This document shows, one piece after another, positions 1 through 64,000 of a stretch of DNA of 64,000 bases. Position 1 is the first letter of the stretch, and each line of letters opens with the position of its first letter. The DNA is from Candidatus Zymogenus saltonus (GTDB taxonomy: Bacteria > Desulfobacterota > Zymogenia > Zymogenales > Zymogenaceae). The translations under genes and the position numbers were made by a program. The DNA lies in contig JAFGIX010000003.1 of the NCBI GenBank assembly GCA_016929395.1, positions 1 to 64,000 of the forward strand, read 5' to 3'. The notes under the pieces are model-generated. The model was not told where the DNA came from. It was given only the letters and a program-made list of their open reading frames with translations, and did no database searches.

Positions 1-5
1 ATATT

Positions 6-1715
6 ATGGCAAAAAATAGTGCAGAGGAAAAGAGATTCTGGACAAAATCGTACGGTCGGAAGATCCCGGACGTTGATCCGAAGCTCTTTGAAAACAACCT
101 GCTCGATCTCTTCAAGAAGAGCCTTACGGAAAAGCGGGAAAAGCCGGCGTTTGTATTCATGGACGTGCCGGTGACCTTCGGGGAGCTCGACCTGTACTCC
201 AATCGGTTCGCCAATCTGCTCATCAAGAACGGGTTCAAGAAGGGGGACGTGGTGGGGATCTGCCTTCCCAACATTCCGGAGTTTCCGATCGCCTGGCTGG
301 GGGCGTTGAAGACCGGGTGCGTCGTAAGCGGGGTGTCGCCCCTTCTTTCTATCAATGAGATGGAGCACCAGATCAAGGACTCCGAGATGAAGGGGTTTGT
401 GACTCTCGATATTATATTCGCCGAGAGGGTTACGAAGATCGCCCAAAAGCTTCCCAAGCTCGATCTGATCGTGGCGACAAACGTGGGCAACTTTCTCCCC
501 AAGATAAAGCGGGTGCTGGGAAAGCTCCTGAAGAAGCTCCCCTCGGGGGAAGTCACCCCCATCGAGGGGAAAATAGTCCTGAATTTACCCGATGTAATCA
601 AGGCCGGGGCCTACTCGGACACGGCGCCGAATGTCAAAATATCCCCGGATGACATCGCCCTTATCATGTACACCGGCGGCACCACGGGAGTCCCCAAGGG
701 GGCGCTTCTGAGTCACAGAAACAACGTGGCGGAGATCCTCGTGGCAAACAAGTACATGGAGTGGGAAAAGGAGGTGGGGCCCGTCCTCTCGGCGTTTCCG
801 ATGTTTCACATCGCGGGAATGGCATTCAACGAGTTCTCGGTCTATAACGGCTGGACCCAGCTCCTCCTCCCTGATCCCAGAAATACCGACTTCCTCTGCA
901 ATATACTCGAAAAGTACAGGCCGCACCTGATAGCCAACGTCCCGTCCCTTTACTACTTGCTTCTATCCAACCCCAAGTTCAGGAAGCTCGATCACTCGGA
1001 CCTCGCACAGTGCATCTCGGCCGCCGCCCCCTTCCCGGTCGGTTCCCAGAAGGAGCTGGAGTCTATTATAGGGAAGGAAAAGCTCATCGAGCTGTACGGG
1101 ATGACCGAGACCGCCGCCATCACGGTAATGAATCCGATCAAGGGCAAGAAGAAGCTGGGGACCATCGGGCTTCCGATGATAAATACCGACATTAAACTCG
1201 TCGACCCCGCAACGGGAAAGGAGGCAAAGCAGGGGGAGCCCGGGGAGCTCCTCATAAGGTGTCCCCAGCTTATGGTGGGTTATTTCAAAAATCACGAGGA
1301 GACGAAGCGGGCGGTCGATTCGGAGGGATACATGCACACCGGGGATGTTATGGTGCAGGACGAGGACGGGTATCTGACGATCGTCGACAGAACGAAGGAC
1401 ATGATAATCGTCAGCGGCTTCAAGGTCTTCTCCAAGAAGGTCGAGGACATCATCGCAACGCACCCCGCCGTGGAGATTGCGGCAACGGTCGGTGTCCCGA
1501 ACCCGGACAGGCCGGGCTCCGAGATGGTCAGGGCCTATCTCACGCTCTCTCCGTCAATTGATCCGGGAACGGACAAGGAGGCCTTGAAAAAAGAGATATT
1601 GGGTTACGCCAAGGAGAGGCTTGCCCCCTACGAGGTGCCGAAGGAGATAGAGATACTTTCCGAGATGCCACTAACCAGCGTCGGGAAGCTGGACAAAAAG
1701 GTGTTGAGAAAATAG
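6..1715 (+). CDS. AMP-forming acyl-CoA ligase (long-chain fatty acid type)
   Basis: A 569-residue member of the ANL adenylate-forming family, likely activating a fatty or aromatic acid to its CoA thioester via an acyl-adenylate. The P-loop-like motif MYTGGTTGVPKGA lies near residue 220, the A5 motif ELYGMTE near 364, the adenine/ribose-binding TGDV near 447, the hinge DRTKDMI near 459, and a C-terminal lysine in TSVGKLDKK for adenylation. No signal peptide or membrane helix is seen, so it should be cytosolic. It ends just before a strong terminator and the next gene is on the other strand, so it closes a transcription unit. Only five bases precede the ATG, so its ribosome binding site and upstream partners are not visible. 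The substrate cannot be read from sequence. Confidence 0.9.
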   Translation: MAKNSAEEKRFWTKSYGRKIPDVDPKLFENNLLDLFKKSLTEKREKPAFVFMDVPVTFGELDLYSNRFANLLIKNGFKKGDVVGICLPNIPEFPIAWLGALKTGCVVSGVSPLLSINEMEHQIKDSEMKGFVTLDIIFAERVTKIAQKLPKLDLIVATNVGNFLPKIKRVLGKLLKKLPSGEVTPIEGKIVLNLPDVIKAGAYSDTAPNVKISPDDIALIMYTGGTTGVPKGALLSHRNNVAEILVANKYMEWEKEVGPVLSAFPMFHIAGMAFNEFSVYNGWTQLLLPDPRNTDFLCNILEKYRPHLIANVPSLYYLLLSNPKFRKLDHSDLAQCISAAAPFPVGSQKELESIIGKEKLIELYGMTETAAITVMNPIKGKKKLGTIGLPMINTDIKLVDPATGKEAKQGEPGELLIRCPQLMVGYFKNHEETKRAVDSEGYMHTGDVMVQDEDGYLTIVDRTKDMIIVSGFKVFSKKVEDIIATHPAVEIAATVGVPNPDRPGSEMVRAYLTLSPSIDPGTDKEALKKEILGYAKERLAPYEVPKEIEILSEMPLTSVGKLDKKVLRK

Positions 1716-1779
1716 TGTGATGGGTGGATGGCTCAGGGCTGAGCATTGGTCCGGCCATTCAGGATATTATAAATAGTGC

Positions 1780-1814
1780 CGGGGCGGGTTTTGAATCCGC
1801 CCCGATTTTTTTTT
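1780..1814 (+). terminator. Rho-independent terminator after the acyl-CoA ligase
   Basis: Perfect 8-bp stem, CGGGGCGG (1780-1787) with CCGCCCCG (1797-1804), a 9-nt loop, and a run of nine T (1806-1814). It lies 65 nt after the ligase stop codon. A similar hairpin, with GGCGGAT paired to ATCCGCC, follows the carbonic anhydrase gene near 18.3 kb. Confidence 0.9.
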
Positions 1815-2271
1815 AATCACTTCAAAGGCCTTTGTTATGGTAATCGCTGTGAGGATTGGATCGGCAGGGGAGACGGCCGACCGGCGGTTGGGTGGAGTAC
1901 TATTAGACCAAGCAGGGAGGCAACTCGCCTGTGAGGAAGATATCCTATATGCTTAAGGTCCCGGGCCAGCCCTATTAGGCCGGTGCCGGAATCTACGATG
2001 AGATGAAGCTGTTGGACGAGTTGAATAAGATGACAAAATAGACTTTTGATGGAAGATATGGTCGAAAAATGACGTTGATACAATAAGCTTAAAAGAGATT
2101 GCAAAGAGTCACACAGGAGGCCGCGCGGCTCTTTTTTACGGAAAAACTAAAATTGAAAATTTTTGAAATGTCAGCGAGCGCGGGCAGCGGCGGGCGACGG
2201 ATCAAAAGTGCCGTTTTAAGTTGAACCGCATAAGCTTGTCGGACGGTGCTCTTCGGGGGAGAATTACGCGG
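1815..2271. other. Gene-free stretch with a possible decayed coding remnant
   Basis: No intact gene. On the plus strand, about 1890-2040, one frame reads like protein with short interruptions: it contains VRKISYMLKVPGQPY, a TAG, then AGAGIYDEMKLLDELNKMTK and a stop. This could be the tail of an inactivated gene but I do not recognise the parent. A second terminator-like hairpin follows at 2103-2137. Confidence 0.25.
2103..2137 (+). terminator. Possible terminator hairpin
   Basis: GAGGCCG (2117-2123) can pair with CGGCTC (2126-2131) with one bulge, and AAAGAG (2103-2108) can pair with CTCTTT. A T run follows at 2132-2137. No intact gene precedes it, so it may belong to a lost gene or an unrecognised small RNA. 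Confidence 0.35.
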
Positions 2272-2769
2272 CTATTTACCCTCCTCAAGGATGTGTCTTA
2301 CGTCGTCGATCATGATCACGTACTTCTTGTTGACGTTGTCCTCTATGTAAAGATATTGTTCCCCGTTCCTCCTCGATGCGATCAGATCGTTCCAGGAATC
2401 GACTTCCCGAATGTGCGTGTCGGGGATTTTCTGCAGGAGCTCGTACCCCTTCGGAGAAAAGTGGAAATGGGCATGCCCGTGTCCTTCGCCGTGTCCTATA
2501 AAGACCTTGGCGTGGTCTCCGCCGGTGTGTTCGTAAAAAACACAATCACTGAAATCCACGTTGAGGACCTTTCTGATCAGCATCCTCAATTCGTCAAATT
2601 CCAGGTTTATCTCGTTCGGGATGTCGGCCATGGCGGAGTAGTGTTTTTTGGGGATGATAATGATGTCGGAGGTGCTTTTGGACGCCATGATGTAGAAATT
2701 ATGGGTATCGAAAAGTATATCCTCCGGCTTCGGATTGCACAGCGGGCAGGCTTGATTATCACCGTTCAT
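2272..2769 (-). CDS. HIT-family nucleotide hydrolase/transferase
   Basis: A 165-residue histidine-triad protein. The triad is GHGHAHFHF near residues 117-125, the nucleotidyl-binding motif that acts on phosphoramidates, dinucleotide polyphosphates or similar substrates. A CPLC pair at residues 8-11 near the N-terminus may hold a metal with other residues. It lies downstream of a MerR-like regulator gene on the same strand (105-bp gap), so the two may be cotranscribed. A long plus-strand reading frame covers the same bases but shows no family features and is treated as its antisense shadow. The substrate is unknown. Confidence 0.85.
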   Translation of the reverse strand: MNGDNQACPLCNPKPEDILFDTHNFYIMASKSTSDIIIIPKKHYSAMADIPNEINLEFDELRMLIRKVLNVDFSDCVFYEHTGGDHAKVFIGHGEGHGHAHFHFSPKGYELLQKIPDTHIREVDSWNDLIASRRNGEQYLYIEDNVNKKYVIMIDDVRHILEEGK

Positions 2770-2874
2770 GGAATATCAATTACTATTTCAGATAGAGAAG
2801 ATATAAAATTTAAAAGGGATATAGATTTACCAAATTAAACAGATCGCATTTTTCTTAGCACAATAAGAGTTCCA

Positions 2875-3321
2875 TTATGCGGTTTCTCTCAGCTTCTCCC
2901 TGATGCGCTCCTCCAGCTCCTTTTCCACTTCGAGCAGGCTGATAAATACACCCTGCCCCGTCGCCCCGTCGAAGGCGTCTCCGCGGTAGAGGACTATCAG
3001 CCTTCCTCCGGATGGTATGACGGGCGTATTGGAGAGGAGATTTTCCATATCGGGAAAGAGGTCTTTCGATTTTTTGATCACCCTGGTGATCATATGGGTG
3101 GAAACCCCCTCTTCCCGAAGCTTCAGAATGGTCTTTATGCCGACCAGATCCTGAAATGAATATAGGGTTTGTTTCCCTGTACCGTTTCCCGTCGCTTTAA
3201 GGAGGTTCTTTCTCCAGTAGTAGAGCTGCTGACGGGTGATATTAAAAAGCTCCATCACAAAATTGGCGGGATAAGACCGTTCCTTAATATTTATTGGATT
3301 CTTATCGTCATCTCTCTTCAC
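2875..3321 (-). CDS. MerR-like helix-turn-helix regulator
   Basis: A 148-residue protein whose N-terminal half is a winged helix of MerR type: FNITRQQLYYWRKNLL at about 27-42 is the helix-turn-helix with the typical Tyr-Trp, followed by YSFQDLVGIKTILKLREEG and a dimerisation-like helix. The C-terminal half (about 85-148) has no metal-binding cysteines, so a metal sensor is unlikely; the effector is unknown. GTG start with a strong ribosome binding site GGAGG about 7 nt upstream. A good sigma70 promoter lies upstream at 3352-3380. It probably controls itself and perhaps the HIT gene downstream. Confidence 0.8.
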   Translation of the reverse strand: MKRDDDKNPINIKERSYPANFVMELFNITRQQLYYWRKNLLKATGNGTGKQTLYSFQDLVGIKTILKLREEGVSTHMITRVIKKSKDLFPDMENLLSNTPVIPSGGRLIVLYRGDAFDGATGQGVFISLLEVEKELEERIREKLRETA

Positions 3322-3351
3322 TGATAACCTCCTCCATTTCTATTACTCGAT

Positions 3352-3380
3352 AAAATAATCTATTTTGAAGCTCAAGTCAA
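3352..3380 (-). promoter_or_regulatory. Sigma70-type promoter for the MerR-like gene
   Basis: Read on the minus strand: -35 TTGACT (3380-3375), 17-bp spacer, -10 TATTTT (3357-3352), 30 nt before the GTG start. Confidence 0.6.
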
Positions 3381-3504
3381 GTAAAAATTTAAATCTATTA
3401 TTTTAGACTTTTTTCACAAGGGATTTGTGCCTAATCGAGATTTCAATGAGCCGTGTCCCAAAATCGGCATCCATTCATACAAAAACGACGGCTGTTAAGG
3501 GTGC

Positions 3505-4275
3505 CTACCGTTCTTTTGTGGGCGGCGTGGAGTGAACGAGAAACACCCCCCTTTCAAGGAAATTTTTTGTGTTTTCTATGACGTCCTTGTAGTAACAGAT
3601 GAAGGTGTGCTGATGGTTCAGGAGGATGAAATCGTTTGAACCTTTCAGGTACGTGCTCCAGACGCTAACCGTCCCGTCGTCGTCGCCGGGAATTTTCTTT
3701 GAGTATCCCTCGTTATCCCCCTTTCCTCCGGATATTATGCCGAACTGGATATTCGGGGTGCCGCCGCACAGCTCAGTCAGGAAGTCCTCCCCCCTTGCCA
3801 TCTCCAGCCCGCTCGGCCCGAGAAACTTATCGGAGAGGGGAAACTCGCTGAAGAACTCGGCTTTTATCGCCCCCCGGTTGGGCGGGGCTATCATGACCAT
3901 CCTGACGGTATGGGCAGGCCGATATTTGTTGAGGTAGCAGCGAGTAACAAGTCCCCCCATGCTGTAGGTGACGAAGTAGATCTCATAGTCACCCTTTATC
4001 TTTTCCGTCTCTAAAACAATCGTGTTGTTTAAGAAATCCGCGTTCTCTTCAAGGCTCTTTTCCAGGCTGGGATAGGTCTCGTTGATGACGTAATATCCCT
4101 GAAGCGTAAGCTCTCTTTCGAGGAAGTGCATCGAGTGCTTTGTCCTCATAAAGCCGTGCACCAGTACAACGACCTTCGTGGCGTCCTTGTCGGGGATTTT
4201 TGCCGCCGGAGAGCCGGGGATTACAAAAGTTATTGATGCAGCGATAAAGAGCGTTATTGGAAGTCGGGTTTTCAC
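3505..4275 (-). CDS. Exported alpha/beta-hydrolase, lipase-like
   Basis: A 256-residue alpha/beta-hydrolase with a cleavable-looking N-terminal signal (hydrophobic residues about 5-22, ending SPAA). VVLVHGFMRTKHSM at about 36-49 supplies the oxyanion-hole HGF, and TYSMGGLV near 102-109 carries the nucleophile serine in a slightly altered G-x-S-x-G motif in which the first glycine is threonine. Later DDGTVSVWST and a histidine near HQHT are candidates for the acid and base. This pattern resembles small lipases/esterases that act on lipids or on the envelope. GTG start, no strong ribosome binding site. Function is an inference from fold only. Confidence 0.75.
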   Translation of the reverse strand: MKTRLPITLFIAASITFVIPGSPAAKIPDKDATKVVVLVHGFMRTKHSMHFLERELTLQGYYVINETYPSLEKSLEENADFLNNTIVLETEKIKGDYEIYFVTYSMGGLVTRCYLNKYRPAHTVRMVMIAPPNRGAIKAEFFSEFPLSDKFLGPSGLEMARGEDFLTELCGGTPNIQFGIISGGKGDNEGYSKKIPGDDDGTVSVWSTYLKGSNDFILLNHQHTFICYYKDVIENTKNFLERGVFLVHSTPPTKER

Positions 4276-4438
4276 TTTTTATCGAAAGATAATGTAAGTT
4301 CCATAAAAGTATTCGCTTAACGACTCTATATTCTAAAGCTTTTTCTTCGTTCTGTCAAATTTTCTTGAAATAAAGGGTGGTAGATGTTAGATTGTTTCCA
4401 TAGATAATTATAATTACTTTCATTTAGGGGGATTTGAA

Positions 4439-5416
4439 TTGTCCTTTCCACGCACGAGAATGAGACGTCTGAGGATGAAAGAGGGGATCAGGGACATGGT
4501 GGCGGAGACCAGGCTCGATGTCAAGGATCTCATCTATCCGATGTTCGTGGTTCACGGAAAGGAGGTGAAGGACGAGATTCCCTCCATGCCCGGGTGCTTT
4601 CACTTCTCCCTCGACCGACTCGTCGAGGAGGCAGGAAGGATTTACAAGTTGGGCATTCCCGCCGTGATCCTCTTCGGCATCCCGAAGGTGAAGGACGAGG
4701 CGGGAAGCGAGGGCTATGATAAGGACGGGATAGTTCAACGTTCCATAAAGGCCTTGAAAGACAGTCTCCCGGAGCTCTTGGTCATAACCGACGTGTGTCT
4801 CTGTGATTACACGAGCCACGGTCACTGCGGGATAGTGGCCGACGGCGAGATAAAAAACGACCCGACCCTCGACCTTTTGGTGAAGATAGCCGTCTCCCAC
4901 GCGAGGGCGGGATCGGACATGGTGGCCCCGTCCGATATGATGGACGGAAGGGTGGGGGCGATAAGGGAGGGTCTGGAAAGGGAGGGGTTTATAAACACCC
5001 CCATTATGTCGTACGCCGCAAAGTACGCCTCAAGTCTCTATAATCCGTTCAGGGATGCGGTGGATTCCGCCCCGTCCTTCGGCGACAGGCGCTCTCATCA
5101 GATGCAGGTCCCTAACGCCAGGGAGGCGATGAGGGAGATAGAGTTGGATATCGAGGAGGGGGCCGATATCGTAATGGTAAAGCCGGCCATCGCGTATCTC
5201 GACATCATCTTCAGGGTCAAGGAGCGCTTCGACCTTCCGGTCGCCGCCTATAACGTCAGCGGGGAGTACTCGATGGTAAAGGCCGCCGCAAAGGAGGGCT
5301 GGATCGACGGGGAGAGGGTCATGATGGAGATGCTGACCTGCATCAAGAGGGCTGGGGCCGATATGATTTTGACCTATTTCGCCCCCGAGGCGGCGAGGCT
5401 CCTCGCGGATATTTAG
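4439..5416 (+). CDS. hemB: Delta-aminolevulinic acid dehydratase (porphobilinogen synthase)
   Basis: Condenses two 5-aminolevulinate molecules to porphobilinogen, the second common step of tetrapyrrole synthesis. The 325-residue protein has the zinc-type cysteine site (C120, C122, C130 in [14 protein letters not shown]), the catalytic lysine pair K195 (SYAAKYAS) and K248 (MVKPA, Schiff base), and full family length. The start is TTG with AGGGGG about 10 nt upstream. The next gene on the strand is an AhbD-type heme synthase, so both ends of heme formation are side by side. A TATAAT at 4409-4414 may be part of its promoter, but no clear -35 was found. Confidence 0.96.
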
Positions 5417-5584
5417 AGGGAGGGGGGGCACGGCGCTGCAATTTGTGTCTTGTGGGTGTTGGAAACCTTCTATTTAATGAAGGATATGCGATAGTGTGGG
5501 GAGGTTGGGGTGATTTTTCTCTCGGGGGGCCGCCGTTTTTGTCATTGATTTTCCCCTTTAGCAATTTGATATGTTGTTGTAGAA

Positions 5585-6751
5585 TTGGAGAGATCCAAGA
5601 CTTTTTCGACATCCATTTTTTTAAGAAGCCCAGATTTGAAAAATCGTGATAAAATCGAGTCGGGACTGAGGCTGGTTGCCTGGGAGATTACCCGCTCCTG
5701 CAACCTCGCCTGCGATCACTGCAGGGCCTCCTCGGAGATGGGGCCCTACCCTGGGGAGCTTACGACCGAGGAGTCGTTGAGGCTCATAGAGGATATCGCC
5801 GCCTTCTCAAGCCCGATTGTGATCCTGACCGGGGGCGAGCCTTTGATGAGGAAAGATGTCTCCGAGATCGCAAGGGCGGGGACGGAGCTGGGCCTGAGGA
5901 TGGTCCTTGCCACCAACGGGACACTCCTGACAAGGGAGAGGGCGAGGGAGCTTTTAGGTGCCGGGATCAAGAGGGTGTCGATCAGCATAGACGGCAAAGA
6001 CGCAAAGTCCCACGACGACTTGAGGGGAGTCCCCGGGGCCTTTGCCGGAGCGGTCTTCGGTGTCGAGAGCGCAAAGGCGGAAGGTCTCCCGTTTCAAATA
6101 AATACCACCATCACAAAAAGAAACATGGGCGAGCTTTCCGAGATAGAGGATCTGGTCCGTCGCCTCGGGGCCGTCGCCCACCACCTTTTTCTCCTCGTTC
6201 CCACGGGGAGGGGGAGGGATATGGCCGAAGACTCCCTTGACGGCGAGGAGTACGAGCGAATATTGAAAGACATCTGCCGGTATGAGAGGGAGGCCCCCCA
6301 CGAGGTCAAGGTCACCTGTGCCCCCCAGTACATGCGGATAAAGAGGGAGACGGCCGCAATCGACGGCGTAGACATAGATTCAAAGGGGAGGGGAGACAAA
6401 CCCGCTCACGGTCACCCCGGCGGCTCGGGGGATCTCTCCGCCTCCACGAGGGGGTGTCTCGGCGGGATATCTTTCCTCTTCATCTCCCACGGCGGCGATA
6501 CCCAGCCCTGCGGCTACCTCGAGGTCTCTGGAGGGAGCGTCAGGGAGAGGCCGATACGGGAGATATGGGAAAAATCGGAGCTCTTTTTGCGCCTCAGGGA
6601 CTATTCCCTGCTGACAGGAAAGTGCGGCAGGTGCGAATACGTCGATGTCTGCGGCGGATGCAGGGCGAGGGCCTACTACCATCACGGAGATTACCTCGCC
6701 CCTGAGCCGCTGTGTCCGTACGTCCCGGCAAAGCTCAAGAAGGGGAGATAA
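5585..6751 (+). CDS. ahbD: Radical SAM heme b synthase, AhbD type
   Basis: Radical SAM protein of 388 residues. The cluster-binding CNLACDHC (C39, C43, C46) follows LVAWEITRS, and a cysteine-rich tail (GKCGRCEYVDVCGGCRARAYY) marks a second iron-sulfur cluster. The block TRGCLGG...FISHGGDTQPCGYLE and the ending EPLCPYVPAK match what I know of AhbD, which decarboxylates iron-coproporphyrin III to heme b in the siroheme-dependent pathway of sulfate reducers and archaea. AhbC or NirJ are the close alternatives. The first 27 residues are not conserved; the TTG at 5585 lacks a convincing ribosome binding site and the TTG at 5636 is an equally possible start. Confidence 0.82.
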   Translation: MERSKTFSTSIFLRSPDLKNRDKIESGLRLVAWEITRSCNLACDHCRASSEMGPYPGELTTEESLRLIEDIAAFSSPIVILTGGEPLMRKDVSEIARAGTELGLRMVLATNGTLLTRERARELLGAGIKRVSISIDGKDAKSHDDLRGVPGAFAGAVFGVESAKAEGLPFQINTTITKRNMGELSEIEDLVRRLGAVAHHLFLLVPTGRGRDMAEDSLDGEEYERILKDICRYEREAPHEVKVTCAPQYMRIKRETAAIDGVDIDSKGRGDKPAHGHPGGSGDLSASTRGCLGGISFLFISHGGDTQPCGYLEVSGGSVRERPIREIWEKSELFLRLRDYSLLTGKCGRCEYVDVCGGCRARAYYHHGDYLAPEPLCPYVPAKLKKGR

Positions 6752-6901
6752 AAAAGCGCGTCCGGTCGAGTCATAAATGGGCAAATTATACACTATATGT
6801 GGTATTTTAAGAGAATATAATAACTATATATCCACTTTTCCCTTTACATGGTCGCCAAAATATGATACTAAATAGCTGAAATTTCTGCCGATGAAAATTC
6901 G

Positions 6902-9900
6902 ATGAAAATAAAGAAATTAGAAATCCTTGGCTTCAAGTCCTTCATCGACAAGTCGACCCTGACGTTTCCCAGGGGGATAACCGCCGTGGTGGGGCCGAAC
7001 GGCTCCGGTAAGTCAAACATCGTTGACGCCATAAAGTGGGCCCTGGGGGAACAGAGCGTCAAGTCCCTCAGGGGAAAGGCGATGGAGGATGTAATCTTTA
7101 ACGGCTCCGGGGACAAAAAGCCCCTGGGAATGGCCGAGGTCACCCTTACGTTCACCCACGCCGACGGAATTGTCCCCCCGAATTTTTCCACCTATCACGA
7201 GATAACGGTCAGGAGAAGGATCTACCGCTCCGGGGAGAGCGAGTATTTCCTGAACAAGGCGCCGTGCCGTTTGAAGGATATCAACGGCCTCTTTATGGGA
7301 ACCGGCGTTGGCGCAAAGACCTACTCGATAATCGCCCAGGGGCAGATAGGGAGTATAATCTCCGCCCGTCCCGAAGAAAGGAGGGTTTTCGTCGAGGAGG
7401 CGGCGGGGATCACCAAATACAAGGCCAAGAAGATAGAGGCGATACGGAAGATCGAGTCGACGAGGAACAACCTCTTGAGGATCGGCGACATAATCGGGGA
7501 GGTCAAGCGGCAGATGGACTCCCTGGCCCAGCAGGCGAAGAGGGCGGAGGATTATAAGGAGTTGAAGGAGAATCTCAAGAAATCCGAGTTGATGGACGCC
7601 GCAAAGGGCTATTTGCGCCTTACCGAAGAGATAGAAGCCGAGCAGAAGAGGCTCAAGGGGAAGGAGGAGGAGGAAGCCGTGGCCGAGGCCAGGCTTTTGG
7701 TTGTCGAGGGGAAAATAGAGGAGATGAAGACCTCATCGATGGAGGTGGAAGAGCAGTTTTCCCAGATACAGAGGAGTTTCTTCTCCAACGAGGCCGAGAT
7801 AAAGACGGTGGAGGAATCGATCAGGCATTTGAAGGACAGGATCGAGTCGACGAGGAGGAGAAACGAGTCATTGGACGGCGAGAGGGGCGAGCTTGAAGGC
7901 TTCATTACGGAGACGTCGGGGCGGATCGAGGGACTCGAAGGCCGTATCCGGTCGTCCCGGGAAGAAGCCGAATCCTTGAGATCCAATCTAAACGAGATAG
8001 AGGGGAGGCTCTCAGATGTTACGGCCGTAGTCGACGATCTCGCGGCAAGGGGCGATGAGCTCCAGAAGCAAAGGCTTTTCGAGGCCTCCCGGATATCGGA
8101 GCTGAGAAACGGCATCGACTCGACCGGCAGATTGATAGCGAGATTCACCGGAATGATCGAGGAAAGGGCCGGGGAGCTCAATTCCCTGAAGGCCGAGATT
8201 ACGAGGCTCAACGACCTTGTGGACGGGAGGTCTTCCGAGAGAGATCGTGTTGAGGCCGAGGTAAAGGATTGCTCCGGGAGGCTCTCCGATCTGGACCTGA
8301 AAATCGAGGGTCTTACGAAAAGGGAGTCGGAGGTCTTAAGGGAGAGGGAGGAGGCGGGGTCGAAGCTTGCCAGGGCGAATTCAAAACTTGCGATCCTGCT
8401 GGAGATGGAGAAGAACTATGAGGGACTTAGCGAGGGCGTAAAGGGGATAATGACCGGAAAGGGGGAGGGGGTAATTGGTATCTTCTCCGACTTCATAGAG
8501 ACAGATGAAGGGCACGAAAAGGCGTTGGAGGGTTATCTTGGGGAGGCCGTCTCGGCGGTTGTTGTGAGGGGCCTCGAGGATGCCAGAAGGCAGATCGACC
8601 GTCTGAAGAGCGACGGTTCGGGAAGGGCTGTCTTCATCCCTATGGAAAATATAAACGGGAGGGGGGGCGGCGCGTCCCTCTCGGGTAACGGCGTCCTCGG
8701 AAGACTCAGGGAAAGCGTGAAGGTCAAGGGCGAGGGGGGGATGGGGAACATCCTCTCGTTTTTCGGCGACGCCCACCTCGTCGATACGCTGGAGAGCGCC
8801 CTGAGGGTATGGGAGGAGAAAAAGCCCGATTTCTCACTGGTCACGCTGGACGGCGAGCTTGTAACCCCGGAGGGGCTCATCTTTGGGGGGAGCAGGGAGG
8901 GCGGATTCAGCGTCTTTAAAAACAGGAGGGAGAGGGAGGGCCTTGAAAAAGATGTAATCGGGCTGGAGAGGGGACTAATAAATATCGAAGAAAACCTCAA
9001 CACGACGAGGGACGAGCTCTCCTCGGCGAAGGCCGATTTCAAGAGGGAGGAAAAGGGGCTTTCTGATCTTAAAATGAAGTCGCAGACGCTAAAGACGGAG
9101 CTCGATGCGTCAATAAAGGACAGGACGCGGGTTGAAAAGGCAGTGACGGAGACGGAGGCGGCCGTCCGCAAGGAGTCGGATGAAATAGAGAGGCTCAAGT
9201 CGGAGAGGGAAGAGTCCGTCAAGGAGCTTGAAAGTGCCGGGAAGAGGGAGGATGGACTCAAGGCGGATGATGAGGCTTTGAGATCCGAGCTTCAGGAAAA
9301 AAGAAAGGTGATGAGGGAGGTCGAGGAGGAGGAGACAGAGGCTAAGCTCTCACTGAACAAGGCGATCGACTTAAAGGAGCACCTTTCCGAGTCGCTGGAG
9401 GAACTGAAAAGGCAGATCGAGCGCGCCGAGCGGGACAGGGACAACAAGGCGAGGGGCATATCGGACGGGGAGGCGGAGATAGAGGATTTCACCCGGAAGA
9501 TCTCTGAAAGCGAGAGGGAGCTCTCCGAGAAGATTATGGCCTCAAAGGAGCTCGAAGACAAGCTGAGAGACGCAAGGGCGGAAGTGGACGGCGGGCTGTC
9601 GAGGGAAAAGGAGCTGGAAAATGAGCGGAAAAAAGCTCAAGGGGAGCTCGCTAAGGTAAGGGAGGGCCTTCAGCAAAAGAGGGATGAAATCAGGGAGCTC
9701 GCGTGGGAACTGGAGAGGCTGACGGCTAATACTAAAGAGAGGTACAACGAGGAGATCGGCGAGACCTACATGAACTATGTGTCTGAGAAAATAGACGATG
9801 TTGATCTCAAAGAAGAGATAGATAGGCTGAAAAAGAGGATAGACAAGTTCGGTGAGGTAAACCTGCTGGCGATTTCGGAGTACAACTCCCGAATGGAGAG

Positions 9901-10468
9901 ATACGAGTTCCTTAAGAGTCAGGAGTCGGACCTACTGGATTCTATCGATTCCCTGAACAAGACGATAAAGAAAATCGACAAGAAATCCAGGGAGAGATTT
10001 CTAAACACGTTCAACGAGATAAACGAAAAGTTCGGGGAGGTCTTTCCCCGTCTCGTCCCGGGGGGGAAGGCAAGAATAGTCCTGACCGATAAAGACGATC
10101 CCCTCGAAAGCGGGGTGGAGATTATGGCCCAGCCCCCGGATAAGAGGCTTTCAAGCATCACGCTCCTTTCGGGTGGGGAAAAGGCGCTTACCGCGATCGC
10201 CCTGATCTTCTCTATTTTCTTGATAAAACCGACTCCTTTCTGTATGATGGACGAGGTGGACGCCCCGCTGGACGATATAAATATCGAGAGGTTTATTGAT
10301 CTGTTGAAGGAGATATCTCTGACCTCTCAGGTAATCCTGATCACCCATAACAAGAAAACAATGGAGATGGCCGACACCCTCTACGGGATTACGATGGAAG
10401 ACCCGGGCGTTTCCAAGATGGTTTCGGTCAAGCTTACGGATCACGAGGGATTAAGTGTTGTATCTTGA
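6902..10468 (+). CDS. smc: Chromosome partition protein SMC
   Basis: The 1188-residue condensin ATPase that organises and segregates the chromosome. The N-terminal Walker A is GPNGSGKSN near residue 32. Two long coiled coils (about 170-500 and 680-1010) flank a hinge with glycine-rich turns (about 515-670). The C-terminal head has the ABC signature LSGGEKALTA and Walker B CMMDEVDAPLDD. Its length is normal for bacterial SMC. No scpA or scpB is in the window. The stop overlaps the start of the roadblock gene by 14 bp and ftsY follows, so the three form one translationally coupled unit. Confidence 0.97.
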   Translation: MKIKKLEILGFKSFIDKSTLTFPRGITAVVGPNGSGKSNIVDAIKWALGEQSVKSLRGKAMEDVIFNGSGDKKPLGMAEVTLTFTHADGIVPPNFSTYHEITVRRRIYRSGESEYFLNKAPCRLKDINGLFMGTGVGAKTYSIIAQGQIGSIISARPEERRVFVEEAAGITKYKAKKIEAIRKIESTRNNLLRIGDIIGEVKRQMDSLAQQAKRAEDYKELKENLKKSELMDAAKGYLRLTEEIEAEQKRLKGKEEEEAVAEARLLVVEGKIEEMKTSSMEVEEQFSQIQRSFFSNEAEIKTVEESIRHLKDRIESTRRRNESLDGERGELEGFITETSGRIEGLEGRIRSSREEAESLRSNLNEIEGRLSDVTAVVDDLAARGDELQKQRLFEASRISELRNGIDSTGRLIARFTGMIEERAGELNSLKAEITRLNDLVDGRSSERDRVEAEVKDCSGRLSDLDLKIEGLTKRESEVLREREEAGSKLARANSKLAILLEMEKNYEGLSEGVKGIMTGKGEGVIGIFSDFIETDEGHEKALEGYLGEAVSAVVVRGLEDARRQIDRLKSDGSGRAVFIPMENINGRGGGASLSGNGVLGRLRESVKVKGEGGMGNILSFFGDAHLVDTLESALRVWEEKKPDFSLVTLDGELVTPEGLIFGGSREGGFSVFKNRREREGLEKDVIGLERGLINIEENLNTTRDELSSAKADFKREEKGLSDLKMKSQTLKTELDASIKDRTRVEKAVTETEAAVRKESDEIERLKSEREESVKELESAGKREDGLKADDEALRSELQEKRKVMREVEEEETEAKLSLNKAIDLKEHLSESLEELKRQIERAERDRDNKARGISDGEAEIEDFTRKISESERELSEKIMASKELEDKLRDARAEVDGGLSREKELENERKKAQGELAKVREGLQQKRDEIRELAWELERLTANTKERYNEEIGETYMNYVSEKIDDVDLKEEIDRLKKRIDKFGEVNLLAISEYNSRMERYEFLKSQESDLLDSIDSLNKTIKKIDKKSRERFLNTFNEINEKFGEVFPRLVPGGKARIVLTDKDDPLESGVEIMAQPPDKRLSSITLLSGGEKALTAIALIFSIFLIKPTPFCMMDEVDAPLDDINIERFIDLLKEISLTSQVILITHNKKTMEMADTLYGITMEDPGVSKMVSVKLTDHEGLSVVS

Positions 10469-10811
10469 CGCAATAAAGAAGCTTGTTGAGAGAATCCCAG
10501 GGGCGACCGGATGTATAATGGTCGACAACAACGGGGAGGAGATAGTGGTCTATGCAAAGGACAACGAGTATCAGATGAAGCTTCTTGGAGCGCACATGGT
10601 CCCCATCCACAAACGCCTCGAGGCCATATCTCAAAGGATCGATTCCGGGGACTACAGCGAGATAGTCGTAAGAACCGATAACTTCTACATCATAACCTCC
10701 CCAATCCAAAAAGAGAACTATCTCATTCTGAGACTTGCGCCCACCCCAAGCATAACCCCTTCCATAATGAATCTCAAGGAGGCCATAAGGGATATTATCG
10801 AGGAAGACTGA
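10455..10811 (+). CDS. Roadblock/LC7-like small protein
   Basis: A 118-residue protein with the alternating helix/strand plan of the roadblock/LC7 superfamily (MglB-like): an N-terminal amphipathic helix, GATGCIMVDNNGEEIVVYA as the first two strands, a long helix around residues 40-55 (HMVPIHKRLEAISQRI), then SEIVVRTDNFYIITSPI and ENYLILRLAP as further strands and a C-terminal helix. Such proteins usually scaffold or activate small Ras-like GTPases. The GTG start lies inside the end of smc and the stop shares a base with the ftsY start (TGATG), so its dosage is tied to both. No Ras-like partner gene is present. Family call by fold pattern; role unknown. Confidence 0.65.
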   Translation: MLYLDAIKKLVERIPGATGCIMVDNNGEEIVVYAKDNEYQMKLLGAHMVPIHKRLEAISQRIDSGDYSEIVVRTDNFYIITSPIQKENYLILRLAPTPSITPSIMNLKEAIRDIIEED

Positions 10812-11734
10812 TGTCTAAAGGTAGCTTTGTCTCCCGTCTTGCCAAGGGTTTGAGCGGTACGCGAAAGAGATTTGCCGAGGGCGTGGACCTGTTGACCGCG
10901 GAGCACGAAAAGTTAAGCGACGATACTTTTGACAAGATCGAGGAGATCCTTCTGACGTCTGACATCGGAGTGAAGCTTACGGAGACCATCATCGATGATA
11001 TATCCGGATGGGCCAAAAAAAACAAACCCACCAAATCGGGACTTATCGAAGAGCTTAACAGTCTGCTCCTCTTAATCCTTGACGGATCCGAAGGGGAATT
11101 GATCGAAAGCGCAAAACCGCCCACGGTCGTCCTTGTTGTGGGGGTAAACGGGACGGGCAAGACCACCACCATCGCAAAAATAGCGAACCGGCTGTTGTCC
11201 GAGGGGAAAAGCGTCCTTCTGGCCGCAGGGGACACCTTCCGCGATGCCGCCATAGAGCAGTTGATCCTGTGGGGAGAGAAGGTGGGCGTTCAGGTCATAT
11301 CGCAGGATCGCGGCTCGGATCCCGCGTCTGTTGCCTTCGATGCCCTCGAGAGGGCAAAGGCGAAGGAAGTCGACTATATCTTCGTGGACACGGCCGGAAG
11401 GCTTCACACGAAATACAATCTGATGGAGGAGCTCAAGAAGATAAAGAGGGTCCTCCAAAAGGGAGTGCCGGACGCCCCCCACGAGACACTCTTGGTCTTG
11501 GACGCATCCATCGGGCAAAACAACATCGTCCAGGCAAGGAAGTTCTCGGAGGAAATCGGGATTACCGGAATAGCGCTGACGAAGCTTGACGGGACCGCCA
11601 AGGGGGGGGCGATCTTTCCCCTCTTCGATGAGCTCAAGATACCCATTAAGTACGTGGGTGTCGGAGAGGGGGTGGATGACCTGGATCGATTCGAGCCGGA
11701 CAAATTTGTCGCCGCGCTTCTGAGCGAAGATTAG
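10811..11734 (+). CDS. ftsY: Signal recognition particle receptor FtsY
   Basis: GTPase that docks SRP-ribosome complexes at the inner membrane. The 307 residues comprise the N and G domains only: GVNGTGKTTT is the P-loop (about 114-123), then DTFRDAA, DTAGR (about 195) and TKLDGTAKGG. The acidic A domain of E. coli FtsY is missing, as in many bacteria. The DASIGQN stretch differs slightly from the usual DATTGQN. It is translationally coupled to the preceding roadblock gene. Confidence 0.96.
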   Translation: MSKGSFVSRLAKGLSGTRKRFAEGVDLLTAEHEKLSDDTFDKIEEILLTSDIGVKLTETIIDDISGWAKKNKPTKSGLIEELNSLLLLILDGSEGELIESAKPPTVVLVVGVNGTGKTTTIAKIANRLLSEGKSVLLAAGDTFRDAAIEQLILWGEKVGVQVISQDRGSDPASVAFDALERAKAKEVDYIFVDTAGRLHTKYNLMEELKKIKRVLQKGVPDAPHETLLVLDASIGQNNIVQARKFSEEIGITGIALTKLDGTAKGGAIFPLFDELKIPIKYVGVGEGVDDLDRFEPDKFVAALLSED

Positions 11735-11798
11735 CGGAGGGAGGGAAACGGTTTTATATATACAAGAAACTTAATAATAGCATAATTTTATAAATTTC

Positions 11799-11827
11799 TT
11801 GACTTTTTTTTCAATAAAATAGATAAT
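11799..11827 (+). promoter_or_regulatory. Sigma70-type promoter for zapB
   Basis: -35 TTGACT (11799-11804), 17-bp spacer, -10 GATAAT (11822-11827). Its position argues that zapB starts at 11884 and not at the in-frame TTG at 11827, which lies on the -10 itself. Confidence 0.6.
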
Positions 11828-11883
11828 TGGGGTGCGTGGGGTTTCAAATTTACAAGATTGAGTCCCAAGAGAAGCAAGAAATA

Positions 11884-12102
11884 ATGGATTTCGATAGATT
11901 TAAGGTTTTAGAAGAGAAGATAGATTTACTTGTAAAAAAATGTTCTGAGTTGAAGGATGATAATCTTAGGCTCAGCCAAACGTTAGCTCAAAAAGATCTG
12001 GAGGTTAGAGAGCTTCGAAAGGAGATTGATAGGATAACATCGGGAAGGGAGGAGGCCGATTCAAGGATTGAAGACCTTTTGAAGAAGATGGAGATTTTAT
12101 AG
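11884..12102 (+). CDS. zapB: Short coiled-coil protein, ZapB-like cell division factor
   Basis: A 72-residue, almost entirely helical protein with heptad spacing (LEEKIDLLVKKCSELKDD, then LRLSQTLAQKDLEVRELR), the plan of ZapB, which bundles with ZapA at the FtsZ ring. In related bacteria zapB and zapA sit just before the 6S RNA / cyclo-ligase / rny block, which is the arrangement here except that no zapA follows. The start at 11884 is chosen because the longer in-frame start overlaps the promoter. The identity rests on size, coiled coil and context. Confidence 0.6.
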   Translation: MDFDRFKVLEEKIDLLVKKCSELKDDNLRLSQTLAQKDLEVRELRKEIDRITSGREEADSRIEDLLKKMEIL

Positions 12103-12689
12103 TGGCGGAAGGGGTGTAGCGGGGAGGGGGTAATTGGGGGGAGATGAAGGAGGAGGGTGAGGGAGGAGGTAGGTCTAAGGGGATAAGCGGTCTGGTGGCT
12201 TTAGGCTGGGGGGGTAGGCATTGTGCGAATTTGAAAATTACCTTATGGGCTTTAGGGGATGGAGGGTTTTTCGGTCAATTTTTTTGCGCAATGCCGGCAG
12301 ATATAAAGGGTGTAAAGTGAATGTGGGATGTATAACGTGAAAGATAGGGAAAGCGCTCCGAAAATTCCTCGTGTTTCAAGGAGCGTTAGTAAGAAAAAAT
12401 GAGGGAGAAGAGCCCTTAATATCATATAAGCTGTCCTCCCCAATCCAAGGAGTTATCTCAAGGTTGAAATAACTGCGAAGAGCGAAGATCAACAGCGGCC
12501 TCAAAAGGCCGCATCCCCTCGATGTGAAGATAGAAATATCCTCCGCTTCCCTTCCTTATTCTTTTTAGGCTCGTTTTTAAAACAAAAACCTTGTTTGATC
12601 CCTTGAATAATTTTATAGGGACCGTTTAGCTAATTTTCATGCCCCCTGCGATGTACGTGATGGAGGAGTTAATTTTGAGCCAACGCTAA
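12103..12689. other. Gene-free stretch with two inverted repeats
   Basis: About 590 bp without a credible gene; zapA, expected here, is not found in any frame. Two symmetric elements are visible: AGTTATCTCAA/TTGAAATAACT (12451-12474, one mismatch, 2-bp centre) and a perfect 7-bp hairpin GCGGCCT-CAAA-AGGCCGC (12495-12512) with no T run. They may be parts of a 6S upstream control region, of another small RNA, or of a REP-like element. Confidence 0.4.
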
Positions 12690-12825
12690 AAAACAGGGAG
12701 CCGTCCCTTGCCGCGGTGTGTATGCCTTCCTATTAGGTGGGAAACCTTAAGCGGCAATATGGCGCCCACCTGCGATATGCAGGTTCAAATGAGACCAACA
12801 CACGGCACCCGGCGGGGGGCATGAT
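12690..12825 (+). ncRNA. ssrS: 6S RNA
   Basis: Small RNA that binds sigma70 RNA polymerase by mimicking an open promoter. The sequence shows the conserved 5' arm TTGCCGCGGTGTGT (12709-12722) pairing with the 3' arm ACACACGGCA near 12799-12808, with TGCC/GGCA and GTGTGT/ACACAC helices around an internal GCG bulge. The bubble side has GGGAAACCTTAAGCGGC, and the downstream hairpin CACCTGC...GCAGGTTCAAA resembles the one in E. coli 6S. Position immediately before a 5-formyltetrahydrofolate cyclo-ligase gene is the classical ssrS location. Ends are estimated within about 10 nt. Confidence 0.82.
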
Positions 12826-13417
12826 CCAGAAAGTAGATTTAAAAAATTTGGATAAAGCAGATCTGAGGATTTCTATCCTTAAAGAGAGGGAGTGTTTAGA
12901 TAATAGGGAGGTTGCTCGAAAAAGCGAGATAATTTGCAGGAAACTGATAGAAACCCCGTTTTTCGAGGACGCCGTATATTTGGGGCTCTACTCCCCCGTA
13001 AGAAACGAGGTAAAAACTGATAATATCTTTGATTTTGCAAAAGGCCTGGGAAAAAGGGTGGGATTCCCGATAACTTCGAAGTCTATCGGGAGGCTCCTCT
13101 TCTTTGAGGTCGAAGCCTTGGAGGAGCTTTCCGTAGGCACATTTGGCATAAATGAGCCGCCCTCTTTGAAAAAAAGTTTTATCTCCCTCGATAAAATTGA
13201 CCTTCTGATAATCCCCGGAGTCGTATTTGATGAGAGGGGCCATCGGGTGGGATACGGGGGAGGCTATTACGACAGGCTGACCGGAGAAAACGATTTAAGA
13301 GCAGTGAAGGCGGCGCTTGCATTTGATATGCAGATTGTAGAAAACCTCCCGGCCGAGCCTCACGATAAAAAAGTGGACTATATTATCACCGAAAGTCGGA
13401 TGATAAAATGTTTATAA
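12821..13417 (+). CDS. ygfA: 5-formyltetrahydrofolate cyclo-ligase
   Basis: Converts 5-formyl-THF to 5,10-methenyl-THF with ATP, returning stored folate to the one-carbon pool. The 198-residue protein carries the family block LLIIPGVVFDERGHRVGYGGGYYDR at about 122-146, and NEPP before it, at normal length. The frame is open farther upstream, but that part lies inside 6S RNA, so the ATG at 12821 is preferred. Its only ribosome-binding-like sequence is GGCGGGGGG, which is also the 3' strand of the 6S closing stem. RNase Y follows with a 32-bp gap. Confidence 0.92.
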   Translation: MIQKVDLKNLDKADLRISILKERECLDNREVARKSEIICRKLIETPFFEDAVYLGLYSPVRNEVKTDNIFDFAKGLGKRVGFPITSKSIGRLLFFEVEALEELSVGTFGINEPPSLKKSFISLDKIDLLIIPGVVFDERGHRVGYGGGYYDRLTGENDLRAVKAALAFDMQIVENLPAEPHDKKVDYIITESRMIKCL

Positions 13418-13449
13418 AAAGCAGCCTTACAAAAGGAGGTGTGTAAACC

Positions 13450-15009
13450 TTGTCAGCAGAAATTATACTTGCGGTGAGTTCTGGATTGGTCATGGGAGTG
13501 CTTATAGGCTTCTGGCTGAAGAGGATTCTATCGAATAAGAGGATCGAATCCGCGGAAGATACCGCCGCAAAGATCATTGATGAAGCTCACCGTAGTGCGG
13601 ATTCAATAAAGAAGGAGGCCTCACTATCGGCAAAGGACACGCTTTACCAGATGAAGCATGACTTTGAGATGGAGACGAAGGAGAAGAGAAATAACCTGAG
13701 CTCCATGGAGAGGAGACTGGTCTCGAAGGAAGAAAATATCGACAGGAAGATAGAGCAGCTGGATAAAAAAGAGGTGGAGCTTTCAAAGAGGGATAGGAGT
13801 CTCTCTCTTCAGATAAAAACTGCCGAGGAGAAAGAAAAGGAATTAGAGGAACTCGTCGAGAAACAGAAAAAAACCCTCGAGGATATAAGCGGCATTACCA
13901 GAGAGGCCGCAAAGCAGGAACTGGTCAAGCTTATAGAGGACGACGCAAAACACGAAGCGGCAAAAAGCCTCAGGAAGATAGAGGAGGAGCTGAGTGAAAA
14001 CGCCGACAAAAAGTCGGTCGAGATAATGTCTACCGCCATACAGCGCTATGCGGGGGAATTTGTAACCGAAAGGACGGTGTCGATCGTAACGCTACCCAAC
14101 GAAGAGATGAAGGGCAGAATCATCGGGAGGGAGGGGAGGAACATACGCGCCATAGAGGCGGCCACCGGCGTAGACCTCGTTATCGACGATACACCGGAGG
14201 CGGTTATCCTGTCTTCCCACAATCCCGTTCGCAGGGAAATTGCCAGGATCTCCCTTGAAAAGCTCATCACGGACGGCCGCATCCATCCGGCCAGGATAGA
14301 GGAGATCGTAAAGAAGGTGACGGAGGAACTGGAGACCAAGATAAGGGAGGCCGGAGAACAGGCCTGTTTCGATCTTGGACTTCACGGCCTCCATCCCGAG
14401 CTGGTCAAGCTTATAGGCAGGCTCAAGTACAGGACCAGCTTCGCCCAGAACGTCTATCAACATTCCCTCGAGGTCGCCTTTATAATGGGTGTTATGGCGG
14501 CGGAATTGAAGCTCAATATCAGACAGGCCAAGAGGGCGGGACTGCTCCACGACATCGGAAAGGCGGTGGATCATGAGGTGGAGGGCCCCCATGCCGTCAT
14601 CGGGGCGGACCTGGCAAGGCGTTACGGCGAATCCCACCGGATAGTGCACTCCATCGCGGCGCACCATAACGACGAGAAGCCGGAGACTCCGTTGGCGGTC
14701 CTCGTGCAGGCCGCGGACACGCTCTCGGCGGCGAGGCCCGGGGCCAGAAAGGAGATGCTGGAGACGTACGTGAGACGCTTGAACGATCTGGAGAAGATCG
14801 CAAAGTCGTTTAACGGAATATCGAAGTCCTACGCGATTCAGGCGGGAAGGGAGCTTCGCATTATAGTGACCAGCGATCAGGTGACGGACGAGGATTCACT
14901 GATAATGTCAAGGGACATCGCCAAGAAGATCGAAGAGGAGCTCACCTATCCGGGCCAGATCAAGGTAACCGTGATAAGAGAGACCAGAGCCGTAGAATAT
15001 GCAAGATAA
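13450..15009 (+). CDS. rny: Ribonuclease Y
   Basis: Membrane-anchored endoribonuclease that starts mRNA decay. The 519 residues show an N-terminal membrane helix (about 4-24), a long charged coiled coil (about 35-200), a KH RNA-binding domain with GRIIGREGRNIRAIE (about 220), and an HD hydrolase domain with HDIGKAVDHE (about 361) and the metal histidines around it. TTG start with a near-perfect ribosome binding site AAAGGAGGT. A hairpin terminator follows at 15021-15059, before the phosphoesterase gene. Confidence 0.96.
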   Translation: MSAEIILAVSSGLVMGVLIGFWLKRILSNKRIESAEDTAAKIIDEAHRSADSIKKEASLSAKDTLYQMKHDFEMETKEKRNNLSSMERRLVSKEENIDRKIEQLDKKEVELSKRDRSLSLQIKTAEEKEKELEELVEKQKKTLEDISGITREAAKQELVKLIEDDAKHEAAKSLRKIEEELSENADKKSVEIMSTAIQRYAGEFVTERTVSIVTLPNEEMKGRIIGREGRNIRAIEAATGVDLVIDDTPEAVILSSHNPVRREIARISLEKLITDGRIHPARIEEIVKKVTEELETKIREAGEQACFDLGLHGLHPELVKLIGRLKYRTSFAQNVYQHSLEVAFIMGVMAAELKLNIRQAKRAGLLHDIGKAVDHEVEGPHAVIGADLARRYGESHRIVHSIAAHHNDEKPETPLAVLVQAADTLSAARPGARKEMLETYVRRLNDLEKIAKSFNGISKSYAIQAGRELRIIVTSDQVTDEDSLIMSRDIAKKIEEELTYPGQIKVTVIRETRAVEYAR

Positions 15010-15020
15010 CAATATTTAGG

Positions 15021-15059
15021 GCCCCTTCTCGAAATTATCTTGAGGGAAGGGGCATTTTT
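15021..15059 (+). terminator. Terminator-like hairpin after rny
   Basis: GCCCCTT (15021-15027) pairs with AAGGGGC (15047-15053), extended inward by CTC/GAG, and a T run follows at 15055-15059. It lies 21 nt before the next start codon, so it may only partly reduce readthrough into the downstream genes. Confidence 0.65.
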
Positions 15060-15079
15060 ATCTATGTTTAAAAGCGACT

Positions 15080-15913
15080 ATGTTTAAAAACGGTGGGAAA
15101 GAAACCGCTTTAAAAGTAATCTTTTTCGGGGACATTATCGGGAAGCCCGGGAGGAGGGGGCTGAAGTCCACTATTGTTGGGCTTTTGGAGAAGTACGGCT
15201 GTGACCTCGTTATCGCGAATTGCGAGAACGCCGCCGGCGGGTTCGGGCTGACCGTGGATACCGCCGAGGAGCTCTTTGATGCCGGGGTCGATGTCCTGAC
15301 CAGCGGAAATCATATCTGGGACAAGCGGGAGATATTTGACTACATTGAGAGAAACCCGAAACTCCTGAGGCCAGATAACTATCCGAAATCCACCCCGGGC
15401 AGTGGATATATAAATATAAATACGAGGGGCGGGACGGAAGTTTGTGTAATGAATCTCGTGGGAAGGATTTATATGGGATATTTTGACGACCCCTTTTCGA
15501 GGGCGGAGGAGATTCTTTCGGATGTCAAAACGCCGATTACCATCCTCGATTTTCACGGCGAGGACACCAGGGAGAAGGTATCCCTGGCCCATTTCCTGGA
15601 TGGGAGGATAAGCGCGGTAATAGGCACCCACACCCACATCCAGACGGCGGACGAGCGCATCCTCCCCGGCGGCACGGCTTATATAACGGATGCCGGGATG
15701 ACGGGCCCGAGGGACTCCGTTATAGGAGTCAAGAAAGAGCGGGCGTTGGCCCGTTTTCTTACGTCCATTCCCCAGAGGTTCGAGACGGCCAAGGGAGGAG
15801 TCGAGGCCCAGGGGGTTGTGGTGGAGATAGACAAAAAAAGCGGGAAGAGCTTAAATATTGAAAGATTCAGTGAAAAATATCCAAAGAAGGAGAGCGATGA
15901 ACTACAATCTTAA
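15080..15913 (+). CDS. YmdB-type metallophosphoesterase
   Basis: A 277-residue calcineurin-like phosphoesterase of the TIGR00282/YmdB family, members of which hydrolyse cyclic nucleotides. The metal ligands lie in [11 protein letters not shown] (about 14-24), ANCENAAGG (about 45-53), TSGNHIWD (about 73-80) and [13 protein letters not shown] (about 176-188). In several phyla this gene follows rny, as it does here, suggesting a link to RNA turnover. The next gene, tyrS, starts inside its last 17 bases. Confidence 0.88.
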
Positions 15914-17141
15914 TGAACAGATGGACTTGATACTGAGAGGGACGGTCGAGATTATCTCGGAAGAGGAGATGGAAAAGAAGGTAACGGGAGCCATTAAGAG
16001 CAAGAAGCCCCTGATTGTCAAGGCGGGGTTCGACCCCACTGCGCCTGACCTCCACCTCGGGCACACGGTCCTGATCCAGAAGCTGAAACACTTCCAGGAG
16101 CTCGGGCACACGGCCGTGTTTCTCATCGGCGACTTCACCGGCATGATAGGAGACCCCTCCGGCAGATCAGACACCAGGGAGCAGCTTACCCGGGAGGTGC
16201 TTTTGAAGAACGCCGAGACCTACAAGGAGCAGGTTTTCAAGATACTCGACGAGAAAAAGACGGTCATCGAGTTCAACTCCAACTGGATGCGCAAGATGAG
16301 CGCGGAGGGGCTTATCGAGCTTGCGGCCCAGCAGACCGTTGCGAGGATGCTCGAGCGGGAGGACTTCAATAACCGCTTCAAGAGCAACAAGCCCATATCT
16401 ATTCACGAGTTTCTATATCCCCTCGTTCAGGGGTACGACTCCGTGGCGCTGAAGGCCGACGTGGAGCTGGGCGGCACCGATCAGATATTCAACCTCTTCG
16501 TCGGGCGTGACCTCCAGAGGCATTTCGGCCAAGAGCCGCAGGTTGTCATAACGGTTCCCATCCTCGTGGGCACGGACGGCGTCAAGAAGATGGGAAAGTC
16601 AAACGATAACTACATCGGTATTACGGAGCCGGCAAAGGAGATATTCGGAAAGGTGATGAGCCTTTCCGATGAGCTTATGCTGGAATATTATGAGCTCCTT
16701 TCGGATATTACCACGGCCGAATTCAGGGCTATGAAAGAGGAGATGAAAAAGGGCACGAAAAATCCGAAGGAGGCAAAGGAGGCGCTCGCCCTGGAGCTGG
16801 CGGCCCGTTTCTGGGGAAAGGAGGAGGCGGACAACGCCCTCGAGGAGTTCGGCAGGGTCTTCGCCAAGGGGGAGGTCCCCACGGATGTTCCCGAGGGGGA
16901 GTGTGTAATCGAGAAGATGGCTGAAAAAAAAGCCGTGGCTCAAGACGGCCTTTGGATTCCAAGGGTGCTGACGGACCTCAAACTTACGACCTCCACCACC
17001 AAGGCGAAGCAGATGATAAAAGACGGGGCGGTCAGCATGGACGGTGAGAAGCTCGAAGGGGAGAATAGGGATATAAAACCGGGGGAGACCCACCTCTTCA
17101 AGGTCGGCAGGCTGAAGTTTATGAGAATCTCCTTTCTTTAG
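15897..17141 (+). CDS. tyrS: Tyrosyl-tRNA synthetase
   Basis: Class I aminoacyl-tRNA synthetase charging tRNA-Tyr. From the ATG at 15897 the protein has 414 residues. The HIGH-like motif is HLGH (in [10 protein letters not shown]), the KMSKS-like loop is KKMGKSNDN, and a C-terminal S4-like RNA-binding domain is present ([19 protein letters not shown]). AAGGAG a few bases upstream supports this start over the longer one at 15858. It overlaps the preceding gene by 17 bp and ends before a clear terminator. The fold variant resembles the TyrZ branch rather than E. coli TyrS. Confidence 0.96.
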
Positions 17142-17190
17142 CGGGGATTCCCGTAAATATCACGAACGCTTTAAATATGTAAAAAGTTTT

Positions 17191-17225
17191 GCCCGTCTAC
17201 AATTTTTTGTTGACGGGTTTCTTAT
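17191..17225 (+). terminator. Rho-independent terminator after tyrS
   Basis: CCCGTC (17192-17197) pairs with GACGGG (17212-17217), followed by TTTCTTATT. It closes the zapB/6S-to-tyrS block. Confidence 0.75.
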
Positions 17226-17280
17226 TCTCAAATAGAATTTAGTAAAGGGGATAAGAGATCACCGTTTGGAAGGAATCTAA

Positions 17281-17485
17281 TATGCAATCCCCGTTAAATC
17301 GGGAATGACAGAATAAAGGGTACCGATCAAGTTGGGAATGACAATTAGGATTCCATGTCAAGCTGGGAATTACGGCGCATGACATTTTCGAGTAAACCGA
17401 AATTCTGTAGTGCTTGTCATTCCCGTGAAAACGGGAATCCAGGGGGCATGATCTGTGCATCGGGCGGGATTGACAGAATAGAAGA
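17281..17485. repeat. Cluster of degenerate GGGAATGACA-type repeats
   Basis: Within the 398-bp gap between tyrS and the carbonic anhydrase gene, the unit CGGGAATGACAG appears at about 17299-17311, TGGGAATGACAAT at about 17333-17345 and TGGGAATTACGG at about 17364-17375. An inverted copy forms a hairpin at about 17414-17440 (TCATTCCCGTGAAAACGGGAATC), and a weaker copy lies near 17465-17478. This is a dispersed intergenic element of the kind found in many environmental bacterial genomes. A minus-strand reading frame across it is a by-product. Confidence 0.7.
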
Positions 17486-17539
17486 TTTCCAATTCCGTTA
17501 GAAATTATAGAATGAAAACCTTATCGCAAGAGAGGGCCC

Positions 17540-18166
17540 ATGAAGCATAAAAACGTAATAACCGATTTTTCGTCGAGGGAACACACGCCCGCGGTCGACG
17601 AGACCGCCTTCGTCCATCCCCTGGGCGCCGTAATAGGAAACGTGACGATCGGAAGGAGGGTATTGGTCTCCCCCTTCGCCTCGGTTCGAGGGGACGAGGG
17701 CCAGCCCCTCTTTGTCGGCGATGAATCAAATGTTCAGGACGGGGTGATTATCCATGCCCTTGAGACCGAAGAGGATGGAGTAGAAATACCGAAAAACCTC
17801 GTCGAGGCGGACGGGAAAAAGTACGCCGTATACATCGGCAAGCGGGTCTCTCTGGCCCATCAGGTTCAGATCCACGGACCGGCCAAGGTCGACGACGACA
17901 CGTTTATAGGAATGCAGACCCTCGTCTTCAAATCGGAGGTGGGAAAGAGCGCAGTGGTGGAGCCGGGATGCATCCTGATGGGGGTCAAGGTGGCCGGGGG
18001 CCGCTACGTCCCCGCGGGAACGGTGCTGAAGGATCAGGGAGATGCGGACAGGTTGCCTTCGATCACCAACGATTACCCCTTCAAGACGTTGAACGCCGGT
18101 GTCGTCCACGTGAACACCGCCTTGGCCGACGGATACAACAAGGCCGAATTTTTCAAGAATAAGTGA
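17540..18166 (+). CDS. Gamma-class carbonic anhydrase, Cam-like
   Basis: Left-handed beta-helix zinc or iron enzyme interconverting CO2 and bicarbonate. The 208 residues contain the three metal histidines H72, H107 and H112 (VIIHALE, SLAHQVQIHGPA). The active-site glutamates expected for the catalytic Cam subclass are also visible: E53 in RGDEGQP and E75 in HALE, with the extended acidic loop of Cam around 75-95 (ETEEDGVEIPKNLVEADGK), which CamH and YrdA-type homologues lack. No signal peptide is seen, unlike archaeal Cam. It is a single-gene unit with its own downstream hairpin. Confidence 0.85.
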   Translation: MKHKNVITDFSSREHTPAVDETAFVHPLGAVIGNVTIGRRVLVSPFASVRGDEGQPLFVGDESNVQDGVIIHALETEEDGVEIPKNLVEADGKKYAVYIGKRVSLAHQVQIHGPAKVDDDTFIGMQTLVFKSEVGKSAVVEPGCILMGVKVAGGRYVPAGTVLKDQGDADRLPSITNDYPFKTLNAGVVHVNTALADGYNKAEFFKNK

Positions 18167-18285
18167 TAGTCTAAGCTTAAGGCCGGTGGGGACGTGGGGC
18201 AAATGACGGGGGGATAAAGGTGCAATCCGATCACTCAACGTCTAGAGGGCAATATATATAAATTGAAATTAAATAAAAATAAAGG

Positions 18286-18312
18286 GGCGGATTTTGGATC
18301 CGCCACTTTATT
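18286..18312 (+). terminator. Terminator after the carbonic anhydrase gene
   Basis: Perfect 7-bp stem GGCGGAT (18286-18292) with ATCCGCC (18298-18304), then ACTTTATTT. The rest of the 18167-18520 gap shows nothing else recognisable. Confidence 0.7.
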
Positions 18313-18520
18313 TGGTTAATTTGGTTGGTGAGGCAAGGGGAATTCGTTCGTGCCGAAAAGGGTTTGGAAGAAGACTCGTCCTAAAAGCCGAGAGTCCTGC
18401 CGTTTCGGGAAAGGCCTTCTACACTCGGAAATTATCGGCCCCCTTTCAATGAAGGATTTCATCGGCCCCCGGGAGACCAAAAACTGGCCGTCATCCCTAT
18501 CCAAATACCTCCGACCTCCC

Positions 18521-19030
18521 CTAAATCTTGTCGAGATCTCCATATTTCAATTTAGAGATCAGCGAGCCTACGATCGAACCGATGTACCTGTTGATGTAAT
18601 AGAATATCCCCATGTCGATAAGCTCGACCAGGTGGCCGTCCGGGTCTTTAAGGAACATGACCTCCGTCCCCTCGACCAACATCGGCCCCGAGACGGTATC
18701 AATCCCGGCCTCGGCCAGACGTTTTTTCGCCCTCTTGATGTTTCCCACGTCCAGGGCGACGTGCGTCATGGCGGGGCGGTCGGGGTCGGCCTTAGCCCCG
18801 CTTTTCAGATGGGGCAGCTCGAAGAGCTCGATTATCGTTCCCCACCCCGTCCGGAGGACGGCGAACTTCACCTTTTGATCGTCCTTGAGCCCGTATACCT
18901 CCTTGATCACCCCGGACGGCAGCTCCTTGATCGAGATGATCGGAAATTCCAGGACCTCGGTGTAGAACCGGAGGCTCTTTTTTAAATCTTTGACCGCCAT
19001 CCCCACCTGGCTCAATCCCTTTATTCTCAT
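18521..19030 (-). CDS. VOC (glyoxalase/dioxygenase-fold) protein
   Basis: A 169-residue protein with two beta-alpha-beta-beta-beta repeats of the vicinal oxygen chelate fold: QVGMAVKDLKKSLRFYTEVL at the N-terminus and THVALDVGNIKRAKKRLAEAG in the middle, ending in the signature FLKDPDGHLVELI. Candidate metal ligands are the first-repeat histidine/glutamate positions and E in DGHLVEL. The ATG at 19030 is chosen because GGGGAG lies 5 nt upstream; an in-frame TTG farther out has none. The C-terminal 35 residues are a tail beyond the usual domain. Substrate unknown. Confidence 0.82.
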   Translation of the reverse strand: MRIKGLSQVGMAVKDLKKSLRFYTEVLEFPIISIKELPSGVIKEVYGLKDDQKVKFAVLRTGWGTIIELFELPHLKSGAKADPDRPAMTHVALDVGNIKRAKKRLAEAGIDTVSGPMLVEGTEVMFLKDPDGHLVELIDMGIFYYINRYIGSIVGSLISKLKYGDLDKI

Positions 19031-19085
19031 TTTACTCCCCGCTTGAGACGTCAACCGTCCGTTAATCGCCGCGGTTTGACAGTAT

Positions 19086-20030
19086 TTATTCGTTGGCGAA
19101 GTTTGTGATTAGACCGTTTACCAGATCAGCCTTCTCCTCCTGGGGCATGTGTCCCGTCTCTGGGAATACGACGGCGCTGGAACCCTTGATATCCCGGGTG
19201 AAGTTCTCGACGACGTCGACGGAGATAAGCCTGTCATTTGACCCCCAGATAACAAGGGTCGGCGCCGCGATGTTTTTGATCTCCCCCTCCTTAAAGGGGT
19301 AGTTCTTTAAGAGGTTTCTCATTACAATAAGTGGGACCTTTCTGGCGTACTCGGTCTTGTAGACGTTGTAGTAGGAGTCCACTACGTCGTCGGTCACAAA
19401 GGAGTTGTCGTAGTAAGGCCCTCCCTTCAGGGAATGCTCCAGTACCGAGCGATGGTTGAGGGACATGAGGACCTCGCCCACAACCGGATATCCCATCAGG
19501 GCAAAGACCAGAAACCGCCTCTTGACTTCGGCGTATCCTACAGAATCGATGAGCACGAGCTTTGCCACCCTGTCCGGATGATTGAGCGCCGTCTTCATGG
19601 CGATCCCCCCTCCCATCGAGTTCCCGACAAGTATAGCCTTTTTGATCTTCATGGCGTCCATGAACTTGACAATGAAATCGGCGTAGCCGTCGAGGTCGTA
19701 CTGAAAGTCCTTAGGCTTGTCGCTGTAGCCGAAGCCGGGCAGGTCGAGGGCGTATACCGGAAACTTCTTTCCTAAATCCTCAATGTTGAACCTCCAGGTG
19801 TAGAGGCTCGCCGTAAATCCGTGAATCAGAATGATAGGCGTCTTATTGCTGTTTTCAAGCCCCTCGACCCGGACGTGGAGGTTAATCCCGTCGACGTTGG
19901 TGAAGGAGCCGTAGTCGACAAGGTCGACCGCCGGCACCGGGGCCTTTAATTCCTGCACGGCGTAGTTTACGCCGAGGGCAACGGCCAGGGCCAAGATTAG
20001 AATCAAGATAACTCCCAATAATTTTTTCAT
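19086..20030 (-). CDS. Membrane-anchored alpha/beta-hydrolase
   Basis: A 314-residue alpha/beta-hydrolase with an N-terminal hydrophobic anchor or signal (about 4-24). The oxyanion-hole motif is ILIHGFTAS near residue 68, the nucleophile elbow is VGNSMGGG near 140, the acid is likely Asp in WGSNDRLIS near 266 and the base His in ETGHMPQEE near 294. The whole triad is therefore visible. Good ribosome binding site GGAGGTAATAG before the ATG. It resembles epoxide-hydrolase/C-C bond hydrolase-like proteins; the substrate is not inferable. Confidence 0.85.
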   Translation of the reverse strand: MKKLLGVILILILALAVALGVNYAVQELKAPVPAVDLVDYGSFTNVDGINLHVRVEGLENSNKTPIILIHGFTASLYTWRFNIEDLGKKFPVYALDLPGFGYSDKPKDFQYDLDGYADFIVKFMDAMKIKKAILVGNSMGGGIAMKTALNHPDRVAKLVLIDSVGYAEVKRRFLVFALMGYPVVGEVLMSLNHRSVLEHSLKGGPYYDNSFVTDDVVDSYYNVYKTEYARKVPLIVMRNLLKNYPFKEGEIKNIAAPTLVIWGSNDRLISVDVVENFTRDIKGSSAVVFPETGHMPQEEKADLVNGLITNFANE

Positions 20031-20310
20031 CTATTACCTCCTGTGGTAAATGATCGCGGTAAATGCAAATATTGCTCCATCGCATCTGGGACTGAAAACA
20101 ACCATCGTATCGTACCATAGAAGACGTTTCTTAGGAAAGAATATTTTGAATATTTGCTGCTCTTGATTAAAGGATGGATCGGCGTCCTTCCCTCAAAGGA
20201 CTTTTCAACATATAACGGCGGCGTCTTTAGACTATGTTGATTTTTTCCGTTGAAATTTGAGATGCCGGTTGTCGAAGGTAAAGAAATGGTGATATATAAG
20301 TAGTCATCCT

Positions 20311-20865
20311 TTACTCGTCCTTCCGGTCGTCTCCCCCGTGGGTATAACCGTCCGTATTGGACGCCCCCCGGATGTGGTCTATGAATCGCCCTCTCCCCTC
20401 CGTACCCTCGAGCCAGCCGCAGTTTGCGTCCTCCTTTGCGTCGAGGTCTTTGAAATACGGCTTGATGTCGAGGAGGGGGGTGTTGTCTAACAGGTCCATG
20501 GAGGATGTAAATAGCTCGTTTGCCTCGATGCGAAGGACCTTCACTATCGAGAGCCCAATCGGGTTCGGCCGGCTGGAGGACCTGCTGGCAAACAGCCCCA
20601 CCTCTCTTCCCCCGGCCCAGGGGGGCGACACCTTCATCCTCCCTCCGGCTCCAGCCCTGTTCAGGTAGGACAAGACGTAGATATACCTGAATTTGGAGAG
20701 CTCCTCGAGGCCCGCCTCGTACTCGGGGAGCAGGATGATTTTGAATTCCCCATCGCCGGTCTCCGATTCGATAGGCTGAAAGGGCGCCGTTTCCCTGTAG
20801 GGCGTTCTTATCGTCCCTATCGGTTTCAGGTGGATGTCGAGGAGATCCCCGCTCTTTTTGGACAT
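20311..20865 (-). CDS. trmO: TrmO/TsaA-type tRNA m6t6A37 methyltransferase
   Basis: A 184-residue beta-barrel SAM enzyme of the TsaA (UPF0066) family. The start PIGTIRTPYRE, the conserved RPNPIGLS near residue 99 and LLDNTPLLDIKPYF near 124-137 are characteristic. TrmO methylates N6 of threonylcarbamoyladenosine 37 in some tRNAs; tsaB, which helps make that base, is elsewhere in this window. Archaeal and bacterial homologues differ in specificity, so the exact target is an inference. Strong ribosome binding site AAGGAGGAG upstream. Confidence 0.85.
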   Translation of the reverse strand: MSKKSGDLLDIHLKPIGTIRTPYRETAPFQPIESETGDGEFKIILLPEYEAGLEELSKFRYIYVLSYLNRAGAGGRMKVSPPWAGGREVGLFASRSSSRPNPIGLSIVKVLRIEANELFTSSMDLLDNTPLLDIKPYFKDLDAKEDANCGWLEGTEGRGRFIDHIRGASNTDGYTHGGDDRKDE

Positions 20866-20946
20866 ATCTGCTCCTCCTTATTTTTAACGATTTCAAGAGA
20901 GGTCGGGGGCGGATATCTATCGGCCAACAAAGCAGAATTGAGACGA

Positions 20947-21753
20947 TCACTCCCCGTTAAGAAGCGTCTTCGCAAGCTCTATGGCGTTTTTGGCGGCGGA
21001 GCCAGCGTGGCAGTTGTTGAAAAAGACCATCGTCGTCGTCGCCTTCATGGCGAGATTCACGATGTCCTCCAGGAGCTCTGCCAGCTCGTCTTTCGAGTAG
21101 AGGTAGTCGTATCGCACCTCGAGGGGGGCGTTGTACCAGTTTTTGTTCCTGCCGTGGAGCCGAACGTAGGCGAGGTCCGTGGTTGCCACGGGATTGAATG
21201 GCATAAGGCCCCTTATCTTCGGCTCGTCCACGACGCAGTAGCCAAGGCCGTTCCTCCTCAAAAAATCGATCGCCTCCTCCCCGTGCCAGTTTCTGTTCCT
21301 GAACTCGATGACCGTCGGTATATCCCCCATTCTCTCCCTGAATCTCTTGAGGTAATCGAGGTTTTCTCCCCTGTTGTGAAAGGAGTAGGGAAACTGCGCC
21401 AGGACACAGGTGAGCTTTCCCTCGTCTATCAGCGGGAAGAGGGAGGCGTTGAACCTCTCGAACGCCCCGGAGTTTTCGGCCATCTCCTCCCTCTTCTTGT
21501 CGCCCCAGAGGTCGTGGGTCATCGACCGGTGCGCCTTCACCACAAAGCTGAAGTCGCCGGATGTCTTGTCGCTCATCGAGGATAAGGTTTTTGCCGAGGG
21601 CATGGCGTAATAAGTGTAGTTTATCTCGACCGCCTTGAGGCCGAGCTCCTCCTCGTAGAACCTGAGCCACTCCCGCTTGTTAAGACCAACGGGATAGACG
21701 GGGCCGACCCAGTCGTCAAAGGAGAAGCCGCTCGTCCCGATCCTTATATCCAT
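20947..21753 (-). CDS. DUF72 (YecE-like) protein
   Basis: A 268-residue TIM-barrel-like protein of the DUF72 family. It begins with the family signature IRIGTSGFSFDDWVGPVYP, followed by the block VEINYTYYAMPS near 43-54, FVVKAHRSMTHD, a central VIEFRNRNW and a C-terminal VFFNNCHAGSAAKNA. Its biochemical activity is not known to me. It lies 33 bp after an SDR gene on the same strand, so they may be cotranscribed. Confidence 0.9.
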   Translation of the reverse strand: MDIRIGTSGFSFDDWVGPVYPVGLNKREWLRFYEEELGLKAVEINYTYYAMPSAKTLSSMSDKTSGDFSFVVKAHRSMTHDLWGDKKREEMAENSGAFERFNASLFPLIDEGKLTCVLAQFPYSFHNRGENLDYLKRFRERMGDIPTVIEFRNRNWHGEEAIDFLRRNGLGYCVVDEPKIRGLMPFNPVATTDLAYVRLHGRNKNWYNAPLEVRYDYLYSKDELAELLEDIVNLAMKATTTMVFFNNCHAGSAAKNAIELAKTLLNGE

Positions 21754-21786
21754 CCGCCCGCCTTGAAAAAGAAATTGAGTGAATCA

Positions 21787-22647
21787 TCAAATCTTTTTCA
21801 GGTTGTAGTATCCCTTGAGGATGTACTCCCTGAGCCGCTGGGGAACGAGCTTAAGCGCAATGTAGGATGACACCGCCCCCTTCCCCGCCGGGTACCTGAT
21901 TCGGGGAGACCTCGTCTTTATTACTTTATAGACCACCCTCGCCACGTCCTCCGGGGGGCCGGCGTTCTTCACATTTCCCCTCACCACGTCGACGACATTT
22001 TTGTACGGCTTGGTGTACTGGTCCGTCTTCGCCTCTGTTATGAGGTGGTGGGAGGCGATGTCGGTCTTGATGTCCCCCGGCTCCACGAGGACGACCCCGA
22101 TATTCTGGTGGAAAAGCTCCATCCTGATCGACTCCGTCAGTCCCTCGAGGGCGAACTTCGATGAGGCGTAGAAGGACTGGAACGGTATCCCCACGACTCC
22201 CGCCAGAGACCCCACGTTGATGATGAGCCCGCCCCCGGTTTTTCGCATCTCCGGCAAGACCGCCCTGATCGTGTTCACTATCCCGAAGAAGTTCGTCTCG
22301 AATATCGCCCTCCCCTGGTCGTCCGGCATCTCCTCGAAGGGGCCGAGGTGGCTTATGCCGGCATTGTTTACGAGGACGTCTATCCCCCCCATGATATCTA
22401 TCGCGTCCACCAGCCCCTTTTTGACGGAGTGGTTATCCGTAACATCCATTGAGACGAACCTGAAGGGACAATCTTTCGCGAGTCCTTTGGAGAGCTTCGA
22501 TATATTTCTCGTAGTGCCCACGACCGAAAACTCGCCCCCGTCTCCCCTCTTAGCCAAGAATCGGGCGATGGCGAAGCCTATCCCCATCGAAGCCCCTGTG
22601 ACGAGAACACGTTTTTTATTGAAACCGTCTGAACCGCTTTTGACCAT
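21787..22647 (-). CDS. Short-chain dehydrogenase/reductase
   Basis: A classical SDR of 286 residues. The NAD(P)-binding TGASMGIG lies near residue 17, VNNAGISH near 92, and the catalytic serine and YASSK (Tyr, Lys) near 147-163. The extra C-terminal region of about 40 residues ends with a basic, helix-rich tail. Substrate not inferable; such genes often act on lipids, sugars or quinones. It heads a minus-strand pair with the DUF72 gene. Confidence 0.88.
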   Translation of the reverse strand: MVKSGSDGFNKKRVLVTGASMGIGFAIARFLAKRGDGGEFSVVGTTRNISKLSKGLAKDCPFRFVSMDVTDNHSVKKGLVDAIDIMGGIDVLVNNAGISHLGPFEEMPDDQGRAIFETNFFGIVNTIRAVLPEMRKTGGGLIINVGSLAGVVGIPFQSFYASSKFALEGLTESIRMELFHQNIGVVLVEPGDIKTDIASHHLITEAKTDQYTKPYKNVVDVVRGNVKNAGPPEDVARVVYKVIKTRSPRIRYPAGKGAVSSYIALKLVPQRLREYILKGYYNLKKI

Positions 22648-22847
22648 TCTCTACCTCATCCCCCTTTCTTTGGAGATGAGTATATGAGATGGCTCGATAC
22701 GTGTCAATATTAATCGGCCGGCGGGAGGAAACGGAAGAGTTGCTGGCAAAAGTTTTATGGCCTTTTTGCCCTTTAAAAGGTATAATCTTTTTAAGGTTTC
22801 AGTTTCGCACAGAGGGAAATAGAAAATATAAAAATCGGGGGTGACCG

Positions 22848-24269
22848 ATGAAGAAGGTCGAAAAACCGTGGGGATACGAGATCATATACGCCGAGAACGA
22901 AAGCTACGTCGGGAAGATCCTCCACGTCCTGAAGGGGGAGATGCTAAGTCTCCAGTACCACCAGTTCAAGGACGAGACCTTGTATCTTTTATCCGGCCTC
23001 GTTGAGCTTTTTGTGGAGGAGGGAGGCGAGCTTAAGAAGATTACGATGAAGCCCGGGGATACCTACAGAGTGGGGCCGAAGATAAAGCACCGGATATCCG
23101 CTCTCGAGGAGTCGGACGTACTGGAGGCGTCGACGCCGGAGGTTCACGACGTTATTCGCCTCGAGGACAAATACGGGAGGGTATCCAAGAACAAGTACGG
23201 CGTAATCATGGCCGGCGGCTCCGGGATTCGCCTCTGGCCGAGGAGCAGGAGAAAGAGGCCCAAGCAGCTTTTAGACATCATCAGCACGGAGCCGATGATC
23301 AGGGAGACGATAAAGAGGATAAGGGGCGTCATATCAGAGGACAACATCGTGGTCGTGGCCAACGAGGAGCACCGCGCCGAGCTTGAAAAGGAGATCCCGG
23401 AGATTCCCGACAACAATATTATTTTCGAGCCGATGGCCAGAAACACCGCCACCTGCATCGGCCTTGCGGCAATGCTGATCAAGAGGATGAACCCGGAGGG
23501 GGTTATGGCGGTGTTTCCCGCCGACCACCTGATCACGGAGGACGAGACCTTCGCGAACCTCCTCGAGACCGCCTTCGAGCTGGCCTCCCAGACCGACATG
23601 CTGATCACCCTCGGCATGATGCCCACGTATCCCGAGACCGGCTACGGCTACATAAAGGGGGGGGAGCTCTTTCGGAGCTTCAGCGGATTCGACTTTTTCA
23701 GGGTCGACGAGTTTCAGGAGAAGCCGGAGAGGGGGAGGGCGGAGGAGTTCCTGAAGTCTAGCGAGTACTACTGGAACGCCGGGATATTCGTCTGGAAGGC
23801 GAGGGTGATCCTGGAGTCGATTAAAAAGCACCTGCCGGAGCTTCACGCTTCCCTACTGGAGATTTCCGAGGGACTGGACAAAAAGGCCGAGCTTCCGAAG
23901 CTCCTCAATGACATTTATCCCAAGATCGAGCCTATCTCGATAGACTTCGGTGTCTTGGAGCGGGCGGACAACGTCCTTGTGGTTCCGGGGGACATCGGCT
24001 GGAGCGACCTGGGCGGCTGGGCGGCCCTCGACGGGCTTATCGAGAAGAAGGGGGCGGATAACAACATAACGTGGTCGAAGCACATCAGCATAGACACGAA
24101 GGAGTGCATCATCTACAGCCCTAAGAAGCTCGTCGCGACGATCGGCCTTGAGGGGATCATCATAGTGGAGACGGACGACGCCCTCCTCGTCTCGACCAAG
24201 GAGCGCGCCCAGGACGTGAAGCTGGTGGTGGAGAAGCTCAAGGAGTCGGGGCTGGAGGAGTATCTCTAA
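22848..24269 (+). CDS. Cupin / mannose-1-phosphate guanylyltransferase fusion, permuted domain order
   Basis: Makes GDP-mannose from GTP and mannose-1-phosphate. Of 473 residues, about 1-112 form a cupin of the type II phosphomannose isomerase kind (KPWGYE start, LSLQYHQFKDE, ending DVIRLEDKYGR), and about 115-473 form the nucleotidyltransferase (VIMAGGSGIRLWP at 119-131, KRPKQLL, FPADHLI, WNAGIFVWK). In the usual bifunctional ManC/AlgA protein the guanylyltransferase comes first and the isomerase last; here the order is reversed. Followed 17 bp later by a phosphohexomutase, giving a compact GDP-mannose supply unit. Confidence 0.88.
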   Translation: MKKVEKPWGYEIIYAENESYVGKILHVLKGEMLSLQYHQFKDETLYLLSGLVELFVEEGGELKKITMKPGDTYRVGPKIKHRISALEESDVLEASTPEVHDVIRLEDKYGRVSKNKYGVIMAGGSGIRLWPRSRRKRPKQLLDIISTEPMIRETIKRIRGVISEDNIVVVANEEHRAELEKEIPEIPDNNIIFEPMARNTATCIGLAAMLIKRMNPEGVMAVFPADHLITEDETFANLLETAFELASQTDMLITLGMMPTYPETGYGYIKGGELFRSFSGFDFFRVDEFQEKPERGRAEEFLKSSEYYWNAGIFVWKARVILESIKKHLPELHASLLEISEGLDKKAELPKLLNDIYPKIEPISIDFGVLERADNVLVVPGDIGWSDLGGWAALDGLIEKKGADNNITWSKHISIDTKECIIYSPKKLVATIGLEGIIIVETDDALLVSTKERAQDVKLVVEKLKESGLEEYL

Positions 24270-24286
24270 ATTGAGCGGCGGCGGCA

Positions 24287-25690
24287 ATGGACCCTAAGAT
24301 CTTCAGGGAATACGATATCCGGGGCGTCTACGGGCGCGACCTGACCGAGGACGGAGCAAAGAGAATCGGCTTCGCCTACGGGAGGCTGTTGAAAGAGCGC
24401 ATCGGCGTAGAAGACCCTAAGATTACGGTCGGGAGGGACGGGAGGAGAAGCGCCGCCCCGGTCTTCGACGCCCTCGTCTCCGGGCTTAACGCCGCCGGCG
24501 TTGCGGTCGTGGACATCGGGCTCTGCCCCACTCCCGTCCTCTACTTCTCCCTCTTCAACCTCCCGGTATCCGGGGGGATAATGATCACCGCGAGCCACAA
24601 CCCGCCGGAGTACAACGGCTTCAAGATGTGCGTAGGAACCCAGGCGATCTACGGGGACGATATAAGGGCGATCAGGGAGTTGGCGGGGGACGCCCCGCCT
24701 AAAGGGGTCTCTAAAGAGAAGATCAAAACCCACGATACAATCTTCGACTATAGTAAATACCTGAAGGAGAAATTCGAGGAATTTAAGGAGCTGAATGTAA
24801 AGAGTCCCTTGAAGGTCGTCCTCGACTCCGCTAACGGGACGGCGGGCCCGGTGGCCCCTCGACTGTTCCGCTCGCTGGGGATTACCGTCCACGAGCTATA
24901 CAGCGAGGTGGACGGCGACTTCCCGAACCACCCCCCCGACCCCACCGACGAGGCGAACCTCGAAGAGCTGAAGCGGGCGGTCCTGGATACGAGGGCCGAC
25001 TTCGGCATAGGATTCGACGGCGACGCGGACAGGGTGGGTATCGTGGACGACAGGGGCAGGGTCGTGGTGGGGGATCAGCTCATGACGATATTCTCGCGCG
25101 ACATCCTTGAAACAAACCCCGGCGCGGTCGTGATCGGGGACGTGAAGTGCTCCAAGGTGATGTACGACGAGATCGAGCGGGCCGGGGGGAGGGCCGTCAT
25201 GTTCAAGACGGGCCACTCGCTGATCAAAAAAAAGATGAACGACACCGGGGCGCTGCTGGCGGGGGAGATGAGCGGGCATATCTTTTTCAAGCACGACTAC
25301 TTCGGCTACGACGACGGCATCTACACGGGCCTGAGGCTATGCGAGATAATTGCAAAGGAGAAGGCCGCCGGTGGTGTGACCCTAAGTCGTATGGTCGACG
25401 CGCTCCCGAAGATGCACAACACGCCCGAGATCCGCGTTCCGGTGGATGAGGAAAAAAAGTTCGAGGTCGTTGAGGCGGTGAAGAAAAGACTAAAGGGCAA
25501 ATATAAAAAATATCATGTCAACGACATCGACGGCGTGAGGGTCGACTTCGCCGACGGCTGGGGGCTTATCCGGGCCTCTAACACGGAGCCGGCGCTGGTC
25601 ATGCGCTTCGAGGCGGAGACGGAAGAGAGGCTTGGGGAGATCGAGGCCTTTTTCAAAGGTGAGCTCGAGCGGGTGGGCGCGGGGGTGTAG
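24287..25690 (+). CDS. manB: Phosphomannomutase/phosphoglucomutase
   Basis: Interconverts hexose 6- and 1-phosphates, feeding mannose-1-phosphate to the guanylyltransferase encoded just upstream. The 467 residues have the phosphoserine loop TASHNPPEYNG (S103), the metal loop DGDADR near 245, the sugar-binding loop GEMSGH near 326, and the C-terminal phosphate-binding RASNTEPA. Length is normal for the AlgC/ManB type. It may also act on glucose phosphates. Confidence 0.93.
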   Translation: MDPKIFREYDIRGVYGRDLTEDGAKRIGFAYGRLLKERIGVEDPKITVGRDGRRSAAPVFDALVSGLNAAGVAVVDIGLCPTPVLYFSLFNLPVSGGIMITASHNPPEYNGFKMCVGTQAIYGDDIRAIRELAGDAPPKGVSKEKIKTHDTIFDYSKYLKEKFEEFKELNVKSPLKVVLDSANGTAGPVAPRLFRSLGITVHELYSEVDGDFPNHPPDPTDEANLEELKRAVLDTRADFGIGFDGDADRVGIVDDRGRVVVGDQLMTIFSRDILETNPGAVVIGDVKCSKVMYDEIERAGGRAVMFKTGHSLIKKKMNDTGALLAGEMSGHIFFKHDYFGYDDGIYTGLRLCEIIAKEKAAGGVTLSRMVDALPKMHNTPEIRVPVDEEKKFEVVEAVKKRLKGKYKKYHVNDIDGVRVDFADGWGLIRASNTEPALVMRFEAETEERLGEIEAFFKGELERVGAGV

Positions 25691-25710
25691 GGGGGGTAGT
25701 TATTTCAATT

Positions 25711-25728
25711 ATTTTGTCCCGACAAAAT
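25711..25728. promoter_or_regulatory. 18-bp palindromic operator candidate
   Basis: ATTTTGTC-CC-GACAAAAT, a perfect 8-bp inverted repeat with a 2-bp centre, ending three bases before the -35 of the promoter of the following A+T-rich gene. A 2-nt loop makes it a poor RNA hairpin and a good dimeric repressor site. Confidence 0.55.
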
Positions 25729-25731
25729 TAC

Positions 25732-25760
25732 TTGACATAAGTTTTTTTAAGGGTTTTAAT
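25732..25760 (+). promoter_or_regulatory. Sigma70-type promoter of the A+T-rich cassette
   Basis: -35 TTGACA (25732-25737), 17-bp spacer, -10 TTTAAT (25755-25760), 30 nt before the ATG. Confidence 0.7.
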
Positions 25761-25790
25761 GCTTAAAAATAGTAGTAGTGAGAGTATAAG

Positions 25791-26510
25791 ATGAATAAAA
25801 ACATAAGAATCCTTATTCTTGTTTTTGTTGTCTTGCTTTTAGCTGGGATTTTTGTTTTAAGTAACTACTTTGAAATAAATCCTTATTTGAATATTTTAAG
25901 TGCTGTGTCAAGTTTTATTCTTGTTGTAGTAATTTACCTACAATTAGAAATAATGAGTCGACAAACTGAAATTTTAAACAGGCAAACAGAATACATAGAC
26001 AAACCTTTAGAAATTATCATTACTCGGCATAGCAGTTTATCGGATTTTTTTAACCCAACACCTGATTTAGAAAAAATCTTTGTTAAATATTTAGATAAAG
26101 ATAAGTTAAATATCGTAAAGGAAGAAGAAACAAAAATAATGCAAGAAGCTGACTACATTTATTTTCTAATTAGATTTAGAAACCCCAGTATAAATACTAA
26201 TACTATTGATATAATCGAAATTCGAATTGATATCAATTCATTTGATTTTGATGTAAAGGACGACAAAAATAGTGATTATTCAAAATTTAAATCTATGATA
26301 ATACCTCCGGGAGAATCAAAGGAACTATTTTTTAGATTTAAAAAGGACCAGGGATCCGTATATTTTTCACGTCAAAAAGTAAAAGAGGATATATTCGTAG
26401 ACCTATTTAAAAATGCATATTCAATGGAAATATTAATAGTAGATGTCCGAAGAAATACTTATCTTCCGATAAAAATACCACCATCCTCATTTTCATTAGA
26501 AGAATTGTAA
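25791..26510 (+). CDS. Unknown membrane protein of the A+T-rich cassette
   Basis: A 239-residue protein not recognised as a named family. Two hydrophobic helices (about 6-25 and 33-52) are followed by a heptad-like linker (LEIMSRQTEILNRQTEYI) and a soluble domain (about 70-239) with alternating strands and charged turns, such as IYFLIRFRNPSINTNTIDII and MIIPPGESKELFFRF, suggesting a beta-sandwich. Its base composition and codon use are strongly A+T-biased compared with both neighbours, a sign of recent acquisition. It has its own promoter and palindromic operator. The general plan, paired helices then a QTE-rich linker then a beta domain, is common among uncharacterised accessory proteins. 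Confidence 0.7.
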   Translation: MNKNIRILILVFVVLLLAGIFVLSNYFEINPYLNILSAVSSFILVVVIYLQLEIMSRQTEILNRQTEYIDKPLEIIITRHSSLSDFFNPTPDLEKIFVKYLDKDKLNIVKEEETKIMQEADYIYFLIRFRNPSINTNTIDIIEIRIDINSFDFDVKDDKNSDYSKFKSMIIPPGESKELFFRFKKDQGSVYFSRQKVKEDIFVDLFKNAYSMEILIVDVRRNTYLPIKIPPSSFSLEEL

Positions 26511-26606
26511 AACATAAAACTTTAATTTATTCGTCCTCAAACTTATTCTTCTTAAATATGTTTTAAAATGAAGGGAGTGTTTAGGATATTTAAGGAGGGA
26601 TTGATC

Positions 26607-27110
26607 ATGTGTGAGAAATTAATAGAATTGCTCCCTGTAATCGTTGGTGGATTAATTGCATTTATACCTGCATATATCCTTTTTAAGCTTCAAGTAATAA
26701 AGGAAAGAAAGGCTAAGAAACGTGAAAAATTAGAAGAAGCGTTTAAGGAAATTATAAAAATTGAAATTTATATATTTCAAATAAAGAAATTTTATACTTA
26801 TAAGTTAAGAGGTTTTTCCGAAATTGAAGGATTAGAACCAGAAGAACCACATTTCAAGGCTGAATCCTCTAGAGAACATCTAAAGATGTTATTGAGTTTA
26901 TATAGTAAAGATTTTCAAGAAAGTATTAAAAACTTTGATAACGAATGGAATAATCTTGGCCTTGAGAGGATCGATTTTTTTAATTTAATGGAAAAAGAAT
27001 CCAAGACAAATATATCAATCAAAGCAATTAATGCAGGGTCAGAGTTGATGAATATATGCGAGAATATGAAATGCAAAATAAATAATATATTTGAAAATGA
27101 TAATATTTAA
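26607..27110 (+). CDS. Unknown single-helix membrane protein of the A+T-rich cassette
   Basis: A 167-residue protein, function unrecognised. One membrane helix near the N-terminus (LLPVIVGGLIAFIPAYILF, about 7-25) leads into a basic, strongly helical region (VIKERKAKKREKLEEAFKE) and further helices to the end. The ATG at 26607 is chosen over the one at 26568 because AAGGAGG lies 8 nt upstream. It follows the previous A+T-rich gene by under 100 bp with similar composition, so the two probably arrived and are expressed together. Confidence 0.68.
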   Translation: MCEKLIELLPVIVGGLIAFIPAYILFKLQVIKERKAKKREKLEEAFKEIIKIEIYIFQIKKFYTYKLRGFSEIEGLEPEEPHFKAESSREHLKMLLSLYSKDFQESIKNFDNEWNNLGLERIDFFNLMEKESKTNISIKAINAGSELMNICENMKCKINNIFENDNI

Positions 27111-27163
27111 TGTTGAATTCTAAAAGAAATTAATCAACTCTCTATAAAATTTAAAACTCCCCC

Positions 27164-27580
27164 CTAAACCTCCTTTCCCTCCTCGTTGTAGCGGTGGACC
27201 GGGACGTCCGGCCAGAGGCCCTCGAGGTCGTAAAACAGCCGTGTATCCTCCAGAAACAGGTGGGCGATGACGTCGCCGTAGTCCATAAGCACCCAGTGCC
27301 CCTCGCGCATACCCTCGATCCCGAGCGGGTAGATCTTCTCCTTGGAGAGCGTCTCCTTGATGTGTTCCGCCGACCGGATCACCTGCCTGTCGGAGGTGCC
27401 GCTCATGATGATGATGTAGTCGGAGAAGCTGGAGACCCCCTTCACGTCCATCACGATCAGGTTCTTGACCTTCCGCTCCGAGGCGGCCCGGACGATCCTC
27501 TCCTTGAGAGATATCGTGTCTGGCGTGTCGGGGCCGGGCTTCGCCCCCCCCTCTGGATTTTCCTTTCCTTTCTCTTTCAG
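27164..27580 (-). CDS. rsfS: Ribosomal silencing factor RsfS
   Basis: Binds ribosomal protein L14 and blocks subunit joining in starvation. The conserved core is DVKGVSSFSDYIIIMSGTSDRQV, then GHWVLMDYGDVIAHLFLEDTRLFYDLEGLWPD. The first ATG in frame (27454) would remove the helix that normally precedes it, yet the matching residues LKERIVRAASERKVKNLIVM are encoded upstream. No ATG, GTG or TTG occurs between the upstream in-frame stop and that helix. The best candidate start is a CTG at 27580 overlapping the nadD stop (CTGA), with AGAGGGG 9 nt upstream; this gives 138 residues. Start confidence is low, gene confidence high. Confidence 0.88.
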   Translation of the reverse strand: MKEKGKENPEGGAKPGPDTPDTISLKERIVRAASERKVKNLIVMDVKGVSSFSDYIIIMSGTSDRQVIRSAEHIKETLSKEKIYPLGIEGMREGHWVLMDYGDVIAHLFLEDTRLFYDLEGLWPDVPVHRYNEEGKEV

Positions 27581-28254
27581 CGGTATAAACCCCTCTTGTT
27601 AATGTACTTTTCCACCGACTCCGGCACGAGGTAGCTGATCGACCGCCCCTCCTTGACGAGCCTTCTTACTGTGGTGGACGAGATGTCGAGGGCGGAGATG
27701 TCCTGGAAGTAGAGCTTGCTCCCGGACGTGTGCGTCCAGAAGCCGCCCCTGCCTCCGGCCCCTTTCTTGAAGGCGGACTTGATCTCCCCCGGTATCGTGA
27801 ACTTCGGGTTTTTCGACCCGGCGTCGGGCCTGTCGGTGACGACGAAGTGGGCGTACTCGAAGAGCTCCCTGAACCTCATCCACGACCCGATCTCCCTGAA
27901 GGCGTCGAGCCCGATGATGAAGTATATCTCGCCCGTCTCCCCCACCAGCTCTTTGTAGTGGATCAGCGTGTCTATCGTGTACGATTTCCCGCCCCGCTTG
28001 ATCTCGAGGTCTGAGGCGGAGAAGCTGTGGTTTGCGGCGATGGCCCTCTTGACCATTCGGTAGCGGTGTTTTGCGTCGATGATGTTTCCCGCCTTGTGGG
28101 GCGGCTCGGCCGACGGCACGAAGATGACCCTGAAGAGATCGAACGCCTCCCTGTTCTCCTCGGCGCTCCTGAGGTGGCCGAGGTGTATCGGGTTGAACGT
28201 CCCACCGACTATGCCGATTTTTTTATCTTTAAGGTCGCTTCGCATTCCTTTCAT
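27577..28254 (-). CDS. nadD: Nicotinate-nucleotide adenylyltransferase
   Basis: Joins ATP and nicotinate mononucleotide to deamido-NAD. The 225 residues contain GGTFNPIHLGHL at about 17-28 with the nucleotidyltransferase HxGH motif, FVPSAEPPHK, the central FIIGLDAF, and ISSTTVRRLV near the C-terminus. It has a glycine-rich insert (KKGAGGRGGF near 165). It lies between proA (6-bp gap) and rsfS, the usual neighbours. Confidence 0.95.
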   Translation of the reverse strand: MKGMRSDLKDKKIGIVGGTFNPIHLGHLRSAEENREAFDLFRVIFVPSAEPPHKAGNIIDAKHRYRMVKRAIAANHSFSASDLEIKRGGKSYTIDTLIHYKELVGETGEIYFIIGLDAFREIGSWMRFRELFEYAHFVVTDRPDAGSKNPKFTIPGEIKSAFKKGAGGRGGFWTHTSGSKLYFQDISALDISSTTVRRLVKEGRSISYLVPESVEKYINKRGLYR

Positions 28255-28260
28255 TATCTA

Positions 28261-29517
28261 TCAGGTTCTGAGCTGGCCGTCTCCGAATATGATGAACTTC
28301 GTCGTGGTAAGCTCGTTCAGCCCCATCGGCCCGAAGGCGTGGAGCTTGGTGGTTGATATGCCGATCTCGGCTCCTAAGCCCAGCTCGAAGCCGTCGGAGA
28401 AGCGGGTCGATGCGTTGACGAATACGCAGGAGGAGTTGACCTCGTCCAAAAAGCGCCTCGCGTTGTTGTAGTCTTTCGTCACGATCGACTCGGTGTGGAG
28501 GGAGCCGTATTTTTCTATGTGGGAGACCGCCTCGTCGAGTCCGTCGACAACCTTGACCGCCAAGATCAGGTCAAGGTACTCCTCGTACCAGTCGTCTTCG
28601 GTCGCCTCGGCTGCGTCTGTGATGATCTTCATCGTCTCCTTGCACCCCCTGATTTCCACGTTCGCGTCTCTCAGGGCACCGACGACAACCGGGAGAAAAT
28701 CCTTGGCGATATTCTTGTGGACGAGGAGCGTCTCCATGGAGTTGCAGACGCCGGGCCTCTGGGCCTTGGCGTTGACGGCGATATCGGTCGCCATGGTAAA
28801 GTCCGCCGACTCGTCAACGAAGACGTGGCAGACCCCCTTGTAGTGCTTTATCACCGGTATCATCGATGTCTCGACGACCCTCCTGATGAGCTCCTCGCCC
28901 CCCCGGGGGATTATCACGTCGATAAGCTCCTCGAGTTTGAGCATCTCCCCAACCGCCTCCCTGTCGGTGGTCGTTATCATCCCGACGGCGTCCTCAGGGA
29001 TCCCGGCGGCCTTTCCAGCCTTTTTGAGCAGGTCGGCAACGGCGATGTTGGAGTTGATCGCCTCGGAGCCGCCGCGAAGCACCACCGCGTTTCCGCTCTT
29101 GAGGCAGAGGCCCGCCGCGTCCGCCGTGACGTTAGGCCTCGACTCGTAGATTATCCCAATGACGCCGAGGGGTATGCGCTGCCTTCCGACCAAAAGCCCG
29201 TTCGGCCTTCGCCACATGCTCGTCACCTCGCCTACCGGGTCCGGGAGCGCCGCAACCTCCTTAAGGCTCTCGGCCATAGAGTCGATGGCATTGTCCGAGA
29301 GGGTCAGACGGTCTATCATGGCGGTAGAGAGCCCCTTCTCCCGTGCGAGTTTCAGGTCCTTCTCGTTTTGAGCCTGGAGCTTCTTCTTCTCCCTGACTAG
29401 TCCGTCGGCCATCTCGATCAGAGCCCTGTTTTTCACCTCGGAGCCGAGTTTGGCGAGCCTTGTTCCCGCCTCCCTGGCCCTCTTCGCCACGGCCGTTACT
29501 TCTTCCTTTACCGACAT
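28261..29517 (-). CDS. proA: Gamma-glutamyl phosphate reductase
   Basis: Second step of proline synthesis, reducing glutamyl-5-phosphate. The 418 residues match the family over the whole length ([23 protein letters not shown] near 128-150, the catalytic cysteine in [14 protein letters not shown], and the ending [12 protein letters not shown]). In most relatives proB comes directly before proA; here proB is 30 kb away on the other strand and proA has a promoter of its own upstream. Confidence 0.96.
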
Positions 29518-29712
29518 GTCAAATCTCCCAAGTCTCGGTATCTTCAGATTTTAAAATTGCGATATTTATTGTTTTTCGTTCGTCCAATAGCATTAAACGC
29601 TGTCCAAATATCGTTCAATGCCGCCCGTCCATCATATTATCTTGTTAGAAAATTTGCAAGCTTCGATTCTAAGAGCTTTAAAGAACTCGTTCCTTCGATT
29701 TACCTAAATAGA
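29518..29712. other. Inferred left inversion breakpoint (proA | leuC)
   Basis: The 195-bp gap between the proA start and the leuC stop joins two gene sets that are normally apart. It is A+T-rich compared with both genes. It contains AAATATCGTTC (29606-29616), which is nearly an inverted copy of GAAGCGATATTT at the right breakpoint (60848-60859); this may be chance. Confidence 0.5.
29631..29659 (-). promoter_or_regulatory. Promoter for proA-nadD-rsfS
   Basis: Read on the minus strand: -35 TTGCAA (29659-29654), 17-bp spacer, -10 TATGAT (29636-29631). It drives proA from within the inferred breakpoint. Confidence 0.5.
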
Positions 29713-31008
29713 CTACAGCCCCAGATCCGCCGGGCCGGCTACCCTACCCAGCACCGCCGATGCAGCGGCGACGGCCGGGCTCGCCAGGTAGACCTCGCTC
29801 TTCGGGTCGCCCATTCTGCCGGCGAAGTTCCTGTTCGTCGTGGCGACCGCCCTCTCCCCCGCGGCCAGAACCCCCATGTGCCCCCCGAGGCACGGGCCGC
29901 AGGTCGGCGGCGAGATTACGCCGTCCGCGTCAAGAAAGACCTCGAAGAGCCCCTCGTTCATCGCCTGCCGGTAGATCGCGGGCGTTGCGGGGATTACGAT
30001 GAGCCTGACGTTCCTGTTCGCCCTTCTTCCCCTCAAGATTTCGGCGGCGAGCCTCAGGTCCTCGATCCTCCCGTTCGTACAGGAGCCGATGACGACCTGA
30101 TCTATCTCGATGTTTCCGACGTCTTCCACGGGCCTAACGTTGGAGGGGAGGTGGGGCATCGCCACCAGCGGCGGGATATTCCCCGCGTCGTACTCCCTTA
30201 CGTAGACGTATTCGGCGTCCGGGTCGCTTTTATAAACCTCGTTCTTCATCGAGGTCTTCTGTCTGGTTCCCTTTATGTAGGCGATTGTCTTCTCGTCCGC
30301 CTCGAAGATGCCGTTTTTTCCCCCCGCTTCGATGGCCATGTTCGCCATGGTGAGCCTCCCCTCGATCGTAAGGGCGGACACTGCGGGGCCTGTAAACTCC
30401 ATCGCCCTGTAAAGCGCCCCGTCTACGCCTATGTCCCCTATCGCGTGGAGGATGAAGTCCTTTGCGGTCACCCACTTCTTGGGCGTGCCGTGAAAGACGA
30501 ACTTCATCGACTCGGGGACCTTGAGCCACACCTCCCCAGTTATCATTGCGGCGGCGAGGTCGGTGCTACCCACGCCGGTGGCGAAGGCGGCGAGACCCCC
30601 GTAGGTGCAGGTATGGCTGTCGGCGCCGATGATAAGATCGCCCGGGTGGACAAGGCCCAGCTCCGGGAGGAGGGCGTGCTCCACGCCGGAGTTCCCCCCC
30701 TCGTAGATGTGGGCGATCCCCATCTTAACGGCGAACTCCCTGACCCGCTTGCACTGGGCGGCGCTCTTGATGTCCTTGTTGGGGGTGAAGTGGTCGCAGA
30801 CGAGGACCACCCTATCCCTGTCGAAGACCTCCTTTGCCCCCGCCTCCTCGAAAACGTCTATGGCGATAGGCGCCGTGATGTCGTTTCCAAGGGCGAGGTC
30901 GACCTTGGCCATAATCAGATCTCCGGGGACGACCTTTTCTACTCCCGCATGGGACGCCAGAATCTTTTCCGTTATCGTCATTTTGCCTTTCGCTTTAGCT
31001 TGGGACAT
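29713..31008 (-). CDS. leuC: 3-isopropylmalate dehydratase large subunit
   Basis: Aconitase-family enzyme of leucine synthesis, working with LeuD to isomerise 2- to 3-isopropylmalate. The 431 residues have the iron-sulfur cysteines in IGADSHTCTYGG (near 130), VVIGSCTNGR (near 305) and PPTCGPCLGG (near 365). Length and motifs fit the shorter, archaeal-like (homoaconitase-type) LeuC common in deltaproteobacteria. Its partner leuD is not next to it but at 60.9 kb on the other strand. A terminator-like hairpin and a possible promoter lie between leuA and this gene. Confidence 0.95.
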   Translation of the reverse strand: MSQAKAKGKMTITEKILASHAGVEKVVPGDLIMAKVDLALGNDITAPIAIDVFEEAGAKEVFDRDRVVLVCDHFTPNKDIKSAAQCKRVREFAVKMGIAHIYEGGNSGVEHALLPELGLVHPGDLIIGADSHTCTYGGLAAFATGVGSTDLAAAMITGEVWLKVPESMKFVFHGTPKKWVTAKDFILHAIGDIGVDGALYRAMEFTGPAVSALTIEGRLTMANMAIEAGGKNGIFEADEKTIAYIKGTRQKTSMKNEVYKSDPDAEYVYVREYDAGNIPPLVAMPHLPSNVRPVEDVGNIEIDQVVIGSCTNGRIEDLRLAAEILRGRRANRNVRLIVIPATPAIYRQAMNEGLFEVFLDADGVISPPTCGPCLGGHMGVLAAGERAVATTNRNFAGRMGDPKSEVYLASPAVAAASAVLGRVAGPADLGL

Positions 31009-31046
31009 TTGTTTCTCTTCTCCACCTTCCGCTTGATGTTGAGGTC

Positions 31047-31075
31047 ATCATAAAGTAAAAAAACTTGTTTCTAAA
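31047..31075 (-). promoter_or_regulatory. Possible promoter for leuC
   Basis: Minus strand: -35 TTTAGA (31075-31070), 17-bp spacer, -10 TATGAT (31052-31047), 39 nt before the leuC start. Confidence 0.4.
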
Positions 31076-31132
31076 GACCTTGATTATCCAAGGAAAACCA
31101 TTTCAACTATGGCAAAACTCCCGGGAATTCCT

Positions 31133-31169
31133 AAAAAGGGTATCGATCGCCGCCGGCGACCACCCCCTT
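31133..31169 (-). terminator. Terminator or attenuator between leuA and leuC
   Basis: On the minus strand AAGGGGGT pairs with ACCCTTTT (two G-U pairs), enclosing a TCGCC-GGC-GGCGA hairpin, and the T run continues to 31133. It lies in an unusually long (294-bp) gap for an otherwise tight operon. Confidence 0.5.
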
Positions 31170-31302
31170 GTGCCTCCCGCCGCATAATCCGAGGCCCCGA
31201 CGCTCCCAAATCCGCTACTTACAAAAAATGTATACAAGGGGCTTTTGCCCTTCAGCCCACGTACGGGAGAATCGGGCCGTCCAATATTCTAAAAGGTCTG
31301 GT

Positions 31303-32841
31303 CTAAACGGTCTGGGACTCCCTGACCTCCTTCTTCTTTCTTCCCTCTAACTTGTTCAGGGCGTTGATGAACGCCATCGCCGAGGCCACGATGATGTCGG
31401 TGTGCGCCCCAGCCCCTCCGGAGCGGAATTCTCCGTCCTCAAGTCTCACCGTCACCTCGCCTAAGGCGTCGGTTCCCCCGGTTATCGCCTTGACCTCGTA
31501 GCTCAGAAGCTTGCACTTTGCCCCCACCATCTTCTTAATTGTTCTGTAGACGGCGTCTACGGGGCCGTCTCCGAAGTCGGCTTCCCTCTTGATGTTGCCG
31601 TCGATGGAAAGCGTCACCGTGGCGGTAGGGATCGTGTCGGTTCCGGAGCTTATCGCCAGAAACTGAAGCTGGTAGCGCTCTGGAATCCTCAGGATATCCT
31701 CGGCCACGATCGCCTCGATGTCCTCGTCGAAGATGTCCTTCTTTTTGTCCGCGAGCTTTTTGAAGCTCTTGAAGGCCTTTTCCATCTGCTCGTCGTTAAG
31801 CTGATAGCCGAGCTTTCTTATCCTCTCCTTGAAGGCGTGTCTCCCGGAGTGCTTGCCCAGGACGAGTCTCGTGTGGGAGTAGCCGATGCTCTGGGGCGTC
31901 ATTATCTCGTAGGTGAGCTTCTCCTTCAATAATCCGTCCTGGTGTATCCCCGACTCGTGGGAGAAGGCGTTCGCCCCCACGATCGCCTTGTTCGGCTGGA
32001 CGGTGATCCCCGTGATGGCGCTGACCATCCTGCTCGTGGGAAATATAAGTTCCGTTTTGATGTTGGTGTCGAGTTTGAATCGGTCCTTCCTGACCTTGAG
32101 CGACATTACGAACTCCTCCAGGGAGGTGTTCCCGGCCCTCTCGCCGATCCCGTTTATAGTGCACTCGACCTGCCTCGCCCCGCACATCACGGCGGCCACC
32201 GAGTTCGCCACCGCAAGACCGAGATCGTTGTGGCAGTGAACGGAGACGGTGGTCTTCTCTATTCCGGGGACGTTTTCCATAAGATATTTGATTATGGTTG
32301 CGTACTCGTCCGGGACGGTGTAGCCGACCGTGTCCGGGATGTTTACGGTTGTGGCACCCGCCTCTATGGCGGTCTTTATAACCTCGGCAAGGTATCCAAG
32401 ATCGCTCCTTGTTGCGTCCATGGCGGAAAACTCCACCAGCTCAGTCAAGGACTTCGCCCTCTTGACGGAGGCCTTGGCGATCTTTATAACCTCGTCCCTC
32501 GTCTTTTTGAGCTGGTAATTCAGATGTATGTCGGAGGTGGAGACGAAGGTGTGGATCATGGGCGTTCTGGCGTCCTTTATGGCGTCGAACGCTACGTCGA
32601 TATCCTTTATCTTGGCCCGCGCCAGGGCTACCACAGTCGATTTTTTTACGGTCTTGGCGATCTCCCTCACGGCCTCGAAGTCGCCGGGGCTTGCCACGGG
32701 AAATCCCGCCTCGATGATGTCCACGCCGAGCCTCTCGAGCTGCATGGCGACAGTGACCTTCTCCCTGACGTTCATGCTCGCCCCTGGGGATTGCTCGCCG
32801 TCCCTCAGCGTTGTGTCAAATATTAAAACTATATCACTCAT
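31303..32841 (-). CDS. leuA: 2-isopropylmalate synthase
   Basis: First committed step of leucine synthesis, condensing acetyl-CoA with 2-oxoisovalerate. The 512 residues include the signature DTTLRDGEQSPGASM (about 9-23), SVHCHNDLGLAVANS (about 200), the metal-binding HESGIHQDG, and a C-terminal LeuA dimer regulatory domain (about 390-505), so leucine feedback is likely. AAGGA lies 9-10 nt before the ATG. No T-box-like motif was found upstream. Confidence 0.96.
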   Translation of the reverse strand: MSDIVLIFDTTLRDGEQSPGASMNVREKVTVAMQLERLGVDIIEAGFPVASPGDFEAVREIAKTVKKSTVVALARAKIKDIDVAFDAIKDARTPMIHTFVSTSDIHLNYQLKKTRDEVIKIAKASVKRAKSLTELVEFSAMDATRSDLGYLAEVIKTAIEAGATTVNIPDTVGYTVPDEYATIIKYLMENVPGIEKTTVSVHCHNDLGLAVANSVAAVMCGARQVECTINGIGERAGNTSLEEFVMSLKVRKDRFKLDTNIKTELIFPTSRMVSAITGITVQPNKAIVGANAFSHESGIHQDGLLKEKLTYEIMTPQSIGYSHTRLVLGKHSGRHAFKERIRKLGYQLNDEQMEKAFKSFKKLADKKKDIFDEDIEAIVAEDILRIPERYQLQFLAISSGTDTIPTATVTLSIDGNIKREADFGDGPVDAVYRTIKKMVGAKCKLLSYEVKAITGGTDALGEVTVRLEDGEFRSGGAGAHTDIIVASAMAFINALNKLEGRKKKEVRESQTV

Positions 32842-33052
32842 AACTATATTCCTTTTACCGTCAAGAGGGGTGCTGGGTGGTGTTTTGTCTTTTTAAAAGG
32901 ACATATTATGGGGCCGAAAATCCGCAAGAAAGACACTGATTCTTGAAGTGAAAAGTGGAGGTAAAATCGTTCCCACAATTGACCCGAAAGCCCCTCAAAA
33001 CAGAAAATAATTCAATCGGAAGTTATGCCCTGCCGAATCCCTTCCCTTGCCT

Positions 33053-33862
33053 CTACCGTTCCTCTTCCGCCGGAACCTCGCTTACCTGTTCTCCCCTTTT
33101 TCTCGTCAACAATCTGAAGAGGAGATTTACTATTCCCGACATGACAAAGAAGGCGACAATGGCAAAGAGCATTATTTCAGGCTTTATGGCGATAAGAATC
33201 AATATAAGGATTAAGAGGAGAAGGATGTTGATCGGCCTCCTCCTCGCAACCTCCAGCTCTTTAAAGCTCGAATATTTTACGTTGGACACCATGAGAAACG
33301 CCAACAGATAGACGAGGACTAGTATGTACACTCTATATTCTTCAAGGGAAAGTCCCGTATCCCTGAAAAAGAGGACCGTAGTCGCCAGCATAAGCGCGGA
33401 GGGCGGCGACGGAAGGCCGTTGAAGACGCTCTTTTCGATAGTGGTTATCTGGATGTTGAACCTTGCGAGCCTCAGGGCCGCGCAGATAACATACAGGGCC
33501 GCCCCGAGCCATCCCAGACGGGCAAAGGGCGTGAGCGCCCACTGATAGACGAGGATCGCCGGCGCAACCCCGAAGGAGACGAGATCCGAGAGGGAGTCGT
33601 ACTGGACGCCGAACTCGCTCTCCGTCTTGGTGAAGCGGGCGACCTTGCCGTCAAGACCGTCGAAGACGGCCGCAAAGATCAAGGCCCACACGGCCTGCAC
33701 AAACTTCCCGTTGATGGACAATATGATAGAGAAGAAGCCCGCAAAGAGGGACATGGTGGTTATGAGATTGGGGAGGATGTAAATCCCCTTCTTGAGGTCG
33801 TCCCTCTTAATTCTTCTCATTCCTTCTTTCTTTTTCCTTACTTTTACCCTTTTCTCCTTCAT
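33053..33862 (-). CDS. pssA: CDP-diacylglycerol-serine O-phosphatidyltransferase
   Basis: Integral membrane enzyme making phosphatidylserine. The CDP-alcohol phosphotransferase motif is complete: DGLDGKVAR, then GVQYDSLSD (about 70-95). Several hydrophobic helices (about 34-52, 57-70, 105-130, 140-160, 183-235) follow. It starts in an ATGA overlap with psd, so synthesis and decarboxylation of phosphatidylserine are coupled. Highly basic N-terminus. Confidence 0.93.
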   Translation of the reverse strand: MKEKRVKVRKKKEGMRRIKRDDLKKGIYILPNLITTMSLFAGFFSIILSINGKFVQAVWALIFAAVFDGLDGKVARFTKTESEFGVQYDSLSDLVSFGVAPAILVYQWALTPFARLGWLGAALYVICAALRLARFNIQITTIEKSVFNGLPSPPSALMLATTVLFFRDTGLSLEEYRVYILVLVYLLAFLMVSNVKYSSFKELEVARRRPINILLLLILILILIAIKPEIMLFAIVAFFVMSGIVNLLFRLLTRKRGEQVSEVPAEEER

Positions 33863-34524
33863 GGCAATACCCCCATTATGGTCTCACCGCCCTTGACCTT
33901 TTCTCCCGGCGTCACCTTTATTTCTGAATCGACGGGGAGATATAGATCAAGGCGGGAGCCGAACCTTATGAGTCCAAAACGAATCCCCTTTTGGAGGGTG
34001 TCCCCCTCTTTTGCGTAGCAGACGATCCTCCTGGCGACGATCCCCGCTATTTGAACCACGAGGATCTTCTCACTCTTTTCGTTTTCAATGACCAGTCCGT
34101 TTCTCTCGTTCTCGGAGGACGCCTTGTCGAGGCTGGCAACGAAAAACTTGCCCGGAAAGTACCTCGCCTTGACGACCTTTCCAGCCATCGGCACTCGGTT
34201 GACGTGAACGTTGAAGACCGACATGAAGACGCTTATCTTGATCGCCTCGGTGTTTAAGAAACTCTTCTCCTGAACCTTAGCTATCTCTATTACCTTTCCG
34301 TCGGCGGGCGATACGACCGCCCTCGGGTCTTGAGGTATCGTCCGGTTCGGGTTTCTGAAAAAGGCGGTAACAAACAGGGTCAGTATGATTAATGGGATTG
34401 TCACATATGGCATCGCCTTCGGGGCATAGAAATAGAGCAAAACCGCAACCACGATGGTCAAAACAAGCGCCGCAAAAATAAAGGGAAAGCCCTCCACGAC
34501 GAACAGTGTATTCTGATTTTTCAT
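33859..34524 (-). CDS. psd: Phosphatidylserine decarboxylase proenzyme
   Basis: Makes phosphatidylethanolamine. The 221-residue short (type II) form has an N-terminal pair of hydrophobic segments (about 9-30 and 38-55), VVSPADGKVIEI near 70, FMSVFNVHVNRVP near 100-112, and the self-cleavage site GS in IRFGSRLD near 187-194, where serine becomes the pyruvoyl group. Placed one base after ilvC and overlapping pssA. Confidence 0.94.
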   Translation of the reverse strand: MKNQNTLFVVEGFPFIFAALVLTIVVAVLLYFYAPKAMPYVTIPLIILTLFVTAFFRNPNRTIPQDPRAVVSPADGKVIEIAKVQEKSFLNTEAIKISVFMSVFNVHVNRVPMAGKVVKARYFPGKFFVASLDKASSENERNGLVIENEKSEKILVVQIAGIVARRIVCYAKEGDTLQKGIRFGLIRFGSRLDLYLPVDSEIKVTPGEKVKGGETIMGVLP

Positions 34525-34525
34525 C

Positions 34526-35557
<1,032 letters not shown>

Positions 35558-35811
35558 CTAAAAAATGAAAAAATCCTTTATAATATTATAAACTTTTATA
35601 AGTGGCAGTGGCCTCAACCTTGAAAATGCGTTGAAAATATTTTTCAGCCTGTTCCCCCAACAACGTTTTAAGACTCTTTCAAGGGCCTCCGGTATCCATC
35701 AAAATCTATAAATGCCCGACCCCCCGCCCCTAAAAAAGCCTGATCCCCTGACCCAATAAATGCCGACCCCCCTGTGATTATATCAAACAAAGAAACGAGC
35801 AGTCAAACAAG

Positions 35812-37503
35812 CTAAACCAGAAGCATCTTGTCTATAGGGGAGCCGACGGGTACCATCGGGTAGACGTTTTCCTCCTTGTCCACACGGAAGTCGATAATCA
35901 CCGGCCTCTTGATGGAGATCGCCTCCTCGACGGCGCCTTCAACCTCTTTCGGATCTTCCACCTTTATCCCCACAGCACCGTAGGCCTCGGCGAGTTTCAC
36001 GAAATCCGGGGCAAAGTCCATCGTTGTGTGGGAGTAGCGCTCCTCGAAGAAGAGCTCCTGCCACTGCCTCACCATCCCGAGAAAGCCGTTGTTGATAATC
36101 GCCACCTTGACGGGCAGGTTGTGCTGAACGGCGGTGGCTATCTCCTGGATGTTCATCTGGATGCTCCCGTCGCCGGCGATGTCGAAAACGAGCTTTTCCG
36201 GGAAGGCCACCTGGGCGCCGATGGCGGCGGGAAATCCATAGCCCATAGTCCCCAACCCTCCGGAGGTAAGGAGCGTTCTCGGCCTGTCGAAGTTAAAGAA
36301 CTGGGCGGTCCACATCTGATTCTGCCCCACCTCGGTTGCTATTATCGCGTCTCCCTTGGTTACCCTGTAGATCGATTCCACGACGAACTGCGGCTTGATA
36401 ATTCCGCTTTCCATCTTCTGCTCATAGTTCAGGGGGTGGGTGCTTTTCCACTTTTCGATCTGGGACAGCCACTCCTTCCTGTCCGCCTTCATTATCCTCT
36501 TCCCCTTGGCGGCGATCTTTATGAGACTTTTAAGGGCAACCTTAACATCGCTTATTATCGGAATATCGACGATGATGTTTTTGCTGATCGATGTTGGATC
36601 GATGTCGATATGGACTATCTTGGCCTTCGGGGCGAACTCGTCGACCTTCCCCGTTACCCGGTCGTCGAATCGGGAGCCGACCGCGATCAGGAGGTCGGAG
36701 TTCGTCACCGCCATGTTAGCCCTGTAAGTCCCGTGCATCCCGAGCATCCCCAGAAACAGGGGGTGGGTGCCCGGAAAACCCCCGAGGCCCATAAGGGAGG
36801 ACGTGACGGGGATGGTCAGCATCTCGGCCAGCTCCTTAAGTTCCTTTGCCGCCGATGAGCTTATCACTCCGCCCCCGATATAGAAGAGGGGCTTCTTCGC
36901 CGAGAGTATCGCATTATAAGCCTCCTCGACCCTCTTTACGTCCGCGGTGTCCTTTACCGTGTAGCCCTTAAGATTGAGCTTACCCTTTCCGTTGTAATCG
37001 GACTCGTCGGTCATCACGTCCCTGGGAAGATCGACCAATACAGGCCCCGGCCTTCCGGTCTTAGCGATGTGAAAGGCCTCCCTTATCACGCCCTCGAGGT
37101 CGGTCGCCTGCTTTACGAGATAATTGTGTTTGGTGCAGGGCCTTGTGATCCCCACGATGTCCGCCTCCTGAAAGGCGTCGTTTCCTATCAGCATCGAGGG
37201 CACCTGTCCCGTAAAGACGACTATGGGGATGGAGTCCATGTGAGCCGTGGCTATTCCGGTCACGGTGTTGGTGGCTCCCGGGCCGGATGTGACGAGCACC
37301 ACCCCGACCCTTCCCGACGCCCTGGCGTAGCCGTCCGCGGCGTGGACGGCCGCCTGCTCGTGCCTGACGAGGATGTGGCGGATGTCGTAATCGGGCATCC
37401 CGTGGTATAGGTTCAGCACCGCGCCTCCGGGGTATCCGAAAATCGTGTCCACGCCCTCGTCCAGGAGGGTCTTGAAAAATATCTCTGTTCCGGTTAACGT
37501 CAT
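35812..37503 (-). CDS. ilvB: Acetolactate synthase large (catalytic) subunit
   Basis: ThDP enzyme making acetolactate or acetohydroxybutyrate. The 563 residues include the catalytic glutamate in [20 protein letters not shown] (about 45-64), the FAD-binding middle domain, and the ThDP/Mg motif [11 protein letters not shown] near 443. Length is normal. Between its stop and ilvC there are only about 270 non-coding bp, so the regulatory subunit IlvN is not encoded beside it. Confidence 0.96.
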
Positions 37504-37561
37504 ACTATTTTTATCTTACGACAAGATAAGGATTCCAAAAGACAAAACGAGTTACAACGGC

Positions 37562-37786
37562 TTAATTTTTCCTGTGGCTTGAGAGGATCATCTCCATTCT
37601 GTCCTTACCCGCGAGCTTCAGCTTCTGGATCTTCTTCCTTTCCATCTCTTCTGCCGGCGTAAGGAAAGACTTGCTGTTAAGTTGAGCGAGCTGCCTCTCA
37701 AATTCTTCATGTTCTTCCGACAGCCTTTTGAACTCTTCATCCTCGATAATCAATCTCTTTTTCAATTCGTCTTCTATTGTATTCAT
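37562..37786 (-). CDS. DUF465 (YdcH-like) small protein
   Basis: A 74-residue, all-helical, highly charged protein. The pattern EEHEEFERQLAQL...FLTPAEEMERKKIQKLKLAGKDRME is that of the DUF465 family, short coiled-coil proteins of unknown role. An AAAGG sequence lies directly before the ATG. It lies between tsaB and ilvB on the same strand. Confidence 0.8.
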   Translation of the reverse strand: MNTIEDELKKRLIIEDEEFKRLSEEHEEFERQLAQLNSKSFLTPAEEMERKKIQKLKLAGKDRMEMILSSHRKN

Positions 37787-37883
37787 CCTTTCTATCCCCG
37801 ATAGCCTATGGTTTAAATTAGAGATAATCTAATAATTCTATTAAATTGATGAAACGGTGTCAATATTTAATTGACGGAATTTA

Positions 37884-38627
37884 TTAACGCTTCCGGTTGA
37901 TGCGTTTCCCAAGTTTTCCCGTTTCGAGATTAATCTCTGCGTCAGACTTCCTGACGTAAAGGGGCTTTATCTCCTCGAGATCGGGCGCCCCGGCCTCCTT
38001 ATACTTCATCAGGGCAAGGCGGCACAAGATCGAGGCGTCCACCTCCCAAAGCCCCCTCTCCGCTATCTTCACGCCGCCTTTCAGCATCTCCTCCACAATC
38101 GGGACGCCGCCCCCGAGTATTAAACAATCTCCCCCGTGAAGCTCGATAAGGTCGAGCAGCCTGTCCGGCTTGAGGGATCGCGGGTTTAGGGAGCGCGGAT
38201 TTAAAGATCGATATTCCCCCAGTCTTTTGACGCTGCCCGAGGCGTCGACGCTGAATGGCGCGGTGAAGACCTCCCCCTTTCTTGCGTCTATTACGGGGAG
38301 AACCACGCCGTCGTATTTCGTCTTTGCGGCCAGGACGTCGAGGGTGGAGACTCCCACAATGGGAACCGAGAGGGAGTAGGAGAGCGCCTTCATGGTGACG
38401 ACGCCGACCCTCAGCGCCGTAAATGACCCCGGGCCCAGCCCTACGGCCAAGAGCCCTATCTCGTTTAAGGAAACACCCGCCTCGTTCAGGGCCGAGTTTA
38501 CCGCGAAGAGGAGGGTTTCCGAGTGGCTCCTCTTCCCGTCCGTGGACGCCTTTCCCGAAAGGGCGTCATCCCTTAATACCGCTACGCTCGCCTTTGGGGT
38601 TGCGGTGTCTACACCGAGGACTATCAT
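37884..38627 (-). CDS. tsaB: tRNA threonylcarbamoyladenosine protein TsaB
   Basis: Scaffold partner of TsaD in making t6A37 of ANN-decoding tRNAs. The 247 residues show the ASKHA-fold start VLGVDTATPKASVAVL, then KRSHSETLL and GLGPGSFTALRVGV near 68-81. An odd insert near 143-157 repeats five residues three times (RSLNP, RSLNP, RSLKP). No obvious ribosome binding site; the upstream gap is filled by a 12-bp tandem repeat. Confidence 0.92.
   Translation of the reverse strand: MIVLGVDTATPKASVAVLRDDALSGKASTDGKRSHSETLLFAVNSALNEAGVSLNEIGLLAVGLGPGSFTALRVGVVTMKALSYSLSVPIVGVSTLDVLAAKTKYDGVVLPVIDARKGEVFTAPFSVDASGSVKRLGEYRSLNPRSLNPRSLKPDRLLDLIELHGGDCLILGGGVPIVEEMLKGGVKIAERGLWEVDASILCRLALMKYKEAGAPDLEEIKPLYVRKSDAEINLETGKLGKRINRKR
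38166..38210 (-). repeat. Three-unit 15-bp repeat inside tsaB
   Basis: Units 38166-38180, 38181-38195 and 38196-38210 encode RSLKP, RSLNP and RSLNP. The DNA copies have diverged at synonymous sites while the peptide is kept. Confidence 0.7.
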
Positions 38628-38630
38628 ATT

Positions 38631-38678
38631 GATCTAACCCGTGATCTAACCAGTGATTTACCCCGTGATTTAACCCGG
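38631..38678. repeat. Four-unit 12-bp tandem repeat between rseP and tsaB
   Basis: GATCTAACCCGT, GATCTAACCAGT, GATTTACCCCGT and GATTTAACCCGG in series. On the minus strand each unit supplies one stop codon (TAA, TAA, TAG, TAG) in the rseP frame; the first is the actual rseP stop. Confidence 0.8.
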
Positions 38679-39764
38679 CGAGATTATTCTGGCGATGTCG
38701 AAGTAGAAGGCCATTATCATGAGCAGAACGAGAAGCAGAAGACCTATCTGGAGCGCCACCTCCTTTACCTTGAGGCTTATAGGCCTCCTGATGACCGACT
38801 CGATGATAAAGAAGAGTAGGTGTCCTCCGTCCAGGACGGGCACCGGCAGGAGGTTCAATATTCCGAGGTTTATGCTTATCAGGGCGAGAAAGCCGAGGAA
38901 ATGGGCGAGTCCCCCCCTTCCGGCCTCCCCCGCCACCTGGGCGATCAATATCGGACCGCCGATGTTGTTCAGGGGGATATCCCCCGAGAACATCTTCCCG
39001 ATGACCTTGAAGGTAACCCGGATGATCATTCCGGTCTGCTTTAATCCCAGGTCAACAGCCTTTATGGGGCCGTATCTCTTGAGCTCGAAGGTCGGCGAGA
39101 TCCCTATCATGTAATACTCCTTCGGGGTAAAGTCCTCCCCGATTCCCTCGCCCACTTTCGGAGTGATCGAAAAGGCCATCTCCTCGTCGCCCCTCAAGAC
39201 CTTGAGTTCGACTGCGCTTCCGCCCGATGCCCTTATCATCTCCGACATTCCCTCCCAGCTCTCCACGGCCTCGCCGTTGATCGAGACGATCCTGTCGCCC
39301 GTCATGAGTCCGGCCTCGGCGGCGGGATAACCCTCCGAGAGGCTTCCCACCACGGGAACGTCCACTGGCACGGATATCCCTATCATGAAGACGGCCCAGT
39401 AGGCGACCACCGCGAATATGAAGTTGAAGAGGGGGCCGGCGACTACGATGACGCTCTTCTTGAAGTTGTTCTGTGCCAGAAACGATTCCGATTTCTCCTT
39501 ATCCTGGATTTCGTCGTGGAGGTTTTCCCCCAGCATCTTGACGTAACCGCCGAGCGGCAGCATGGAGATCATGTAGTCGGTATGCCCGATCTTTTTCCCG
39601 ATGAGCTTCGGTCCGAAGCCGAGGGAGAACTTCAAGACCCTCACCCCCACCGACTTCGCCGCCAGAAAGTGTCCCAGCTCATGGACGAAGACCAGTATAC
39701 CCAGGACTACTATGAAATAGCCCGCCGTTGAAAAGAATCCCGCCGTCTCTATTGCCATGTCCAT
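38670..39764 (-). CDS. rseP: RIP site-2 zinc metalloprotease RseP
   Basis: Intramembrane protease that cuts anti-sigma factors and signal peptide remnants. The 364 residues have VFVHELGHFLAAK (HExxH, about 26-38) in the first membrane helix, a PDZ domain (about 125-200, with the GDRIVSINGEAVESW core), and NLLPVPVLDGGHLLFF near 308-323 bearing the third metal ligand. Start shares a base with the dxr stop (TAATG). The two in-frame ATGs (39764, 39758) are both possible. Confidence 0.95.
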   Translation of the reverse strand: MDMAIETAGFFSTAGYFIVVLGILVFVHELGHFLAAKSVGVRVLKFSLGFGPKLIGKKIGHTDYMISMLPLGGYVKMLGENLHDEIQDKEKSESFLAQNNFKKSVIVVAGPLFNFIFAVVAYWAVFMIGISVPVDVPVVGSLSEGYPAAEAGLMTGDRIVSINGEAVESWEGMSEMIRASGGSAVELKVLRGDEEMAFSITPKVGEGIGEDFTPKEYYMIGISPTFELKRYGPIKAVDLGLKQTGMIIRVTFKVIGKMFSGDIPLNNIGGPILIAQVAGEAGRGGLAHFLGFLALISINLGILNLLPVPVLDGGHLLFFIIESVIRRPISLKVKEVALQIGLLLLVLLMIMAFYFDIARIISPG

Positions 39765-40924
39765 TATATATTCCTCACTCTTTCCGCCTCCCGCCTCGCC
39801 CAGAGGTCCGCCTCCAGAATATCATCGAGGCCGGGGGCTTCAATTACATTGTGTCTGTTCATTACCTCGGAGACCGTTTCAACGATCTCCAGAAAACCGA
39901 TTTTTCCCTCCATGAAGAGGGAGACCGCCGCCTCGTTTGCGGCCGACAATACCGCCGGCATTGTGCCGCCCGCCTTCAGCGAGCCGTACGCAAGCCTAAG
40001 GGCCGGAAACCTGTCGTGATCCGGGGTGAAAAACGTGAGGCCCGTCCCGTTTTTGCACAGGTCGGCGAGGCTAAGCTCCGGCACCCGGTTTTTAATCCTC
40101 TCCGGGTATGACAGGGCGTAGGCTATGGGTATCCTCATGTCCGTTGTTCCCATCTGGGCGATGACTGAGCCGTCGATATATTCCACCATCGAGTGGACAA
40201 TGCTCTGGGGATGGATCAGGACGTCTATCCTCTCCCCGTCTACGCCAAAGAGGTACCTAGCCTCGATGATCTCAAGGGCCTTGTTTATCATGGTGGCGCT
40301 GTCGACGCTGATCTTGGCCCCCATGTTCCACCGGGGGTGTCTTACCGCCTCCTCAGGGGTGACATCCTTAAGATCTTCGACCCCCCTTTTCCAGAACGGC
40401 CCCCCGGAGGCGGTGAGGATAAGCCTCTTGACGCCCGTCTCCTCGTGGCCCTTGAGGGACTGGAAGAGGGCGTTGTGCTCGCTGTCAACGGGGAGGAGCA
40501 TGACGCCCCTCTCCCTCGCCCTTTCTGTGACTATTTTACCCGCCGCGACCAGCGTCTCCTTGTTGGCAAGGGCGATGTCTATCCCGTTTTCGATCGCCCT
40601 TATTGTGGGGACGAGTCCCGCCGACCCCACGACCGATGTGACGAGGATGTCGGCGCCCGTTTCCGCGGAGGCAACGGCTATGCCCTCCTCCCCCGAGAGG
40701 ACCGAGGTCCCTTTCGGGACTATGCCCCGAAGCTCATCGGCCGATCCCTCGTCCCCCATCGCCACGACCTCGGGCTTGAATCTCTCAACCTGCTCTTTGA
40801 TTAGGGAGACGTTCCTGTTGGCCGTCAAGGCCACAATCCGAAATCTGTCCCTGTTCTCCTCGATGATTTCGAGGGCCTGCCCGCCGATGGAGCCGGTGGA
40901 TCCCAGAATTGCGACCTTCTTCAT
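39764..40924 (-). CDS. dxr: 1-deoxy-D-xylulose 5-phosphate reductoisomerase
   Basis: Committed step of the MEP isoprenoid route. The 386 residues carry the NADPH loop LGSTGSIGGQALEI (about 7-20), the metal and substrate residues in PVDSEHNALFQ (about 150), SGGPFW, and GAKISVDSATMINKALE. Located between cdsA (9 bp) and rseP, the standard order. Confidence 0.97.
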   Translation of the reverse strand: MKKVAILGSTGSIGGQALEIIEENRDRFRIVALTANRNVSLIKEQVERFKPEVVAMGDEGSADELRGIVPKGTSVLSGEEGIAVASAETGADILVTSVVGSAGLVPTIRAIENGIDIALANKETLVAAGKIVTERARERGVMLLPVDSEHNALFQSLKGHEETGVKRLILTASGGPFWKRGVEDLKDVTPEEAVRHPRWNMGAKISVDSATMINKALEIIEARYLFGVDGERIDVLIHPQSIVHSMVEYIDGSVIAQMGTTDMRIPIAYALSYPERIKNRVPELSLADLCKNGTGLTFFTPDHDRFPALRLAYGSLKAGGTMPAVLSAANEAAVSLFMEGKIGFLEIVETVSEVMNRHNVIEAPGLDDILEADLWARREAERVRNI

Positions 40925-40933
40925 TTTTGTGTT

Positions 40934-41734
40934 TTAGTAGAGACTTGTTACATAATAGAAGATGAACGGGAGCGAAAAGACAAATGAGTCTATCCTGTCC
41001 AAAAAGCCCCCGTGACCGGGCAACAGTCCCCCGGCGTCCTTTACCTTGAAACCGCGCTTTACAAGGGACTCCACCAGATCGCCTAGCACCGCGAGGATCC
41101 CTCCCCCGAGGCCCAGGATAAGGACGTCCCAATAGCCAAGTATTTCGAGTCCCAAGATGTACTTAAAGGCGTAGGCGATGCCAACGGAAAAGAGGATCCC
41201 CCCCATCGTGCCCTCCACGGTTTTCTTGGGGCTTATAACCTCGTAAAGCTTGTGCCTTCCAAAGAGTCTCCCTACGATATATCCTCCGGCGTCTGCGCAG
41301 AAGTTGATCGCAATCGCCATGATGGTCCACTTCCAGCCGTCGGCAATCCTGCTCAAGGCGATCAGAAAGGAGAGGAGAAAGGCTATGTAGAAGATACCGA
41401 ATATCCTGATGAAGAGGTTTTCCGCCTTCCTTTTCGGGTCGGTAACGCGAAAGAGGGAAAAGGCCATCACGGAGATGAAGACGAAGGCGGTCGTCGGCAC
41501 GACGAATTTTGGGTACTCAAAGAAGAAGGCTATCGGGAAGAGCAATCCCAATAGGATGTGGACCACTATCTGGATGTTCAGCCTTTCGGGATAGAGAAAA
41601 GAGAGGAACTCGTAAAGAGCTACTGCAATTACTATTAGGACAATGAAAAAGATCCCGATATCTTTAAAATAAATGATAATCGATAGAATGATGGGAATGG
41701 CCACGAGGGCCGTGAGTAGACGTTTTCCGAGCAT
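40934..41734 (-). CDS. cdsA: Phosphatidate cytidylyltransferase
   Basis: Integral membrane enzyme producing CDP-diacylglycerol, the substrate of PssA. The 266 residues hold about eight hydrophobic helices and the C-terminal signature SLVKRGFKVKDAGGLLPGHG followed by DRIDS. The ATG at 41734 is chosen because AAGGAG lies 8 nt upstream; the frame is open farther out without support. Confidence 0.95.
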   Translation of the reverse strand: MLGKRLLTALVAIPIILSIIIYFKDIGIFFIVLIVIAVALYEFLSFLYPERLNIQIVVHILLGLLFPIAFFFEYPKFVVPTTAFVFISVMAFSLFRVTDPKRKAENLFIRIFGIFYIAFLLSFLIALSRIADGWKWTIMAIAINFCADAGGYIVGRLFGRHKLYEVISPKKTVEGTMGGILFSVGIAYAFKYILGLEILGYWDVLILGLGGGILAVLGDLVESLVKRGFKVKDAGGLLPGHGGFLDRIDSFVFSLPFIFYYVTSLY

Positions 41735-42032
41735 ATTTGCTCTCCTTAATAAAACCGTCGGGGCTGTCGGCAGCAAAATTCAAATAGTCATTCTGGAGTT
41801 GCAATGCACCTTGCCGCCGAATAAATATAAAAAACCTTGCGCTCTCAAAGCCATTATCGAGTAAAAACGAGCGTCGGGCCTATTGATCAATCTTTCCGTC
41901 TGCTATACTTAAATTCCAAATTGCGCATGGGTGACAGGCTTAATTTAATTAATTTAAAATTGCACCAAAATTAGATGAAAGTCCTAAAATTGCAGTCCCT
42001 TGACCATCTGTATTAGGGTTAAAACGCCGTCC
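41735..42032. other. Intergenic gap between uppS and cdsA
   Basis: 298 bp without a gene. Composition is mixed, with an A+T tract (41940-41960) rich in TTAATT; no terminator or confident promoter was seen. Confidence 0.4.
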
Positions 42033-42785
42033 CTAAACTTCACCCCGAATCTGCTCGCTTGTAAGCCCGAAGCGCCTCTCCCTTTTGGAATAATCTCTTA
42101 GGGCCTCGAGGTATTTATCTGGCGTAAAATCGGGCCATAGGGTTTCTGTTATGAAAATTTCGGTGTATGCCAGCTGGTATAATAAAAAGTTGGAGAGCCT
42201 CATCTCGCCGCTCGTTCTAATCAGGAGGTCGGGGTCGGGAATGTTTTTCGTGTACAGGTTTTGGGAGATGAGCTCTTCATTGATATCGTCGATCAAAAGG
42301 GCGCCTTCTTTTATCTGCCGGGCTATATTGACAAATGCATCGGTGATCTCTGTTCTTGAACTGTAAGAGAGGGCCAGATTCAGGTTCAGGCCGCTGTTTT
42401 TGCCGGTAACGGAGATCGTCTCATAAAGTATATCGCGTACAAATTCCGGCAGGGAGTGGAGCCTTCCGATGGCGGTCAACCTTACGTTGTTCTCCATCAT
42501 GTCCGGAAGCTCTTTCTGGAGGTATTCCCCCAGAAGGCTCATGAGGGCCTCCACCTCGAGCTCCGGCCGGTTCCAGTTCTCCTCGGAAAAGGCGTAGAGG
42601 GTAAGCACGCCGATCCCGATTTTCCGGCTGACATCGACGATGGTGCTTACAATCTCGCTTCCCTTTCTGTGACCCTCTGCGCGGCTTAGATTTCGCTCCT
42701 TGGCCCATCGTCCGTTCCCGTCCATTATGATGGCAACGTGGTGGGGGATGTTCTTGAGGCCCTTTATTTCATCAATTACGCTCAA
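42033..42785 (-). CDS. uppS: Isoprenyl transferase (undecaprenyl diphosphate synthase type)
   Basis: Builds the C55 lipid carrier for envelope polymers. The 250 residues begin with the family motif HVAIIMDGNGRWAKERNLSRAEGHRKG (about 16-42) and contain TLYAFSEENWNRP and DLLIRTSGEMRLSNFLLYQLAYTE. The start is TTG in a TTGA overlap with frr. Normal length. Confidence 0.95.
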   Translation of the reverse strand: MSVIDEIKGLKNIPHHVAIIMDGNGRWAKERNLSRAEGHRKGSEIVSTIVDVSRKIGIGVLTLYAFSEENWNRPELEVEALMSLLGEYLQKELPDMMENNVRLTAIGRLHSLPEFVRDILYETISVTGKNSGLNLNLALSYSSRTEITDAFVNIARQIKEGALLIDDINEELISQNLYTKNIPDPDLLIRTSGEMRLSNFLLYQLAYTEIFITETLWPDFTPDKYLEALRDYSKRERRFGLTSEQIRGEV

Positions 42786-43336
42786 ATCTCCATAATCTCC
42801 TTTTCTTTTTCCGTGAAGATCTCGTCGGTTTTCTTGACGTAATCGTTGGTGATCTCCTGAACCTTGTCCTGGAGACGAAAAAAATCATCCTCGGATATCT
42901 CCTTTTCCTTTTTCATCTCCTTCAAAAAGTCGTTCGTATCCCTCCTGTGGTTTCTGAGGGCTATCTTGTAATCCTCGCTCATGTTTTTGACGTGCTTGAC
43001 AAGCTCTTTTCTGCGCTCTTCCGTGAGGCTCGGGATGGTGATTCTTATGAGTTTGCCGTCGTTTTGGGGCGTCAGTCCCAGGTCCGATTTCAATATCGAC
43101 TTCTCGATATCACCTATCGAATTTACGTCCCAGGGCTGAATGGTTATCAGTCTGCTCTCCGGGGTTGATATCGTACCGAGCTGGTTTAGGGGTGTTGGAG
43201 TGCCGTAGTAGTCCACCATTATCCCGTCTAAAAGCGCGGTTGACGCCCTGCCGGTACGGATCTTCTTAAGCTCGCTTTTAAAGGAGCCTATCGATTTTTC
43301 CATCGTTTTTTTTAAGTCTTCGAGCACTTCGTCCAT
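42782..43336 (-). CDS. frr: Ribosome recycling factor
   Basis: Splits post-termination ribosomes with EF-G. The 184 residues match from start to end (KKIRTGRASTALLDGIMVDYYG near 24-45, TIQPWD, RRKELVKHVKNMSEDYKIALRNHRRD). Start overlaps the pyrH stop by one base. Confidence 0.97.
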   Translation of the reverse strand: MDEVLEDLKKTMEKSIGSFKSELKKIRTGRASTALLDGIMVDYYGTPTPLNQLGTISTPESRLITIQPWDVNSIGDIEKSILKSDLGLTPQNDGKLIRITIPSLTEERRKELVKHVKNMSEDYKIALRNHRRDTNDFLKEMKKEKEISEDDFFRLQDKVQEITNDYVKKTDEIFTEKEKEIMEI

Positions 43337-44058
43337 TATTTATCACCTCTTACTATCGTTCCAATTTTTTGACCAGAGACGACCTTTTCGATGTTTCCCG
43401 CCTCAAGGAGATTAAAGACGATTATGGGAAGCTTGTTGTCCATGCAGAGGGACAAGGCCGTCGAGTCCATTACCTTAAGCCCCAGGCTCAAGGCGTCGAT
43501 AAATTTGATCTCGTCAAACATCTTTGCGTCGGGGTTCGACACCGGGTCTTTATCGTAGACGCCGTCCACCTTGGTCGCCTTTAGGATTACATCGGCGCCT
43601 ATCTCCATTCCGCGAAGCGCCGCGGCGGTGTCCGTTGTGAAATAGGGGTTTCCGGTGCCCCCGGCGAATATTACTATTCTCCCCTTTTCCAGATGACGCA
43701 CCGCCCTCCTTTTTATGTAAGGCTCAGCAACTGCCCTCATCTCTATGGCCGTCTGAAGCCTCGTGTCGAGCCCGCGATTTTCCAGATAGCTCTGCAGGGC
43801 GAGGCCGTTTATGACCGTGCCGAGCATCCCCATATAGTCGGCCGTGGCCCTGTCTATCCCCTGGGAGCCTGCGGAGATGCCCCGAAAGATGTTGCCCCCG
43901 CCGACGACGAGGGCCATCTCCACGCCCGTATTGAAACCCTTTTCCACCTCTTTAGTTATGTACTCTATGGCGTCTGCGGAAATGCCAAAGCCGTCGGATC
44001 CCGACAGGATCTCGCCGGAGAGCTTGAGTAGAATCCTCTTGTAAACAGAGCCTGCCAA
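43336..44058 (-). CDS. pyrH: UMP kinase
   Basis: Phosphorylates UMP to UDP. The 240 residues contain LLKLSGEIL near the N-terminus, [10 protein letters not shown] near 51-60, [17 protein letters not shown] near 133-149, and VYDKDP. TTG start with GGGAG upstream. Sits in the conserved rpsB-tsf-pyrH-frr order. Confidence 0.96.
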
Positions 44059-44095
44059 TATTTACTCCCGAAAAAAAGTCTCCATCTCCGTCAGA

Positions 44096-44695
44096 CTACA
44101 GTTCCTCCCCGAGCTGAAAGCGAACGAAACGTCTTATCACGATATTCTCACCGGTCTTTGAGATAAAGTTGTTGAGGTAATCGGTAACACTCATGTCGGT
44201 GTCCTTGACGTAGGGCTGATCCAAGAGGCACACCTCGGTGTAGAACTTCTTGAGCTTTCCATCGACTATCTTGTCGATTACGCTGTCCGGCTTTCCCGAA
44301 TCCTTGGCCTGCGCCTTGTAAATCTCCCTCTCCTTTTCTATGACATCGCCGGGAACGTCCTCCTCGTTGAGGTAAAGGGGGGACGAAGCGGCGATATGCA
44401 TGGCGATGTCCTTTGCGAACGACTGAAAATCCTCGTTTTTCGCCACAAAGTCTGACTCGCAGTTCACCTCCACCAAGACCCCGATCTTCCCGCCCATGTG
44501 GATATAAGAGCCGACGGCCCCTTCGTTTGCGGCCCTTCCCGCCCTCTTCGCGGCCCGGGAAAGCCCCTTCTTCCTCAAGAACTCGATCGCCTTCTCCATG
44601 TCTCCGCCGGCCTCCGTCAGGGCGCCCTTGCAGTCCATCATCCCGGCGCCGGTCTTTTCCCTCAGCTCCTTTACAATCTGTGCATTAATCTCCAT
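44096..44695 (-). CDS. tsf: Elongation factor Ts
   Basis: Nucleotide exchange factor for EF-Tu. The 199-residue short form has the UBA-like N-terminus ([19 protein letters not shown]), the [28 protein letters not shown] block, and a single central subdomain, as in Thermus and many deltaproteobacteria, versus about 283 residues in E. coli. ATG at 44695 is preferred, with AAGGAG 6 nt upstream. Confidence 0.96.
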
Positions 44696-44778
44696 TATCA
44701 ACTCCTTAAAGCCCCGGACAACAGACCGGGGGTGTCGTTCAATCTATCCTGTTTTAATCACTGATCACCGCTGTCTTC

Positions 44779-45660
44779 TTAGGCCTCGACGTCTTCCTCG
44801 GTCGTGTCTCCGTCGGCTTCGGTCACATCAACGTCGGCGGTCGCGTTTTCCCCTTCACCTTCGCCCGTGCCGTCGGCATCCGATGAAGCCGCGTCCACTT
44901 TTGCCTCTTCGTACTTCACCTCCGTCGGTTTTTCGTCCGACTCGTCATCCCCCATTCCCTCGATCACCTCTACCCCCTTCTGTTTCTTCCCCTCAAGAAT
45001 TGCGTCGGCGATCCTCGAGGCGAAAAGCCTTATGGCTCGGATTGCATCGTCGTTTCCAGGGATGACGAAGTCTATCTGTTCTGGGTCGCAGTTTGTGTCC
45101 ACAACGGCGATGATGGGTATTTCCAGTTTCTTCGCCTCGTGTATTGCGATCCGCTCCTTTCTCGGGTCCACCACGAAGATGCATTCCGGAATACCCTCCA
45201 TGTCCTTGATTCCCCCAAGGTTCTTTTCGAGCTTCTCTTTCTGTCGGGCAAGGCTCAGCCTCTCCTTTTTTGACAGGGACTCCGCCGAGGAGTCCGCCAA
45301 TAGGGCCTCAAGCTTCTTCAATCGGTCTATGCTTTTTTTAATGGTGGAGAAGTTGGTGAGTGTGCCGCCGAGCCACCTCCCGTTGACGTTGTGCATCCCG
45401 CACCGCCCGGCCTCCTCTGCGATCGCCTCCTGGGCCTGGCGCTTTGTCCCCACAAAGAGGACCGTGCCCCCGTCGTTTGAAAGTTCACGAACAAACTCGT
45501 AGGCATCGTCGAAAAGTTTGATTGTCTTCTGAAGGTCAATGATGTAGATCCCGTTTCTCGCCCCGAAGATGTATTTCTTCATCTTCGGGTTCCATCTCTT
45601 TGTCTGATGGCCGAAGTGAACCCCCGCTTCGAGGAGCTCCTTCATAGATATGTAGCTCAT
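44779..45660 (-). CDS. rpsB: Ribosomal protein S2
   Basis: Small-subunit protein. The 293 residues start at the ATG at 45660 ([21 protein letters not shown]), with AGGGGGA upstream; the longer open frame upstream is leader sequence. The core matches S2 to about residue 235 ([39 protein letters not shown]). It is followed by an unusual acidic tail of about 55 residues rich in Asp, Glu, Ala and Thr. Confidence 0.96.
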
Positions 45661-45784
45661 TTTTTCCCCCTTACCGGTTTTTTTCCTCCACCCGCCGGGG
45701 CCCGGGAGCCCGGATACCCCAGATGGTATCCAGTAACCACCGCCCTGCCCCCAATCTGCGGGTGTGTGTAGTTTCAAATCCTAT

Positions 45785-45813
45785 TTTATAACATAAAGCA
45801 ATGTTTTTTGCAA
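45785..45813 (-). promoter_or_regulatory. Promoter of the rpsB-tsf-pyrH-frr operon
   Basis: Minus strand: -35 TTGCAA (45813-45808), 17-bp spacer, -10 TATAAA (45790-45785). The leader to the rpsB start is about 120 nt, long enough for an S2-binding control structure. Confidence 0.6.
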
Positions 45814-45996
45814 GACAAAAAACAGCAATCTTAAAATTGATTAACACCCCCCGTTCCGTAGTGTAAATATCCGTCCACAGCACTGTTATTAAAAAAACCA
45901 ACCATATATAAATTGAGGAACCTTTTGTCCCTCTTCATCCCAAAATTGCGAAAGACGCTCCCCATCTTCTTCCATGCCCCGGCAAGAAAAGAACAT

Positions 45997-46917
45997 CTAT
46001 ATAAAAATGTGGATCCCTATCCCCAATGCGAGGAGGAGGCCGGTCAAAAGGTGCAGCCCAACCGTCATCCCGCAGACGGAAACCACGGCCACCGGATCTT
46101 CGTATTCACGAAAGAGCGTAGACACCGCCTTGACCGCCAGGGGCAGGGTCAAGAGCGAAAGTAGGGCGAAGGGAGGGATTACTTTAAAAACTACTCCAAG
46201 GATCACGGATAAATATGTGGCCGCGACCATCGCGAGGTAGGCGTATCTCGCCCTCTTCCTCCCGAGGGAGACCACCCCGGAATGCTTGTTGGTTATCCTG
46301 TCCGCCTCGTAGTCCGGGTAGCCGTTTACGAAGAGGACCAGCGTTATCAAGAAGGCCACCGGAACGGAGAGAAGCACAGTCGAAGGCGAGCAGGGTTTCA
46401 GCGTCAAAACGTAGTATGTCCCCAAAAGCATAATGGGCCCGAAGCTCAATCCGATGGTAAGATCGCCCAGGCCCCTCCCGATATAGGACAGGCCGAATCG
46501 GTTTATGGAGTATGCCAGCGTGAAAAATATTCCCGAGAGACCGAAGATCAAAAGGAGCGGCCCGGTGCGATACAACAGGTAGATACCGATGGCTATCCCC
46601 AGGAACAGATAAAAGAGGGAGATATTGAGGGTCTCCCTTGGGGTCAAAATCCCGTCCTGAATGAGCCTGCTCCCTCCGGAAAAGGGGTTGTAGTACTTAT
46701 TTATATTGTCTGTTCCCCCACGATGGTCGAAATAGTCGTTAATGACGTTTGCCGAGGCGTGAAAGGAGAGACCGCCTATCAGGGCGAGGAAAAAGAGGAG
46801 AAAATCAAAAGATCCCCCCACTCCCCTTAAATATCTGGCCGCCTCCACGCCCCCCAAGAGGATCGGCACTATCGACGCCGTAAAAAATGGTGCCCTAACC
46901 GCCTTAAATATCTTCAT
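45997..46917 (-). CDS. UbiA-family prenyltransferase, MenA-like
   Basis: A 306-residue polytopic membrane protein with about eight helices. The first aspartate-rich motif is NVINDYFDHRGGTDN (about 59-73) and the second is GYPDYEADRITNKHSG (about 199-214), matching 1,4-dihydroxy-2-naphthoate polyprenyltransferase (MenA) in spacing. That would make it part of menaquinone synthesis, though no other men gene is in the window and other UbiA substrates are possible. It lies three bases after argJ. Confidence 0.85.
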   Translation of the reverse strand: MKIFKAVRAPFFTASIVPILLGGVEAARYLRGVGGSFDFLLFFLALIGGLSFHASANVINDYFDHRGGTDNINKYYNPFSGGSRLIQDGILTPRETLNISLFYLFLGIAIGIYLLYRTGPLLLIFGLSGIFFTLAYSINRFGLSYIGRGLGDLTIGLSFGPIMLLGTYYVLTLKPCSPSTVLLSVPVAFLITLVLFVNGYPDYEADRITNKHSGVVSLGRKRARYAYLAMVAATYLSVILGVVFKVIPPFALLSLLTLPLAVKAVSTLFREYEDPVAVVSVCGMTVGLHLLTGLLLALGIGIHIFI

Positions 46918-46920
46918 CTT

Positions 46921-48141
46921 TCAGCTTCTGTATTCAGCGTTAATTTTAACATAGTCGAAAGAAAAGTCGGTCGTCAGAACGGTGAAAGTGGATTTCCCCC
47001 CCTTGAGGTCGATGGTGACGTCAAACCTGCGGTTTTTCATGATCCGGGCCGCCGCCCTCTCGCTCTCGATCCCGTTTCCCACCCCGCCCGACACCAATTT
47101 CAGGTCGTTGAAGTATATGTCCGCCCCCATCGGGTCGAAGTCGCCCTCGACGCAGCCCACCGCCCCCATTATGCGCCCCCAGTTCGGGTCCTCGCCGAAA
47201 AAGGCGGTCTTGACTAAGGGGGAGTTGGCGACCCTGAACGCAACATCCCTCGCCGTCCTCTTGTTCGGGGCGCCCAAAACTTTTATAGACACCATCTTTG
47301 TCGCCCCCTCGCCGTCCTTAACGATCATCTCGGCAAGCTCCACTAAGAGAGATCCGAGGTTTTCCCTAAACTTGTCCTCGATGGCCGCCAAGGTATCTAC
47401 GTCCCCCTTGAACGCAGCGTCGTCCCTTGCCATCAAGATGACCATGTCGTTTGTGCTGGTGTCCCCGTCTACGGTGATGGCGTTGAACGATACCTCGACC
47501 GCCCCCTTGAGGGCTTTGCTGAGGGCGTCTTTGCGTATCGGGGCGTCGGTCACGATAAACGAGAGCATCGTCGCCATGTCTGGCCTGATCATCCCGGCCC
47601 CCTTGGCGATCCCCAATATCGTGTAGTCGCAACCTCCCGCCGAAAAAATCCTCTTTGATATCTTGGAGAAGGTGTCGGTGGTCATTATCGCCTCGGCGAA
47701 TTCGACGAAGCCCTCGGGCTTAAGCGAGGATACGAGCCCCCTTGCGGCACTGTTTATATTTTCCGCGGGAAGCCTCTGACCGATGACTCCGGTGGAGGCC
47801 GGGATCACCCCCTCCGGTGGAAGCTTCAGCAGGCTCGCCACGACCCAGGTCGTATTTTCGGCGTCCGAGACCCCCCCGTCTCCCGTGCAGGCGTTTGCGT
47901 TTCCGCTGTTTGCGAGGACGGCCCTGATCGAGTTTCCCCTGACCCTTTCCGCCGCGACTGTCAACGGGGCGGCCTTCACCCGGTTTTTCGTGAAGACGGC
48001 GGCGGCATTAGTCGGAGAGTCGGAGACGATCAGACCAAGGTCGAGGGCGCCGTCTCCCTTTATACCGGAGGCCACACCCGCCGCGCGAAAGCCGGGGCAG
48101 GTAAAGTCGTAAGGATTAATGGTGTACTTTCTTTTATTCAA
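46921..48141 (-). CDS. argJ: Glutamate N-acetyltransferase / amino-acid acetyltransferase
   Basis: Recycles the acetyl group between N-acetylornithine and glutamate in arginine synthesis. The 406-residue precursor cuts itself before the nucleophilic threonine in GMIRPDMATMLSF (about 183-195), and GDTSTNDMV lies near 228. TTG start, no strong ribosome binding site. It lies downstream of secA, a pairing seen in related genomes. Confidence 0.95.
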   Translation of the reverse strand: MNKRKYTINPYDFTCPGFRAAGVASGIKGDGALDLGLIVSDSPTNAAAVFTKNRVKAAPLTVAAERVRGNSIRAVLANSGNANACTGDGGVSDAENTTWVVASLLKLPPEGVIPASTGVIGQRLPAENINSAARGLVSSLKPEGFVEFAEAIMTTDTFSKISKRIFSAGGCDYTILGIAKGAGMIRPDMATMLSFIVTDAPIRKDALSKALKGAVEVSFNAITVDGDTSTNDMVILMARDDAAFKGDVDTLAAIEDKFRENLGSLLVELAEMIVKDGEGATKMVSIKVLGAPNKRTARDVAFRVANSPLVKTAFFGEDPNWGRIMGAVGCVEGDFDPMGADIYFNDLKLVSGGVGNGIESERAAARIMKNRRFDVTIDLKGGKSTFTVLTTDFSFDYVKINAEYRS

Positions 48142-48358
48142 CTTCTGTAACTCAATAACAGATCAGAATCGGTTTCAAATAACGTTTACGATGAAAGCCC
48201 TGCTTCAAGTGTACATAATGTGGGTATTTTAAAAAGCCGTCCCCGTCCTCTACCTCCCACTGCTAAAAAAAGTTGAGACGTACAAATCAAGCAGAACCTG
48301 AGGCCTTTCAACCGTTTTTATGTCTTTGAGTCTTGAGGCGGGTGGATCGAGATTCTCT

Positions 48359-51283
48359 CTATGACGCCTCCGCCACCTTCCCGCAGCACTTTTTGTATTT
48401 CTTTCCGCTTCCGCAGGGGCAGGGGTCGTTCCTGCCTATTTTCGCGCTCTCCCGGACCACCGTCTTCGGTTTTTGTGGTGCGGAGTCTTCGCCCCTGTTT
48501 GTCTGCATCGCCTCCCCCGCCTCCGCCTGAGAGGCGGCCGCGGCCATGGCCCCGGTGAAATCCCTGTGGACGAGGTTGAGGTTGTCGATGGCGAGTCTCG
48601 GCCTTACCTCCTCTTCCCTGGCTATCTGTACCCTGAATATTTTGCCGAGAAGCTCCCCCTTGACGTTTTCCCCCATCTCGGAGAAGAGATTGAATCCCTC
48701 TTTTTGGTACTCGATCAACGGGTTTCTCTGGCCGTAGGCCCGAAGCCCGATCCCCTCCTTCAATTGATCCATCGCCTCCAGGTGATCCCGCCAGTTGGAG
48801 TCCAGGGTTTCGAGCATAAGCATCTTCTCAAGATGTCTCATGAGGGGCGGGGTGAGGTGCTCCTCCTTCGCCATGTACCTCTTGGTCACGCTGTCCAGGA
48901 GCCAGTCGGCGAAATCGTCATTGTTCATCTCGGAGATTTGCGGGTCTTCGAGGTTTATCGGCATGGAGAAGTAGGTCATGATCGATTCCGCTATCCCTAT
49001 GGCGTCCCAGTCCTCGATGAAGCCCTTGTCGGAGGTATATAAATACATGATCTCTTCGACCTTCTCCTCGATCATCTCCATGATGTCGTCTCTGAGATCG
49101 TCCTTTCCCAGAATCTCCCTGCGCCTCTCGTAGATGACCTCTCTCTGCTTGTTCATCACGTCGTCGTATTCAAGGAGGTTCTTTCTGATGGAAAAGTTGT
49201 TTCCCTCGACCTTCCTCTGGGCGTTCTCGATCGCCTTGGTGAGGAGGCTATGCTCGATCGCCTCCCCCTCCTCCATCCCGAGGCGGTTCATCACGGACAT
49301 GATCCTGTCCGCCCCGAAGATCCTCAGAAGGTCGTCTTCGAGGGATAGGTAGAACTGGGACGATCCCTTGTCCCCCTGCCTGCCGGAGCGGCCCCTCAAC
49401 TGGTTGTCGATCCTCCTGCTCTCATGGCGCTCCGTTCCGATAATGTGGAGTCCCCCCAGCTCCGGAACTTCATCGCCGAGGACGATGTCGGTTCCCCTCC
49501 CGGCCATGTTAGTTGCGATTGTTACGGCGCCGTACTGGCCGGCCCCGCTCACTATCTCCGCCTCCCGCTCGTGGTGCTTGGCGTTCAGCACCAGATGGGG
49601 TATCTTCCTCATCTTGAGGAGTCGGGAGAGCTTCTCCGATTTTTCAATGGATGTCGTTCCGACGAGGACCGGTCTCCCCTCCCTGTTGAGCTCCGCGATC
49701 TCGTCGGCCACCGCCAGAAACTTTCCGTTCTCGGTCTTGTAGATGAGATCGGAGTATTCATCTCTCCTGAGGGGCCTGTTTGTGGGAATTACCATCACGT
49801 CAAGCTTGTAGACCTTGTTGAACTCCTCCGCCTCTGTGTCTGCGGTTCCGGTCATGCCGGCGAGCTTTTCGAACATCCTGAAGTAGTTCTGAAGGGTGAC
49901 CGTGGCTACGGTCCTCGTAGCCTTTGCTATAGTGACGTCCTCCTTCGCCTCGAGGGCCTGGTGGAGGCCGTCGCTGTAGCGCCGCCCCGGCATCATCCTT
50001 CCCGTGAATTGATCGACTATTATTACTTCCCCGTTATTAACGACATAATCCACGTCGTTTTCAAAGAGGGTGTACGCCTTGAGGAGTTGGGAGAGGTTGT
50101 GGATCTTTTCGGTCTTGTCCTCGAATTCCATCCCCACCGCCTTCTTCTTGTTTTCCTTCTCGGCGGTGGACAACGACTCGTCCTGCTCTATCTTGATGTA
50201 CTCTTCGTTGATGTCGCCGAAGTCGAAAAGGTCCCCTAGGGAGGTCCTGATAATGCCCTGGCCCTCCTCGGTGAAGGAGACGTTGTGCTCCTTCTCCGAG
50301 AACATGTAGAGGAGTCCCTCTTCGAGCTCCTGCGTCCTCTTGTCCCTAGCTATATAGCCCTCCATGCGGGTCATCTCTTTTTTTATCTCTTTTCTGTCGG
50401 CGAGCAGTTTCAAAAGCCGCCTGTTTTTCGGGTCCCCCCTCTCCACGCGGATGAGGTTTATCATAGATCCCTCGAAATCGCCCCCCTTTTCCAGCTCCAC
50501 TGCCTTCACGAAGAGGTTATTTACGTGCTCCTTCTGCCTCGTAACGAGCCTCTTAATAAGGGGCTTCAGGGTATCGTACTGGTGAGAGTCCCTGTCCACC
50601 TGGCTGGAGATTATGAGGGGGGTTCTGGCCTCGTCGATCAAAATCGAGTCCACCTCGTCGACGATGGCGAAGAATGGCTCCCTCTGGACGTAGTTTTCGA
50701 GGTTGAACTTCATGTTGTCCCTGAGGTAGTCGAAGCCGTATTCGTTGTTCGTCCCGTAGACTATGTCGCAGGCGTAGGCGGCTTTTCTCTCCTCGTCGCT
50801 CATGTCGTGGAGGATTACGCCGACGGTAAGTCCCAGAAACTCAAATATACGCCCCATCCACTCTCTGTCTCTTTTCGCCAGGTAGTCGTTTACGGTGACG
50901 ATGTAGACGCCCCTTCCGGTGAGGCCGTTAAGGTATGCGGGGAGCGTTGCCACGAGGGTCTTTCCCTCGCCGGTCTTCATCTCGGCGATCTTCCCCTCGT
51001 GTAGGACTATGCCGCCGATAAGCTGCACGTCGAAGTGCCTCAGCCCGATGGTTCTCCGGGACGCCTCCCTGACCACGGCGAAGGACTCCTCTATGAGATC
51101 ATCCAGCTCCCACCCCTCTCCAAGCCTTTTTTTGAACTCCTCCGTCTTTGCCCTGAGGTCCATGTCGGAGAGCTTCATCATCTCCGGCTCGAGGGCATTT
51201 ATTGCCTCGACGATGGGAAGCATCCGCCTTATTTCCCTCTCGTTTTTAGAACCGATTATCTTTTTTAATACGGCGCCAAACAT
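48359..51283 (-). CDS. secA: Preprotein translocase ATPase SecA
   Basis: Motor that drives proteins through SecYEG. The 974 residues contain Walker A MKTGEGKT (near 102), the DEAD-like [16 protein letters not shown] (near 208), the second nucleotide-binding fold with [19 protein letters not shown], and the C-terminal zinc-binding SecB/phospholipid tail [13 protein letters not shown]. It has a good ribosome binding site (GGAGGAG) and a long leader with a terminator-like hairpin (51317-51355). Confidence 0.98.
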
Positions 51284-51316
51284 GGTGTTCTCCTCCGTAC
51301 TTGAGACGATTTGGAA

Positions 51317-51355
51317 TTAAGAATAAACCCCGAAGGAGGGTTTCCCGTCGGGGTT
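51317..51355 (-). terminator. Hairpin in the secA leader
   Basis: Minus strand: AACCCCGA pairs with TCGGGGTT (8 bp, 14-nt loop), then TATTCTTA. It follows the M23 gene by about 150 nt and precedes the secA start by 43 nt, so it could be the end of the M23 transcript or an attenuator of secA. Confidence 0.55.
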
Positions 51356-51506
51356 GCTTTAGCGATATTTAAAACCTCTCGGCTTTAATGAACTCTCCTT
51401 CCCTGATAAATATCTTACGCTCCCAATTATCTCTTCCGCTCCCAAGTATCTCCCAATTACCTTGATGAAGTTATTTTGTAATCCGATAACTGAGATGACA
51501 AGTGTT

Positions 51507-52469
51507 TTAATTCAAAATGTAGTTCTTCGGATTCACTGGTACGCTGTTTACACGGACCTCATAGTGCAGGTGGGGCCCGGTCGTGAGTCCCGTCTGTCCG
51601 ATGGTTCCGATCTTTGCACCCCTCTTGATTTTGTCCCCCTCCTTGACGAGGATTGAATCGAGGTGTCCGTAGCGTGTCGCGATTCCGTATCCGTGGTCGA
51701 TGGTGAGGAGCTTGCCGTATCCCCCCTCGATTCCGGCGAATACGACGATACCGTCTGCCGGGGCAATCACCGCCGTTCCAACCTTATTGGCAATATCGAG
51801 GCCCTCGTGCATCCTGAGGGTCTTGGTGTATGGGGAGCGCCTATAGCCGAAGCCGGACGTTATAAATCCCCGGGCCGGCCAGATGGAGGGGGTGCTGGCC
51901 AGGATGTTCTTTTGATCCTCGAGGAAGCTCAAAAGCTCCTGGATGCTCTCCTCTCGAAGCTTCGATTCCTCCTGGAGCTTGTCGAGGTCGACGCTTATCT
52001 CCTTCATCAATGATTTTGTATACTTATCGACATCCGTCACGCTTTCCCCCTCTTCGGGCAGCGGGCCGCCGACGCCGAACATCTCCTCTCCCTTAGTATA
52101 TTCGCCGATGTTGGTGATTATCCTGAGTTTCTCGTCGAATTGACGGATCTTTTCCATCTGGGCTTCTAAGGTATCTATCTTGTCCTGAAACTCCCGGATC
52201 TTCTCCTTCTGTCTCATGTTTGTCTCTCTCAGGTCGCCCACGGTGGTGGCCTTGGAGACCAACTCGAAGTAGTTAAAGAGCATAAATCCGGAAATGATGA
52301 TGAAAAAGAGAGTCAAAACCCCCAGGATCGTCAAGGAAAGATCGGAGATCTTGAACTTGTGTACCTTTTGGGCTTTTTGAGGGACTATTATTATAGTGAA
52401 GTATTTCTTGGACTTGAAAATATTTACTAATGTCGAAAGGAAATTACTTACAGCTATTTTTCTATTCAT
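51507..52469 (-). CDS. Membrane-anchored M23 metallopeptidase
   Basis: A 320-residue envelope protein, likely a peptidoglycan endopeptidase or an EnvC/NlpD-like activator. One membrane helix (about 46-67) follows a basic cytosolic segment; a coiled coil spans about 75-125 and 150-190; the M23/LytM domain (about 200-318) has FITSGFGYRRSP, MHEGLDIAN (first metal His and Asp) and HLHYEVRVN (last His). All zinc ligands are therefore present, so it should be active. Directly upstream of secA as in related genomes. Confidence 0.9.
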   Translation of the reverse strand: MNRKIAVSNFLSTLVNIFKSKKYFTIIIVPQKAQKVHKFKISDLSLTILGVLTLFFIIISGFMLFNYFELVSKATTVGDLRETNMRQKEKIREFQDKIDTLEAQMEKIRQFDEKLRIITNIGEYTKGEEMFGVGGPLPEEGESVTDVDKYTKSLMKEISVDLDKLQEESKLREESIQELLSFLEDQKNILASTPSIWPARGFITSGFGYRRSPYTKTLRMHEGLDIANKVGTAVIAPADGIVVFAGIEGGYGKLLTIDHGYGIATRYGHLDSILVKEGDKIKRGAKIGTIGQTGLTTGPHLHYEVRVNSVPVNPKNYILN

Positions 52470-53025
52470 TTTTTTATTCCTGTTATTTATAATATTAAAT
52501 CAGAATAGAGCGAAGTCCCTGAAAAAACAGTTTTTGTTGTCAATAAGGATATAAAAACGGCAGAGTTTAAGATAACAATTTTATTTCTGTATGTCAAGAA
52601 AATTTTTCTAATAATATTCTAATGTTATCACCTTTCAATATGTATGATCGCACTACGAAATCTAAAATATGTAGAAATTGGGAGATTCTCCTCCTCCTGA
52701 TTTTAAAGGACTTAGATTATCTGCGTTAGGAATATGAAATTTCCTTTAAGTCATGTACGGTAGCTACTGATAACAGCGAAGGAAGGCCAATTTTTTAGTG
52801 AATAAATATAAGATTTTCAAAGAGGTCTCTGTGTGTTCCTTGTGGTTTTCCGATTTCATTAGCATCGATCGCTATTTGGCGTGGAGTGGTAGAGCGGTCA
52901 TATAACAAGTGGTTTTTTAAGCTCCATTCGTGATATTTATTCGAGAGAAGGGGGCTTTATTACAATCGTTTTTACAATAACAATTCTGGGATTAAAACTT
53001 GATAATATGGATTAAAAGGTTGTAC
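52470..53025. other. Gene-free A+T-rich gap
   Basis: 556 bp with no credible reading frame, RNA gene or clear terminator. It must contain the promoter of the M23 gene and the 3' end of the TPR/peptidase gene. TTGACA occurs on the minus strand near 52540 but without a matching -10. A stretch near 52825-52850 (TCTCTGTGTGTTCCTTGTGG) vaguely resembles a dispersed intergenic repeat. Confidence 0.4.
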
Positions 53026-54918
53026 TTACGACTTGTTCTTCAGGCTGTTCTTCCAGCGGTTCATGAAGGAGTCGAAAGTGATGTAGTATGTCTCGGTGAA
53101 GGCCTCGTCGAATTCCTTCCCCTCGCCGATCGCTTCCAGGAGGTCCCTTATAAAGCCGATTCCGTACGTCTTTATCATGTAGTTGGTGCCGGAGAGGCTG
53201 TACATATATGCGAAATAGGCCTGAGTCGTCCCAAGGCCCATAAATCCCCCTGAGAACTGTCTCAGCGACGGGAGGTCTTTGTATCGTCTGTAATATTCGA
53301 GAACGAGCTCGTCGGCCTCCACTGTCGACTTTCCCTCCATATATTGGGCCAATCCCTCATGGAGCCAGACCGGGCATCCCGAGCCGGCGATGTCGAAGAT
53401 CACGGCATGGGTGTATTCGTGGGTGACCATTGCGGTTAGCTCTTCGGTTTTTCCGGTCAGCCCCTTTATCGGAATCCGTATCTTTCCGTCAAACAGGGCG
53501 CCCGCCCAGTCAGGGGTTTTTGTCGCCTCCTTGAACTCCTTGTCTGCGTATAGGACTACGGTGAGTTTTTTCGTGGGGTATCTGCCGAGGGTCACCCCGA
53601 CCTTCTCGTATACCTCCTCGAGGGTGGTCAAGAGAAAGTTCCCTACAACTTCCCGGGAGCCCCCCTCGTACTTGATGACGAAGTGGCTCCCCTCCTTTTT
53701 GTCGAAGGCGCCCTCGATGGAATACTCGCGCTCGATCTTGGCAAGATATTGCTTGGCGAGCTCGTCGTTGGGGTGTTTTTCGGAATACCTTTTGATGAAT
53801 ACCAGCGCCTCTTCGAGTTTTTCCTGCTGATATAAAACATACCCGAGGTACATCAAAATATCGTCGTCCTCGGGATTCAGCTTCATTGCGGTTCTGTAGT
53901 ATTTCTCCGCCGATCTTAAATCGCCCTCGACTTCGGAGATCCGTCCCAACCCCTTATACGTCGAGAATTCCTGATTTGAATAATGAAGGGAATTGCTGAA
54001 GTGGACTTTCGCCCCCTCGATGTTGTTTTTTTTCAACTCCTGCCATCCCATGGCCGAATAGCATATTGAGACGCTCCTCTTCAGCGCCGTGTCGTTTGGA
54101 TTTTCACCGAGCGCCTTGAGAAATATCTTCAGGGCCTCTTCAAACCGCCCCTTTTGAAAAAGTTCCACTCCCTCGGCATATGACGAACGGGAGGATTTTG
54201 CCGTCAAATCGGGGATCTCTATTTCCGGTTCCTTCTTAAGCGTACCCGTGTCAATGGTCGGATTTTCCCCCTCGTTTTTTTCTTCCGGAGTTGTCTCCGG
54301 CAACGGGGAGACGGGAGCCTCCGAGGGAGTTTCTGCGGGAGAGGTGGGGGAAACCCCAGGGCCGATCGGCTGATTGGTCTCGTAGAATTTCTTGTAGTAC
54401 TGGTACATGAACGCCAGGGAGAGCCCAATCAAAAGAAAAACCAGTAATAAAATGAAATACCTGAGGCTCGGATTTATAGATTTTGTCTCCGCTTCGAGCT
54501 TCTCGACCGACTCCGGGATCTCGAGCTTCATTTCGTTGAGATAAGACCTTTTTAAGGGACGTCTCAGCTCCTCGATTAGCCTCTGTTTATCCTCTGGACT
54601 CTCGATTACGGGGACGAACTTCACCCGGGCCCCAAGCTTGGTGAAGTTGCGCTCAAGCTCGGCGGCCCTTCCCTTTGGCATTCTGTTCGAGATGACAAGG
54701 GGGAGATTATCGAGCCTCAATAAGATACTTTTTAGATTGCTCTCTTTTGAGCGAGAGGCAAGGTACTTCGCCGTCTCCTTTTTTGCGTTATAGTCGGTAA
54801 AGGATTCGAGGATTACCTTGTAGCTTCGCTCTTCGAGGTTTATCGGAAAGAAATTCTTGCACTTACTGCATTGGAGTGAGCCATCCGGAAGATTTGTTCC
54901 GCATAGATTACAAAACAT
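53026..54918 (-). CDS. Zinc-ribbon / TM / TPR / gluzincin-peptidase protein
   Basis: A 630-residue protein in four parts. A zinc ribbon at 3-20 (C3, C6, C17, C20). A compact domain at about 31-104 resembling the L7/L12 C-terminal fold (SYKVILESFTDYNAKKETAK...LGARVKFVPV). A membrane helix at about 152-173 with a Pro/Glu/Thr-rich linker to 235. Then TPR-like repeats (about 246-400) and a peptidase MA-like metalloprotease domain with HEYTH at 500-504 and a third ligand E521 in WLHEGLAQY. The N-terminus should be cytosolic and the protease periplasmic. It starts three bases after ftsB. Role unknown; envelope or division quality control is an inference. Confidence 0.78.
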   Translation of the reverse strand: MFCNLCGTNLPDGSLQCSKCKNFFPINLEERSYKVILESFTDYNAKKETAKYLASRSKESNLKSILLRLDNLPLVISNRMPKGRAAELERNFTKLGARVKFVPVIESPEDKQRLIEELRRPLKRSYLNEMKLEIPESVEKLEAETKSINPSLRYFILLLVFLLIGLSLAFMYQYYKKFYETNQPIGPGVSPTSPAETPSEAPVSPLPETTPEEKNEGENPTIDTGTLKKEPEIEIPDLTAKSSRSSYAEGVELFQKGRFEEALKIFLKALGENPNDTALKRSVSICYSAMGWQELKKNNIEGAKVHFSNSLHYSNQEFSTYKGLGRISEVEGDLRSAEKYYRTAMKLNPEDDDILMYLGYVLYQQEKLEEALVFIKRYSEKHPNDELAKQYLAKIEREYSIEGAFDKKEGSHFVIKYEGGSREVVGNFLLTTLEEVYEKVGVTLGRYPTKKLTVVLYADKEFKEATKTPDWAGALFDGKIRIPIKGLTGKTEELTAMVTHEYTHAVIFDIAGSGCPVWLHEGLAQYMEGKSTVEADELVLEYYRRYKDLPSLRQFSGGFMGLGTTQAYFAYMYSLSGTNYMIKTYGIGFIRDLLEAIGEGKEFDEAFTETYYITFDSFMNRWKNSLKNKS

Positions 54919-54921
54919 GAC

Positions 54922-55212
54922 TTACTCTGGGGTGAAAATGTAAATAACTTCCCCATCCTTTGCCATCCCCATCTTTGACCTGACGACGCGCTCACGATAT
55001 TCCTTGCTCTTAAGGCGGATGAGCTCGTCCTTTAGGGCGCTGTTTTGGTTCTGCAGGCTCTCGATTTCGAGGGAGATGCTCTTTTTCCTCTCTTTCATCG
55101 TCATAAAACTGATGAATCCACGCTTTCCGAAGACGGTAAAGCCCAAAATCGTCAAGGAGACGACTACGGATGCAATCGTGAGGGTTTGCCTGAGATTTTT
55201 CACTATCTTCAC
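54922..55212 (-). CDS. ftsB: Septum formation initiator FtsB/DivIC-like
   Basis: A 96-residue single-pass division protein. One membrane helix (about 10-28), then a coiled coil (ERKKSISLEIESLQNQNSALKDELIRLK) and the family ending YRERVVRSKMGMAKDGEVIYIF. It would bridge FtsL and FtsQ in the divisome. GTG start; a promoter and a 19-bp inverted repeat lie immediately upstream. The next gene, three bases on, is the TPR/peptidase gene. Confidence 0.88.
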   Translation of the reverse strand: MKIVKNLRQTLTIASVVVSLTILGFTVFGKRGFISFMTMKERKKSISLEIESLQNQNSALKDELIRLKSKEYRERVVRSKMGMAKDGEVIYIFTPE

Positions 55213-55216
55213 TTAT

Positions 55217-55235
55217 CGGGTAATCATTTTACCCG
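55217..55235. promoter_or_regulatory. Inverted repeat at the ftsB transcription start
   Basis: CGGGTAA-TCATT-TTACCCG, a perfect 7-bp repeat with a 5-nt centre. It begins two bases after the -10 and ends four bases before the GTG start, so it could be a repressor site or a leader hairpin. Confidence 0.55.
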
Positions 55236-55236
55236 A

Positions 55237-55264
55237 ATTATAACAAAAAGGAGAAGGAAGTCAA
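55237..55264 (-). promoter_or_regulatory. Sigma70-type promoter of ftsB and the peptidase gene
   Basis: Minus strand: -35 TTGACT (55264-55259), 16-bp spacer, -10 TATAAT (55242-55237). The rest of the 55213-55532 gap shows nothing else recognisable. Confidence 0.7.
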
Positions 55265-55532
55265 GGTTAAAGAGTATAAAGATTGAAAGTAAAAATATTA
55301 CTAATATTTCCTGCAGGCTCGTTCTTAAAGTGCTACTTTATGCTTTGAGACGATCTTCTGTGGACTATTCGGGGAAGGTCGCTACGTAATCAATTTATTA
55401 ATAAAAGTTCGGCCTTCCGACCGAAAAGATCGTCGGCGCTTCAATCCGTATTTAACAGGAATGCAGTCTTTTAAAAACGCAGTCCAATGAGTCGTTGTGT
55501 CAATGCTCCCTTTGACAATAATCGATCTCCCC

Positions 55533-55976
55533 TCAGCTGTCGAACTTGATTATCGGGATCTTTACAAAGGGAACCCCCTCTTCCATAAGCTCCCTCTCCT
55601 CTTCTTCGGTAGTGGTGCCGCGGATATTTTTCTTCTCCTCGAAACCGAGATGGATTTTCAGCGCCTCCTCCGCAAAGCCGGTCCCCACATCCTCGAAGTG
55701 CTTGCTTATGTATTCCTGGAGCTCGTAGAGGTTTGCCTGGATGGGTATCGGAACCTTTCCCTTATTGTCCCCTGCTTTATTTACCGAGGCGTTTGAGTTT
55801 GCCGGGATCGACCTGTTGCCGATGGAAAAGGTCGACGGTATCCGCTCGACATCGTTGCAGCCGCAATACGGGCAGCTTATAAGGAGTTTTTCCCTCTGCT
55901 CCTTAAACGAATCGCTGTCGGAAAACCATCCTTCAAAGATGTGGCCGTTGTCGCACTTTATATCGATTGCTATCAT
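55533..55976 (-). CDS. DUF1178 family protein
   Basis: A 147-residue protein with the DUF1178 start IDIKCDNGHIFEGWFSDSDSFKEQ and a CPYCGC zinc-knuckle near 35-40, plus the tail EEGVPFVKIPI. The four cysteines (C8, C35, C38, C40) suggest metal binding. No function is known to me. Probably cotranscribed with the response regulator gene 58 bp upstream. Confidence 0.87.
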   Translation of the reverse strand: MIAIDIKCDNGHIFEGWFSDSDSFKEQREKLLISCPYCGCNDVERIPSTFSIGNRSIPANSNASVNKAGDNKGKVPIPIQANLYELQEYISKHFEDVGTGFAEEALKIHLGFEEKKNIRGTTTEEEERELMEEGVPFVKIPIIKFDS

Positions 55977-56034
55977 TTTATTATTTGCTTCAAGAAAAAA
56001 ACGCCCTTTTCGAGTCTTTGGTTTTTATCCGTGA

Positions 56035-57000
56035 TTACACTTTATTTATTGCCTCATTCTCGAATTTATCTTCATCGTATGAGATAGGCGTAATCACGCT
56101 CATCCCCATCCCTTTCGTCTTGGCCTCGTTTAGGGCCTTGTCGGCCCGTTCAAAAAGGGATATGGTGTTTATCGCGTTCTTAGGCATATCCGGCACGACG
56201 GAGGCCACCCCTGCGCTCGCTGAGAGATGAAAGTTCTTTCCATTCTCTTTGAATACATTTTCCCCGATCTTTCTTCTAAGGTCTTCGGCCACCTTGAAGG
56301 CCCCGTCCTCGTCGGTGTCTATAAGGACCACCACAAATTCTTCCCCGCCGTACCTTGCCAGTAGGTCGTATTTGCGCAGGTTCACCGTTAAAATTGTCGC
56401 GATCTCTTTCAGCACCCTGTCTCCCACGAGATGCCCGAAATTGTCGTTTACCCGCTTGAAGTTATCGATGTCAATAATGATCAGCGAAAGAGGCTTTTTG
56501 AGTCGGGGGATTTTGTTTATCTCGCGGTTCAGGTAATCCCAGAAGTAGCCGGCGTTTTTGAGATCGGTCAGCTCGTCGGTGGTCGAGAGCTCATTAAGCT
56601 TGGCCTTGAGAAAATCTATCTGTGTCTTGTACGACTTGACCCTGAGCGCCGATTTCACCCTGGCAAGAAGCTCGATCTCGTCAAATGGCTTTTTTATATA
56701 ATCAACCGCTCCCGCATCGAGACCCTTCTTCACATCCTTCGAGGATGTCCTGGAAGTCAGCATTATTATCGGTATATCCCTGGTCTCCGAGCCCTGGCTT
56801 AAGATCTTACATAGAGATATCCCGTCCATCCTCGGCATAATCACATCTAATATGATGAGATCGGGATTTTGCTCGTAGGCAAGCCTGATCCCCTCGAGCC
56901 CGTCCTTCGCCTCGACGACTTCGTAGCCTTTTGTGGAGAGCGTATCCTTAACCATCTCCCGCGTGAGTTCGGAATCTTCTACTATCAATACTTTTTTCAA
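56035..57000 (-). CDS. Response regulator with diguanylate cyclase (GGDEF) domain
   Basis: A 321-residue signalling protein. The receiver domain spans about 1-120, with the phospho-acceptor D52 in LIILDVIMP and the conserved K in YIKKPF. The GGDEF domain spans about 140-305, with the active-site loop GGEEF at 218-222 and an inhibitory I-site RKYD at 209-212, five residues before it. It should make c-di-GMP when phosphorylated, with product feedback. No cognate kinase is nearby. TTG start with a strong promoter upstream. Confidence 0.93.
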   Translation of the reverse strand: MKKVLIVEDSELTREMVKDTLSTKGYEVVEAKDGLEGIRLAYEQNPDLIILDVIMPRMDGISLCKILSQGSETRDIPIIMLTSRTSSKDVKKGLDAGAVDYIKKPFDEIELLARVKSALRVKSYKTQIDFLKAKLNELSTTDELTDLKNAGYFWDYLNREINKIPRLKKPLSLIIIDIDNFKRVNDNFGHLVGDRVLKEIATILTVNLRKYDLLARYGGEEFVVVLIDTDEDGAFKVAEDLRRKIGENVFKENGKNFHLSASAGVASVVPDMPKNAINTISLFERADKALNEAKTKGMGMSVITPISYDEDKFENEAINKV

Positions 57001-57041
57001 TGTGCCCCCGACCTTTTTAATAATAGTAAAACCCCAAAAAC

Positions 57042-57070
57042 ATTATAACAGTAATAACATTTCCAGTCAA
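57042..57070 (-). promoter_or_regulatory. Sigma70-type promoter of the response regulator gene
   Basis: Minus strand: -35 TTGACT (57070-57065), 17-bp spacer, -10 TATAAT (57047-57042), 42 nt before the TTG start. Confidence 0.7.
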
Positions 57071-57149
57071 GATTTATCCCCGACATCCCTTATCGATTAA
57101 GAATGAAAAAGGGCGTTGTCAGAAAAAATGGCACAACCTTCAATTTGAT

Positions 57150-57199
57150 AATCCCCTTTAGAGTACTAAAACCTTCAAGGCTAAGGCCTAAAGGGGATT
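57150..57199. repeat. Perfect inverted repeat between the divergent units
   Basis: AATCCCCTTTA (57150-57160) and TAAAGGGGATT (57189-57199) enclose 28 bp that contain a further small hairpin CCTT-C-AAGG. It lies between the response regulator promoter and the rplU promoter. It could be a bidirectional terminator without T run, a remnant of a small mobile element, or an operator. Confidence 0.6.
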
Positions 57200-57271
57200 G
57201 AAATGAAAATATTACAAAATATCGCAAGAGGGGGATCATATATTTTGTATCAAAATTTTTCAACAATTATC

Positions 57272-57301
57272 TTGACAAGATAATTCAAAAAGAAATATAA
57301 T
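57272..57301 (+). promoter_or_regulatory. Consensus sigma70 promoter of rplU-rpmA
   Basis: -35 TTGACA (57272-57277), 18-bp spacer, -10 TATAAT (57296-57301), both hexamers perfect. The leader of about 90 nt contains a small hairpin AACCTA-TGCCT-TAGGTT near 57345-57361, a possible control element for L21. Confidence 0.8.
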
Positions 57302-57396
57302 TAATAGTTTCTATTGAATCTATTTAGTTTTTTAAGTTCTTAATCAACCTATGCCTTAGGTTGTCTTTATGTTTTAGGGAGGGGAGCAGAAAAAGT

Positions 57397-57708
57397 ATGT
57401 ATGCAGTAATCAAGACCGGCGGTAAACAGTACAGGGTGTCTTCCGGAGATACCATCTCCGTGGAAAAGCTGTCGGGAAACGTCGGGGATAAGATCGATAT
57501 TGAAGACGTCCTTATGGTTGGGGGGGATAAAGAGCCGAAGGTCGGCTCTCCAAATGTAAAGGGCGCAAAGGTTTCAGGGACCATCGTCTCCCAGGGGAAG
57601 GGGAAGAAGATAACCGTCCTTAAGTACAAGAGAAGAAAGGGATACAGGAGAAAGCAGGGACACAGGCAGGACCAGACGAGAATCAAGATCGACGAGATAG
57701 TCGTGTAA
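57397..57708 (+). CDS. rplU: Ribosomal protein L21
   Basis: Large-subunit protein of 103 residues: MYAVIKTGGKQYRVSSGD at the start, and YKRRKGYRRKQGHRQ near the C-terminus. The start at 57397 follows GGGAGGGGAG; a longer frame upstream has no support. First gene of the rplU-rpmA-obgE-proB run. Confidence 0.97.
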   Translation: MYAVIKTGGKQYRVSSGDTISVEKLSGNVGDKIDIEDVLMVGGDKEPKVGSPNVKGAKVSGTIVSQGKGKKITVLKYKRRKGYRRKQGHRQDQTRIKIDEIVV

Positions 57709-57925
57709 ATCTCCATTTCCCTTTGGGGTTTGGGTAAATTGCGAATCTGGCTGTTTTGGTTAGCAGGGGGGGATGGGGGGGAATCGGATTTATTGCAGCG
57801 TGGGGGGGCACTTTTAAGTGGATGTCTTAACGGAAGTGGTAAGTAGGGTTGGAGATAGATAATTTGTGAAGTAATTATCTTGGATTAATTTTATATAAAT
57901 GAGGGAGAACTTTTAGGAGTCAGCC

Positions 57926-58183
57926 ATGGCACACAAAAAGGGACAGGGAAGTTCCAGAAACGGAAGGGACAGCGCGGGCAGGAGATTGGGCCTCAAGTGC
58001 GGGGCCGGACAGACGATCAGCGCGGGGAGCATCATCGTCCGCCAGCGGGGGTCGAAAATTCACCCGGGAGTCAATGTGGGGATGGGAAAGGATCACACCC
58101 TTTTTGCCCTGATAGACGGGAAAGTAGAGTTCGGTAATATCTCCGGCGGCAAGAAGAAAGTCAGCGTCATCACCGAAGACTGA
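57926..58183 (+). CDS. rpmA: Ribosomal protein L27
   Basis: Large-subunit protein of 85 residues beginning [20 protein letters not shown], with the conserved GSIIVRQRG and FHPG-like FAL. AGGAG lies before the ATG. The 217-bp gap from rplU is longer than usual and G-rich, with no clear signal. Confidence 0.97.
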
Positions 58184-58493
58184 TAACGGTTTTTGTCTTG
58201 TCGGTCGGCCGTCGCGGGCGGAGGGGATGGGGATAATGGAGGGGTGGAGTCAGAAAGAATGAGGATGCAAGTGGGTGATCTGTGCAAAGGGATGAGGGTT
58301 GCAAGGGGGACGGCGATCGATTCTAAAATATTCTCAAACGAATGATAATGTTTCGGAGGACTCCTCAACCCTTACGAATCCTTATATATTATATGGATCC
58401 AAGCGGGATTTGATATTCATCCATTGAAATAATTAGAATTACGGGTATTTGAGGCTCGAACGATTCTGAAAATATAGCAATAGACGGAAAATC
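58184..58493. other. Gap between rpmA and obgE
   Basis: About 310 bp without a gene, closed by a strong hairpin at 58494-58543. A+T-rich patches near 58380-58400 could hold a promoter, but no -35/-10 pair with good spacing was found. Confidence 0.4.
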
Positions 58494-58543
58494 AAAGGGC
58501 GGACGTAGGCTTGAGGAGACTTGAGATCGTTCGCCCTTTTTTT
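58494..58543 (+). terminator. Strong terminator directly before obgE
   Basis: AAAGGGCGGACG (58494-58505) pairs with CGTTCGCCCTTT (58528-58539) over 12 bp with one G-U pair, followed by seven T ending at 58543. Only 16 nt separate it from the obgE start. Confidence 0.8.
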
Positions 58544-58559
58544 ATGGGGGATATTCGGG

Positions 58560-59579
58560 GTGAAGTTCGTTGACGAGGCGACAATAGAGATAAAGTCAGG
58601 GGCCGGTGGCGACGGCTGCATGAGCTTTCGCAGGGAAAAGTACGTCCCAAAAGGCGGACCGAACGGCGGCGACGGCGGGAACGGCGGAGACGTCTATATA
58701 GTCGGAAATCCCCAGATGTCCACCCTCCTCGACTACAAGTACAGGCAGCACTGGGCCGCAAAGCGCGGCGCCCACGGGAAGGGCAAGGATCAGCACGGGA
58801 AAAACGGAAAAGACCTAATAATACCCGTTCCGATGGGAACCGAGGTTCTGGACGCTCAAAAAGGAGAGCTGATCGTCGATGTGGTCGAGCCGGACGTCAA
58901 GGTTCTTCTGCTCAAGGGCGGAAGGGGGGGCAGGGGAAACGCACGCTTCGCCTCCCCGACAAACAGGGCGCCCAGGGAATTTGAGAAGGGAGGTCCCGAA
59001 AGGTCGGCAGTTATCCGCCTCTCCCTCAAGGTTATCGCCGACGTCGGCATTATTGGGTTTCCGAACGCCGGCAAGTCTACCCTGATAAGCAAGATCTCCA
59101 GGGCGAGGCCGAAGATCGCCGACTATCCCTTTACCACCCTTACCCCGACCCTCGGGATCGTATCCCTCGACGGCGGGAGGAGTTTCGTGATGGCCGACAT
59201 CCCCGGGATCATCGAGGGGGCGCATAAGGGGGTGGGGTTGGGGACGAGATTCCTGAAGCACGTGGAGAGGACCAAGGTCCTGATTCACCTCCTTGACCTG
59301 AATCCGCAGAGCGGGAGGGACCCGGCCCGGGATTACGAGATTCTGAACTCCGAGCTTAAATCCTTCAGCACGGCCCTCTATCAAAAGCCCCAGGTGGTGG
59401 CGGCGAACAAGACAGACCTCCCCGGCTCCAAAGAGAAATTTGACGAGCTTGTGGATCGACTCTCCACATTAGATATTGACATTTTCCCCATTTCTGCTAT
59501 CAATGGGGATGGAACCAAGAGGCTCCTGAATGCCGTGTATGGCGTGATGGAGGGGCTTGGTAAAAAAGAGGCGGAGTAG
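58560..59579 (+). CDS. obgE: Obg/CgtA GTPase
   Basis: Essential ribosome-assembly and stress GTPase. The 339 residues have the glycine-rich Obg fold (KFVDEATIEIKSGAGGDGCMSFRREKYVPKGGPNGGDGG), the GTPase domain with GFPNAGKST (near 167), DIPG, and NKTD. The GTG at 58560 is chosen because GGGGGA lies 8 nt before it and the upstream part of the frame is the terminator hairpin. Confidence 0.96.
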   Translation: MKFVDEATIEIKSGAGGDGCMSFRREKYVPKGGPNGGDGGNGGDVYIVGNPQMSTLLDYKYRQHWAAKRGAHGKGKDQHGKNGKDLIIPVPMGTEVLDAQKGELIVDVVEPDVKVLLLKGGRGGRGNARFASPTNRAPREFEKGGPERSAVIRLSLKVIADVGIIGFPNAGKSTLISKISRARPKIADYPFTTLTPTLGIVSLDGGRSFVMADIPGIIEGAHKGVGLGTRFLKHVERTKVLIHLLDLNPQSGRDPARDYEILNSELKSFSTALYQKPQVVAANKTDLPGSKEKFDELVDRLSTLDIDIFPISAINGDGTKRLLNAVYGVMEGLGKKEAE

Positions 59580-59638
59580 ACATCGGGGAGGGCGGTATTC
59601 CCCTTTTAGAGGCGTGATTGACGTGATTAATTGATATT

Positions 59639-60763
59639 ATGCGAAAAGAGCTGATAGGAAACGTAAAGCGGGCCGTTGTAAAGATAGGGAGCGGCGTCCT
59701 CACGGCAAAGGAAGGCCTTAATATCGTCGCCATTGAGAGGATCACATCAGAGATCGCCGCTGTAAAGGAGCGGGGAATCGAGTGTGTAATAGTGTCTTCC
59801 GGCGCGATAGCGGCGGGAGTGCCCAAGCTCGGCTTTCTCGCGAAGCCGACTGCGATGGCCGAGCTGCAGGCGGCCGCCTCCGTCGGGCAGACATCCCTCA
59901 TGAGGGCATATGAGCGCTCGTTCGAGAACCACGGGATCGTAGTCGGCCAGATACTCCTGACAAACAGGGACCTGAGCTACAGACACAGGTTCATCAACGC
60001 GAGAAACACGATCTTCACCCTTCTCGATTTGGGGATAATCCCGATAATCAACGAAAACGACACGGTGGTAGTCGACGAGATTCGCCTCGGCGATAACGAT
60101 TTTCTCGCCGCCCAGACGATAAACCTCGTCGAGGCCGACCTCCTCCTGCTGTTGACCGATACCGCGGGTTTCTACGACAAGGACCCGAATCTCCATAAAG
60201 ATGCCAAATTGATATCGATTGTGAAAAACGTCAAGGAGGAGGCAAGCCATCTCGCGGCGGACACCTCGACCAAGGTCGGGGTCGGAGGGATGAAGACAAA
60301 GGTCGAGGCGGCACAGATGGCCGTCGAGATGGGAATACCGGCGATAATCGGAAGTGGAGTCCAGAAGGACTCCATAATCGATATTTTTGACGCCAAAGAT
60401 GTGGGGACCCTTTTTCTCCCGAAGAAAGTCGGGATGAAGAGCAAAAAATACTGGATCAGGTACTCGCCTAAGGTTACCGGAACGATCGAGGTGGACGAGG
60501 GCGCCTTCAAGGCGATAGTCAACGGGGGGAAGAGCCTGCTGCCCGGCGGAATCGTTATGGTCACGGGAAATTTCAAGGAGAAGGAGATAGTCTCTCTATT
60601 GGGGCCCGAGGGGGAGGAGTTCGCCAGGGGACAGGTGAATTACAACTATCACGAACTCATGGAGATAAAGGGAAAGAAGACCGGCGAGATACGGAGAGGG
60701 AAGGGGGATAAACACCCGGACGAGGTGGTACATCGGGACAACCTCGTCCTCATCCACAGGTAG
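59639..60763 (+). CDS. proB: Glutamate 5-kinase with PUA domain
   Basis: First step of proline synthesis. The 374 residues contain the kinase domain (VVKIGSGVLT near 15, VSSGAIAAG near 54, NENDTV near 140, TDTAGFYDKDP near 178) and a C-terminal PUA domain (about 275-365). Feedback by proline is usual for the family. Its normal partner proA is on the other side of the window. Confidence 0.97.
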   Translation: MRKELIGNVKRAVVKIGSGVLTAKEGLNIVAIERITSEIAAVKERGIECVIVSSGAIAAGVPKLGFLAKPTAMAELQAAASVGQTSLMRAYERSFENHGIVVGQILLTNRDLSYRHRFINARNTIFTLLDLGIIPIINENDTVVVDEIRLGDNDFLAAQTINLVEADLLLLLTDTAGFYDKDPNLHKDAKLISIVKNVKEEASHLAADTSTKVGVGGMKTKVEAAQMAVEMGIPAIIGSGVQKDSIIDIFDAKDVGTLFLPKKVGMKSKKYWIRYSPKVTGTIEVDEGAFKAIVNGGKSLLPGGIVMVTGNFKEKEIVSLLGPEGEEFARGQVNYNYHELMEIKGKKTGEIRRGKGDKHPDEVVHRDNLVLIHR

Positions 60764-60881
60764 GGATCCCGGGTAAAAAAGATTGGGCGGGGTCGGGCGG
60801 GTTTTGCTGACGGGGGAGGGCGGATGCAGGTGGCGTCGGAATGGATTGAAGCGATATTTTAAAAAAAAGGGGGGGGTCAGC
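60764..60881. other. Inferred right inversion breakpoint (proB | leuD)
   Basis: The 118-bp G-rich gap joins proB to leuD, genes of different pathways. It has no terminator and no clear promoter, so leuD-leuB-asd may depend on readthrough from the obgE-proB transcript. GAAGCGATATTT (60848-60859) is nearly an inverted copy of AAATATCGTTC in the left breakpoint. Confidence 0.5.
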
Positions 60882-61382
60882 ATGAGACATAAGGGAAGGG
60901 CATACAAAGTGGGCGATGATGTGGACACCGATGCGATAATCCCGGCGAGGTTTCTAAACACCTCCGACCCGGAGGAGCTGGGTTCCCATGCCCTGGAGGA
61001 CTACGCCCCAGATTTCAGGGGGAGCGTGCGCACAGGCGGGATACTGGTCGCCGGGAGAAACTTCGGCTGCGGATCTTCGAGGGAGCACGCCCCCGTCGCA
61101 ATCAAGGTGTCCGGCACCTCTATCGTAATCGCCGAGAGCTTTGCGAGGATATTCTACAGGAACGCCTTCAACACTGGGCTTGCCATACTCGAATCCCCGG
61201 AGGCGGTAAGGGGAATAAAGGCGGGGGACGAGGTGGAGGTGGACACGGGGAAAGGGGAGATAAAGAACGTCACGTCCGGAAAGACCTTTTCCGCAAAGCC
61301 TATACCCCCCTTTATGGCCGAGCTTTTGGCGGACGGGGGGCTGATCGGTCATATAAAGAAGGGGATAAAAAAGGGGAAATGA
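60882..61382 (+). CDS. leuD: 3-isopropylmalate dehydratase small subunit
   Basis: Partner of LeuC. The 166 residues match the archaeal-like small subunit that goes with the LeuC type seen here: [18 protein letters not shown] near 10-27, [14 protein letters not shown] near 57-70, and [10 protein letters not shown]. The ATG at 60882 follows a G-rich ribosome binding site. It overlaps leuB by ATGA. Confidence 0.95.
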
Positions 61383-62503
61383 AGAGGTATAAGATAGCAC
61401 TCCTACCCGGGGACGGGGTTGGGGTCGAGGTAACGCGGGAAGCGGTAAAGGTTTTAAATGCGGTCTCCGATTCCAGGGATGCTTCAAAGGATGATATAAA
61501 GTTTGATTTTGTCGAGTGCCCTGTGGGGGGTGCGGCGATTGACGAGTACGGCGTCCCGTTGCCGGAGGACACGCTCGATGTGATCGGAAAATCCTCCGCA
61601 GTCCTCCTGGGAGCGGTGGGCGGCCCCAAGTGGGACGGTCTCCCAACGGACAAACGTCCCGAGGCGGCACTCCTAAAGCTCAGGTCCACCCTCGGCCTCT
61701 TCTGCAACCTGAGGCCGGCGATCGTCTTCCCGGAGCTTGTGGGGGCCTCCACGATCAAGGAGGAGGTGATCCGGGACATCGACATAATGGTGGTGAGGGA
61801 GCTTACCGGGGGGATTTATTTCGGGACGCCCCGAGGGATAAGAAACGAGGGCGGTCAGAGGGTGGGGATCAATACCCTGTCCTATTCGGAGTCGGAGATC
61901 AGGCGGATCGCCGATACCGCCTTCAAGATTGCGGAGAAGAGGAGAAAAAAGCTGACTTCAGTAGACAAGGCCAACGTCCTCGAATCGATGGCCCTCTGGA
62001 GGGAGGTCGTAAGCGAGGTCGCGAAAGGATACCCCGACGTTACGGTCGAGCATATGTACGTGGACAACTGCGCCATGCAGCTGATAAGGAGGCCGTGCGA
62101 TTTCGATACCATTTTGACAACAAACCTTTTTGGTGATATAATAAGCGATGAGGCGGCTATGCTGACCGGCTCCATAGGGATGCTCCCGTCGGCGAGCCTG
62201 GGGGAAGTCAAGGATGGGGGAGCGGGTGGTGTGGGGATGTACGAGCCGGTGCACGGGAGCGCCCCCGATATTGCCGGCAGAGGGGTCGCCAATCCGATAG
62301 CCTCGATCCTGTCCGCCTCGATGATGTTGAGATACTCCTTGATGGAGATAGAGTCGGCCGAGATGATAGAGGGGGCGGTAAGGAGGGCTCTTGCGGACGG
62401 CCTGATGACGGCGGATATCTTCATTGGGGAGGGAAGGAAGGTTTCCACCTACGAGATGGGCGATTATATAGCGGAAAATATTAAAACATTAAATGTTGGA
62501 TAG
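61379..62503 (+). CDS. leuB: 3-isopropylmalate dehydrogenase
   Basis: Oxidises 3-isopropylmalate in leucine synthesis. The 374 residues show the start [15 protein letters not shown], the substrate arginines in [25 protein letters not shown], the metal site [24 protein letters not shown]-type block, and [14 protein letters not shown]. Full length, and overlapped with leuD and nearly with asd. Confidence 0.97.
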
Positions 62504-62525
62504 AAAAGGAGTGCTGAAGCAAGTT

Positions 62526-63548
62526 ATGGTTGAGAAGAAGTACAGCGTTGCGGTGGCCGGCGCAACAGGCGCCGTGGGAGAAGAGATGATAAGGACGTTG
62601 GAGGGAAGGAAGTTTCCGGTCGCGGAGCTTAGACCCCTCGCATCGGAGCGCTCCAAGGGGAAGAAGATCAGGTGCAACGGCAGAGAATTTACGGTGGATG
62701 TACTCGGGGAGGGTTCGTTTTCGGGCGTGGACATAGCCCTCTTTTCCGCCGGCGGGGACAGGAGCCTCAGGTTCGGCCCCGCCGCCGCGGACGCCGGGGC
62801 CGTGGTCATAGACAATTCCAGCGCATTCAGGATGGAGCCGGATATCCCACTTGTGGTGCCGGAGGTAAATCCCCACGCCATTGCGGATTACAAGAACAGG
62901 GGAATCATAGCCAATCCTAACTGCTCTACCATCCAGATGGTGGTGGTCTTAAAGCCGATTCACGACGTTGCGAGGATCAAGAGGGTCGTCGTCTCCACAT
63001 ACCAGGCGGTTTCCGGCACCGGAATGAAGGCGATAAAGGAGCTTACCGAGCAATCGAAGGCCGTGTTGAACTCCAGGGAGTGCAATGCCGTTGTCTATCC
63101 CCACCCTATCGCCTTTAACTGTCTTCCCCACATAGACGTCTTTCTCGAAAACGGCTATACGAAGGAAGAGATCAAGATGACAAACGAGACCAAGAAGATA
63201 ATGGAGGATGACAGCATCGAAGTTACCGCAACGACCGTGAGGGTCCCCGTATTCTACGGCCATAGCGAGTCAGTAAATATAGAGACCGAGAAAAAGCTCT
63301 CCCCCAATGAGGTAAGGGAGATCCTTAAAGGAGCCCCCGGAGTCCAAGTGGTGGACGATCCGAGTAACAATATTTATCCTCTGGCCACGGTCGCCGCGGG
63401 AAAGGACGAGACCTTTGTTGGGAGGATAAGGGAGGATTTCAGCATCGCCAACGGCATCAATATGTGGATCGTGTCCGATAACGTAAGGAAGGGAGCGGCG
63501 CTGAACGCCGTACAAATAGCCGAATATCTAATAGAAAACCATTTGTAG
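62526..63548 (+). CDS. asd: Aspartate-semialdehyde dehydrogenase
   Basis: Reduces aspartyl phosphate, feeding lysine, threonine, methionine and diaminopimelate synthesis. The 340 residues have VAVAGATGAVGEEMIRTL (NADP loop), the catalytic cysteine in NPNCSTIQMV, the QAVSGTG block and the catalytic region VFYGHSES. The ATG at 62526 begins the conserved part; in-frame ATG at 62493 and GTG at 62511 are alternatives, because the AAAGGAG at 62504-62510 is not ideally placed for any of them. Confidence 0.94.
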   Translation: MVEKKYSVAVAGATGAVGEEMIRTLEGRKFPVAELRPLASERSKGKKIRCNGREFTVDVLGEGSFSGVDIALFSAGGDRSLRFGPAAADAGAVVIDNSSAFRMEPDIPLVVPEVNPHAIADYKNRGIIANPNCSTIQMVVVLKPIHDVARIKRVVVSTYQAVSGTGMKAIKELTEQSKAVLNSRECNAVVYPHPIAFNCLPHIDVFLENGYTKEEIKMTNETKKIMEDDSIEVTATTVRVPVFYGHSESVNIETEKKLSPNEVREILKGAPGVQVVDDPSNNIYPLATVAAGKDETFVGRIREDFSIANGINMWIVSDNVRKGAALNAVQIAEYLIENHL

Positions 63549-63557
63549 TTTTCTAAA

Positions 63558-64000
63558 ATGACCATTGCAGGCATAGAAAAAGAATATCTCAAGCTCCTGC
63601 AGGAGGGGAATATTCCCACAGACGAGCGTCTTGCCTTATCCAAGGGGCTCCTTCCCGACGGCACACCCACTCCGCCCCGCGTCTTGGCCAGGCTTTTTCT
63701 TGACCAGGTGACTAACGTAAGGGAGGAGGCGAGAAAATCGATCTTGAGGCTGAGAGAGGATGCCCTTTCGCAGATTGCCTCCGACAACTCCACTCATCAA
63801 TCCCTCCTCCTTTTTTTGGCGAAACACTTCAACAAATCCCCCGTTGTGGGGACCTCGATTATCGCAAACAAGAATACAACGGAAAAGATCCTCTACTACC
63901 TCCAGGGAAGGGGGAATGAGATCGAAGATGAATCGGATAAGGGGCCGGTCGACAGGGCGGAGCTTTTTCGGGATCAGAAATTCGACGATTTCGAGATAGG
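63558..64000 (+). CDS. Unknown protein, 3' end beyond the window
   Basis: An open frame from the ATG nine bases after asd to the window edge, 147 codons seen. It begins MTIAGIEKEYLKLLQEGNIP and is mostly helical, with a segment PPRVLARLFLDQVTNVREEA that looks like a HEAT- or DUF2336-like helical repeat, followed by an acidic linker (EIEDESDKGPVD). Not recognised; it follows asd closely, so it is probably cotranscribed. Confidence 0.6.
   Translation, partial: MTIAGIEKEYLKLLQEGNIPTDERLALSKGLLPDGTPTPPRVLARLFLDQVTNVREEARKSILRLREDALSQIASDNSTHQSLLLFLAKHFNKSPVVGTSIIANKNTTEKILYYLQGRGNEIEDESDKGPVDRAELFRDQKFDDFEI

Follow-up and report, generated by a model that had tools for sequence, protein, structure and literature searches.

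In Aggregatibacter actinomycetemcomitans, rearrangement breakpoints that fall between the genes of an operon part those genes without cutting them, and the available text of that study counts 558 of 564 and 505 of 515 predicted operons as intact, so that 1–2% are affected (PMC2996985). Inversions are treated as common structural variants in the available portions of two further studies (PMC9584773; PMC12863080), and the accessible part of a Caulobacter study places gatA and gatB of gatCAB apart, parted by two other genes and served by different promoters (PMC4221894). The term ‘chimeric operon’, where it occurs in the available text of PMC535925, denotes mixed gene origin. An exchange between leu and pro operons was not reported in the available portions of the literature searched.

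Here we describe such an exchange in Candidatus Zymogenus saltonus (G000; a 3.76-Mb draft in 92 contigs). The window, by which we mean the whole 64-kb stretch of DNA analysed, comprises bases 1–64000 of contig C3 (144,545 bases), and we compared it with three family genomes, all drafts: a second species of the same genus (G001), a family-mate (G003) and a further family genome (G002). Gene identities rest on NCBIfam models for most genes, on Pfam for rsfS, and on reading of the translations by eye for rplU and rpmA; cdsA is called probable as its score lies below its model’s cut-off, and LeuD passes the cut-off of the subfamily TIGR02087 but not that of the equivalog TIGR02084. The features are:

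27164–27454, minus strand: rsfS (Pfam PF02410, 5.2e-26), in the exchanged tail of the obgE-pro operon.
27577–28254, minus strand: nadD (NF000840 / TIGR00482), in the same exchanged tail.
28261–29517, minus strand: proA (NF001221, 3e-187), first gene of the exchanged obgE-pro tail.
29518–29712: junction 1, the leuC/proA spacer, 195 bp.
29713–31008, minus strand: leuC (TIGR02083 LEU2, 4.5e-204).
31303–37503, minus strand: leuA, pssA, psd, ilvC and ilvB (NCBIfam), collinear with G003 C18 at 166.7–172.6 kb.
37884–52469, minus strand: tsaB, rseP, dxr, probable cdsA, uppS, frr, pyrH, tsf, rpsB, a UbiA-family gene, argJ, secA and an M23 peptidase gene, collinear with G003 C18 at 151.8–166.3 kb.
53026–55212, minus strand: a TPR/peptidase-MA protein gene and a DivIC-like gene, flipped with respect to the neighbouring M23 gene relative to G003.
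55213–55532: junction 3, between the DUF1178 gene and the DivIC-TPR pair, also present in G001 C90.
55533–57000, minus strand: a DUF1178 gene and a response-regulator/GGDEF gene, in identical order in G002 C81 and G003 C26.
57361–60763, plus strand: rplU, rpmA, obgE and proB, the promoter-proximal half of the obgE-pro operon.
60764–60881: junction 2, the proB/leuD spacer, 118 bp, with the same junction in G001 C422.
60882–63548, plus strand: leuD (start ATG at 60882), leuB and asd, the exchanged tail of the ilv-leu operon.

Read in order of transcription, the minus strand carries ilvB-ilvC-psd-pssA-leuA-leuC, a 195-bp spacer and then proA-nadD-rsfS, and the plus strand carries rplU-rpmA-obgE-proB, a 118-bp spacer and then leuD-leuB-asd; both operon breakpoints are intergenic, the cuts lying between genes and the genes themselves being uncut. 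The initial annotation had placed leuC beside proA (minus) and proB beside leuD (plus) across gaps of just these lengths, and the family models and inspection by eye bear it out in genes, order, strands and spacing. A minus-strand ORF at 57324 was set aside as the antisense of rplU, not a separate gene. An Rfam scan of the window gave a single match at the gathering threshold, a 6S RNA gene at 12640–12822, and no match at the junctions. SecA (974 aa, 48359–51283) has as its best stretch 600 residues over 492 positions of model NF009538, which suggests an insertion of about 100 residues.

The two cross-joins are rare. In a survey of 58 other genomes of the phylum, in which one gene follows another when it lies within 2 kb on the same strand, proA follows proB in 42 of the 53 genomes having both genes placed (5 of the 58 lack one or both pro genes; a proA-like match of 28% identity in G057 was dropped), and leuD follows leuC in 35 of 44 (one best match per genome; in 14 of the 58, leuC or leuD has no close match once weaker paralogues of the aconitase family are dropped). 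Eleven of the 53 do not have proA after proB; two of these (G033, G035) have the genes adjacent in reversed order and seven, G001 included, have them on different contigs. By comparison, proA follows leuC in 1/44 genomes and leuD follows proB in 1/44, the only case each time being the same-genus G001, and chance does not explain two reciprocal joins, as the initial annotation too had found hard to believe. Among named records, leuD lies within 2 kb 3′ of leuC at 75 of the best 80 of 591 leuC loci, and at the other five is further off (1), absent on the stretch (3) or beyond the reach of a contig that ends (1); on none of these 80 stretches, a few of which are the same records as genomes in the 58-genome survey, was proA or proB found. 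LeuC identity to the G000 protein is 82% in G001, 72% in G003 and 69% at best in the named records (best 80 of 591). The best leuC and leuD matches also lie apart in some distant relatives, 18 kb apart in G031 (C7) and on different contigs in G013 and G050; splitting of LeuC and LeuD may have occurred more than once.

The family-mate G003 carries both operons in their intact state, obgE-proB-proA-nadD on C26 and M23-secA...leuC-leuD-leuB-asd on C18. In G002, proB-proA is intact, and the leu contig ends within ilvB and is hence silent on leuC-leuD. Set against G003 C18, leuD-leuB-asd and the right flank are collinear, the right flank from 176.8 kb onwards and up to about 99 kb of the contig, while the segment from the M23 gene to leuC is reversed; the genes at 37884–52469 are the remainder of the ancestral leu-side block. 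Flipping the segment between the two reciprocal operon junctions heals both, and the proposal to that effect in the initial annotation, made for 29.6–60.8 kb, agrees with the intact G003 orders.

In G001, pssA-leuA-leuC-proA-nadD is found on C326 (a 5.7-kb contig) and obgE-proB-leuD-leuB-asd on C422 (9.5 kb), each with its junction internal to the contig. The two genomes share 73.8% nucleotide identity over 29.3 kb aligned (a figure that includes two small rows outside the junction genes). The leuC-proA spacer measures 195 bp in G000 vs. 89 bp in G001, and the proB-leuD spacer 118 bp vs. about 465 bp, with diverged sequence in both (the G002 and G003 spacers, as compared, include or omit a few coding bases). 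A palindromic, MITE-like repeat of ~100 bp in the G001 proB-leuD spacer (L143:2250–2350) explains part of the extra length; counting itself it matches 8 places in G001, and a further 3 in G000 (e.g. C3:86925–87034), none of them at the G000 junctions. Because both cross-joins sit inside G001 contigs, the exchange is no misassembly and is not recent to one species; the exchange of operon tails is real and predates the split of the two species. Gene order at both loci in the closest genomes thus speaks against the recent event that had been suggested, with the same cross-joins in G001 and the intact order in G003 (and, for proB-proA only, in G002).

A single inversion, as originally proposed, accounts for part of this arrangement: the 31-kb flip heals both operons, but it does not restore the ancestral map, and another rearrangement is needed, because the G003 operons sit on separate contigs. 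Both ends of C26 are at least 69 kb away from the pro locus, and both ends of C18 at least 76 kb away from the leu block, so a distance of at least about 146 kb parts the operons in that genome. In G023 and G033, each a single contig, the separation exceeds 1.5 Mb; for G030 the contig coordinates put it at about 1.1 Mb, or at 0.7 Mb by the shorter arc should the contig be circular. In G040 about 45 kb separates leuC from proB, which there stands alone and away from proA. The present 31-kb spacing of the operons is best read as derived.

The other rearrangement left two junctions of its own. The DUF1178 and response-regulator/GGDEF genes adjoin rplU in G002 and G003 too, and the DUF1178 neighbours in those genomes, alike in both and within a ~27-kb collinear stretch, are other than DivIC-TPR. 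If junction 3 arose by inversion, a partner join of outer pro and outer leu genes is expected, and it was found on G000 C52, which is collinear with G003 C26 at 41.6–69.4 kb and then, reversed, with G003 C18 from 146.1 to 130.0 kb. G001 carries the same outer join on C247 and the order obgE...GGDEF-DUF1178-TPR-M23 on C90; all four new junctions are therefore present in both genus genomes compared. The DUF1178/DivIC-TPR and C52 joins show that a further rearrangement moved the operons close to each other.

More than these two steps must have happened, because the DivIC-TPR pair is inverted with respect to its M23 neighbour relative to G003 (a separate small rearrangement beside junction 3), one gene that G003 carries beside DivIC-TPR is unmatched in the window, and collinearity with G003 is lost beyond rsfS. 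The genes to the left of the M23 gene differ between G002 and G003, so the outer leu flank of G003 is not proven ancestral; we take it as such because the four ends fit reciprocally and exactly. The ORF beyond rsfS has many paralogues. The left flank of the window (1–27100) is not collinear with the G002 and G003 stretches compared, and a phosphomannomutase-like gene within it (24287–25690) has a 57% match in G001, against only 31–32% in G002 and in G003, so the sequence next to the pro tail seems genus-specific.

Starting from a G003-like arrangement, and with the two loci in either relative orientation, we enumerated every history of one or two two-break steps. None of the one-step histories yields the four junctions, and four two-step paths do so. 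The only path made of inversions alone places the large inversion, with the outer breakpoints, first and the 31-kb flip second; of the other three, one passes via a transient second circle back to one chromosome and two finish as two circles. On the premise that inversions alone took place, the 31-kb flip is thus a real event and came second. We consider it likely that the locus arose in this way, by a large inversion followed by the 31-kb flip, both before the split of the two species. The breakpoints of the first inversion would have lain immediately outside DUF1178 on the pro side and, on the leu side, immediately beyond the DivIC-TPR/M23 end of the block. It would have set the rplU-obgE-proB-proA operon back to back against the rpsB...ilv-leu block, with the operon tails about 31 kb apart and directed away from each other. 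A local 31-kb inversion would then have cut within the proB/proA and leuC/leuD spacers and turned round the whole stretch between them; since the operons were directed outwards, their tails would have been exchanged in the sense direction. The ancestral orientation of the two loci is drawn here only from skew and the enumeration, and the first inversion’s size lies out of view in the draft family genomes.

In place of the two inversions, a chromosome segment could have left as a circle and then been re-inserted. This corresponds to one of the four two-step paths, that with a transient second circle returning to one chromosome; no closed family genome fixes how the two loci were oriented ancestrally. 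We nevertheless regard it as distinctly unlikely: it requires a large circle and re-insertion at exact places, where inversion is the simpler event, and the two remaining circle paths end with two circles and need a third step. The outer flanks, moreover, keep their polarity between G003 and C52 (in G003 the pro side is lagging and the leu side leading, unchanged on C52), which fits an inversion between chromosome arms; such polarity is what would be expected, judging from the draft contigs, if the first inversion spanned the two arms.

In the two-inversion history, the 31-kb flip looks to be polarity-reversing, carrying rpsB, tsf, frr, secA and others to the apparent lagging strand; 19 leu-side genes, from leuC to the M23 peptidase gene, changed strand. 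Fourfold-site GC skew in the flipped leu-side genes is −0.158 (gene bootstrap 95%: −0.206 to −0.105), vs. −0.153 in the contig’s other minus genes, −0.046 (−0.078 to −0.017) in its plus genes and +0.032 (−0.026 to 0.095) in the G003 orthologues of the flipped genes, the groups being small (17–62 genes each). Since the flipped genes resemble the other minus genes and not their G003 orthologues, the strand change has had time to equilibrate. AT skew separates the groups less cleanly than GC skew, and plain window GC skew mostly tracks gene strand and is alone no evidence. A recent inversion confined to the G000 species, akin to one of the two options in the initial annotation, would suit the clean, intergenic state of both operon breakpoints; it is highly improbable, given that the event is common to G001, that the spacers have diverged in length and sequence, and that the skew has equilibrated.

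The breakpoints carry little trace of how they were joined. Two inverted pairs of at least 25 nt occur in the window, neither at the operon breakpoints, and between the two junction regions no inverted exact match exceeds 9 nt, compared with a mean of 8.7 and a maximum of 12 in shuffles. Any former breakpoint repeats may since have decayed; our default inference is that the ends were joined without long homology. Misorientation of the 31-kb segment during assembly of G000, also raised at the outset, is the kind of error that a 92-contig draft might contain, but with neither operon breakpoint offering a repeat that could mislead an assembler, and with the same four new junctions inside the contigs of the separately assembled G001, it retains hardly any probability. 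A programmed, reversible segment that switches operon tails, to which the two intergenic breakpoints and the sense-preserving exchange would be suited, is just as implausible, as no inverted repeats join the ends, the orientation is identical in two species, and no recombinase was recognised among the annotated genes inside (a subset of the inside ORFs having been scanned).

The spacers bear on how the new tails may be expressed. The G000 leuC-proA region has one weak, 9-of-12 promoter-like match towards proA (0.2 expected in the 601 bases scanned) and the proB-leuD region has no promoter-like match before leuD; terminator-like sites are absent from both scanned regions. In G001, promoter-like matches number five in the corresponding leuC-proA region, an overlapping pair of them facing proA, and the opposite strand bears two terminator-like sites; around proB-leuD the scan gave no promoter-like match and a single terminator-like site, again on the opposite strand. 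Co-transcription of the new tails (leuC-proA and proB-leuD) is plausible, proA may have its own promoter, and LeuC/LeuD and ProB/ProA would now each be made from separate transcription units. A larger claim would be that of a fixed rewiring, in which proA, nadD and rsfS have come under branched-chain amino-acid control and leuD-leuB-asd under a ribosomal-protein/ObgE promoter, with LeuC/LeuD and ProB/ProA uncoupled since before the split, tolerated and perhaps favoured; we hold this to be rather doubtful.

The locus offers a clean natural experiment, with LeuC and LeuD, and ProB and ProA, parted by one sense-preserving flip and kept parted in two species; it lets one ask how much the co-transcription of partners matters, and it illustrates that chimeric operons can arise through two rearrangements with no repeat detectable. 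The class of event is well known, and the case is neat and ordinary in kind, with a history that is unusually readable. As in Aggregatibacter actinomycetemcomitans, the breakpoints lie between the genes of operons; unlike anything described in the available text of that study, one reciprocal event here cuts two operons and sets each tail in sense behind the head of the other (PMC2996985). Like the replication-symmetric inversions treated in the portions available of PMC9584773 and PMC12863080, the probable first inversion leaves its outer flanks with their polarity relative to replication unchanged, whereas the 31-kb flip, as the second step, is a local one that reverses polarity. And as with gatCAB in Caulobacter, an operon has been rearranged between related species, but the exchange with a second operon is reciprocal here, a feature that the accessible part of the gatCAB study does not describe (PMC4221894).
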